64,000 bases of DNA from Siphonodentalium dalli (taxonomy: Eukaryota > Mollusca > Scaphopoda > Gadilida > Siphonodentaliidae). Shown piece by piece: positions 1 through 64,000 of this stretch; the first letter of the stretch is position 1, and each line of letters starts with the position of its first letter. The stretch covers positions 1,922,001 through 1,986,000 of the forward strand of contig CP136064.1 in NCBI GenBank assembly GCA_032622095.1. The letters are read 5' to 3'. The notes beneath the pieces are model-generated. The model was not told the DNA's origin. It worked only from the letters and a program-made list of their open reading frames with translations, and did not search any database. A program made the translations under genes and the position numbers.

Positions 1-72
1 TGTATCTCAACTTAAAGGGACATAACTAACACAGTCACCAACTTTAAGGGGTATCTGCTATAGACTGGTTAC
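1..72 (+). repeat. Partial monomer at left edge
   Basis: These bases are the last 72 positions (158-229) of a monomer cut by the window edge. The unit ends with the CATAACTAACACAG variant of its terminal segment, which elsewhere follows monomers carrying GACTGCAG and TATATA. The array therefore continues to the left of the window. Confidence 0.95.
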
Positions 73-560
73 ATGGTGGAGTACGGTTGGATATTTTCAA
101 TTTGGCGCATGTTTTTCCATACCGCGCCATGTCAAATCTGGCCATATCCGAATCGGGTTGTCATTTACAATGACTGCAGAAAATATATATCGTCATGGTG
201 GAATGCAAATGTATGTTTAAAGGAACAGATGTATCTCAACTTAAAGGGACATAAGTAACACAGTCACCAACTTTAAGGGGTGTCTGATTTAGACTGGTTC
301 CATGGTGGAGTACGGTTGGATATTTTCTATTTGGCGCATGTTTCTCCATACCGCGCCATGTCAAATCTGGCCATATCCGAATCGGGTTGTCATTTACAAT
401 GACTACAGAAAATAAATATCTTCATGTTGGAATGCAAATGTATGTTTAAAGGAACAGATGTATCTCAACTTAAAGGGACATAAGTAACACAGTCACCAAC
501 TTTAAGGGGTATCTGCTATAGACTGGTTCCATGGTGGAGTACGGTTGGATATTTTCAATT

Positions 561-587
561 TGGCGCATGTTTCTCCATACCGCGCCA
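561..587. other. Imperfect dyad (stem-loop potential) in each monomer
   Basis: This is the representative copy of a sequence found in nearly every unit. TGGCGC is followed 15 bases later by its exact complement GCGCCA. Inside these arms ATG and CAT can also pair, leaving a six-base loop and a three-base ACC bulge. The same element sits at monomer positions 31-57 throughout the array. Monomers with the TTTTGCGC variant lose one G-C pair of the outer stem. Dyads of this kind have been discussed as non-B DNA features of satellites at centromeres; any such role here is inference. Confidence 0.6.
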
Positions 588-639
588 TGTCAAATCTGGC
601 CATATCCGAATCGGGTTGTCATTTACAATGACTACAGAA

Positions 640-645
640 AATAAA
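640..645 (+). other. AATAAA hexamer, poly(A)-signal-like, recurrent
   Basis: This is the representative copy. Monomers with the TACAG or TGCAG block followed by AATAAATATC carry a canonical AATAAA at monomer positions 110-115, with a GT-rich stretch (GTTGGAATGCAAATGTATGTTT) split over the next 30 bases. The units with AATATA, AACAAA or AATAGA lack the hexamer. It could end a transcript crossing the array on the + strand, but it lies in an A/T-rich patch and may be chance. Confidence 0.25.
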
Positions 646-1675
646 TATCTTCATGTTGGAATGCAAATGTATGTTTAAAGGAACAGATGTATCTCAACTT
701 AAAGGGACATAAGTAACACAGTCACCAACTTTAAGGGGTGTCTGATATAGACTGGTTCCATGGTGGAGTACGGTTGGATATTTTCTATTCGGCGCATGTT
801 TCTCCATACCGCGCCATGTCAAATCTGGCCATATCCGAATCGGGTTGTCATTTACAATGACTACAGAAAATAAATATCTTCATGTTGGAATGCAAATGTA
901 TGTTTAAAGGAACAGATGTATCTCAACTTAAAGGGACATAAGTAACACAGTCACCAACTTTAAGGGGTGTCTGCTATAGACTGGTTCCATGGTGGAGTAC
1001 GGTTGGATATTTTCAATTTGGCGCATGTTTCCCCATACCGCGCCATGTCAAATCTGGCCATATCCGAATCGGGTTGTCATTTACAATGACTACAGAAAAT
1101 AAATATCTTCATGTTGGAATGCAAATGTATGTTTAAAGGAACAGATGTATCTCAACTTAAAGGGACATAAATAACACAATCACCAACTTTAAGGGGTATC
1201 TGCTATAGACTGGTTCCATGGTGGAGTACTGTTGGATATTTTCAATTTGGCGCATGTTTTTCCATACCGCGCCATGTCAAATCTGGCCATATCCGAATCG
1301 GGTTGTCATTTACAATGACCACAGAAAATAGATATCTTCTTGTTGGAATGCAAATGTATGTTTAAAGGAACAGATGTATCTCAACTTAAAGGGACATAAG
1401 TAACACAGTCACCAACTTTAAGGGGTATCTGATTTAGACTGGTTCCATGGTGGAGTACGGTTGGATATTTTCTATTTGGCGCATGTTTCTCCATACCGCG
1501 CCATGTCAAATCTGGCCATATCCGAATCGGGTTGTCATTTACAATGACTACAGAAAATAAATATCTTCATGTTGGAATGCAAATGTATGTTTAAAGGAAC
1601 AGATGTATCTCAACTTAAAGGGACATAAGTAACACAGTCACCAACTTTAAGGGGTATCTGCTATAGACTGGTTCC

Positions 1676-3735
1676 ATGGTGGAGTACGGTTGGATATTTT
1701 CAATTTGGCGCATGCTTCTCCATACCGCGCCATGTCAAATCTGGCCATATCCGAATCGGGTTGTCATTTACAATGACTGCAGAAAATATATATCTTCATG
1801 TTGGAATGCAAATGTATGTTTAAATGAACAGATGTATCTCAACTTAAAGGGACATAACTAACACAGTCACCAACTTTAAGGGGTATCTGCTATAGACTGG
1901 TTACATGGTGGAGTACGGTTGGATATTTTCAATTTTGCGCATGTTTCTCCATACCGCGCCATGTCAAATCTGGCCATATCCGAATCGGGTTGTCATTTAC
2001 AATGACTGCAGAAAATAAATATCTTCATGTTGGAATGCAAAGGTATGTTTAAAGGAACAGATGTATCTCAACTTAAAGGGACATAAGTAACACAGTCACC
2101 AACTTTAAGGGGTGTCTGATATAGACTGGTTCCATGGTGGAGTACGGTTGGATATTTTCAATTTGGCGCATGTTTCTCCATACCGCGCCATGTCAATTCT
2201 GGCCATATCCGAATCGGGTTGTCATTTACAATGACTACAGAAAATAAATATCTTCATGTTGGAATGCAAATGTATGTTTAAAGGAACAGATGTATCTCAA
2301 CTTAAAGGGACATAAGTAACACAGTCACCAACTTTAAGGGGTATCTGCTATAGACTGGTTCCATGGTGGAGTACGGTTGGATATTTTCAATTTGGCGCAT
2401 GTTTCTCCATACCGCGCCATGTCAAATCTGGCCATATCCGAATCGGGTTGTCATTTACAATGACTGCAGAAAATATATATCTTCATGGTGGAATGCAAAT
2501 GTATGTTTAAAGGAACAGATGTATCTCAACTTAAAGGGACATAACTAACACAGTCACCAACTTTAAGGGGTATCTGCTATAGACTGGTTACATGGTGGAG
2601 TACGGTTGGATATTTTCAATTTGGCGCATGTTTTTCCATACCGCGCCATGTCAAATCTGGCCATATCCGAATCGGGTTGTCATTTACAATGACTGCAGAA
2701 AATATATATCTTCATGGTGGAATGCAAATGTATGTTTAAAGGAACAGATGTATCTCAACTTAAAGGGACATAAGTAACACAGTCACCAACTTTAAGGGGT
2801 GTCTGATATAGACTGGTTCCATGGTGGAGTACGGTTGGATATTTTCTATTTGGCGCATGTTTCTCCATACCGCGCCATGTCAAATCTGGCCATATCCGAA
2901 TCGGGTTGTCATTTACAATGACTACAGAAAATAAATATCTTCATGTTGGAATGCAAATGTATGTTTAAAGGAACAGATGTATCTCAACTTAAAGGGACAT
3001 AAGTAACACAGTCACCAACTTTAAGGGGTATCTGCTATAGACTGGTTCCATGGTGGAGTACGGTTGGATATTTTCAATTTGGCGCATGTTTCTCCATACC
3101 GCGCCATGTCAAATCTGGCCATATCCGAATCGGGTTGTCATTTACAATGACTACAGAAAATAAATATCTTCATGTTGGAATGCAAATGTATGTTTAAAGG
3201 AACAGATGTATCTCAACTTAAAGGGACATAAATAACACAATCACCAACTTTAAGGGGTATCTGCTATAGACTGGTTCCATGGTGGAGTACTGTTGGATAT
3301 TTTCAATTTGGCGCTTGTTTTTCCATACCGCGCCATGTCAAATCAGGCCATATCCGAATCGGGTTGTCATTTACAATGACTACAGAAAATAGATATCTTC
3401 TTGTTGGAATGCAATAGTATGTTTAAAGGAACAGATGTAACTCAACTTAAAGGGATTAAGTAACACATTCACCAACTTTAAGGGGTATCTGATTTAGACT
3501 GGTTCCATGGTGGAGTACGGTTGGATATTTTCAATTTGGCGCATGTTTCTCCATACCGCGCCATGTCAAATCTGGCCATATCCGAATCGGGTTGTCATTT
3601 ACAATGTCTACAGAAAACAAATATCTTCATGTTGGAATGCAAATGTATGTTTAAAGGAACAGATGTATCTCAACTTAAAGGGACATAAGTAACACAGTCA
3701 CCAACTTTAAGGGGTATCTGCTATAGACTGGTTCC
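1676..3735 (+). repeat. 9-mer higher-order unit (2060 bp)
   Basis: Monomers start at 1676 (GCTTCTCC, TATATA, TTAAATGAAC), 1905 (TTTTGCGC, AAAGGTATG), 2134 (TCAATTC), 2363, 2592, 2821 (TCTATTTGG), 3050, 3279 (228 bp) and 3507 (GTCTACAG, AACAAA). The first six are matched by 3736-5109 at a fixed offset of 2060 bases with almost no difference. The last three match 5797, 6026 and 6254 at an offset of 2747. The unit at 3279 has a private AATCAGG (A at 3345). The GCTTCTCC monomer that opens this block opens every unit up to 37833, so I use it as the higher-order boundary; the choice of phase is arbitrary. Confidence 0.85.
3279..3506 (+). repeat. 228-bp monomer class (1-bp deletion), first copy
   Basis: This unit shows a distinct class: TACTGTTGG, GGCGCTTGTTTTTCC, ATAGATA, CTTCTTG, GCAATAGTATG, GTAACTC, and GGGATTAAG in place of GGGACATAAG, which removes one base near 3455, followed by ACATTC. 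Copies start at 3279, 6026, 9000, 10831, 13805, 15636, 18610, 20899, 22730, 28679, 30510, 34858 and 37376. Each is followed by a GTCTACAG/AACAAA monomer. The class is absent to the right of 37604, which helps define the boundary between left and right repertoires. The shared deletion shows all copies descend from one mutated monomer. Confidence 0.85.
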
Positions 3736-6482
3736 ATGGTGGAGTACGGTTGGATATTTTCAATTTGGCGCATGCTTCTCCATACCGCGCCATGTCAAAT
3801 CTGGCCATATCCGAATCGGGTTGTCATTTACAATGACTGCAGAAAATATATATCTTCATGTTGGAATGCAAATGTATGTTTAAATGAACAGATGTATCTC
3901 AACTTAAAGGGACATAACTAACACAGTCACCAACTTTAAGGGGTATCTGCTATAGACTGGTTACATGGTGGAGTACGGTTGGATATTTTCAATTTTGCGC
4001 ATGTTTCTCCATACCGCGCCATGTCAAATCTGGCCATATCCGAATCGGGTTGTCATTTACAATGACTGCAGAAAATAAATATCTTCATGTTGGAATGCAA
4101 AGGTATGTTTAAAGGAACAGATGTATCTCAACTTAAAGGGACATAAGTAACACAGTCACCAACTTTAAGGGGTGTCTGATATAGACTGGTTCCATGGTGG
4201 AGTACGGTTGGATATTTTCAATTTGGCGCATGTTTCTCCATACCGCGCCATGTCAATTCTGGCCATATCCGAATCGGGTTGTCATTTACAATGACTACAG
4301 AAAATAAATATCTTCATGTTGGAATGCAAATGTATGTTTAAAGGAACAGATGTATCTCAACTTAAAGGGACATAAGTAACACAGTCACCAACTTTAAGGG
4401 GTATCTGCTATAGACTGGTTCCATGGTGGAGTACGGTTGGATATTTTCAATTTGGCGCATGTTTCTCCATACCGCGCCATGTCAAATCTGGCCATATCCG
4501 AATCGGGTTGTCATTTACAATGACTGCAGAAAATATATATCTTCATGGTGGAATGCAAATGTATGTTTAAAGGAACAGATGTATCTCAACTTAAAGGGAC
4601 ATAACTAACACAGTCACCAACTTTAAGGGGTATCTGCTATAGACTGGTTACATGGTGGAGTACGGTTGGATATTTTCAATTTGGCGCATGTTTTTCCATA
4701 CCGCGCCATGTCAAATCTGGCCATATCCGAATCGGGTTGTCATTTACAATGACTGCAGAAAATATATATCTTCATGGTGGAATGCAAATGTATGTTTAAA
4801 GGAACAGATGTATCTCAACTTAAAGGGACATAAGTAACACAGTCACCAACTTTAAGGGGTGTCTGATATAGACTGGTTCCATGGTGGAGTACGGTTGGAT
4901 ATTTTCTATTTGGCGCATGTTTCTCCATACCGCGCCATGTCAAATCTGGCCATATCCGAATCGGGTTGTCATTTACAATGACTACAGAAAATAAATATCT
5001 TCATGTTGGAATGCAAATGTATGTTTAAAGGAACAGATGTATCTCAACTTAAAGGGACATAAGTAACACAGTCACCAACTTTAAGGGGTGTCTGCTATAG
5101 ACTAGTTCCAAGGTGGAGTACGATTGGATATTTTCAATTTGGCGCATGTTTCCCCATACCGCGCCATGTCAAATCTGGCCATATCCGAATCGGGTTGTCA
5201 TTTACAATGACTACAGAAAATAAATATCTTCATGTTGGAATGCAAATGTATGTTTAAAGGAACAGATGTATCTCAACTTAAAGGGACATAAATAACACAA
5301 TCACCAACTTTAAGGGGTATCTGCTATAGACTGGTTCCATGGTGGAGTACGGTTGGATATTTTCAATTTGGCGCATGTTTTTCCATACCGCGCCATGTCA
5401 AATCTGGCCATATCCGAATCGGGTTGTCATTTACAATGACTACAGAAAATAGATATCTTCTTGTTGGAATGCAAATGTATGTTTAAAGGAACAGATGTAT
5501 CTCAACTTAAAGGGACATAAGTAACACAGTCACCAACTTTAAGGGGTATCTGATTTAGACTGGTTCCATGGTGGAGTACGGTTGGATATTTTCAATTTGG
5601 CGCATGTTTCTCCATACCGCGCCATGTCAAATCTGGCCATATCCGAATCGGGTTGTCATTTACAATGTCTACAGAAAACAAATATCTTCATGTTGGAATG
5701 CAAATGTATGTTTAAAGGAACAGATGTATCTCAACTTAAAGGGACATAAGTAACACAGTCACCAACTTTAAGGGGTATCTGCTATAGACTGGTTCCATAG
5801 TGGAGTACGGTTGGATATTTTCAATTTGGCGCATGTTTCTCCATACCGCGCCATGTCAAATCTGGCCATATCCGAATCGGGTTGTCATTTACAATGACTA
5901 CAGAAAATAAATATCTTCATGTTGGAATGCAAATGTATGTTTAAAGGAACAGATGTATCTCAACTTAAAGGGACATAAATAACACAATCACCAACTTTAA
6001 GGGGTATCTGCTATAGACTGGTTCCATGGTGGAGTACTGTTGGATATTTTCAATTTGGCGCTTGTTTTTCCATACCGCGCCATGTCAAATCTGGCCATAT
6101 CCGAATCGGGTTGTCATTTACAATGACTACAGAAAATAGATATCTTCTTGTTGGAATGCAATAGTATGTTTAAAGGAACAGATGTAACTCAACTTAAAGG
6201 GATTAAGTAACACATTCACCAACTTTAAGGGGTATCTGATTTAGACTGGTTCCATGGTGGAGTACGGTTGGATATTTTCAATTTGGCGCATGTTTCTCCA
6301 TACCGCGCCATGTCAAATCTGGCCATATCCGAATCGGGTTGTCATTTACAATGTCTACAGAAAACAAATATCTTCATGTTGGAATGCAAATGTATGTTTA
6401 AAGGAACAGATGTATCTCAACTTAAAGGGACATAAGTAACACAGTCACCAACTTTAAGGGGTATCTGCTATAGACTGGTTCC
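3736..6482 (+). repeat. 12-mer higher-order unit (2747 bp), 9-mer plus three
   Basis: Monomers start at 3736, 3965, 4194, 4423, 4652, 4881, 5110, 5339, 5568, 5797, 6026 (228 bp) and 6254. The first six equal those of the preceding 9-mer and the last three match its last three. The units at 5110 (CCAAGGTGG, TACGATTGG, TTTCCCC), 5339 (ATAGATA) and 5568 (GTCTACAG) are the extra material, exactly 687 bases. The unit at 5110 has a private ACTAGTTCC. The last eight monomers from 4652 recur as the last eight of each 21-mer to the right, so this block looks like an intermediate between the 9-mer and the 21-mer. Confidence 0.85.
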
Positions 6483-9400
6483 ATGGTGGAGTACGGTTGG
6501 ATATTTTCAATTTGGCGCATGCTTCTCCATACCGCGCCATGTCAAATCTGGCCATATCCGAATCGGGTTGTCATTTACAATGACTGCAGAAAATATATAT
6601 CTTCATGTTGGAATGCAAATGTATGTTTAAATGAACAGATGTATCTCAACTTAAAGGGACATAACTAACACAGTCACCAACTTTAAGGGGTATCTGCTAT
6701 AGACTGGTTACATGGTGGAGTACGGTTGGATATTTTCAATTTTGCGCATGTTTCTCCATACCGCGCCATGTCAAATCTGGCCATATCCGAATCGGGTTGT
6801 CATTTACAATGACTGCAGAAAATAAATATCTTCATGTTGGAATGCAAAGGTATGTTTAAAGGAACAGATGTATCTCAACTTAAAGGGACATAAGTAACAC
6901 AGTCACCAACTTTAAGGGGTGTCTGATATAGACTGGTTCCATGGTGGAGTACGGTTGGATATTTTCAATTTGGCGCATGTTTCTCCATACCGCGCCATGT
7001 CAATTCTGGCCATATCCGAATCGGGTTGTCATTTACAATGACTACAGAAAATAAATATCTTCATGTTGGAATGCAAATGTATGTTTAAAGGAACAGATGT
7101 ATCTCAACTTAAAGGGACATAAGTAACACAGTCACCAACTTTAAGGGGTGTCTGCTATAGACTGGTTCCATGGTGGAGTACGGTTGGATATTTTCAATTT
7201 GGCGCATGTTTCTCCATACCGCGCCATGTCAAATCTGGCCATATCCGAATCGGGTTGTCATTTACAATGACTACAGAAAATAAATATCTTCATGTTGGAA
7301 TGCAAATGTATGTTTAAAGGAACAGATGTATCTCAACTTAAAGGGACATAAATAACACAATCACCAACTTTAAGGGGTATCTGCTATAGACTGGTTCCAT
7401 GGTGGAGTACTGTTGGATATTTTCAATTTGGCGCATGTTTTTCCATACCGCGCCATGTCAAATCTGGCCATATCCGAATCGAGTTGTCATTTACAATGAC
7501 TACAGAAAATAGATATCTTCTTGTTGGAATGCAAAAGTATGTTTAAAGGAACAGATGTAACTCAACTTAAAGGGACATAAGTAACACAGTCACCAACTTT
7601 AAGGGGTATCTGATTTAGACTGGTTCCATGGTGGAGTACGGTTGGATATTTTCAATTTGGCGCATGTTTCTCCATACCGCGCCATGTCAAATCTGGCCAT
7701 ATCCGAATCGGGTTGTCATTTACAATGTCTACAGAAAACAAATATCTTCATGTTGGAATGCAAATGTATGTTTAAAGGAACAGATGTATCTCAACTTAAA
7801 GGAACATAAGTAACAGTCACCAACTTTAAGGGGTATCTGCTATAGACTGGTTCCATGGTGGAGTACTGTTGGATATTTTCAATTTGGCGCATGTTTCTCC
7901 ATACCGCGCCATGTCAAATCTGGCCATATCCGAATCGGGTTGTCATTTACAATGACTGCAGAAAATATATATCTTCATGTTGGAATGCAAATGTATGTTT
8001 AAAGGAACAGATGTATCTCAACTTAAAGGGACATAACTAACACAGTCACCAACTTTAAGGGGTATCTGCTATAGACTGGTTACATGGTGGAGTACAGTTG
8101 GATATTTTCAATTTTGCGCATGTTTCTCCATACCGCGCCATGTCAAATCTGGCCATATCCGAATCGGGTTGTCATTTACAATGACTGCAGAAAATAAATA
8201 TCTTCATGTTGGAATGCAAAGGTAAGTTTAAAGGAACAGATGTATCTCAACTTAAAGGGACATAAGTAACACAGTCACCAACTTTAAGGGGTATCTGCTA
8301 TAGACTGGTTACATGGTGGAGTACGGTTGGATATTTTTAATTTTGCGCATGTTTCTCCATACCGCGCCATGTCAAATCTGGCCATAACCGAATCGGGTTG
8401 TCATTTACAATGACTACAGAAAATAAATATCTTCATGTTGGAATGCAAATGTATGTTTAAAGGAACAGATGTATCTCAACTTAAAGGGACATAAGTAACA
8501 CAGTCACCAACTTTAAGGGGTGTCTGATATAGACTGGTTCCATGGTGGAGTACGGTTGGATATTTTCAATTTGGCGCATGTTTTTCCATACCGCGCCATG
8601 TCAAATCTGGCCATATCCGAATCGGGTTGTCATTTACAATGACTGCAGAAAATATATATCTTCATGGTGGAATGCAAATGTATGTTTAAAGGAACAGATG
8701 TATCTCAACTTAAAGGGACATAAGTAACACAGTCACCAACTTTAAGGGGTGTCTGATATAGACTGGTTCCATGGTGGAGTACGGTTGGATATTTTCTATT
8801 TGGCGCATGTTTCTCCATACCGCGCCATGTCAAATCTGGCCATATCCGAATCGGGTTGTCATTTACAATGACTACAGAAAATAAATATCTTCATGTTGGA
8901 ATGCAAATGTATGTTTAAAGGAACAGATGTATCTCAACTTAAAGGGACATAAATAACACAATCACCAACTTTAAGGGGTATCTGCTATAGACTGGTTCCA
9001 TGGTGGAGTACTGTTGGATATTTTCAATTTGGCGCTTGTTTTTCCATACCGCGCCATGTCAAATCTGGCCATATCCGAATCGGGTTGTCATTTACAATGA
9101 CTACAGAAAATAGATATCTTCTTGTTGGAATGCAATAGTATGTTTAAAGGAACAGATGTAACTCAACTTAAAGGGATTAAGTAACACATTCACCAACTTT
9201 AAGGGGTATCTGATTTAGACTGGTTCCATGGTGGAGTACGGTTGGATATTTTCAATTTGGCGCATGTTTCTCCATACCGCGCCATGTCAAATCTGGCCAT
9301 ATCCGAATCGGGTTGTCATTTACAATGTCTACAGAAAACAAATATCTTCATGTTGGAATGCAAATGTATGTTTAAAGGAACAGATGTATCTCAACTTAAA

Positions 9401-11287
9401 GGGACATAAGTAACACAGTCACCAACTTTAAGGGGTGTCTGATATAGACTGGTTCCATGGTGGAGTACGGTTGGATATTTTCAATTTGGCGCATGTTTTT
9501 CCATACCGCGCCATGTCAAATCTGGCCATATCCGAATCGGGTTGTCATTTACAATGACTGCAGAAAATATATATCTTCATGGTGGAATGCAAATGTATGT
9601 TTAAAGGAACAGATGTATCTCAACTTAAAGGGACATAAGTAACACAGTCACCAACTTTAAGGGGTGTCTGATATAGACTGGTTCCATGGTGGAGTACGGT
9701 TGGATATTTTCTATTTGGCGCATGTTTCTCCATACCGCGCCATGTCAAATCTGGCCATATCCGAATCGGGTTGTCATTTACAATGACTACAGAAAATAAA
9801 TATCTTCATGTTGGAATGCAAATGTATGTTTAAAGGAACAGATGTATCTCAACTTAAAGGGACATAAGTAACACAGTCACCAACTTTAAGGGGTGTCTGC
9901 TATAGACTGGTTCCAAGGTGGAGTACGATTGGATATTTTCAATTTGGCGCATGTTTCCCCATACCGCGCCATGTCAAATCTGGCCATATCCGAATCGGGT
10001 TGTCATTTACAATGACTACAGAAAATAAATATCTTCATGTTGGAATGCAAATGTATGTTTAAAGGAACAGATGTATCTCAACTTAAAGGGACATAAATAA
10101 CACAATCACCAACTTTAAGGGGTATCTGCTATAGACTGGTTCCATGGTGGAGTACGGTTGGATATTTTCAATTTGGCGCATGTTTTTCCATACCGCGCCA
10201 TGTCAAATCTGGCCATATCCGAATCGGGTTGTCATTTACAATGACTACAGAAAATAGATATCTTCTTGTTGGAATGCAAATGTATGTTTAAAGGAACAGA
10301 TGTATCTCAACTTAAAGGGACATAAGTAACACAGTCACCAACTTTAAGGGGTATCTGATTTAGACTGGTTCCATGGTGGAGTACGGTTGGATATTTTCAA
10401 TTTGGCGCATGTTTCTCCATACCGCGCCATGTCAAATCTGGCCATATCCGAATCGGGTTGTCATTTACAATGTCTACAGAAAACAAATATCTTCATGTTG
10501 GAATGCAAATGTATGTTTAAAGGAACAGATGTATCTCAACTTAAAGGGACATAAGTAACACAGTCACCAACTTTAAGGGGTATCTGCTATAGACTGGTTC
10601 CATAGTGGAGTACGGTTGGATATTTTCAATTTGGCGCATGTTTCTCCATACCGCGCCATGTCAAATCTGGCCATATCCGAATCGGGTTGTCATTTACAAT
10701 GACTACAGAAAATAAATATCTTCATGTTGGAATGCAAATGTATGTTTAAAGGAACAGATGTATCTCAACTTAAAGGGACATAAATAACACAATCACCAAC
10801 TTTAAGGGGTATCTGCTATAGACTGGTTCCATGGTGGAGTACTGTTGGATATTTTCAATTTGGCGCTTGTTTTTCCATACCGCGCCATGTCAAATCTGGC
10901 CATATCCGAATCGGGTTGTCATTTACAATGACTACAGAAAATAGATATCTTCTTGTTGGAATGCAATAGTATGTTTAAAGGAACAGATGTAACTCAACTT
11001 AAAGGGATTAAGTAACACATTCACCAACTTTAAGGGGTATCTGATTTAGACTGGTTCCATGGTGGAGTACGGTTGGATATTTTCAATTTGGCGCATGTTT
11101 CTCCATACCGCGCCATGTCAAATCTGGCCATATCCGAATCGGGTTGTCATTTACAATGTCTACAGAAAACAAATATCTTCATGTTGGAATGCAAATGTAT
11201 GTTTAAAGGAACAGATGTATCTCAACTTAAAGGGACATAAGTAACACAGTCACCAACTTTAAGGGGTATCTGCTATAGACTGGTTCC
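6483..11287 (+). repeat. 21-mer higher-order unit, copy A (4805 bp)
   Basis: Monomers start at 6483, 6712, 6941, 7170, 7399, 7628 (227 bp), 7855, 8084, 8313, 8542, 8771, 9000 (228), 9228, 9457, 9686, 9915, 10144, 10373, 10602, 10831 (228) and 11059. The next copy follows at an exact offset of 4805 and I found no difference in the lines I compared. Characteristic members are the CGAGTTG/AAAAGTATG unit at 7399, the TACTGTTGG/TATATA unit at 7855, the AAAGGTAAG unit at 8084 and the TTTTTAATTTTGCGC/CATAACC unit at 8313. The final eight units repeat the end of the 12-mer, so an older duplication is nested inside. Confidence 0.92.
7628..7854 (+). repeat. 227-bp monomer class (2-bp deletion), first copy
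   Basis: This unit belongs to the GTCTACAG/AACAAA class and ends with GGAACATAAGTAACAGTC, where other monomers have AACACAGTC, so CA is missing near 7814. Copies of this 227-bp form start at 7628, 12433, 17238, 24332, 26620, 32570, 39436 and 44243, always just after a CGAGTTG/AAAAGTATG/GTAACTC unit. From 48134 onward the corresponding monomers keep GGAACATAAG but have the full AACACAG, which dates the CA loss after the GGGAC to GGAAC change or reflects conversion. Confidence 0.85.
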
Positions 11288-14200
11288 ATGGTGGAGTACG
11301 GTTGGATATTTTCAATTTGGCGCATGCTTCTCCATACCGCGCCATGTCAAATCTGGCCATATCCGAATCGGGTTGTCATTTACAATGACTGCAGAAAATA
11401 TATATCTTCATGTTGGAATGCAAATGTATGTTTAAATGAACAGATGTATCTCAACTTAAAGGGACATAACTAACACAGTCACCAACTTTAAGGGGTATCT
11501 GCTATAGACTGGTTACATGGTGGAGTACGGTTGGATATTTTCAATTTTGCGCATGTTTCTCCATACCGCGCCATGTCAAATCTGGCCATATCCGAATCGG
11601 GTTGTCATTTACAATGACTGCAGAAAATAAATATCTTCATGTTGGAATGCAAAGGTATGTTTAAAGGAACAGATGTATCTCAACTTAAAGGGACATAAGT
11701 AACACAGTCACCAACTTTAAGGGGTGTCTGATATAGACTGGTTCCATGGTGGAGTACGGTTGGATATTTTCAATTTGGCGCATGTTTCTCCATACCGCGC
11801 CATGTCAATTCTGGCCATATCCGAATCGGGTTGTCATTTACAATGACTACAGAAAATAAATATCTTCATGTTGGAATGCAAATGTATGTTTAAAGGAACA
11901 GATGTATCTCAACTTAAAGGGACATAAGTAACACAGTCACCAACTTTAAGGGGTGTCTGCTATAGACTGGTTCCATGGTGGAGTACGGTTGGATATTTTC
12001 AATTTGGCGCATGTTTCTCCATACCGCGCCATGTCAAATCTGGCCATATCCGAATCGGGTTGTCATTTACAATGACTACAGAAAATAAATATCTTCATGT
12101 TGGAATGCAAATGTATGTTTAAAGGAACAGATGTATCTCAACTTAAAGGGACATAAATAACACAATCACCAACTTTAAGGGGTATCTGCTATAGACTGGT
12201 TCCATGGTGGAGTACTGTTGGATATTTTCAATTTGGCGCATGTTTTTCCATACCGCGCCATGTCAAATCTGGCCATATCCGAATCGAGTTGTCATTTACA
12301 ATGACTACAGAAAATAGATATCTTCTTGTTGGAATGCAAAAGTATGTTTAAAGGAACAGATGTAACTCAACTTAAAGGGACATAAGTAACACAGTCACCA
12401 ACTTTAAGGGGTATCTGATTTAGACTGGTTCCATGGTGGAGTACGGTTGGATATTTTCAATTTGGCGCATGTTTCTCCATACCGCGCCATGTCAAATCTG
12501 GCCATATCCGAATCGGGTTGTCATTTACAATGTCTACAGAAAACAAATATCTTCATGTTGGAATGCAAATGTATGTTTAAAGGAACAGATGTATCTCAAC
12601 TTAAAGGAACATAAGTAACAGTCACCAACTTTAAGGGGTATCTGCTATAGACTGGTTCCATGGTGGAGTACTGTTGGATATTTTCAATTTGGCGCATGTT
12701 TCTCCATACCGCGCCATGTCAAATCTGGCCATATCCGAATCGGGTTGTCATTTACAATGACTGCAGAAAATATATATCTTCATGTTGGAATGCAAATGTA
12801 TGTTTAAAGGAACAGATGTATCTCAACTTAAAGGGACATAACTAACACAGTCACCAACTTTAAGGGGTATCTGCTATAGACTGGTTACATGGTGGAGTAC
12901 AGTTGGATATTTTCAATTTTGCGCATGTTTCTCCATACCGCGCCATGTCAAATCTGGCCATATCCGAATCGGGTTGTCATTTACAATGACTGCAGAAAAT
13001 AAATATCTTCATGTTGGAATGCAAAGGTAAGTTTAAAGGAACAGATGTATCTCAACTTAAAGGGACATAAGTAACACAGTCACCAACTTTAAGGGGTATC
13101 TGCTATAGACTGGTTACATGGTGGAGTACGGTTGGATATTTTTAATTTTGCGCATGTTTCTCCATACCGCGCCATGTCAAATCTGGCCATAACCGAATCG
13201 GGTTGTCATTTACAATGACTACAGAAAATAAATATCTTCATGTTGGAATGCAAATGTATGTTTAAAGGAACAGATGTATCTCAACTTAAAGGGACATAAG
13301 TAACACAGTCACCAACTTTAAGGGGTGTCTGATATAGACTGGTTCCATGGTGGAGTACGGTTGGATATTTTCAATTTGGCGCATGTTTTTCCATACCGCG
13401 CCATGTCAAATCTGGCCATATCCGAATCGGGTTGTCATTTACAATGACTGCAGAAAATATATATCTTCATGGTGGAATGCAAATGTATGTTTAAAGGAAC
13501 AGATGTATCTCAACTTAAAGGGACATAAGTAACACAGTCACCAACTTTAAGGGGTGTCTGATATAGACTGGTTCCATGGTGGAGTACGGTTGGATATTTT
13601 CTATTTGGCGCATGTTTCTCCATACCGCGCCATGTCAAATCTGGCCATATCCGAATCGGGTTGTCATTTACAATGACTACAGAAAATAAATATCTTCATG
13701 TTGGAATGCAAATGTATGTTTAAAGGAACAGATGTATCTCAACTTAAAGGGACATAAATAACACAATCACCAACTTTAAGGGGTATCTGCTATAGACTGG
13801 TTCCATGGTGGAGTACTGTTGGATATTTTCAATTTGGCGCTTGTTTTTCCATACCGCGCCATGTCAAATCTGGCCATATCCGAATCGGGTTGTCATTTAC
13901 AATGACTACAGAAAATAGATATCTTCTTGTTGGAATGCAATAGTATGTTTAAAGGAACAGATGTAACTCAACTTAAAGGGATTAAGTAACACATTCACCA
14001 ACTTTAAGGGGTATCTGATTTAGACTGGTTCCATGGTGGAGTACGGTTGGATATTTTCAATTTGGCGCATGTTTCTCCATACCGCGCCATGTCAAATCTG
14101 GCCATATCCGAATCGGGTTGTCATTTACAATGTCTACAGAAAACAAATATCTTCATGTTGGAATGCAAATGTATGTTTAAAGGAACAGATGTATCTCAAC

Positions 14201-16092
14201 TTAAAGGGACATAAGTAACACAGTCACCAACTTTAAGGGGTGTCTGATATAGACTGGTTCCATGGTGGAGTACGGTTGGATATTTTCAATTTGGCGCATG
14301 TTTTTCCATACCGCGCCATGTCAAATCTGGCCATATCCGAATCGGGTTGTCATTTACAATGACTGCAGAAAATATATATCTTCATGGTGGAATGCAAATG
14401 TATGTTTAAAGGAACAGATGTATCTCAACTTAAAGGGACATAAGTAACACAGTCACCAACTTTAAGGGGTGTCTGATATAGACTGGTTCCATGGTGGAGT
14501 ACGGTTGGATATTTTCTATTTGGCGCATGTTTCTCCATACCGCGCCATGTCAAATCTGGCCATATCCGAATCGGGTTGTCATTTACAATGACTACAGAAA
14601 ATAAATATCTTCATGTTGGAATGCAAATGTATGTTTAAAGGAACAGATGTATCTCAACTTAAAGGGACATAAGTAACACAGTCACCAACTTTAAGGGGTG
14701 TCTGCTATAGACTGGTTCCAAGGTGGAGTACGATTGGATATTTTCAATTTGGCGCATGTTTCCCCATACCGCGCCATGTCAAATCTGGCCATATCCGAAT
14801 CGGGTTGTCATTTACAATGACTACAGAAAATAAATATCTTCATGTTGGAATGCAAATGTATGTTTAAAGGAACAGATGTATCTCAACTTAAAGGGACATA
14901 AATAACACAATCACCAACTTTAAGGGGTATCTGCTATAGACTGGTTCCATGGTGGAGTACGGTTGGATATTTTCAATTTGGCGCATGTTTTTCCATACCG
15001 CGCCATGTCAAATCTGGCCATATCCGAATCGGGTTGTCATTTACAATGACTACAGAAAATAGATATCTTCTTGTTGGAATGCAAATGTATGTTTAAAGGA
15101 ACAGATGTATCTCAACTTAAAGGGACATAAGTAACACAGTCACCAACTTTAAGGGGTATCTGATTTAGACTGGTTCCATGGTGGAGTACGGTTGGATATT
15201 TTCAATTTGGCGCATGTTTCTCCATACCGCGCCATGTCAAATCTGGCCATATCCGAATCGGGTTGTCATTTACAATGTCTACAGAAAACAAATATCTTCA
15301 TGTTGGAATGCAAATGTATGTTTAAAGGAACAGATGTATCTCAACTTAAAGGGACATAAGTAACACAGTCACCAACTTTAAGGGGTATCTGCTATAGACT
15401 GGTTCCATAGTGGAGTACGGTTGGATATTTTCAATTTGGCGCATGTTTCTCCATACCGCGCCATGTCAAATCTGGCCATATCCGAATCGGGTTGTCATTT
15501 ACAATGACTACAGAAAATAAATATCTTCATGTTGGAATGCAAATGTATGTTTAAAGGAACAGATGTATCTCAACTTAAAGGGACATAAATAACACAATCA
15601 CCAACTTTAAGGGGTATCTGCTATAGACTGGTTCCATGGTGGAGTACTGTTGGATATTTTCAATTTGGCGCTTGTTTTTCCATACCGCGCCATGTCAAAT
15701 CTGGCCATATCCGAATCGGGTTGTCATTTACAATGACTACAGAAAATAGATATCTTCTTGTTGGAATGCAATAGTATGTTTAAAGGAACAGATGTAACTC
15801 AACTTAAAGGGATTAAGTAACACATTCACCAACTTTAAGGGGTATCTGATTTAGACTGGTTCCATGGTGGAGTACGGTTGGATATTTTCAATTTGGCGCA
15901 TGTTTCTCCATACCGCGCCATGTCAAATCTGGCCATATCCGAATCGGGTTGTCATTTACAATGTCTACAGAAAACAAATATCTTCATGTTGGAATGCAAA
16001 TGTATGTTTAAAGGAACAGATGTATCTCAACTTAAAGGGACATAAGTAACACAGTCACCAACTTTAAGGGGTATCTGCTATAGACTGGTTCC
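11288..16092 (+). repeat. 21-mer higher-order unit, copy B (4805 bp)
   Basis: Monomers start at 11288, 11517, 11746, 11975, 12204, 12433 (227 bp), 12660, 12889, 13118, 13347, 13576, 13805 (228), 14033, 14262, 14491, 14720, 14949, 15178, 15407, 15636 (228) and 15864. The order and the three kinds of length variant are the same as in copy A. By eye the two copies appear identical base for base in the lines compared, which is far closer than neighbouring monomers are to each other and indicates very recent amplification or, less likely, an assembly duplication. Confidence 0.92.
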
Positions 16093-17922
16093 ATGGTGGA
16101 GTACGGTTGGATATTTTCAATTTGGCGCATGCTTCTCCATACCGCGCCATGTCAAATCTGGCCATATCCGAATCGGGTTGTCATTTACAATGACTGCAGA
16201 AAATATATATCTTCATGTTGGAATGCAAATGTATGTTTAAATGAACAGATGTATCTCAACTTAAAGGGACATAACTAACACAGTCACCAACTTTAAGGGG
16301 TATCTGCTATAGACTGGTTACATGGTGGAGTACGGTTGGATATTTTCAATTTTGCGCATGTTTCTCCATACCGCGCCATGTCAAATCTGGCCATATCCGA
16401 ATCGGGTTGTCATTTACAATGACTGCAGAAAATAAATATCTTCATGTTGGAATGCAAAGGTATGTTTAAAGGAACAGATGTATCTCAACTTAAAGGGACA
16501 TAAGTAACACAGTCACCAACTTTAAGGGGTGTCTGATATAGACTGGTTCCATGGTGGAGTACGGTTGGATATTTTCAATTTGGCGCATGTTTCTCCATAC
16601 CGCGCCATGTCAATTCTGGCCATATCCGAATCGGGTTGTCATTTACAATGACTACAGAAAATAAATATCTTCATGTTGGAATGCAAATGTATGTTTAAAG
16701 GAACAGATGTATCTCAACTTAAAGGGACATAAGTAACACAGTCACCAACTTTAAGGGGTGTCTGCTATAGACTGGTTCCATGGTGGAGTACGGTTGGATA
16801 TTTTCAATTTGGCGCATGTTTCTCCATACCGCGCCATGTCAAATCTGGCCATATCCGAATCGGGTTGTCATTTACAATGACTACAGAAAATAAATATCTT
16901 CATGTTGGAATGCAAATGTATGTTTAAAGGAACAGATGTATCTCAACTTAAAGGGACATAAATAACACAATCACCAACTTTAAGGGGTATCTGCTATAGA
17001 CTGGTTCCATGGTGGAGTACTGTTGGATATTTTCAATTTGGCGCATGTTTTTCCATACCGCGCCATGTCAAATCTGGCCATATCCGAATCGAGTTGTCAT
17101 TTACAATGACTACAGAAAATAGATATCTTCTTGTTGGAATGCAAAAGTATGTTTAAAGGAACAGATGTAACTCAACTTAAAGGGACATAAGTAACACAGT
17201 CACCAACTTTAAGGGGTATCTGATTTAGACTGGTTCCATGGTGGAGTACGGTTGGATATTTTCAATTTGGCGCATGTTTCTCCATACCGCGCCATGTCAA
17301 ATCTGGCCATATCCGAATCGGGTTGTCATTTACAATGTCTACAGAAAACAAATATCTTCATGTTGGAATGCAAATGTATGTTTAAAGGAACAGATGTATC
17401 TCAACTTAAAGGAACATAAGTAACAGTCACCAACTTTAAGGGGTATCTGCTATAGACTGGTTCCATGGTGGAGTACTGTTGGATATTTTCAATTTGGCGC
17501 ATGTTTCTCCATACCGCGCCATGTCAAATCTGGCCATATCCGAATCGGGTTGTCATTTACAATGACTGCAGAAAATATATATCTTCATGTTGGAATGCAA
17601 ATGTATGTTTAAAGGAACAGATGTATCTCAACTTAAAGGGACATAACTAACACAGTCACCAACTTTAAGGGGTATCTGCTATAGACTGGTTACATGGTGG
17701 AGTACAGTTGGATATTTTCAATTTTGCGCATGTTTCTCCATACCGCGCCATGTCAAATCTGGCCATATCCGAATCGGGTTGTCATTTACAATGACTGCAG
17801 AAAATAAATATCTTCATGTTGGAATGCAAAGGTAAGTTTAAAGGAACAGATGTATCTCAACTTAAAGGGACATAAGTAACACAGTCACCAACTTTAAGGG
17901 GTATCTGCTATAGACTGGTTAC

Positions 17923-20211
17923 ATGGTGGAGTACGGTTGGATATTTTTAATTTTGCGCATGTTTCTCCATACCGCGCCATGTCAAATCTGGCCATAACCG
18001 AATCGGGTTGTCATTTACAATGACTACAGAAAATAAATATCTTCATGTTGGAATGCAAATGTATGTTTAAAGGAACAGATGTATCTCAACTTAAAGGGAC
18101 ATAAGTAACACAGTCACCAACTTTAAGGGGTGTCTGATATAGACTGGTTCCATGGTGGAGTACGGTTGGATATTTTCAATTTGGCGCATGTTTTTCCATA
18201 CCGCGCCATGTCAAATCTGGCCATATCCGAATCGGGTTGTCATTTACAATGACTGCAGAAAATATATATCTTCATGGTGGAATGCAAATGTATGTTTAAA
18301 GGAACAGATGTATCTCAACTTAAAGGGACATAAGTAACACAGTCACCAACTTTAAGGGGTGTCTGATATAGACTGGTTCCATGGTGGAGTACGGTTGGAT
18401 ATTTTCTATTTGGCGCATGTTTCTCCATACCGCGCCATGTCAAATCTGGCCATATCCGAATCGGGTTGTCATTTACAATGACTACAGAAAATAAATATCT
18501 TCATGTTGGAATGCAAATGTATGTTTAAAGGAACAGATGTATCTCAACTTAAAGGGACATAAATAACACAATCACCAACTTTAAGGGGTATCTGCTATAG
18601 ACTGGTTCCATGGTGGAGTACTGTTGGATATTTTCAATTTGGCGCTTGTTTTTCCATACCGCGCCATGTCAAATCTGGCCATATCCGAATCGGGTTGTCA
18701 TTTACAATGACTACAGAAAATAGATATCTTCTTGTTGGAATGCAATAGTATGTTTAAAGGAACAGATGTAACTCAACTTAAAGGGATTAAGTAACACATT
18801 CACCAACTTTAAGGGGTATCTGATTTAGACTGGTTCCATGGTGGAGTACGGTTGGATATTTTCAATTTGGCGCATGTTTCTCCATACCGCGCCATGTCAA
18901 ATCTGGCCATATCCGAATCGGGTTGTCATTTACAATGTCTACAGAAAACAAATATCTTCATGTTGGAATGCAAATGTATGTTTAAAGGAACAGATGTATC
19001 TCAACTTAAAGGGACATAAGTAACACAGTCACCAACTTTAAGGGGTGTCTGATATAGACTGGTTCCATGGTGGAGTACGGTTGGATATTTTCAATTTGGC
19101 GCATGTTTTTCCATACCGCGCCATGTCAAATCTGGCCATATCCGAATCGGGTTGTCATTTACAATGACTGCAGAAAATATATATCTTCATGGTGGAATGC
19201 AAATGTATGTTTAAAGGAACAGATGTATCTCAACTTAAAGGGACATAAGTAACACAGTCACCAACTTTAAGGGGTGTCTGATATAGACTGGTTCCATGGT
19301 GGAGTACGGTTGGATATTTTCTATTTGGCGCATGTTTCTCCATACCGCGCCATGTCAAATCTGGCCATATCCGAATCGGGTTGTCATTTACAATGACTAC
19401 AGAAAATAAATATCTTCATGTTGGAATGCAAATGTATGTTTAAAGGAACAGATGTATCTCAACTTAAAGGGACATAAGTAACACAGTCACCAACTTTAAG
19501 GGGTGTCTGCTATAGACTGGTTCCAAGGTGGAGTACGATTGGATATTTTCAATTTGGCGCATGTTTCCCCATACCGCGCCATGTCAAATCTGGCCATATC
19601 CGAATCGGGTTGTCATTTACAATGACTACAGAAAATAAATATCTTCATGTTGGAATGCAAATGTATGTTTAAAGGAACAGATGTATCTCAACTTAAAGGG
19701 ACATAAATAACACAATCACCAACTTTAAGGGGTATCTGCTATAGACTGGTTCCATGGTGGAGTACGGTTGGATATTTTCAATTTGGCGCATGTTTTTCCA
19801 TACCGCGCCATGTCAAATCTGGCCATATCCGAATCGGGTTGTCATTTACAATGACTACAGAAAATAGATATCTTCTTGTTGGAATGCAAATGTATGTTTA
19901 AAGGAACAGATGTATCTCAACTTAAAGGGACATAAGTAACACAGTCACCAACTTTAAGGGGTATCTGATTTAGACTGGTTCCATGGTGGAGTACGGTTGG
20001 ATATTTTCAATTTGGCGCATGTTTCTCCATACCGCGCCATGTCAAATCTGGCCATATCCGAATCGGGTTGTCATTTACAATGTCTACAGAAAACAAATAT
20101 CTTCATGTTGGAATGCAAATGTATGTTTAAAGGAACAGATGTATCTCAACTTAAAGGGACATAAGTAACACAGTCACCAACTTTAAGGGGTATCTGCTAT
20201 AGACTGGTTAC
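17923..20211 (+). repeat. Internal tandem duplication in unit C, left arm (2289 bp)
   Basis: The ten monomers starting at 17923, 18152, 18381, 18610, 18838, 19067, 19296, 19525, 19754 and 19983 are repeated immediately at 20212. The 228-bp unit at 18610 is included, so the period is 2289 and not 2290. The exact crossover point cannot be resolved inside the shared sequence around 20170-20211. Confidence 0.9.
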
Positions 20212-22500
20212 ATGGTGGAGTACGGTTGGATATTTTTAATTTTGCGCATGTTTCTCCATACCGCGCCATGTCAAATCTGGCCATAACCGAATCGGGTTGT
20301 CATTTACAATGACTACAGAAAATAAATATCTTCATGTTGGAATGCAAATGTATGTTTAAAGGAACAGATGTATCTCAACTTAAAGGGACATAAGTAACAC
20401 AGTCACCAACTTTAAGGGGTGTCTGATATAGACTGGTTCCATGGTGGAGTACGGTTGGATATTTTCAATTTGGCGCATGTTTTTCCATACCGCGCCATGT
20501 CAAATCTGGCCATATCCGAATCGGGTTGTCATTTACAATGACTGCAGAAAATATATATCTTCATGGTGGAATGCAAATGTATGTTTAAAGGAACAGATGT
20601 ATCTCAACTTAAAGGGACATAAGTAACACAGTCACCAACTTTAAGGGGTGTCTGATATAGACTGGTTCCATGGTGGAGTACGGTTGGATATTTTCTATTT
20701 GGCGCATGTTTCTCCATACCGCGCCATGTCAAATCTGGCCATATCCGAATCGGGTTGTCATTTACAATGACTACAGAAAATAAATATCTTCATGTTGGAA
20801 TGCAAATGTATGTTTAAAGGAACAGATGTATCTCAACTTAAAGGGACATAAATAACACAATCACCAACTTTAAGGGGTATCTGCTATAGACTGGTTCCAT
20901 GGTGGAGTACTGTTGGATATTTTCAATTTGGCGCTTGTTTTTCCATACCGCGCCATGTCAAATCTGGCCATATCCGAATCGGGTTGTCATTTACAATGAC
21001 TACAGAAAATAGATATCTTCTTGTTGGAATGCAATAGTATGTTTAAAGGAACAGATGTAACTCAACTTAAAGGGATTAAGTAACACATTCACCAACTTTA
21101 AGGGGTATCTGATTTAGACTGGTTCCATGGTGGAGTACGGTTGGATATTTTCAATTTGGCGCATGTTTCTCCATACCGCGCCATGTCAAATCTGGCCATA
21201 TCCGAATCGGGTTGTCATTTACAATGTCTACAGAAAACAAATATCTTCATGTTGGAATGCAAATGTATGTTTAAAGGAACAGATGTATCTCAACTTAAAG
21301 GGACATAAGTAACACAGTCACCAACTTTAAGGGGTGTCTGATATAGACTGGTTCCATGGTGGAGTACGGTTGGATATTTTCAATTTGGCGCATGTTTTTC
21401 CATACCGCGCCATGTCAAATCTGGCCATATCCGAATCGGGTTGTCATTTACAATGACTGCAGAAAATATATATCTTCATGGTGGAATGCAAATGTATGTT
21501 TAAAGGAACAGATGTATCTCAACTTAAAGGGACATAAGTAACACAGTCACCAACTTTAAGGGGTGTCTGATATAGACTGGTTCCATGGTGGAGTACGGTT
21601 GGATATTTTCTATTTGGCGCATGTTTCTCCATACCGCGCCATGTCAAATCTGGCCATATCCGAATCGGGTTGTCATTTACAATGACTACAGAAAATAAAT
21701 ATCTTCATGTTGGAATGCAAATGTATGTTTAAAGGAACAGATGTATCTCAACTTAAAGGGACATAAGTAACACAGTCACCAACTTTAAGGGGTGTCTGCT
21801 ATAGACTGGTTCCAAGGTGGAGTACGATTGGATATTTTCAATTTGGCGCATGTTTCCCCATACCGCGCCATGTCAAATCTGGCCATATCCGAATCGGGTT
21901 GTCATTTACAATGACTACAGAAAATAAATATCTTCATGTTGGAATGCAAATGTATGTTTAAAGGAACAGATGTATCTCAACTTAAAGGGACATAAATAAC
22001 ACAATCACCAACTTTAAGGGGTATCTGCTATAGACTGGTTCCATGGTGGAGTACGGTTGGATATTTTCAATTTGGCGCATGTTTTTCCATACCGCGCCAT
22101 GTCAAATCTGGCCATATCCGAATCGGGTTGTCATTTACAATGACTACAGAAAATAGATATCTTCTTGTTGGAATGCAAATGTATGTTTAAAGGAACAGAT
22201 GTATCTCAACTTAAAGGGACATAAGTAACACAGTCACCAACTTTAAGGGGTATCTGATTTAGACTGGTTCCATGGTGGAGTACGGTTGGATATTTTCAAT
22301 TTGGCGCATGTTTCTCCATACCGCGCCATGTCAAATCTGGCCATATCCGAATCGGGTTGTCATTTACAATGTCTACAGAAAACAAATATCTTCATGTTGG
22401 AATGCAAATGTATGTTTAAAGGAACAGATGTATCTCAACTTAAAGGGACATAAGTAACACAGTCACCAACTTTAAGGGGTATCTGCTATAGACTGGTTCC
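20212..22500 (+). repeat. Internal tandem duplication in unit C, right arm (2289 bp)
   Basis: Monomers start at 20212, 20441, 20670, 20899 (228 bp), 21127, 21356, 21585, 21814, 22043 and 22272 and copy the left arm at a fixed offset of 2289. I saw no difference between the arms in the lines compared, including the CCAAGGTGG/TACGATTGG unit at 21814, so the event is recent relative to the age of the monomers. Confidence 0.9.
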
Positions 22501-24102
22501 ATAGTGGAGTACGGTTGGATATTTTCAATTTGGCGCATGTTTCTCCATACCGCGCCATGTCAAATCTGGCCATATCCGAATCGGGTTGTCATTTACAATG
22601 ACTACAGAAAATAAATATCTTCATGTTGGAATGCAAATGTATGTTTAAAGGAACAGATGTATCTCAACTTAAAGGGACATAAATAACACAATCACCAACT
22701 TTAAGGGGTATCTGCTATAGACTGGTTCCATGGTGGAGTACTGTTGGATATTTTCAATTTGGCGCTTGTTTTTCCATACCGCGCCATGTCAAATCTGGCC
22801 ATATCCGAATCGGGTTGTCATTTACAATGACTACAGAAAATAGATATCTTCTTGTTGGAATGCAATAGTATGTTTAAAGGAACAGATGTAACTCAACTTA
22901 AAGGGATTAAGTAACACATTCACCAACTTTAAGGGGTATCTGATTTAGACTGGTTCCATGGTGGAGTACGGTTGGATATTTTCAATTTGGCGCATGTTTC
23001 TCCATACCGCGCCATGTCAAATCTGGCCATATCCGAATCGGGTTGTCATTTACAATGTCTACAGAAAACAAATATCTTCATGTTGGAATGCAAATGTATG
23101 TTTAAAGGAACAGATGTATCTCAACTTAAAGGGACATAAGTAACACAGTCACCAACTTTAAGGGGTATCTGCTATAGACTGGTTCCATGGTGGAGTACGG
23201 TTGGATATTTTCAATTTGGCGCATGCTTCTCCATACCGCGCCATGTCAAATCTGGCCATATCCGAATCGGGTTGTCATTTACAATGACTGCAGAAAATAT
23301 ATATCTTCATGTTGGAATGCAAATGTATGTTTAAATGAACAGATGTATCTCAACTTAAAGGGACATAACTAACACAGTCACCAACTTTAAGGGGTATCTG
23401 CTATAGACTGGTTACATGGTGGAGTACGGTTGGATATTTTCAATTTTGCGCATGTTTCTCCATACCGCGCCATGTCAAATCTGGCCATATCCGAATCGGG
23501 TTGTCATTTACAATGACTGCAGAAAATAAATATCTTCATGTTGGAATGCAAAGGTATGTTTAAAGGAACAGATGTATCTCAACTTAAAGGGACATAAGTA
23601 ACACAGTCACCAACTTTAAGGGGTGTCTGATATAGACTGGTTCCATGGTGGAGTACGGTTGGATATTTTCAATTTGGCGCATGTTTCTCCATACCGCGCC
23701 ATGTCAATTCTGGCCATATCCGAATCGGGTTGTCATTTACAATGACTACAGAAAATAAATATCTTCATGTTGGAATGCAAATGTATGTTTAAAGGAACAG
23801 ATGTATCTCAACTTAAAGGGACATAAGTAACACAGTCACCAACTTTAAGGGGTGTCTGCTATAGACTGGTTCCATGGTGGAGTACGGTTGGATATTTTCA
23901 ATTTGGCGCATGTTTCTCCATACCGCGCCATGTCAAATCTGGCCATATCCGAATCGGGTTGTCATTTACAATGACTACAGAAAATAAATATCTTCATGTT
24001 GGAATGCAAATGTATGTTTAAAGGAACAGATGTATCTCAACTTAAAGGGACATAAATAACACAATCACCAACTTTAAGGGGTATCTGCTATAGACTGGTT
24101 CC

Positions 24103-26390
24103 ATGGTGGAGTACTGTTGGATATTTTCAATTTGGCGCATGTTTTTCCATACCGCGCCATGTCAAATCTGGCCATATCCGAATCGAGTTGTCATTTACAA
24201 TGACTACAGAAAATAGATATCTTCTTGTTGGAATGCAAAAGTATGTTTAAAGGAACAGATGTAACTCAACTTAAAGGGACATAAGTAACACAGTCACCAA
24301 CTTTAAGGGGTATCTGATTTAGACTGGTTCCATGGTGGAGTACGGTTGGATATTTTCAATTTGGCGCATGTTTCTCCATACCGCGCCATGTCAAATCTGG
24401 CCATATCCGAATCGGGTTGTCATTTACAATGTCTACAGAAAACAAATATCTTCATGTTGGAATGCAAATGTATGTTTAAAGGAACAGATGTATCTCAACT
24501 TAAAGGAACATAAGTAACAGTCACCAACTTTAAGGGGTATCTGCTATAGACTGGTTCCATGGTGGAGTACTGTTGGATATTTTCAATTTGGCGCATGTTT
24601 CTCCATACCGCGCCATGTCAAATCTGGCCATATCCGAATCGGGTTGTCATTTACAATGACTGCAGAAAATATATATCTTCATGTTGGAATGCAAATGTAT
24701 GTTTAAAGGAACAGATGTATCTCAACTTAAAGGGACATAACTAACACAGTCACCAACTTTAAGGGGTATCTGCTATAGACTGGTTACATGGTGGAGTACA
24801 GTTGGATATTTTCAATTTTGCGCATGTTTCTCCATACCGCGCCATGTCAAATCTGGCCATATCCGAATCGGGTTGTCATTTACAATGACTGCAGAAAATA
24901 AATATCTTCATGTTGGAATGCAAAGGTAAGTTTAAAGGAACAGATGTATCTCAACTTAAAGGGACATAAGTAACACAGTCACCAACTTTAAGGGGTATCT
25001 GCTATAGACTGGTTACATGGTGGAGTACGGTTGGATATTTTTAATTTTGCGCATGTTTCTCCATACCGCGCCATGTCAAATCTGGCCATAACCGAATCGG
25101 GTTGTCATTTACAATGACTACAGAAAATAAATATCTTCATGTTGGAATGCAAATGTATGTTTAAAGGAACAGATGTATCTCAACTTAAAGGGACATAAGT
25201 AACACAGTCACCAACTTTAAGGGGTGTCTGATATAGACTGGTTCCATGGTGGAGTACGGTTGGATATTTTCAATTTGGCGCATGTTTTTCCATACCGCGC
25301 CATGTCAAATCTGGCCATATCCGAATCGGGTTGTCATTTACAATGACTGCAGAAAATATATATCTTCATGGTGGAATGCAAATGTATGTTTAAAGGAACA
25401 GATGTATCTCAACTTAAAGGGACATAAGTAACACAGTCACCAACTTTAAGGGGTGTCTGATATAGACTGGTTCCATGGTGGAGTACGGTTGGATATTTTC
25501 TATTTGGCGCATGTTTCTCCATACCGCGCCATGTCAAATCTGGCCATATCCGAATCGGGTTGTCATTTACAATGACTACAGAAAATAAATATCTTCATGT
25601 TGGAATGCAAATGTATGTTTAAAGGAACAGATGTATCTCAACTTAAAGGGACATAAATAACACAATCACCAACTTTAAGGGGTATCTGCTATAGACTGGT
25701 TCCATGGTGGAGTACTGTTGGATATTTTCAATTTGGCGCATGTTTTTCCATACCGCGCCATGTCAAATCTGGCCATATCCGAATCGGGTTGTCATTTACA
25801 ATGACTACAGAAAATAGATATCTTCTTGTTGGAATGCAAATGTATGTTTAAAGGAACAGATGTATCTCAACTTAAAGGGACATAAGTAACACAGTCACCA
25901 ACTTTAAGGGGTATCTGATTTAGACTGGTTCCATGGTGGAGTACGGTTGGATATTTTCAATTTGGCGCATGTTTCTCCATACCGCGCCATGTCAAATCTG
26001 GCCATATCCGAATCGGGTTGTCATTTACAATGTCTACAGAAAACAAATATCTTCATGTTGGAATGCAAATGTATGTTTAAAGGAACAGATGTATCTCAAC
26101 TTAAAGGGACATAAGTAACACAGTCACCAACTTTAAGGGGTATCTGCTATAGACTGGTTCCATGGTGGAGTACGGTTGGATATTTTCAATTTGGCGCATG
26201 TTTCTCCATACCGCGCCATGTCAAATCTGGCCATATCCGAATCGGGTTGTCATTTACAATGACTACAGAAAATAAATATCTTCATGTTGGAATGCAAATG
26301 TATGTTTAAAGGAACAGATGTATCTCAACTTAAAGGGACATAAATAACACAATCACCAACTTTAAGGGGTATCTGCTATAGACTGGTTCC
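24103..26390 (+). repeat. Internal tandem duplication in unit D, left arm (2288 bp)
   Basis: Ten monomers from the CGAGTTG/AAAAGTATG unit at 24103 to the TACTACAG/AATAAA unit at 26162 are repeated at 26391. The monomer at 25704 replaces the 228-bp unit expected here: it keeps TACTGTTGG and ATAGATA but has GCATGTTTTTCC, AAATG and the full GGGACATAAG. The period of 2288 reflects one 227-bp member. Confidence 0.88.
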
Positions 26391-28678
26391 ATGGTGGAGT
26401 ACTGTTGGATATTTTCAATTTGGCGCATGTTTTTCCATACCGCGCCATGTCAAATCTGGCCATATCCGAATCGAGTTGTCATTTACAATGACTACAGAAA
26501 ATAGATATCTTCTTGTTGGAATGCAAAAGTATGTTTAAAGGAACAGATGTAACTCAACTTAAAGGGACATAAGTAACACAGTCACCAACTTTAAGGGGTA
26601 TCTGATTTAGACTGGTTCCATGGTGGAGTACGGTTGGATATTTTCAATTTGGCGCATGTTTCTCCATACCGCGCCATGTCAAATCTGGCCATATCCGAAT
26701 CGGGTTGTCATTTACAATGTCTACAGAAAACAAATATCTTCATGTTGGAATGCAAATGTATGTTTAAAGGAACAGATGTATCTCAACTTAAAGGAACATA
26801 AGTAACAGTCACCAACTTTAAGGGGTATCTGCTATAGACTGGTTCCATGGTGGAGTACTGTTGGATATTTTCAATTTGGCGCATGTTTCTCCATACCGCG
26901 CCATGTCAAATCTGGCCATATCCGAATCGGGTTGTCATTTACAATGACTGCAGAAAATATATATCTTCATGTTGGAATGCAAATGTATGTTTAAAGGAAC
27001 AGATGTATCTCAACTTAAAGGGACATAACTAACACAGTCACCAACTTTAAGGGGTATCTGCTATAGACTGGTTACATGGTGGAGTACAGTTGGATATTTT
27101 CAATTTTGCGCATGTTTCTCCATACCGCGCCATGTCAAATCTGGCCATATCCGAATCGGGTTGTCATTTACAATGACTGCAGAAAATAAATATCTTCATG
27201 TTGGAATGCAAAGGTAAGTTTAAAGGAACAGATGTATCTCAACTTAAAGGGACATAAGTAACACAGTCACCAACTTTAAGGGGTATCTGCTATAGACTGG
27301 TTACATGGTGGAGTACGGTTGGATATTTTTAATTTTGCGCATGTTTCTCCATACCGCGCCATGTCAAATCTGGCCATAACCGAATCGGGTTGTCATTTAC
27401 AATGACTACAGAAAATAAATATCTTCATGTTGGAATGCAAATGTATGTTTAAAGGAACAGATGTATCTCAACTTAAAGGGACATAAGTAACACAGTCACC
27501 AACTTTAAGGGGTGTCTGATATAGACTGGTTCCATGGTGGAGTACGGTTGGATATTTTCAATTTGTCGCATGTTTTTCCATACCGCGCCATGTCAAATCT
27601 GGCCATATCCGAATCGGGTTGTCATTTACAATGACTGCAGAAAATATATATCTTCATGGTGGAATGCAAATGTATGTTTAAAGGAACAGATGTATCTCAA
27701 CTTAAAGGGACATAAGTAACACAGTCACCAACTTTAAGGGGTGTCTGATATAGACTGGTTCCATGGTGGAGTACGGTTGGATATTTTCTATTTGGCGCAT
27801 GTTTCTCCATACCGCGCCATGTCAAATCTGGCCATATCCGAATCGGGTTGTCATTTACAATGACTACAGAAAATAAATATCTTCATGTTGGAATGCAAAT
27901 GTATGTTTAAAGGAACAGATGTATCTCAACTTAAAGGGACATAAATAACACAATCACCAACTTTAAGGGGTATCTGCTATAGACTGGTTCCATGGTGGAG
28001 TACTGTTGGATATTTTCAATTTGGCGCATGTTTTTCCATACCGCGCCATGTCAAATCTGGCCATATCCGAATCGGGTTGTCATTTACAATGACTACAGAA
28101 AATAGATATCTTCTTGTTGGAATGCAAATGTATGTTTAAAGGAACAGATGTATCTCAACTTAAAGGGACATAAGTAACACAGTCACCAACTTTAAGGGGT
28201 ATCTGATTTAGACTGGTTCCATGGTGGAGTACGGTTGGATATTTTCAATTTGGCGCATGTTTCTCCATACCGCGCCATGTCAAATCTGGCCATATCCGAA
28301 TCGGGTTGTCATTTACAATGTCTACAGAAAACAAATATCTTCATGTTGGAATGCAAATGTATGTTTAAAGGAACAGATGTATCTCAACTTAAAGGGACAT
28401 AAGTAACACAGTCACCAACTTTAAGGGGTATCTGCTATAGACTGGTTCCATGGTGGAGTACGGTTGGATATTTTCAATTTGGCGCATGTTTCTCCATACC
28501 GCGCCATGTCAAATCTGGCCATATCCGAATCGGGTTGTCATTTACAATGACTACAGAAAATAAATATCTTCATGTTGGAATGCAAATGTATGTTTAAAGG
28601 AACAGATGTATCTCAACTTAAAGGGACATAAATAACACAATCACCAACTTTAAGGGGTATCTGCTATAGACTGGTTCC
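26391..28678 (+). repeat. Internal tandem duplication in unit D, right arm (2288 bp)
   Basis: Monomers start at 26391, 26620 (227 bp), 26847, 27076, 27305, 27534, 27763, 27992, 28221 and 28450, each 2288 bases after its partner. The unit at 27534 has a private G-to-T change at 27566 that also turns a tryptophan codon of the open frame into cysteine. After 28678 the block resumes the copy A order with the 228-bp unit at 28679. Confidence 0.88.
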
Positions 28679-30966
28679 ATGGTGGAGTACTGTTGGATAT
28701 TTTCAATTTGGCGCTTGTTTTTCCATACCGCGCCATGTCAAATCTGGCCATATCCGAATCGGGTTGTCATTTACAATGACTACAGAAAATAGATATCTTC
28801 TTGTTGGAATGCAATAGTATGTTTAAAGGAACAGATGTAACTCAACTTAAAGGGATTAAGTAACACATTCACCAACTTTAAGGGGTATCTGATTTAGACT
28901 GGTTCCATGGTGGAGTACGGTTGGATATTTTCAATTTGGCGCATGTTTCTCCATACCGCGCCATGTCAAATCTGGCCATATCCGAATCGGGTTGTCATTT
29001 ACAATGTCTACAGAAAACAAATATCTTCATGTTGGAATGCAAATGTATGTTTAAAGGAACAGATGTATCTCAACTTAAAGGGACATAAGTAACACAGTCA
29101 CCAACTTTAATGGGTGTCTGATATAGACTGGTTCCATGGTGGAGTACGGTTGGATATTTTCAATTTGGCGCATGTTTTTCCATACCGCGCCATGTCAAAT
29201 CTGGCCATATCCGAATCGGGTTGTCATTTACAATGACTGCAGAAAATATATATCTTCATGGTGGAATGCAAATGTATGTTTAAAGGAACAGATGTATCTC
29301 AACTTAAAGGGACATAAGTAACACAGTCACCAACTTTAAGGGGTGTCTGATATAGACTGGTTCCATGGTGGAGTACGGTTGGATATTTTCTATTTGGCGC
29401 ATGTTTCTCCATACCGCGCCATGTCAAATCTGGCCATATCCGAATCGGGTTGTCATTTACAATGACTACAGAAAATAAATATCTTCATGTTGGAATGCAA
29501 ATGTATGTTTAAAGGAACAGATGTATCTCAACTTAAAGGGACATAAGTAACACAGTCACCAACTTTAAGGGGTGTCTGCTATAGACTGGTTCCAAGGTGG
29601 AGTACGGTTGGATATTTTCAATTTGGCGCATGTTTCCCCATACCGCGCCATGTCAAATCTGGCCATATCCGAATCGGGTTGTCATTTACAATGACTACAG
29701 AAAATAAATATCTTCATGTTGGAATGCAAATGTATGTTTAAAGGAACAGATGTATCTCAACTTAAAGGGACATAAATAACACAATCACCAACTTTAAGGG
29801 GTATCTGCTATAGACTGGTTCCATGGTGGAGTACGGTTGGATATTTTCAATTTGGCGCATGTTTTTCCATACCGCGCCATGTCAAATCTGGCCATATCCG
29901 AATCGGGTTGTCATTTACAATGACTACAGAAAATAGATATCTTCTTGTTGGAATGCAAATGTATGTTTAAAGGAACAGATGTATCTCAACTTAAAGGGAC
30001 ATAAGTAACACAGTCACCAACTTTAAGGGGTATCTGATTTAGACTGGTTCCATGGTGGAGTACGGTTGGATATTTTCAATTTGGCGCATGTTTCTCCATA
30101 CCGCGCCATGTCAAATCTGGCCATATCCGAATCGGGTTGTCATTTACAATGTCTACAGAAAACAAATATCTTCATGTTGGAATGCAAATGTATGTTTAAA
30201 GGAACAGATGTATCTCAACTTAAAGGGACATAAGTAACACAGTCACCAACTTTAAGGGGTATCTGCTATAGACTGGTTCCATAGTGGAGTACGGTTGGAT
30301 ATTTTCAATTTGGCGCATGTTTCTCCATACCGCGCCATGTCAAATCTGGCCATATCCGAATCGGGTTGTCATTTACAATGACTACAGAAAATAAATATCT
30401 TCATGTTGGAATGCAAATGTATGTTTAAAGGAACAGATGTATCTCAACTTAAAGGGACATAAATAACACAATCACCAACTTTAAGGGGTATCTGCTATAG
30501 ACTGGTTCCATGGTGGAGTACTGTTGGATATTTTCAATTTGGCGCTTGTTTTTCCATACCGCGCCATGTCAAATCTGGCCATATCCGAATCGGGTTGTCA
30601 TTTACAATGACTACAGAAAATAGATATCTTCTTGTTGGAATGCAATAGTATGTTTAAAGGAACAGATGTAACTCAACTTAAAGGGATTAAGTAACACATT
30701 CACCAACTTTAAGGGGTATCTGATTTAGACTGGTTCCATGGTGGAGTACGGTTGGATATTTTCAATTTGGCGCATGTTTTTCCATACCGCGCCATGTCAA
30801 ATCTGGCCATATCCGAATCGGGTTGTCATTTACAATGTCTACAGAAAACAAATATCTTCATGTTGGAATGCAAATGTATGTTTAAAGGAACAGATGTATC
30901 TCAACTTAAAGGGACATAAGTAACACAGTCACCAACTTTAAGGGGTATCTGCTATAGACTGGTTCC

Positions 30967-33900
30967 ATGGTGGAGTACGGTTGGATATTTTCAATTTGGC
31001 GCATGCTTCTCCATACCGCGCCATGTCAAATCTGGCCATATCCGAATCGGGTTGTCATTTACAATGACTGCAGAAAATATATATCTTCATGTTGGAATGC
31101 AAATGTATGTTTAAATGAACAGATGTATCTCAACTTAAAGGGACATAACTAACACAGTCACCAACTTTAAGGGGTATCTGCTATAGACTGGTTACATGGT
31201 GGAGTACGGTTGGATATTTTCAATTTTGCGCATGTTTCTCCATACCGCGCCATGTCAAATCTGGCCATATCCGAATCGGGTTGTCATTTACAATGACTGC
31301 AGAAAATAAATATCTTCATGTTGGAATGCAAAGGTATGTTTAAAGGAACAGATGTATCTCAACTTAAAGGGACATAAGTAACACAGTCACCAACTTTAAG
31401 GGGTGTCTGATATAGACTGGTTCCATGGTGGAGTACGGTTGGATATTTTCAATTTGGCGCATGTTTCTCCATACCGCGCCATGTCAATTCTGGCCATATC
31501 CGAATCGGGTTGTCATTTACAATGACTACAGAAAATAAATATCTTCATGTTGGAATGCAAATGTATGTTTAAAGGAACAGATGTATCTCAACTTAAAGGG
31601 ACATAAGTAACACAGTCACCAACTTTAAGGGGTATCTGCTATAGACTGGTTCCATGGTGGAGTACGGTTGGATATTTTCAATTTGGCGCATGTTTCTCCA
31701 TACCGCGCCATGTCAAATCTGGCCATATCCGAATCGGGTTGTCATTTACAATGACTGCAGAAAATAAATATCTTCATGTTGGAATGCAAATGTATGTTTA
31801 AAGGAACAGATGTATCTCAACTTAAAGGGACATAAGTAACACAGTCACCAACTTTAAGGGGTGTCTGATATAGACTGGTTCCATGGTGGAGTACGGTTGG
31901 ATATTTTCAATTTGGCGCATGTTTCTCCATACCGCACCATGTCAATTCTGGCCATATCCGAATCGGGTTGTCATTTACAATGACTACAGAAAATAAATAT
32001 CTTCATGTTGGAATGCAAATGTACGTTTAAAGGAACAGATGTATCTCAACTTAAAGGGACATAAGTAACACAGTCACCAACTTTAAGGGGTGTCTGCTAT
32101 AGACTGGTTCCATGGTGGAGTACGGTTGGATATTTTCAATTTGGCGCATGTTTCTCCATACCGCGCCATGTCAAATCTGGCCATATCCGAATCGGGTTGT
32201 CATTTACAATGACTGCAGAAAATAAATATCTTCATGTTGGAATGCAAATGTATGTTTAAAGGAACAGATGTATCTCAACTTAAAGGGACATAAATAACAC
32301 AATCACCAACTTTAAGGGGTATCTGCTATAGACTGGTTCCATGGTGGAGTACTGTTGGATATTTTCAATTTGGCGCATGTTTTTCCATACCGCGCCATGT
32401 CAAATCTGGCCATATCCGAATCGAGTTGTCATTTACAATGACTACAGAAAATAGATATCTTCTTGTTGGAATGCAAAAGTATGTTTAAAGGAACAGATGT
32501 AACTCAACTTAAAGGGACATAAGTAACACAGTCACCAACTTTAAGGGGTATCTGATTTAGACTGGTTCCATGGTGGAGTACGGTTGGATATTTTCAATTT
32601 GGCGCATGTTTCTCCATACCGCGCCATGTCAAATCTGGCCATATCCGAATCGGGTTGTCATTTACAATGTCTACAGAAAACAAATATCTTCATGTTGGAA
32701 TGCAAATGTATGTTTAAAGGAACAGATGTATCTCAACTTAAAGGAACATAAGTAACAGTCACCAACTTTAAGGGGTATCTGCTATAGACTGGTTCCATGG
32801 TGGAGTACGGTTGGATATTTTCAATTTGGCGCATGTTTCTCCATACCGCGCCATGTCAAATCTGGCCATATCCGAATCGGGTTGTCATTTACAATGACTG
32901 CAGAAAATATATATCTTCATGTTGGAATGCAAATGTATGTTTAAAGGAACAGATGTATCTCAACTTAAAGGGACATAACTAACACAGTCACCAACTTTAA
33001 GGGGTATCTGCTATAGACTGGTTACATGGTGGAGTACAGTTGGATATTTTCAATTTTGCGCATGTTTCTCCATACCGCGCCATGTCAAATCTGGCCATAT
33101 CCGAATCGGGTTGTCATTTACAATGACTGCAGAAAATAAATATCTTCATGTTGGAATGCAAAGGTAAGTTTAAAGGAACAGATGTATCTCAACTTAAAGG
33201 GACATAAGTAACACAGTCACCAACTTTAAGGGGTATCTGCTATAGACTGGTTACATGGTGGAGTACGGTTGGATATTTTTAATTTTGCGCATGTTTCTCC
33301 ATACCGCGCCATGTCAAATCTGGCCATAACCGAATCGGGTTGTCATTTACAATGACTACAGAAAATAAATATCTTCATGTTGGAATGCAAATGTATGTTT
33401 AAAGGAACAGATGTATCTCAACTTAAAGGGACATAAGTAACACAGTCACCAACTTTAAGGGGTGTCTGATATAGACTGGTTCCATGGTGGAGTACGGTTG
33501 GATATTTTCAATTTGGCGCATGTTTTTCCATACCGCGCCATGTCAAATCTGGCCATATCCGAATCGGGTTGTCATTTACAATGACTGCAGAAAATATATA
33601 TCTTCATGGTGGAATGCAAATGTATGTTTAAAGGAACAGATGTATCTCAACTTAAAGGGACATAAGTAACACAGTCACCAACTTTAAGGGGTGTCTGATA
33701 TAGACTGGTTCCATGGTGGAGTACGGTTGGATATTTTCTATTTGGCGCATGTTTCTCCATACCGCGCCATGTCAAATCTGGCCATATCCGAATCGGGTTG
33801 TCATTTACAATGACTACAGAAAATAAATATCTTCATGTTGGAATGCAAATGTATGTTTAAAGGAACAGATGTATCTCAACTTAAAGGGACATAAGTAACA

Positions 33901-35314
33901 CAGTCACCAACTTTAAGGGGTGTCTGCTATAGACTGGTTCCAAGGTGGAGTACGGTTGGATATTTTCAATTTGGCGCATGTTTCCCCATACCGCGCCATG
34001 TCAAATCTGGCCATATCCGAATCGGGTTGTCATTTACAATGACTGCAGAAAATATATATCTTCATGTTGGAATGCAAATGTATGTTTAAAGGAACAGATG
34101 TATCTCAACTTAAAGGGACATAAATAACACAATCACCAACTTTAAGGGATATCTGCTATAGACTGGTTCCATGGTGGAGTACGGTTGGATATTTTCAATT
34201 TGGCGCATGTTTTTCCATACCGCGCCATGTCAAATCTGGCCATATCCGAATCGGGTTGTCATTTACAATGACTACAGAAAATAGATATCTTCTTGTTGGA
34301 ATGCAAATGTATGTTTAAAGGAACAGATGTATCTCAACTTAAAGGGACATAAGTAACACAGTCACCAACTTTAAGGGGTATCTGATTTAGACTGGTTCCA
34401 TGGTGGAGTACGGTTGGATATTTTCAATTTGGCGCATGTTTCTCCATACCGCGCCATGTCAAATCTGGCCATATCCGAATCGGGTTGTCATTTACAATGT
34501 CTACAGAAAACAAATATCTTCATGTTGGAATGCAAATGTATGTTTAAAGGAACAGATGTATCTCAACTTAAAGGGACATAAGTAACACAGTCACCAACTT
34601 TAAGGGGTATCTGCTATAGACTGGTTCCATAGTGGAGTACGGTTGGATATTTTCAATTTGGCGCATGTTTCTCCATACCGCGCCATGTCAAATCTGGCCA
34701 TATCCGAATCGGGTTGTCATTTACAATGACTACAGAAAATAAATATCTTCATGTTGGAATGCAAATGTATGTTTAAAGGAACAGATGTATCTCAACTTAA
34801 AGGGACATAAATAACACAATCACCAACTTTAAGGGGTATCTGCTATAGACTGGTTCCATGGTGGAGTACTGATGGATATTTTCAATTTGGCGCTTGTTTT
34901 TCCATACCGCGCCATGTCAAATCTGGCCATATCCGAATCGGGTTGTCATTTACAATGACTACAGAAAATAGATATCTTCTTGTTGGAATGCAATAGTATG
35001 TTTAAAGGAACAGATGTAACTCAACTTAAAGGGATTAAGTAACACATTCACCAACTTTAAGGGGTATCTGATTTAGACTGGTTCCATGGTGGAGTACGGT
35101 TGGATATTTTCAATTTGGCGCATGTTTCTCCATACCGCGCCATGTCAAATCTGGCCATATCCGAATCGGGTTGTCATTTACAATGTCTACAGAAAACAAA
35201 TATCTTCATGTTGGAATGCAAATGTATGTTTAAAGGAACAGATGTATCTCAACTTAAAGGGACATAAGTAACACAGTCACCAACTTTAAGAGGTATCTGC
35301 TATAGACTGGTTCC
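30967..35314 (+). repeat. Contracted higher-order unit E, 19 monomers (4348 bp)
   Basis: Monomers start at 30967, 31196, 31425, 31654, 31883, 32112, 32341, 32570 (227 bp), 32797, 33026, 33255, 33484, 33713, 33942, 34171, 34400, 34629, 34858 (228) and 35086. Relative to the 21-mer, two new units are inserted (31654 with TGCAG/AATAAA, and 31883 with TCAATTC and GTACGTTT) and four are missing, corresponding to 8771-9685 of copy A. Private changes are CCGCACC near 31935, TACTGATGG at 34858 and TTTAAGAGG near 35290. Confidence 0.88.
33942..34170 (+). repeat. Chimeric monomer in unit E
   Basis: The first part carries CCAAGGTGG and TTTCCCC, marks of the type at 9915 or 29594. The second part carries GACTGCAG and TATATA instead of the expected GACTACAG and AATAAA. 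The end is ATAAATAACACAATC, as expected for the first type. A short conversion tract in the middle of the unit explains this best. The loss of ATG to AAG moves the first start-like codon of the open frame to a GTG at 33945. Confidence 0.7.
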
Positions 35315-37832
35315 ATGGTGGAGTACGGTTGGATATTTTCAATTTGGCGCATGCTTCTCCATACCGCGCCATGTCAAATCTGGCCATATCCGAATCGGGT
35401 TGTCATTTACAATGACTGCAGAAAATATATATCTTCATGTTGGAATGCAAATGTATGTTTAAATGAACAGATGTATCTCAACTTAAAGGGACATAACTAA
35501 CACAGTCACCAACTTTAAGGGGTATCTGCTATAGACTGGTTACATGGTGGAGTACGGTTGGATATTTTCAATTTTGCGCATGTTTCTCCATACCGCGCCA
35601 TGTCAAATCTGGCCATATCCGAATCGGGTTGTCATTTACAATGACTGCAGAAAATAAATATCTTCATGTTGGAATGCAAAGGTATGTTTAAAGGAACAGA
35701 TGTATCTCAACTTAAAGGGACATAAGTAACACAGTCACCAACTTTAAGGGGTGTCTGATATAGACTGGTTCCATGGTGGAGTACGGTTGGATATTTTCAA
35801 TTTGGCGCATGTTTCTCCATACCGCGCCATGTCAATTCTGGCCATATCCGAATCGGGTTGTCATTTACAATGACTACAGAAAATAAATATCTTCATGTTG
35901 GAATGCAAATGTATGTTTAAAGGAACAGATGTATCTCAACTTAAAGGGACATAAGTAACACAGTCACCAACTTTAAGGGGTATCTGCTATAGACTGGTTC
36001 CATGGTGAAGTACGGTTGGATATTTTCAATTTGGCGCATGTTTCTCCATACCGCGCCATGTCAAATCTGGCCATATCCGAATCGGGTTGTCATTTACAAT
36101 GACTGCAGAAAATAAATATCTTCATGTTGGAATGCAAATGTATGTTTAAAGGAACAGATGTATCTCAACTTAAAGGGACATAAGTAACACAGTCACCAAC
36201 TTTAAGGGGTGTCTGATATAGACTGGTTCCATGGTGGAGTACAGTTGGATATTTTCAATTTGGCGCATGTTTCTCCATACCGCGCCATGTCAATTCTGGC
36301 CATATCCGAATCGGGTTGTCATTTACAATGACTACAGAAAATAAATATCTTCATGTTGGAATGCAAATGTACGTTTAAAGGAACAGATGTATCTCAACTT
36401 AAAGGGACATAAGTAACACAGTCACCAACTTTAAGGGGTGTCTGCTATAGACTGGTTCCATGGTGGAGTACGGTTGGATATTTTCAATTTGGCGCATGTT
36501 TCTCCATACCGCGCCATGTCAAATCTGGCCATATCCGAATCGGGTTGTCATTTACAATGACTACAGAAAATAAATATCTTCATGTTGGAATGCAAATGTA
36601 TGTTTAAAGGAACAGATGTATCTCAACTTAAAGGGACATAAATAACACAATCACCAACTTTAAGGGGTATCTGCTATAGACTGGTTCCATGGTGGAGTAC
36701 TGTTGGATATTTTCAATTTGGCGCATGTTTTTCCATACCGCGCCATGTCAAATCTGGCCATATCCGAATCGAGTTGTCATTTACAATGACTACAGAAAAT
36801 AGATATCTTCTTGTTGGAATGCAAAAGTATGTTTAAAGGAACAGATGTAACTCAACTTAAAGGGACATAAGTAACACAGTCACCAACTTTAAGGGGTATC
36901 TGATTTAGACTGGTTCCATGGTGGAGTACGGTTGGATATTTTCAATTTGGCGCATGTTTCTCCATACCGCGCCATGTCAAATCTGGCCATATCCGAATCG
37001 GGTTGTCATTTACAATGTCTACAGAAAACAAATATCTTCATGTTGGAATGCAAATGTATGTTTAAAGGAACAGATGTATCTCAACTTAAAGGGACATAAG
37101 TAACACAGTCACCAACTTTAAGGGGTATCTGCTATAGACTGGTTCCATAGTGGAGTACGGTTGGATATTTTCAATTTGGCGCATGTTTCTCCATACCGCG
37201 CCATGTCAAATCTGGCCATATCCGAATCGGGTTGTCATTTACAATGACTACAGAAAATAAATATCTTCATGTTGGAATGCAAATGTATGTTTAAAGGAAC
37301 AGATGTATCTCAACTTAAAGGGACATAAATAACACAATCACCAACTTTAAGGGGTATCTGCTATAGACTGGTTCCATGGTGGAGTACTGTTGGATATTTT
37401 CAATTTGGCGCTTGTTTTTCCATACCGCGCCATGTCAAATCTGGCCATATCCGAATCGGGTTGTCATTTACAATGACTACAGAAAATAGATATCTTCTTG
37501 TTGGAATGCAATAGTATGTTTAAAGGAACAGATGTAACTCAACTTAAAGGGATTAAGTAACACATTCACCAACTTTAAGGGGTATCTGATTTAGACTGGT
37601 TCCATGGTGGAGTACGGTTGGATATTTTCAATTTGGCGCATGTTTCTCCATACCGCGCCATGTCAAATCTGGCCATATCCGAATCGGGTTGTCATTTACA
37701 ATGTCTACAGAAAACAAATATCTTCATGTTGGAATGCAAATGTATGTTTAAAGGAACAGATGTATCTCAACTTAAAGGGACATAAGTAACACAGTCACCA
37801 ACTTTAAGGGGTATCTGCTATAGACTGGTTCC
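35315..37832 (+). repeat. Contracted higher-order unit F, 11 monomers (2518 bp)
   Basis: Monomers start at 35315, 35544, 35773, 36002 (CCATGGTGAAG), 36231 (TACAGTTGG), 36460, 36689, 36918, 37147, 37376 (228 bp) and 37604. The order equals unit E with eight monomers removed between its GTCTACAG units at 32570 and 34400. The unit at 36918 follows the CGAGTTG unit as 32570 does, but ends with GGGACATAAGTAACACAG as 34400 does, so it is the likely crossover monomer. Confidence 0.88.
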
Positions 37833-40800
37833 ATGGTGGAGTACGGTTGGATATTTTCAATTTGGCGCATGCTTCTCCATACCGCGCCATGTCAAATCTG
37901 GCCATATCCGAATCGGGTTGTCATTTACAATGACTGCAGAAAATATATATCTTCATGTTGGAATGCAAATGTATGTTTAAATGAACAGATGTATCTCAAC
38001 TTAAAGGGACATAACTAACACAGTCACCAACTTTAAGGGGTATCTGCTATAGACTGGTTACATGGTGGAGTACGGTTGGATATTTTCAATTTTGCGCATG
38101 TTTCTCCATACCGCGCCATGTCAAATCTGGCCATATCCGAATCGGGTTGTCATTTACAATGACTGCAGAAAATAAATATCTTCATGTTGGAATGCAAAGG
38201 TATGTTTAAAGGAACAGATGTATCTCAACTTAAAGGGACATAAGTAACACAGTCACCAACTTTAAGGGGTGTCTGATATAGACTGGTTCCATGGTGGAGT
38301 ACGGTTGGATATTTTCAATTTGGCGCATGTTTCTCCATACCGCGCCATGTCAATTCTGGCCATATCCGAATCGGGTTGTCATTTACAATGACTACAGAAA
38401 ATAAATATCTTCATGTTGGAATGCAAATGTATGTTTAAAGGAACAGATGTATCTCAACTTAAAGGGACATAAGTAACACAGTCACCAACTTTAAGGGGTA
38501 TCTGCTATAGACTGGTTCCATGGTGGAGTACGGTTGGATATTTTCAATTTGGCGCATGTTTCTCCATACCGCGCCATGTCAAATCTGGCCATATCCGAAT
38601 CGGGTTGTCATTTACAATGACTGCAGAAAATAAATATCTTCATGTTGGAATGCAAATGTATGTTTAAAGGAACAGATGTATCTCAACTTAAAGGGACATA
38701 AGTAACACAGTCACCAACTTTAAGGGGTGTCTGATATAGACTGGTTCCATGGTGGAGTACGGTTGGATATTTTCAATTTGGCGCATGCTTCTCCATACCG
38801 CGCCATGTCAATTCTGGCCATATCCGAATCGGGTTGTCATTTACAATGACTACAGAAAATAAATATCTTCATGTTGGAATGCAAATGTACGTTTAAAGGA
38901 ACAGATGTATCTCAACTTAAAGGGACATAAGTAACACAGTCACCAACTTTAAGGGGTGTCTGCTATAGACTGGTTCCACGGTGGAGTACGGTTGGATATT
39001 TTCAATTTGGCGCATGTTTCTCCATACCGCGCCATGTCAAATCTGGCCATATCCGAATCGGGTTGTCATTTACAATGACTACAGAAAATAAATATCTTCA
39101 TGTTGGAATGCAAATGTATGTTTAAAGGAACAGATGTATCTCAACTTAAAGGGACATAAATAACACAATCACCAACTTTAAGGGGTATCTGCTATAGACT
39201 GGTTCCATGGTGGAGTACTGTTGGATATTTTCAATTTGGCGCATGTTTTTCCATACCGCGCCATGTCAAATCTGGCCATATCCGAATCGAGTTGTCATTT
39301 ACAATGACTACAGAAAATAGATATCTTCTTGTTGGAATGCAAAAGTATGTTTAAAGGAACAGATGTAACTCAACTTAAAGGGACATAAGTAACACAGTCA
39401 CCAACTTTAAGGGGTATCTGATTTAGACTGGTTCCATGGTGGAGTACGGTTGGATATTTTCAATTTGGCGCATGTTTCTCCATACCGCGCCATGTCAAAT
39501 CTGGCCATATCCGAATCGGGTTGTCATTTACAATGTCTACAGAAAACAAATATCTTCATGTTGGAATGCAAATGTATGTTTAAAGGAACAGATGTATCTC
39601 AACTTAAAGGAACATAAGTAACAGTCACCAACTTTAAGGGGTATCTGCTATAGACTGGTTCCATGGTGGAGTACGGTTGGATATTTTCAATTTGGCGCAT
39701 GTTTCTCCATACCGCGCCATGTCAAATCTGGCCATATCCGAATCGGGTTGTCATTTACAATGACTGCAGAAAATATATATCTTCATGTTGGAATGCAAAT
39801 GTATGTTTAAAGGAACAGATGTATCTCAACTTAAAGGGACATAACTAACACAGTCACCAACTTTAAGGGGTATCTGCTATAGACTGGTTACATGGTGGAG
39901 TACAGTTGGATATTTTCAATTTTGCGCATGTTTCTCCATACCGCGCCATGTCAAATCTGGCCATATCCGAATCGGGTTGTCATTTACAATGACTGCAGAA
40001 AATAAATATCATCATGTTGGAATGCAAAGGTATGTTTAAAGGAACAGATGTATCTCAACTTAAAGGGACATAAGTAACACAGTCACCAACTTTAAGGGGT
40101 ATCTGCTATAGACTGGTTACATGGTGGAGTACGGTTGGATATTTTCAATTTGGCGCATGTTTCTCCATACCGCGCCATGTCAAATCTGGCCATATCCGAA
40201 TCGGGTTGTCATTTACAATGACTGCAGAAAATATATATCTTCATGTTGGAATGCAAATGTATGTTTAAAGGAACAGATGTATCTCAACTTAAAGGGACAT
40301 AACTAACACAGTCACCAACTTTAAGGGGTATCTGCTATAGACTGGTTACATGGTGGAGTACGGTTGGATATTTTCAATTTTGCGCATGTTTCTCCATACC
40401 GCGCCATGTCAAATCTGGCCATATCCGAATCGGGTTGTCATTTACAATGACTGCAGAAAATATATATCTTCATGGTGGAATGCAAATGTATGTTTAAAGG
40501 AACAGATGTATCTCAACTTAAAGGGACATAGGTAACACAGTCACCAACTTTAAGGGGTATCTGCTATAGACTGGTTCCATGGTGGAGTACGGTTGGATAT
40601 TTTCAATTTGGCGCATGTTTCTCCATACCGCGCCATGTCAAATCTGGCCATATCCGAATCGGGTTGTCATTTACAATGACTGCAGAAAATAAATATCTTC
40701 ATGTTGGAATACAAATGTATGTTTAAAGGAACAGATGTATCTCAACTTAAAGGGACATAAGTAACACAGTCACCAACTTTAAGGGGTGTCTGATATAGAC

Positions 40801-42868
40801 TGGTTCCATGGTGGAGTACGGTTGGATATTTTCAATTTGGCGCATGTTTCTCCATACCGCGCCATGTCAATTCTGGCCATATCCGAATCGGGTTGTCATT
40901 TACAATGACTGCAGAAAATATATATCTTCATGGTGGAATGCAAATGTATGTTTAAAGGAACAGATGTATCTCAACTTAAAGGGACATAAGTAACACAGTC
41001 ACCAACTTTAAGGGGTGTCTGATATAGACTGGTTCCATGGTGGAGTACGGTTGGATATTTTCTATTTGGCGCATGTTTCTCCATACCGCGCCATGTCAAA
41101 TCTGGCCATATCCGAATCGGGTTGTCATTTACAATGACTACAGAAAATAAATATCTTCATGTTGGAATGCAAATGTATGTTTAAAGGAACAGATGTATCT
41201 CAACTTAAAGGGACATAAGTAACACAGTCACCAACTTTAAGGGGTGTCTGCTATAGACTGGTTCCATAGTGGAGTACAGTTGGATATTTTCAATTTGGCG
41301 CATGTTTCCCCATACCGCGCCATGTCAAATCTGGCCATATCCGAATCGGGTTGTCATTTACAATGACTACAGAAAATAAATATCTTCATGTTGGAATGCA
41401 AATGTATGTTTAAAGGAACAGATGTATCTCAACTTAAAGGGACATAAATAACACAATCACCAACTTTAAGGGGTATCTGCTATAGACTGGTTCCATGGTG
41501 GAGTACTGTTGGATATTTTCAATTTGGCGCATGTTTTTCCATACCGCGCCATGTCAAATCTGGCCATATCCGAATCGGGTTGTCATTTACAATGACCACA
41601 GAAAATAGATATCTTCTTGTTGGAATGCAAATGTATGTTTAAAGGAACAGATGTATCTCAACTTAAAGGGACATAAATAACACAATCACCAACTTTAAGG
41701 GGTATCTGCTATAGACTGGTTCCATGGTGGAGTACGGTTGGATATTTTCAATTTGGCGCATGTTTCTCCATACCGCGCCATGTCAAATCTGGCCATATCC
41801 GAATCGGGTTGTCATTTACAATGACTGCAGAAAATATATATCTTCATGTTGGAATGCAAATGTATGTTTAAAGGAACAGATGTATCTCAACTTAAAGGGA
41901 CATAACTAACACAGTCACCAACTTTAAGGGGTATCTGCTATAGACTGGTTACATGGTGGAGTACAGTTGGATATTTTCAATTTTGCGCATGTTTCTCCAT
42001 ACCGCGCCATGTCAAATCTGGCCATATCCGAATCGGGTTGTCATTTACAATGACTGCAGAAAATAAATATCTTCATGTTGGAATGCAAAGGTATGTTTAA
42101 AGGAACAGATGTATCTCAACTTAAAGGGACATAAGTAACACAGTCACCAACTTTAAGGGGTATCTGCTATAGACTGGTTACATGGTGGAGTACGGTTGGA
42201 TATTTTCAATTTTGCGCATGTTTCTCCATACCGCGCCATGTCAAATCTGGCCATAACCGAATCGGGTTGTCATTTACAATGACTACAGAAAATGAATATC
42301 TTCATGTTGGAATGCAAATGTATGTTTAAAGGAACAGATGTATCTCAACTTACAGGGACATAAATAACACAATCACCAACTTTAAGGGGTATCTGCTATA
42401 GACTGGTTCCATGATGGAGTACTGTTGGATATTTTCAATTTGGCGCATGTTTTTCCATACCGCGCCATGTCAAATCTGGCCATATCCGAATCGAGTTGTC
42501 ATTTACAATGACTACAGAAAATAGATATCTTCTTGTTGGAATGCAAAAGTATGTTTAAAGGAACAGATGTAACTCAACTTAAAGGGACATAAGTAACACA
42601 GTCACCAACTTTAAGGGGTATCTGATTTAGACTGGTTCCATGGTGGAGTACGGTTGGATATTTTCAATTTGGCGCATGTTTCTCCATACCGCGCCATGTC
42701 AAATCTGGCCATATCCGAATCGGGTTGTCATTTACAATGTCTACAGAAAACAAATATCTTCATGTTGGAATGCAAATGTACGTTTAAAGGAACAGATGTA
42801 TCTCAACTTAAAGGGACATAACTAACACAGTCACCAACTTTAAGGGGTATCTGCTATAGACTGGTTAC
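37833..42868 (+). repeat. Higher-order unit G, 22 monomers (5036 bp)
   Basis: Monomers start at 37833, 38062, 38291, 38520, 38749, 38978, 39207, 39436 (227 bp), 39663, 39892, 40121, 40350, 40579, 40808, 41037, 41266, 41495, 41724, 41953, 42182, 42411 and 42640. The first part still follows unit E. From 40121 new types appear: 40350 (TTTTGCGC with TATATA, CATGGTGG and ATAGGTAAC), 40579 (GGAATACAAATG), 41495 (GACCACAG) and 42411 (CCATGATGG). This is where the left repertoire passes into the right one. The next block repeats it at offsets of 4807, then 5265, then 5494. Confidence 0.8.
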
Positions 42869-45156
42869 ATGGTGGAGTACGGTTGGATATTTTCAATTTT
42901 GCGCATGTTTCTCCATACCGCGCCATGTCAAATCTGGCCATATCCGAATCGGGTTGTCATTTACAATGACTGCAGAAAATAAATATCTTCATGTTGGAAT
43001 GCAAAGGTATGTTTAAAGGAACAGATGTATCTCAACTTAAAGGGACATAAGTAACACAGTCACCAACTTTAAGGGGTGTCTGATATAGACTGGTTCCATG
43101 GTGGAGTACGGTTGGATATTTTCAATTTGGCGCATGTTTCTCCATACCGCGCCATGTCAATTCTGGCCATATCCGAATCGGGTTGTCATTTACAATGACT
43201 ACAGAAAATAAATATCTTCATGTTGGAATGCAAATGTATGTTTAAAGGAACAGATGTATCTCAACTTAAAGGGACATAAGTAACACAGTCACCAACTTTA
43301 AGGGGTATCTGCTATAGACTGGTTCCATGGTGGAGTACGGTTGGATATTTTCAATTTGGCGCATGTTTCTCCATACCGCGCCATGTCAAATCTGGCCATA
43401 TCCGAATCGGGTTGTCATTTACAATGACTGCAGAAAATAAATATCTTCATGTTGGAATGCAAATGTATGTTTAAAGGAACAGATGTATCTCAACTTAAAG
43501 GGACATAAGTAACACAGTCACCAACTTTAAGGGGTGTCTGATATAGACTGGTTCCATGGTGGAGTACGGTTGGATATTTTCAATTTGGCGCATGTTTCTC
43601 CATACCGCGCCATGTCAATTCTGGCCATATCCGAATCGGGTTGTCATTTACAATGACTACAGAAAATAAATATCTTCATGTTGGAATGCAAATGTACGTT
43701 TAAAGGAACAGATGTATCTCAACTTAAAGGGACATAAGTAACACAGTCACCAACTTTAAGGGGTGTCTGCTATAGACTGGTTCCATGGTGGAGTACGGTT
43801 GGATATTTTCAATTTGGCGCATGTTTCTCCATACCGCGCCATGTCAAATCTGGCCATATCCGAATCGGGTTGTCATTTACAATGACTACAGAAAATAAAT
43901 ATCTTCATGTTGGAATGCAAATGTATGTTTAAAGGAACAGATGTATCTCAACTTAAAGGGACATAAATAACACAATCACCAACTTTAAGGGGTATCTGCT
44001 ATAGACTGGTTCCATGGTGGAGTACTGTTGGATATTTTCAATTTGGCGCATGTTTTTCCATACCGCGCCATGTCAAATCTGGCCATATCCGAATCGAGTT
44101 GTCATTTACAATGACTACAGAAAATAGATATCTTCTTGTTGGAATGCAAAAGTATGTTTAAAGGAACAGATGTAACTCAACTTAAAGGGACATAAGTAAC
44201 ACAGTCACCAACTTTAAGGGGTATCTGATTTAGACTGGTTCCATGGTGGAGTACGGTTGGATATTTTCAATTTGGCGCATGTTTCTCCATACCGCGCCAT
44301 GTCAAATCTGGCCATATCCGAATCGGGTTGTCATTTACAATGTCTACAGAAAACAAATATCTTCATGTTGGAATGCAAATGTATGTTTAAAGGAACAGAT
44401 GTATCTCAACTTAAAGGAACATAAGTAACAGTCACCAACTTTAAGGGGTATCTGCTATAGACTGGTTCCATGGTGGAGTACGGTTGGATATTTTCAATTT
44501 GGCGCATGTTTCTCCATACCGCGCCATGTCAAATCTGGCCATATCCGAATCGGGTTGTCATTTACAATGACTGCAGAAAATATATATCTTCATGTTGGAA
44601 TGCAAATGTATGTTTAAAGGAACAGATGTATCTCAACTTAAAGGGACATAACTAACACAGTCACCAACTTTAAGGGGTATCTGCTATAGACTGGTTACAT
44701 GGTGGAGTACAGTTGGATATTTTCAATTTTGCGCATGTTTCTCCATACCGCGCCATGTCAAATCTGGCCATATCCGAATCGGGTTGTCATTTACAATGAC
44801 TGCAGAAAATAAATATCTTCATGTTGGAATGCAAAGGTATGTTTAAAGGAACAGATGTATCTCAACTTAAAGGGACATAAGTAACACAGTCACCAACTTT
44901 AAGGGGTATCTGCTATAGACTGGTTACATGGTGGAGTACGGTTGGATATTTTCAATTTTGCGCATGTTTCTCCATACCGCGCCATGTCAAATCTGGCCAT
45001 AACCGAATCGGGTTGTCATTTACAATGACTACAGAAAATAAATATCTTCATGTTGGAATGCAAATGTATGTTTAAAGGAACAGATGTATCTCAACTTAAA
45101 GGGACATAAATAGCACAATCACCAACTTTAAGGGGTATCTGCTATAGACTGGTTCC

Positions 45157-45385
45157 ATGGTGGAGTACTGTTGGATATTTTCAATTTGGCGCATGTTTTT
45201 CCATACCGCGCCATGTCAAATCTGGCCATATCCGAATCGAGTTGTCATTTACAATGACTACAGAAAATATATATCTTCATGTTGGAATGCAAATGTATGT
45301 TTAAAGGAACAGATGTATCTCAACTTAAAGGAACATAAGTAACACAGTCACCAACTTTAAGGGGTATCTGCTATAGACTGGTTCC
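45157..45385 (+). repeat. Chimeric monomer in unit H
   Basis: The 5' half has TACTGTTGG, GTTTTTCC and CGAGTTG, the marks of the type at 44014. The 3' half switches to AATATATATCTTCATG, AAATG and GTATCTC, and ends with GGAACATAAGTAACACAG as in the type at 48134. The switch lies near 45255-45275. The unit before it ends with AAATAGCACAATC (G at 45113), a variant seen again only near 63889. This marks a within-monomer exchange. Confidence 0.75.
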
Positions 45386-46301
45386 ATGGTGGAGTACGGT
45401 TGGATATTTTCAATTTGGCGCATGTTTCTCCATACCGCGCCATGTCAAATCTGGCCATATCCGAATCGGGTTGTCATTTACAATGACTGCAGAAAATATA
45501 TATCTTCATGTTGGAATGCAAATGTATGTTTAAAGGAACAGATGTATCTCAACTTAAAGGGACATAACTAACACAGTCACCAACTTTAAGGGGTATCTGC
45601 TATAGACTGGTTACATGGTGGAGTACGGTTGGATATTTTCAATTTTGCGCATGTTTCTCCATACCGCGCCATGTCAAATCTGGCCATATCCGAATCGGGT
45701 TGTCATTTACAATGACTGCAGAAAATATATATCTTCATGGTGGAATGCAAATGTATGTTTAAAGGAACAGATGTATCTCAACTTAGAGGGACATAGGTAA
45801 CACAGTCACCAACTTTAAGGGGTATCTGCTATAGACTGGTTCCATGGTGGAGTACGGTTGGATATTTTCAATTTGGCGCATGTTTCTCCATACCGCGCCA
45901 TGTCAAATCTGGCCATATCCGAATCGGGTTGTCATTTACAATGACTGCAGAAAATAAATATCTTCATGTTGGAATACAAATGTATGTTTAAAGGAACAGA
46001 TGTATCTCAACTTAAAGGGACATAAGTAACACAGTCACCAACTTTAAGGGGTGTCTGATATAGACTGGTTCCATGGTGGAGTACGGTTGGATATTTTCAA
46101 TTTGGCGCATGTTTCTCCATACCGCGCCATGTCAATTCTGGCCATATCCGAATCGGGTTGTCATTTACAATGACTACAGAAAATAAATATCTTCATGTTG
46201 GAATGCAAATGTATGTTTAAAGGAACAGATGTATCTCAACTTAAAGGGACATAAATAACACAATCACCAACTTTAAGGGGTATCTGCTATAGACTGGTTC
46301 C

Positions 46302-46530
46302 ATGGTGGAGTACTGTTGGATATTTTCAATTTGGCGCATGTTTTTCCATACCGCGCCATGTCAAATCTGGCCATATCCGAATCGGGTTGTCATTTACAAT
46401 GACTGCAGAAAATATATATCTTCATGGTGGAATGCAAATGTATGTTTAAAGGAACAGATGTATCTCAACTTAAAGGGACATAAGTAACACAGTCACCAAC
46501 TTTAAGGGGTGTCTGATATAGACTGGTTCC
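46302..46530 (+). repeat. Chimeric monomer in unit H (second)
   Basis: The unit starts like the GACCACAG class, with TACTGTTGG and GTTTTTCC, but continues with GACTGCAG, TATATA and CATGGTGG as in the type at 40808. It stands where an offset jump between blocks G and H occurs, which fits a recombination junction inside the monomer. Confidence 0.7.
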
Positions 46531-47217
46531 ATGGTGGAGTACGGTTGGATATTTTCTATTTGGCGCATGTTTCTCCATACCGCGCCATGTCAAATCTGGC
46601 CATATCCGAATCGGGTTGTCATTTACAATGACTACAGAAAATAAATATCTTCATGTTGGAATGCAAATGTATGTTTAAAGGAACAGATGTATCTCAACTT
46701 AAAGGGACATAAGTAACACAGTCACCAACTTTAAGGGGTGTCTGCTATAGACTGGTTCCATAGTGGAGTACAGTTGGATATTTTCAATTTGGCGCATGTT
46801 TCCCCATACCGCGCCATGTCAAATCTGGCCATATCCGAATCGGGTTGTCATTTACAATGACTACAGAAAATAAATATCTTCATGTTGGAATGCAAATGTA
46901 TGTTTAAAGGAACAGATGTATCTCAACTTAAAGGGACATAAATAACACAATCACCAACTTTAAGGGGTATCTGCTATAGACTGGTTCCATGGTGGAGTAC
47001 TGTTGGATATTTTCAATTTGGCGCATGTTTTTCCATACCGCGCCATGTCAAATCTGGCCATATCCGAATCGGGTTGTCATTTACAATGACCACAGAAAAT
47101 AGATATCTTCTTGTTGGAATGCAAATGTATGTTTAAAGGAACAGATGTATCTCAACTTAAAGGGACATAAATAACACAATCACCAACTTTAAGGGGTATC
47201 TGCTATAGACTGGTTCC

Positions 47218-49735
47218 ATGGTGGAGTACGGTTGGATATTTTCAATTTGGCGCATGTTTCTCCATACCGCGCCATGTCAAATCTGGCCATATCCGAATCG
47301 GGTTGTCATTTACAATGACTGCAGAAAATATATATCTTCATGTTGGAATGCAAATGTATGTTTAAAGGAACAGATGTATCTCAACTTAAAGGGACATAAC
47401 TAACACAGTCACCAACTTTAAGGGGTATCTGCTATAGACTGGTTACATGGTGGAGTACAGTTGGATATTTTCAATTTTGCGCATGTTTCTCCATACCGCG
47501 CCATGTCAAATCTGGCCATATCCGAATCGGGTTGTCATTTACAATGACTGCAGAAAATAAATATCTTCATGTTGGAATGCAAAGGTATGTTTAAAGGAAC
47601 AGATGTATCTCAACTTAAAGGGACATAAGTAACACAGTCACCAACTTTAAGGGGTATCTGCTATAGACTGGTTACATGGTGGAGTACGGTTGGATATTTT
47701 CAATTTTGCGCATGTTTCTCCATACCGCGCCATGTCAAATCTGGCCATAACCGAATCGGGTTGTCATTTACAATGACTACAGAAAATGAATATCTTCATG
47801 TTGGAATGCAAATGTATGTTTAAAGGAACAGATGTATCTCAACTTACAGGGACATAAATAACACAATCACCAACTTTAAGGGGTATCTGCTATAGACTGG
47901 TTCCATGATGGAGTACTGTTGGATATTTTCAATTTGGCGCATGTTTTTCCATACCGCGCCATGTCAAATCTGGCCATATCCGAATCGAGTTGTCATTTAC
48001 AATGACTACAGAAAATAGATATCTTCTTGTTGGAATGCAAAAGTATGTTTAAAGGAACAGATGTAACTCAACTTAAAGGGACATAAGTAACACAGTCACC
48101 AACTTTAAGGGGTATCTGATTTAGACTGGTTCCATGGTGGAGTACGGTTGGATATTTTCAATTTGGCGCATGTTTCTCCATACCGCGCCATGTCAAATCT
48201 GGCCATATCCGAATCGGGTTGTCATTTACAATGTCTACAGAAAACAAATATCTTCATGTTGGAATGCAAATGTATGTTTAAAGGAACAGATGTATCTCAA
48301 CTTAAAGGAACATAAGTAACACAGTCACCAACTTTAAGGGGTATCTGCTATAGACTGGTTCCATGGTGGAGTACGGTTGGATATTTTCAATTTGGCACAT
48401 GTTTCTCCATACCGCGCCATGTCAAATCTGGCCATATCCGAATCGGGTTGTCATTTACAATGACTGCAGAAAATATATATCTTCATGTTGGAATGCAAAT
48501 GTATGTTTAAAGGAACAGATGTATCTCAACTTAAAGGGACATAAGTAACACATTCACCAACTTTAAGGGGTATCTGCTATAGACTGGTTACATGGTGGAG
48601 TACGGTTGGATATTTTCAATTTTGCGCATGTTTCTCCATACCGCGCCATGTCAAATCTGGCCATATCCGAATCGGGTTGTCATTTACAATGACTGCAGAA
48701 AATAAATATCTTCATGTTGGAATGCAAAGGTATGTTTAAAGGAACAGATGTATCTCAACTTAAAGGGACATAAGTAACACATTCACCAACTTTAAGGGGT
48801 ATCTGCTATAGACTGGTTACATGGTGGAGTACGGTTGGATATTTTCAATTTTGCGCATGTTTCTCCATACCGCGCCATGTCAAATCTGGCCATAACCGAA
48901 TCGGGTTGTCATTTACAATGACTGCAGAAAATAAATATCTTCATGTTGGAATGCAAAGGTATGTTTAAAGGAACAGACGTATCTCAACTAAAGGGACATA
49001 AGTAACACAGTCACCAACTTAAAGAGGTGTCTGATTTAGACTGGTTCCATGGTGGAGTACAGTTGGATATTTTCTATTTGGCGCATGTTTCTCCATACCG
49101 CGCCATGTCAATTCTGGCCATATCCGAATCGGGTTGTCATTTACAATGACTACAGAAAATAAATATCTTCATGTTGGAATGCAAATGTATGTTTAAAGGA
49201 ACAGTTGTATCTCAACTTAAAGGGACATAAGTAACACAGTCACCAACTTTAAGGGGTGTCTGATATAGACTGGTTCCATGGTGGAGTACGGTTGGATATT
49301 TTCTATTTGGCGCATGTTTCTCCATACCGCGCCATGTCAATTCTGGCCATATCCGAATCGGGTTGTCATTTACAATGACTACAGAAAATAAATATCTTCA
49401 TGTTGGAATGCAAATGTATGTTTAAAGGAACAGATGTATCTCAACTTAAAGGGACATAAGTAACACAGTCACCAACTTTAAGGGGTATCTGCTATAGACT
49501 GGTTCCATGGTGGAGTACTGTTGGATATTTTCAATTTGGCGCATGTTTTTCCATACCGCGCCATGTCAAATCTGGCCATATCCGAATCGGGTTGTCATTT
49601 ACAATGACCACAGAAAATAGATATCTTCTTGTTGGAATGCAAATGTATGTTTAAAGGAACAGATGTATCTCAACTTAAAGGGACATAAATAACAGAATCA
49701 CCAACTTTAAGGGGTATCTGCTATAGACTGGTTCC
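47218..49735 (+). repeat. 11-mer higher-order unit I (2518 bp)
   Basis: Monomers start at 47218, 47447, 47676 (AATGAATA, CTTACAGGG), 47905 (CCATGATGG), 48134, 48363, 48592, 48821 (228 bp), 49049, 49278 and 49507 (GACCACAG). The next block repeats the order at an offset of 2518 up to 48821 and then at 2519. The unit at 48821 has a private single-base loss (CAACTAAAGG). The unit at 48363 has GGCACATG, a CpG-to-CpA change near 48399. The ninth unit, 49049, is preceded by the unusual linker ACTTAAAGAGGTGTCTGATTTAG. Confidence 0.88.
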
Positions 49736-52254
49736 ATGGTGGAGTACGGTTGGATATTTTCAATTTGGCGCATGTTTCTCCATACCGCGCCATGTCAAAT
49801 CTGGCCATATCCGAATCGGGTTGTCATTTACAATGACTGCAGAAAATATATATCTTCATGTTGGAATGCAAATGTATGTTTAAAGGAACAGATGTATCTC
49901 AACTTAAAGGGACATAACTAACACAGTCACCAACTTTAAGGGGTATCTGCTATAGACTGGTTACATGGTGGAGTACAGTTGGATATTTTCAATTTTGCGC
50001 ATGTTTCTCCATACCGCGCCATGTCAAATCTGGCCATATCCGAATCGGGTTGTCATTTACAATGACTGCAGAAAATAAATATCTTCATGTTGGAATGCAA
50101 AGGTATGTTTAAAGGAACAGATGTATCTCAACTTAAAGGGACATAAGTAACACAGTCACCAACTTTAAGGGGTATCTGCTATAGACTGGTTACATGGTGG
50201 AGTACGGTTGGATATTTTCAATTTTGCGCATGTTTCTCCATACCGCGCCATGTCAAATCTGGCCATAACCGAATCGGGTTGTCATTTACAATGACTACAG
50301 AAAATGAATATCTTCATGTTGGAATGCAAATGTATGTTTAAAGGAACAGATGTATCTCAACTTAAAGGGTCATAAATAACACAATCACCAACTTTAAGGG
50401 GTATCTGCTATAGACTGGTTCCATGATGAAGTACTGTTGGATATTTTAAATTTGGCGCATGTTTTTCCATACCGCGCCATGTCAAATCTGGCCATATCCG
50501 AATCGAGTTGTCATTTACAATGACTACAGAAAATAGATATCTTCTTGTTGGAATGCAAAAGTATGTTTAAAGGAACAGATGTAACTCAACTTAAAGGGAC
50601 ATAAGTAACACAGTCACCAACTTTAAGGGGTATCTGATTTAGACTGGTTCCATGGTGGAGTACGGTTGGATATTTTCAATTTGGCGCATGTTTCTCCATA
50701 CCGCGCCATGTCAAATCTGGCCATATCCGAATCGGGTTGTCATTTACAATGTCTACAGAAAACAAATATCTTCATGTTGGAATGCAAATGTATGTTTAAA
50801 GGAACAGATGTATCTCAACTTAAAGGAACATAAGTAACACAGTCACCAACTTTAAGGGGTATCTGCTATAGACTGGTTCCATGGTGGAGTACGGTTGGAT
50901 ATTTTCAATTTGGCGCATGTTTCTCCATACCGCGCCATGTCAAATCTGGCCATATCCGAATCGGGTTGTCATTTACAATGACTGCAGAAAATATATATCT
51001 TCATGTTGGAATGCAAATGTATGTTTAAAGGAACAGATGTATCTCAACTTAAAGGGACATAAGTAACACATTCACCAACTTTAAGGGGTATCTGCTATAG
51101 ACTGGTTACATGGTGGAGTACGGTTGGATATTTTCAATTTTGCGCATGTTTCTCCATACCGCGCCATGTCAAATCTGGCCATATCCGAATCGGGTTGTCA
51201 TTTACAATGACTGCAGAAAATAAATATCTTCATGTTGGAATGCAAAGGTATGTTTAAAGGAACAGATGTATCTCAACTTAAAGGGACATAAGTAACACAT
51301 TCACCAACTTTAAGGGGTATCTGCTATAGACTGGTTACATGGTGGAGTACGGTTGGATATTTTCAATTTTGCGCATGTTTCTCCATACCGCGCCATGTCA
51401 AATCTGGCCATAACCGAATCGGGTTGTCATTTACAATGACTGCAGAAAATAAATATCTTCATGTTGGAATGCAAAGGTATGTTTAAAGGAACAGACGTAT
51501 CTCAACTTAAAGGGACATAAGTAACACAGTCACCAACTTTAAGGGGTATCTGCTATAGACTGGTTACATGGTGGAGTACTGTTGGATATTTTCAATTTTG
51601 CGCATGTTTCTCCATACCGCGCCATGTCAAATCTGGCCATATCCGAATCGGGTTGTCATTTACAATGACTGCAGAAAATAAATATCTTCATGTTGGAATG
51701 CAAATGTATGTTTAAAGGAACAGTTGTATCTCAACTTAAAGGGACATAAGTAACACAGTCACCAACTTTAAGGGGTGTCTGATATAGACTGGTTCCATGG
51801 TGGAGTACGGTTGGATATTTTCTATTTGTCGCATGTTTCTCCATACCGCGCCATGTCAATTCTGGCCATATCCGAATCGGGTTGTCATTTACAATGACTA
51901 CAGAAAATAAATATCTTCATGTTGGAATGCAAATGTATGTTTAAAGGAACAGATGTATCTCAACTTAAAGGGACATAAGTAACACAGTCACCAACTTTAA
52001 GGGGTATCTGCTATAGACTGGTTCCATGGTGGAGTACTGTTGGATATTTTCAATTTGGCGCATGTTTTTCCATACCGCGCCATGTCAAATCTGGCCATAT
52101 CCGAATCGGGTTGTCATTTACAATGACCACAGAAAATAGATATCTTCTTGTTGGAATGCAAATGTATGTTTAAAGGAACAGATGTATCTCAACTTAAAGG
52201 GACATAAATAACAGAATCACCAACTTTAAGGGGTATCTGCTATAGACTGGTTCC
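49736..52254 (+). repeat. 11-mer higher-order unit J (2519 bp)
   Basis: Monomers start at 49736, 49965, 50194, 50423, 50652, 50881, 51110, 51339, 51568, 51797 and 52026, all 229 bp. Compared with unit I the ninth position is replaced: 51568 has ACATGG, TACTGTTGG, TTTTGCGC and TGCAG, where 49049 has TACAGTTGG, TCTATTTGG and TCAATTC. Both keep the CAGTTGTATC change. Unit 50423 adds GATGAAG and TTTTAAATTTGG to the CCATGAT lineage, and 50194 has CTTAAAGGGTC. The unit at 51797 has a private TTTGTCGC. Confidence 0.9.
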
Positions 52255-55200
52255 ATGGTGGAGTACGGTTGGATATTTTCAATTTGGCGCATGTTTCTCC
52301 ATACCGCGCCATGTCAAATCTGGCCATATCCGAATCGGGTTGTCATTTACAATGACTGCAGAAAATATATATCTTCATGTTGGAATGCAAATGTATGTTT
52401 AAAGGAACAGATGTATCTCAACTTAAAGGGACATAACTAACACAGTCACCAACTTTAAGGGGTATCTGCTATAGACTGGTTACATGGTGGAGTACAGTTG
52501 GATATTTTCAATTTTGCGCATGTTTCTCCATACCGCGCCATGTCAAATCTGGCCATATCCGAATCGGGTTGTCATTTACAATGACTGCAGAAAATAAATA
52601 TCTTCATGTTGGAATGCAAAGGTATGTTTAAAGGAACAGATGTATCTCAACTTAAAGGGACATAAGTAACACAGTCACCAACTTTAAGGGGTATCTGCTA
52701 TAGACTGGTTACATGGTGGAGTACGGTTGGATATTTTCAATTTTGCGCATGTTTCTCCATACCGCGCCATGTCAAATCTGGCCATAACCGAATCGGGTTG
52801 TCATTTACAATGACTACAGAAAATGAATATCTTCATGTTGGAATGCAAATGTATGTTTAAAGGAACAGATGTATCTCAACTTAAAGGGTCATAAATAACA
52901 CAATCACCAACTTTAAGGGGTATCTGCTATAGACTGGTTCCATGATGAAGTACTGTTGGATATTTTAAATTTGGCGCATGTTTTTCCATACCGCGCCATG
53001 TCAAATCTGGCCATATCCGAATCGAGTTGTCATTTACAATGACTACAGAAAATAGATATCTTCTTGTTGGAATGCAAAAGTATGTTTAAAGGAACAGATG
53101 TAACTCAACTTAAAGGGACATAAGTAACACAGTCACCAACTTTAAGGGGTATCTGATTTAGACTGGTTCCATGGTGGAGTACGGTTGGATATTTTCAATT
53201 TGGCGCATGTTTCTCCATACCGCGCCATGTCAAATCTGGCCATATCCGAATCGGGTTGTCATTTACAATGTCTACAGAAAACAAATATCTTCATGTTGGA
53301 ATGCAAATGTATGTTTAAAGGAACAGATGTATCTCAACTTAAAGGAACATAAGTAACACAGTCACCAACTTTAAGGGGTATCTGCTATAGACTGGTTCCA
53401 TGGTGGAGTACGGTTGGATATTTTCAATTTGGCGCATGTTTCTCCATACCGCGCCATGTCAAATCTGGCCATATCCGAATCGGGTTGTCATTTACAATGA
53501 CTGCAGAAAATATATATCTTCATGTTGGAATGCAAATGTATGTTTAAAGGAACAGATGTATCTCAACTTAAAGGGACATAAGTAACACATTCACCAACTT
53601 TAAGGGGTATCTGCTATAGACTGGTTACATGGTGGAGTACGGTTGGATATTTTCAATTTTGCGCATGTTTCTCCATACCGCGCCATGTCAAATCTGGCCA
53701 TATCCGAATCGGGTTGTCATTTACAATGACTGCAGAAAATAAATATCTTCATGTTGGAATGCAAAGGTATGTTTAAAGGAACAGATGTATCTCAACTTAA
53801 AGGGACATAAGTAACACATTCACCAACTTTAAGGGGTATCTGCTATAGACTGGTTACATGGTGGAGTACGGTTGGATATTTTCAATTTTGCGCATGTTTC
53901 TCCATACCGCGCCATGTCAAATCTGGCCATAACCGAATCGGGTTGTCATTTACAATGACTGCAGAAAATAAATATCTTCATGTTGGAATGCAAAGGTATG
54001 TTTAAAGGAACAGACGTATCTCAACTTAAAGGGACATAAGTAACACAGTCACCAACTTTAAGGGGTATCTGCTATAGACTGGTTACATGGTGGAGTACTG
54101 TTGGATATTTTCAATTTTGCGCATGTTTCTCCATACCGCGCCATGTCAAATCTGGCCATATCCGAATCGGGTTGTCATTTACAATGACTGCAGAAAATAA
54201 ATATCTTCATGTTGGAATGCAAATGTATGTTTAAAGGAACAGTTGTATCTCAACTTAAAGGGACATAAGTAACACAGTCACCAACTTTAAGGGGTGTCTG
54301 ATATAGACTGGTTCCATGGTGGAGTACGGTTGGATATTTTCTATTTGGCGCATGTTTCTCCATACCGCGCCATGTCAATTCTGGCCATATCCGAATCGGG
54401 TTGTCATTTACAATGACTACAGAAAATAAATATCTTCATGTTGGAATGCAAATGTATGTTTGAAGGAACAGATGTATCTCAACTTAAAGGGACATAAGTA
54501 ACACAGTCACCAACTTTAAGGGGTATCTGCTATAGACTGGTTCCATGGTGGAGTACGGTTGGATATTTTCAATTTGGCGCATGTTTCTCCATACCGCGCC
54601 ATGTCAAATCTGGCCATATCCGAATCGGGTTGTCATTTACAATGACTGCAGAAAATAAATATCTTCATGTTGGAATGCAAATGTATGTTTAAAGGAACAG
54701 ATGTATCTCAACTTAAAGGGACATAAGTAACACAGTCACCAACTTTAAGGGGTGTCTGATATAGACTGGTTCCATGGTGGAGTACGGTTGGATATTTTCA
54801 ATTTGGCGCATGTTTCTCCATACCGCGCCATGTCAAATCTGGCCATATCCGAATCGGGTTGTCATTTACAATGACGGCAGAAAATATATATCTTCATGGT
54901 GGAATGCAAAAGTATGTTTAAAGGAACAGATGTAACTCAACTTAAAGGGACATAAGTAACACAGTCACCAACTTTAAGGGGTATCTGATTTAGACTGGTT
55001 CCATGGTGGAGTACGGTTGGAATTTTCAATTTGGCGCATGTTTCTCCATACCGCGCCATGTCAAATCTGGCCATATCCGAATCGGGTTGTCATTTACAAT
55101 GTCTACAGAAAACAAATATCTTCATGTTGGAATGCAAATGTATGTTTAAAGGAACAGATGTATCTCAACTTAAAGGAACATAAGTAACACAGTCACCAAC

Positions 55201-55917
55201 TTAAAGAGGTGTCTGATTTAGACTGGTTCCATGGTGGAGTACAGTTGGATATTTTCAATTTGGCGCATGTTTCTCCATACCGCGCCATGTCAAATCTGGC
55301 CATATCCGAATCGGGTTGTCATTTACAATGTCTACAGAAAACAAATATCTTCATGTTGGAATGCAAATGTATGTTTAAAGGAACAGATGTATCTCAACTT
55401 AAAGGGACATAAGTAACACAGTCACCAACTTTAAGGGGTGTCTGATATAGACTGGTTCCATGGTGGAGTACGGTTGGATATTTTCTATTTGGCGCATGTT
55501 TCTCCACACCGCGCCATGTCAATTCTGGCCATATCCGAATCGGGTTGTCATTTACAATGACTACAGAAAATAAATATCTTCATGTTGGAATGCAAATGTA
55601 TGTTTAAAGGAACAGATGTATCTCAACTTAAAGGGACATAAGTAACACAGTCACCAACTTTAAGGGGTATCTGCTATAGACTGGTTCCATGGTGGAGTAC
55701 TGTTGGATATTTTCAATTTGGCGCATGTTTTTCCATACCGCGCCATGTCAAATCTGGCCATATCCGAATCGGGTTGTCATTTACAATGACCACAGAAAAT
55801 AGATATCTTCTTGTTGGAATGCAAATGTATGTTTAAAGGAACAGATGTATCTCAACTTAAAGGGACATAAATAACAGAATCACCAACTTTAAGGGGTATC
55901 TGCTATAGACTGGTTCC
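52255..55917 (+). repeat. 16-mer higher-order unit K (3663 bp)
   Basis: Monomers start at 52255, 52484, 52713, 52942, 53171, 53400, 53629, 53858, 54087, 54316, 54545, 54774, 55003 (228 bp), 55231, 55460 and 55689. The first ten copy unit J at an offset of 2519, including its GATGAAG and GGGTC variants. Five monomers then intervene before the closing GACCACAG unit. The unit at 55003 lost one base (GTTGGAATTTTC near 55020), which shifts the open frame. Private changes include GTTTGAAGG near 54461 and TCTCCACACC near 55506. Confidence 0.88.
54774..55002 (+). repeat. Chimeric GACGGCAG monomer, recurrent
   Basis: This unit carries GACGGCAG, TATATA and CATGGTGG in its middle and then AAAAGTATG and GTAACTC, which elsewhere belong to the CGAGTTG/ATAGATA class. 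It therefore joins two monomer types in the 25 bases between CATGGTGG and AAAAG. Copies occur at 58437 and 62330 in the two 17-mers, so the fusion predates their amplification. Confidence 0.75.
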
Positions 55918-58900
55918 ATGGTGGAGTACGGTTGGATATTTTCAATTTGGCGCATGTTTCTCCATACCGCGCCATGTCAAATCTGGCCATATCCGAATCG
56001 GGTTGTCATTTACAATGACTGCAGAAAATATATATCTTCATGTTGGAATGCAAATGTATGTTTAAAGGAACAGATGTATCTCAACTTAAAGGGACATAAC
56101 TAACACAGTCACCAACTTTAAGGGGTATCTGCTATAGACTGGTTACATGGTGGAGTACAGTTGGATATTTTCAATTTTGCGCATGTTTCTCCATACCGCG
56201 CCATGTCAAATCTGGCCATATCCGAATCGGGTTGTCATTTACAATGACTGCAGAAAATAAATATCTTCATGTTGGAATGCAAAGGTATGTTTAAAGGAAC
56301 AGATGTATCTCAACTTAAAGGGACATAAGTAACACAGTCACCAACTTTAAGGGGTATCTGCTATAGACTGGTTACATGGTGGAGTACGGTTGGATATTTT
56401 CAATTTTGCGCATGTTTCTCCATACCGCGCCATGTCAAATCTGGCCATAACCGAATCGGGTTGTCATTTACAATGACTACAGAAAATGAATATCTTCATG
56501 TTGGAATGCAAATGTATGTTTAAAGGAACAGATGTATCTCAACTTAAAGGGACATAAATAACACAATCACCAACTTTAAGGGGTATCTGCTATAGACTGG
56601 TTCCATGATGGAGTACTGTTGGATATTTTAAATTTGGCGCATGTTTTTCCATACCGCGCCATGTCAAATCTGGCCATATCCGAATCGAGTTGTCATTTAC
56701 AATGACTACAGAAAATAGATATCTTCTTGTTGGAATGCAAAAGTATGTTTAAAGGAACAGATGTAACTCAACTTAAAGGGACATAAGTAACACAGTCACC
56801 AACTTTAAGGGGTATCTGATTTAGACTGGTTCCATGGTGGAGTACGGTTGGATATTTTCAATTTGGCGCATGTTTCTCCATACCGCGCCATGTCAAATCT
56901 GGCCATATCCGAATCGGGTTGTCATCTACAATGTCTACAGAAAACAAATATCTTCATGTTGGAATGCAAATGTATGTTTAAAGGAACAGATGTATCTCAA
57001 CTTAAAGGAACATAAGTAACACAGTCACCAACTTTAAGGGGTATCTGCTATAGACTGGTTCCATGGTGGAGTACGGTTGGATATTTTCAATTTGGCGCAT
57101 GTTTCTCCATACCGCGCCATGTCAAATCTGGCCATATCCGAATCGGGTTGTCATTTACAATGACTGCAGAAAATATATATCTTCATGTTGGAATGCAAAT
57201 GTATGTTTAAAGGAACAGATGTATCTCAACTTAAAGGGACATAAGTAACACATTCACCAACTTTAAGGGGTATCTGCTATAGACTGGTTACATGGTGGAG
57301 TACGGTTGGATATTTTCAATTTTGCGCATGTTTCTCCATACCGCGCCATGTCAAATCTGGCCATATCCGAATCGGGTTGTCATTTACAATGACTGCAGAA
57401 AATAAATATCTTCATGTTGGAATGCAAAGGTATGTTTAAAGGAACAGATGTATCTCAACTTAAAGGGACATAAGTAACACATTCACCAACTTTAAGGGGT
57501 ATCTGCTATAGACTGGTTACATGGTGGAGTACGGTTGGATATTTTCAATTTTGCGCATGTTTCTCCATACCGCGCCATGTCAAATCTGGCCATAACCGAA
57601 TCGGGTTGTCATTTACAATGACTGCAGAAAATAAATATCTTCATGTTGGAATGCAAAGGTATGTTTAAAGGAACAGACGTATCTCAACTTAAAGGGACAT
57701 AAGTAACACAGTCACCAACTTAAAGAGGTGTCTGATTTAGACTGGTTCCATGGTGGAGTACAGTTGGATATTTTCTATTTGGCGCATGTTTCTCCATACC
57801 GCGCCATGTCAATTCTGGCCATATCCGAATCGGGTTGTCATTTACAATGACTACAGAAAATAAATATCTTCATGTTGGAATGCAAATGTATGTTTAAAGG
57901 AACAGTTGTATCTCAACTTAAAGGGACATAAGTAACACAGTCACCAACTTTAAGGGGTGTCTGATATAGACTGGTTCCATGGTGGAGTACGGTTGGATAT
58001 TTTCTATTTGGCGCATGTTTCTCCATACCGCGCCATGTCAATTCTGGCCATATCCGAATCGGGTTGTCATTTACAATGACTACAGAAAATAAATATCTTC
58101 ATGTTGGAATGCAAATGTATGTTTAAAGGAACAGATGTATCTCAACTTAAAGGGACATAAGTAACACAGTCACCAACTTTAAGGGGTATCTGCTATAGAC
58201 TGGTTCCATGGTGGAGTACGGTTGGATATTTTCAATTTGGCGCATGTTTCTCCATACCGCGCCATGTCAAATCTGGCCATATCCGAATTGGGTTGTCATT
58301 TACAATGACTGCAGAAAATAAATATCTTCATGTTGGAATGCAAATGTATGTTTAAAGGAACAGATGTATCTCAACTTAAAGGGACATAAGTAACACAGTC
58401 ACCAACTTTAAGGGGTGTCTGATATAGACTGGTTCCATGGTGGAGTACGGTTGGATATTTTCAATTTGGCGCATGTTTCTCCATACCGCGCCATGTCAAA
58501 TCTGGCCATATCCGAATCGGGTTGTCATTTACAATGACGGCAGAAAATATATATCTTCATGGTGGAATGCAAAAGTATGTTTAAAGGAACAGATGTAACT
58601 CAACTTAAAGGGACATAAGTAACACAGTCACCAACTTTAAGGGGTATCTGATTTAGACTGGTTCCATGGTGGAGTACGGTTGGATATTTTCAATTTGGCG
58701 CATGTTTCTCCATACCGCGCCATGTCAAATCTGGCCATATCCGAATCGGGTTGTCATTTACAATGTCTACAGAAAACAAATATCTTCATGTTGGAATGCA
58801 AATGTATGTTTAAAGGAACAGATGTATCTCAACTTAAAGGAACATAAGTAACACAGTCACCAACTTTAAGGGGTATCTGCTATAGACTGGTTCCATGGTG

Positions 58901-59810
58901 GAGTACGGTTGGATATTTTCAATTTGGCGCATGTTTCTCCATACCGCGCCATGTCAAATCTGGCCATATCCGAATCGGGTTGTCATTTACAATGACTGCA
59001 GAAAATATATATCTTCATGTTGGAATGCAAATGTATGTTTAAAGGAACAGATGTATCTCAACTTAAAGGGACATAACTAACACAGTCACCAACTTTAAGG
59101 GGTATCTGCTATAGACTGGTTACATGGTGGAGTACTGTTGGATATTTTCAATTTTGCGCATGTTTCTCCATACCGCGCCATGTCAAATCTGGCCATATCC
59201 GAATCGGGTTGTCATTTACAATGACTGCAGAAAATATATATCTTCATGGTGGAATGCAAATGTATGTTTAAAGGAACAGATGTATCTCAACTTAAAGGGA
59301 CATAGGTAACACAGTCACCAACTTTAAGGGGTATCTGCTATAGACTGGTTCCATGGTGGAGTACGGTTGGATATTTTCAATTTGGCGCATGTTTCTCCAT
59401 ACCGCGCCATGTCAAATCTGGCCATATCCGAATCGGGTTGTCATTTACAATGACTGCAGAAAATAAATATCTTCATGTTGGAATGCAAATGTATGTTTAA
59501 AGGAACAGATGTATCTCAACTTAAAGGGACATAAGTAACACAGTCACCAACTTTAAGGGGTATCTGCTATAGACTGGTTCCATGGTGGAGTACTGTTGGA
59601 TATTTTCAATTTGGCGCATGTTTTTCCATACCGCGCCATGTCAAATCTGGCCATATCCGAATCGGGTTGTCATTTACAATGACCACAGAAAATAGATATC
59701 TTCTTGTTGGAATGCAAATGTATGTTTAAAGGAACAGATGTATCTCAACTTAAAGGGACATAAATAACAGAATCACCAACTTTAAGGGGTATCTGCTATA
59801 GACTGGTTCC
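55918..59810 (+). repeat. 17-mer higher-order unit L (3893 bp)
   Basis: Monomers start at 55918, 56147, 56376, 56605, 56834, 57063, 57292, 57521, 57750, 57979, 58208, 58437, 58666, 58895, 59124, 59353 and 59582, all exactly 229 bp. The first ten follow unit I in type, including the ACTTAAAGAGG linker and TACAGTTGG unit at 57750. The units at 58208-58894 match 54545-55230 of unit K, and those at 58895-59581 match 45386-46072 of unit H. The block is thus a composite of three older segments. Private changes include TCATCTACAATG near 56926 and GAATTGGG near 58289. Confidence 0.9.
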
Positions 59811-62800
59811 ATGGTGGAGTACGGTTGGATATTTTCAATTTGGCGCATGTTTCTCCATACCGCGCCATGTCAAATCTGGCCATATCCGAATCGGGTTGTC
59901 ATTTACAATGACTGCAGAAAATATATATCTTCATGTTGGAATGCAAATGTATGTTTAAAGGAACAGATGTATCTCAACTTAAAGGGACATAACTAACACA
60001 GTCACCAACTTTAAGGGGTATCTGCTATAGACTGGTTACATGGTGGAGTACAGTTGGATATTTTCAATTTTGCGCATGTTTCTCCATACCGCGCCATGTC
60101 AAATCTGGCCATATCCGAATCGGGTTGTCATTTACAATGACTGCAGAAAATAAATATCTTCATGTTGGAATGCAAAGGTATGTTTAAAGGAACAGATGTA
60201 TCTCAACTTAAAGGGACATAAGTAACACAGTCACCAACTTTAAGGGGTATCTGCTATAGACTGGTTACATGGTGGAGTACGGTTGGATATTTTCAATTTT
60301 GCGCATGTTTCTCCATACCGCGCCATGTCAAATCTGGCCATAACCGAATCGGGTTGTCATTTACAATGACTACAGAAAATGAATATCTTCATGTTGGAAT
60401 GCAAATGTATGTTTAAAGGAACAGATGTATCTCAACTTAAAGGGACATAAATAACACAATCACCAACTTTAAGGGGTATCTGCTATAGACTGGTTCCATG
60501 ATGGAGTACTGTTGGATATTTTAAATTTGGCGCATGTTTTTCCATACCGCGCCATGTCAAATCTGGCCATATCCGAATCGAGTTGTCATTTACAATGACT
60601 ACAGAAAATAGATATCTTCTTGTTGGAATGCAAAAGTATGTTTAAAGGAACAGATGTAACTCAACTTAAAGGGACATAAGTAACACAGTCACCAATTTTA
60701 AGGGGTATCTGATTTAGACTGGTTCCATGGTGGAGTACGGTTGGATATTTTCAATTTGGCGCATGTTTCTCCATACCGCGCCATGTCAAATCTGGCCATA
60801 TCCGAATCGGGTTGTCATTTACAATGTCTACAGAAAACAAATATCTTCATGTTGGAATGCAAATGTATGTTTAAAGGAACAGATGTATCTCAACTTAAAG
60901 GAACATAAGTAACACAGTCACCAACTTTAAGGGGTATCTGCTATAGACTGGTTCCATGGTGGAGTACGGTTGGATATTTTCAATTTGGCGCATGTTTCTC
61001 CATACCGCGCCATGTCAAATCTGGCCATATCCGAATCGGGTTGTCATTTACAATGACTGCAGAAAATATATATCTTCATGTTGGAATGCAAATGTATGTT
61101 TAAAGGAACAGATGTATCTCAACTTAAAGGGACATAAGTAACACATTCACCAACTTTAAGGGGTATCTGCTATAGACTGGTTACATGGTGGAGTACGGTT
61201 GGATATTTTCAATTTTGCGCATGTTTCTCCATACCGCGCCATGTCAAATCTGGCCATATCCGAATCGGGTTGTCATTTACAATGACTGCAGAAAATAAAT
61301 ATCTTCATGTTGGAATGCAAAGGTATGTTTAAAGGAACAGATGTATCTCAACTTAAAGGGACATAAGTAACACATTCACCAACTTTAAGGGGTATCTGCT
61401 ATAGACTGGTTACATGGTGGAGTACGGTTGGATATTTTCAATTTTGCGCATGTTTCTCCATACCGCGCCATGTCAAATCTGGCCATAACCGAATCGGGTT
61501 GTCATTTACAATGACTGCAGAAAATAAATATCTTCATGTTGGAATGCAAAGGTATGTTTAAAGGAACAGACGTATCTCAACTTAAAGGGACATAAGTAAC
61601 ACAGTCACCAACTTAAAGAGGTGTCTGATTTAGACTGGTTCCATGGTGGAGTACAGTTGGATATTTTCTATTTGGCGCATGTTTCTCCATACCGCGCCAT
61701 GTCAATTCTGGCCATATCCGAATCGGGTTGTCATTTACAATGACTACAGAAAATAAATATCTTCATGTTGGAATGCAAATGTATGTTTAAAGGAACAGTT
61801 GTATCTCAACTTAAAGGGACATAAGTAACACAGTCACCAACTTTAAGGGGTGTCTGATATAGACTGGTTCCATGGTGGAGTACGGTTGGATATTTTCTAT
61901 TTGGCGCATGTTTCTCCATACCGCGCCATGTCAATTCTGGCCATATCCGAATCGGGTTGTCATTTACAATGACTACAGAAAATAAATATCTTCATGTTGG
62001 AATGCAAATGTATGTTTAAAGGAACAGATGTATCTCAACTTAAAGGGACATAAGTAACACAGTCACCAACTTTAAGGGGTATCTGCTATAGACTGGTTCC
62101 ATGGTGGAGTACGGTTGGATATTTTCAATTTGGCGCATGTTTCTCCATACCGCGCCATGTCAAATCTGGCCATATCCGAATCGGGTTGTCATTTACAATG
62201 ACTGCAGAAAATAAATATCTTCATGTTGGAATGCAAATGTATGTTTAAAGGAACAGATGTATCTCAACTTAAAGGGACATAAGTAACACAGTCACCAACT
62301 TTAAGGGGTGTCTGATATAGACTGGTTCCATGGTGGAGTACGGTTGGATATTTTCAATTTGGCGCATGTTTCTCCATACCGCGCCATGTCAAATCTGGCC
62401 ATATCCGAATCGGGTTGTCATTTACAATGACGGCAGAAAATATATATCTTCATGGTGGAATGCAAAAGTATGTTTAAAGGAACAGATGTAACTCAACTTA
62501 AAGGGACATAAGTAACACAGTCACCAACTTTAAGGGGTATCTGATTTAGACTGGTTCCATGGTGGAGTACGGTTGGATATTTTCAATTTGGCGCATGTTT
62601 CTCCATACCGCGCCATGTCAAATCTGGCCATATCCGAATCGGGTTGTCATTTACAATGTCTACAGAAAACAAATATCTTCATGTTGGAATGCAAATGTAT
62701 GTTTAAAGGAACAGATGTATCTCAACTTAAAGGAACATAAGTAACACAGTCACCAACTTTAAGGGGTATCTGCTATAGACTGGTTCCATGGTGGAGTACG

Positions 62801-63474
62801 GTTGGATATTTTCAATTTGGCGCATGTTTCTCCATACCGCGCCATGTCAAATCTGGCCATATCCGAATCGGGTTGTCATTTACAATGACTGCAGAAAATA
62901 TATATCTTCATGTTGGAATGCAAATGTATGTTTAAAGGAACAGATGTATCTCAACTTAAAGGGACATAACTAACACAGTCACCAACTTTAAGGGGTATCT
63001 GCTATAGACTGGTTACATGGTGGAGTACTGTTGGATATTTTCAATTTTGCGCATGTTTCTCCATACCGCGCCATGTCAAATCTGGCCATATCCGAATCGG
63101 GTTGTCATTTACAATGACTGCAGAAAATATATATCTTCATGGTGGAATGCAAATGTATGTTTAAAGGAACAGATGTATCTCAACTTAAAGGGACATAGGT
63201 AACACAGTCACCAACTTTAAGGGGTATCTGCTATAGACTGGTTCCATGGTGGAGTACGGTTGGATATTTTCAATTTGGCGCATGTTTCTCCATACCGCGC
63301 CATGTCAAATCTGGCCATATCCGAATCGGGTTGTCATTTACAATGACTGCAGAAAATAAATATCTTCATGTTGGAATGCAAATGTATGTTTAAAGGAACA
63401 GATGTATCTCAACTTAAAGGGACATAAGTAACACAGTCACCAACTTTAAGGGGTGTCTGATATAGACTGGTTCC
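59811..63474 (+). repeat. 17-mer higher-order unit M, last monomer replaced
   Basis: Sixteen monomers start at 59811, 60040, 60269, 60498, 60727, 60956, 61185, 61414, 61643, 61872, 62101, 62330, 62559, 62788, 63017 and 63246, each 3893 bases after its partner in unit L. The seventeenth position should be a GACCACAG unit, but 63475 is a TCAATTC/TACTACAG unit, so the copies part company near 63474. A private ACCAATTTTAAGG lies near 60696. Confidence 0.9.
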
Positions 63475-63932
63475 ATGGTGGAGTACGGTTGGATATTTTC
63501 AATTTGGCGCATGTTTCTCCATACCGCGCCATGTCAATTCTGGCCATATCCGAATCGGGTTGTCATTTACAATGACTACAGAAAATAAATATCTTCATGT
63601 TGGAATGCAAATGTATGTTTAAAGGAACAGATGTATCTCAACTTAAAGGGACATAAGTAACACAGTCACCAACTTTAAGGGGTGTCTGCTATAGACTGGT
63701 TCCATGGTGGAGTACGGTTGGATATTTTCAATTTGGCGCATGTTTCTCCATACCGCGCCATGTCAAATCTGGCCATATCCGAATCGGGTTGTCATTTACA
63801 ATGACTACAGAAAATAAATATCTTCATGTTGGAATGCAAATGTATGTTTAAAGGAACAGATGTATCTCAACTTAAAGGGACATAAATAGCACAATCACCA
63901 ACTTTAAGGGGTATCTGCTATAGACTGGTTCC
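63475..63932 (+). repeat. Two monomers after unit M
   Basis: The units at 63475 (TCAATTC, TACTACAG, AATAAA) and 63704 (TTTCTCC, AATAAA, ending AAATAGCACAATC) do not follow the 17-mer. Their order resembles 6941-7398 of copy A and 43556-44013 of unit H. The AAATAGCAC ending (G at 63889) is otherwise seen at 45113. Confidence 0.8.
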
Positions 63933-64000
63933 ATGGTGGAGTACTGTTGGATATTTTCAATTTGGCGCATGTTTTTCCATACCGCGCCATGTCAAATCTG
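63933..64000 (+). repeat. Partial monomer at right edge
   Basis: The first 68 bases of a TACTGTTGG/GTTTTTCC monomer are cut by the window end, so the array continues to the right. Confidence 0.95.

What the first reader, a model, noticed from the sequence alone, without database searches (positions are those of the whole stretch)
1..64000. Multi-scale higher-order repeat architecture in an unrecognised 229-bp satellite
One monomer fills 64 kb, and ordered monomer variants form higher-order units of 9, 12, 21, 31, 34, 19, 11, 22, 19, 11, 11, 16 and 17 monomers. Few satellite families are described with such long and changing higher-order units. Offsets between matching monomers (2060, 2747, 4805, 2289, 2288, 2518/2519, 3893) can be read directly from the sequence. 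I do not recognise the family.
Basis: partly seen in the sequence, partly recalled or inferred. Interest (0 to 1): 0.7.

Follow-up and report, generated by a model that had tools for sequence, protein, structure and literature searches.

The report
Satellite array with nested block duplications
The whole stretch is one apparently non-coding 229-base sequence repeated about 280 times, and its ordered variants record a series of duplications of long blocks, a pattern of a kind already described for satellite DNA in animals and plants.

Summary
One 229-bp unit fills all 64 kb (279.6 copies), in one orientation, with no foreign insert and no truncated unit among 279 monomers. There are 84 distinct monomers, and their order is far from random: 87 runs of 4 or more matching monomers, the longest 46, against a mean of 0.81 runs and a longest of 6 in 100 shuffles.

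The list of "higher-order units" is only partly right. Only 21 (3.24 copies), 10 (twice), 11 (twice) and 17 repeat over their full length. The 10s were missed.

Best reading: a eukaryotic satellite recording nested, in-register block duplications, youngest around 4.6-25.7 kb. Long, internally repeated higher-order units are published for primates (59-mer; 84-mer as preliminary), and higher-order repeats are widespread. Family, species and chromosomal location could not be determined: no eukaryote DNA collection was available. Ordinary in kind.

The parts
1..64000 (+). Head-to-tail array of a 229-bp satellite monomer, 279 full copies plus a 140-bp part copy cut by the right edge of the window; both ends run out of the window
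   Evidence: no reverse-complement match (0 hits of 30-mers with up to 4 mismatches)
4651..20209 (+). Youngest domain: 21-monomer higher-order unit (labels D E J C H I F G B C K J L G M N B H I N B), 3.24 copies
   Evidence: three copies differ by 1, 1 and 0 of 4809 aligned columns, while monomers within one unit differ by 3.8% on average
17836..22498 (+). Complete 10-monomer tandem duplication; junction within 20125-20209; also the start of a restarted 21-mer phase that runs on to 25739
   Evidence: 0 mismatches
23855..28714 (+). Complete 10-monomer tandem duplication; junction within 26143-26426
   Evidence: 1 mismatch
34333..39610 (+). Complete 11-monomer tandem duplication, more diverged; junction within 36851-37092
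   Evidence: 6 mismatches
49154..54347 (+). Complete 11-monomer tandem duplication; junction within 51672-51828
   Evidence: 1 mismatch
55564..63454 (+). Complete 17-monomer tandem duplication; junction within 59457-59561
   Evidence: 3 mismatches
1559..7149 (+). Part-copies: 1559-3029 recurs at offset 9 in 3620-5089; 3053-4402 recurs at offset 12 in 5800-7149
   Evidence: runs shorter than the offset
29112..40010 (+). Overlapping part-copies at offsets 19 and 30
   Evidence: 10 and 5 mismatches

Best explanation
This is a non-coding satellite DNA array, most likely of a eukaryote, that has grown by repeated tandem duplication of blocks of about 10-21 monomers (2.3-4.8 kb), laid over older, now partly overwritten duplications. 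Shown: one monomer type, one orientation, no insert, monomer register kept throughout, complete tandem duplications of 21, 10, 10, 11, 11 and 17 monomers with different numbers of mismatches. Inferred: the mismatch numbers reflect different ages; the exchanges are homologous, by unequal sister-chromatid exchange or repair that restarts at the wrong monomer, because register is never lost and the five two-copy junctions lie, as a group, in longer identical stretches than random sites do. The array probably sits in heterochromatin (centromeric, pericentromeric or subtelomeric); its location was not testable.
For: Monomer lengths are 229 (256), 228 (15) and 227 (8) of 279; 21 of the 23 shorter ones are the inherited deletion variants I (13) and L (8), so no exchange broke register. 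Six complete tandem duplications with 0-6 mismatches. A greedy collapse of duplications reduces 279 monomers to 147 in 14 steps; the 8 least diverged (mean difference up to 0.57 per monomer) have sizes 21, 21, 10, 11, 10, 17, 11, 21. Exact identity tracts at the five two-copy junctions are 85, 284, 242, 157 and 105 bp, median 157, against a null median of 50 (P 0.003 for the median, 0.016 for the mean; the 21-mer was left out because it has more than two copies). No open reading frame of 100 aa or more under table 11, no tRNA, no Rfam family.
Against: Only five junctions; taken singly only two of the five fall below 0.05 (P 0.21, 0.017, 0.034, 0.065, 0.15), and the null is drawn from the present array, not the ancestral one. 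Duplication/deletion simulations do not reproduce the short/long ratio of identical pairs easily (observed 0.134; 11 of 1925 pairs at offsets 1-7, 296 of 6966 at 8-34). At matched diversity (80 and 72 distinct monomers) medians were 0.67 for sizes 1-34 and 0.52 for 8-34, 0 of 60 runs each at or below the observed value; with 120 and 108 distinct monomers 0 and 1 of 60; with 157 and 148 distinct, 5 and 11 of 60; geometric sizes of mean 6 never (0 of 60 in each of three settings). So the simple model does not account for everything. The eukaryotic origin rests on the type of array and on no match in bacterial, archaeal, viral, phage and plasmid collections (exact short patterns only in two of them), not on a positive match.
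Confidence: 0.85

Rival explanations
1. Blocks were amplified outside the chromosome, as circles copied by rolling-circle replication, and reinserted.
For: Would also give multi-copy blocks such as the 3.24 copies of the 21-mer; the mechanism is named in a review (passage seen).
Against: Five of the six complete events have just over two copies (matching runs of 1.03-1.12 k), more simply a single tandem exchange; no out-of-register insertion site is seen.
Confidence: 0.15
2. Some near-identical blocks, above all the 21-mer copies, are assembly duplications.
For: Copies differ by 0-1 of 4809 columns; such stretches are hard to assemble. No reads were available here.
Against: The different mismatch numbers over different blocks (0, 1, 1, 1, 3, 6) and the deeper order that survives collapse (E-family followed by J-family 16 of 23, maximum 9 in 2000 shuffles) are hard to explain by assembly error alone.
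Confidence: 0.12
3. The array is an expanded repeat core of a mobile element rather than a free satellite.
For: Such cores are described, e.g. 2-6 copies of a 156-bp sequence in the CvA element of scallops (passage).
Against: 280 copies with no other sequence in 64 kb and no open frame of 100 aa or more. The flanks are outside the window, so element ends could not be looked for.
Confidence: 0.08

Closest known systems
Cascading alpha-satellite higher-order repeats of great apes (18/27/45-mers, 58-mer, 59-mer)
   Same: Long units with monomer types recurring within the unit; within-unit divergence far above divergence between unit copies; several unit lengths in one array region
   Different: Monomer 171 bp there and 229 bp here; 8 copies (59-mer) or 67 copies (58-mer) of the unit there, at most 3.24 here; within-unit divergence 22.4% for the 59-mer, 3.8% here
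Plant satellite arrays with higher-order repeats (Populus Palv156 and Palv148; Arabidopsis CEN178 named in the same paper)
   Same: One monomer family organised into higher-order repeats, more alike the closer they lie (Palv156 passages)
Molluscan satellite of similar length (Adamussium colbecki Ac4p3, about 237 bp)
   Same: Tandem array, similar monomer length
   Different: Ac4p3 is made of four repeats of about 60 bp; here only short imperfect internal repeats of 11-25 bp were found. Its published forward primer has 0 matches in the window with up to 3 mismatches; its full sequence was not seen
Astyanax mexicanus SatE_mex (229 bp)
   Same: Same stated length
   Different: Sequence not seen, so identity neither shown nor excluded

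Membership tests
Satellite DNA | Long head-to-tail array of a non-coding unit | tested here: met
   279.6 copies; no ORF of 100 aa or more under table 11; single orientation
Higher-order repeat | Multi-monomer unit whose copies are far more alike than its monomers are | tested here: met
   21-mer: 0-1 differences per 4809 columns between copies, 3.8% between monomers of a unit
   Of the segments found, only 21, 10, 10, 11, 11 and 17 reach one full unit
Cascading higher-order repeat | Same monomer types recur within the unit | tested here: met
   17 distinct sequences among the 21 monomers of the unit; labels such as B and J recur
Alpha satellite | 171-bp monomer with CENP-B boxes in part of the monomers | tested here: not met
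   229 bp; 0 sites within 2 mismatches of the recalled CENP-B box core on either strand; with 3 mismatches 576 sites, fewer than the 766 expected by chance
Centromeric satellite | Bound by the centromeric histone or located at the primary constriction | not testable with these tools
   Needs ChIP, CUT&RUN or FISH
Published 229-bp satellite | Sequence identity with a published monomer | tested here: inconclusive
   12 sequence words from 9 stretches of the monomer (both strands for 3 of them) sought in papers' main text: 0 papers for the first six; 5 papers for the other six, judged from titles only as not about satellites. Supplements and GenBank not searchable

The most novel reading that the evidence does not exclude
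Recent growth of this array proceeds only by exchange of long blocks (at least about 2 kb) that requires roughly 100 bp or more of perfect identity at the crossover, while duplications of one to seven monomers are suppressed; the array would then be a natural record of a length- and mismatch-sensitive recombination process.
Probability: 0.2. Interest if true: 0.45.

Novelty: new member of a known kind. Interest (0 to 1): 0.25.

Why it matters
The array is a readable case of how satellites turn over: duplicated blocks with different numbers of mismatches, and junctions resolved to 85-284 bp. Compared across individuals it could give rates and homology needs of block duplication in another lineage. 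In kind it is ordinary.

Tried and rejected
Identity of the family: exact patterns from the monomer found nothing in viral contigs or genome contigs; a three-monomer query found nothing in phages or plasmids; no Rfam match (first 3000 bases at E up to 1; whole window at gathering scores). No genome is held for the window. I recall that motifs such as TTAAAGGGACATAA look like mollusc repeat DNA; nothing here tests this and I do not rely on it.

Conserved protein-binding segment: not supported. 66 of 229 columns vary and the longest invariant run is 9, shorter than the random mean of 13.6. Stable single-strand folding of one monomer: not exceptional (z -1.49, 18 of 200 shuffles as good). Short hairpins exist but no function is claimed.

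One older short unit behind all the variants: after collapse no offset from 1 to 20 stands out (fraction of shuffles at or below the observed minimum: 0.576). Offset 21 was lower (6.79 against 8.12 overall) but lay outside that test. The five macro-families used were assigned by hand from the diagnostic sites.

Absence of short duplications: adjacent identical monomers 0 of 278; simulations do not settle it. Six older collapse steps have sizes 3, 1, 1, 1, 2 and 2, so short duplications did occur earlier.

Papers: ten searches in all. '229 bp' or '229-bp' with satellite or centromere terms gave 2, 0 and 4 papers; four of the six were opened by passage: three use the figure for something other than a satellite monomer length and one names SatE_mex; PMC2773423 and PMC1794594 were seen only in the listing. 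Searches for higher-order repeats with bivalve, mollusc, CEN180 and insect terms gave 11, 3, 9 and 53 papers (15 of the 53 listed), of which I opened seven by passages; one six-term search gave none.

Full report
What is there. The window is a single head-to-tail array. Tandem Repeats Finder gives one row, 1-64000, period 229, 279.6 copies, 96% matches. Segmentation gives 279 full monomers and a 140-bp part copy cut by the window's edge; lengths are 229 (256), 228 (15) and 227 (8), with no insertions relative to the consensus. Mean pairwise identity of the 279 is 96.4%, minimum 90.4%. No monomer was found in reverse orientation. There is no open reading frame of 100 aa or more under the bacterial table (genes with introns were not tested), no tRNA and no Rfam match. 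GC is 39.0% and CpG observed/expected 0.67.

Order of the variants. The 279 monomers fall into 84 distinct sequences, 41 of them seen once, and into 22 types at a clustering threshold of 3.5 differences. Neighbours are never identical (0 of 278), while 57 of 258 pairs at offset 21 are. Runs of at least four consecutive matching monomers at one offset number 87, the longest 46; 100 shuffles of the monomers give a mean of 0.81, at most 4 and a longest of 6. The base-level count is 39 segments against 0 in each of 20 shuffles. The other (a published satellite with the same monomer and map) could not be tested properly.

Which blocks are real units. A unit of k monomers present at least twice in tandem needs a matching run of k monomers. 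Six of the 39 segments pass: k=21 at 4651-20209 (run 2.24 k), k=10 at 17836-22498, k=10 at 23855-28714, k=11 at 34333-39610, k=11 at 49154-54347 and k=17 at 55564-63454. The other 33 are part-copies, as would be left by duplications later cut or overwritten, or echoes of the same blocks at longer offsets. The 31-monomer offset is 21+10: the stretch from 20125 is a restart of the 21-mer domain, seen at both offsets. The three 21-mer copies differ by 1, 1 and 0 of 4809 aligned columns, while monomers inside one unit differ by 3.8% and comprise 17 distinct sequences. So the unit repeats some of its own monomers, as do the 'cascading' units of the primate papers.

Layers. Collapsing tandem duplications greedily, least diverged first, takes 14 steps from 279 to 147 monomers; the first eight have sizes 21, 21, 10, 11, 10, 17, 11 and 21, the last six 3, 1, 1, 1, 2 and 2. 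What remains still has order: monomers of the E family are followed by one of the J family in 16 of 23 cases (null mean 3.0, maximum 9 of 2000), but there is no single period among offsets 1-20. The greedy order is one possible history, not a proven one.

Mechanism. Register is kept everywhere, which points to exchange guided by homology. At the five two-copy events the junction zones are exact identity tracts of 85, 284, 242, 157 and 105 bp, median 157, against a median of 50 at random sites and offsets outside the recent duplications (P 0.003 for the median, 0.016 for the mean; singly 0.21, 0.017, 0.034, 0.065 and 0.15). This is suggestive with n=5. In simulations of duplication and deletion (60 runs per setting), block sizes 1-34 or 8-34 at matched diversity (80 and 72 distinct monomers) gave too many short-range identical pairs (0 of 60 each at or below the observed ratio of 0.134). 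With 120 and 108 distinct monomers 0 and 1 of 60 reached it, with 157 and 148 (observed: 84) 5 and 11 of 60. Geometric block sizes of mean 6 never did. A preference for long blocks is thus possible but not shown. [quoted passage not shown] that cannot be told apart from unequal exchange in one sequence.

Comparison with what is known. Passages seen, not whole papers: human Y 34-mer and a definition of higher-order repeats (PMC8122249); orangutan 59-mer with 22.4% divergence within and 0.1% between units, and interleaved 18/27/45-mers (PMC11276891); orangutan Y 58-mer and 45-mer, with 84-, 54-, 53-, 51- and 45-mers on other chromosomes as preliminary (PMC12428378); higher-order repeats in 76 of 171 species with Sanger data (PMC4053949); higher-order repeats in centromeric and other arrays of Salicaceae (PMC12046899). 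The architecture is of a known kind. What differs is the monomer, the low copy number of each unit, and that the long published examples seen here are all primate.

Identity. Two paper searches with 12 sequence words from the monomer gave 0 papers and 5 papers whose titles do not concern satellites. Searches for '229 bp' or '229-bp' with satellite or centromere terms gave 2, 0 and 4 papers; among the four opened by passage, only one gives this as a satellite monomer length, SatE_mex of Astyanax mexicanus, whose sequence was not seen. The bivalve satellite Ac4p3 (about 237 bp) is not supported as a match.

Noticed in passing
5105-15404: 10,300 bases match exactly at offset 4805, a stretch that short reads could not resolve; read support should be checked first.
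   Followed up: no
window, all monomers: Variable columns are denser in the first half of the monomer as numbered here (41 in the first five 23-bp bins, 25 in the last five), and no invariant run exceeds 9.
   Followed up: partly
window, all monomers: Type H is followed by I in 13 of 13 cases, K by J in 13 of 13 and T by J in 2 of 2, but E by J in only 9 of 16: a sign of an older linked pair beneath the present units.
   Followed up: partly
window, monomer positions 11, 103 and 160: The consensus holds short inverted repeats: CTTAAAG with a 24-base loop, TGGCGC with a 15-base loop, and GTCATT-TAC-AATGAC.
   Followed up: no
1-458 (two monomers): Imperfect internal repeats inside the monomer, e.g. 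72-96 and 194-218 (72% alike) and a TTAAAGG-containing 22-mer, might be traces of a shorter ancestral unit.
   Followed up: no
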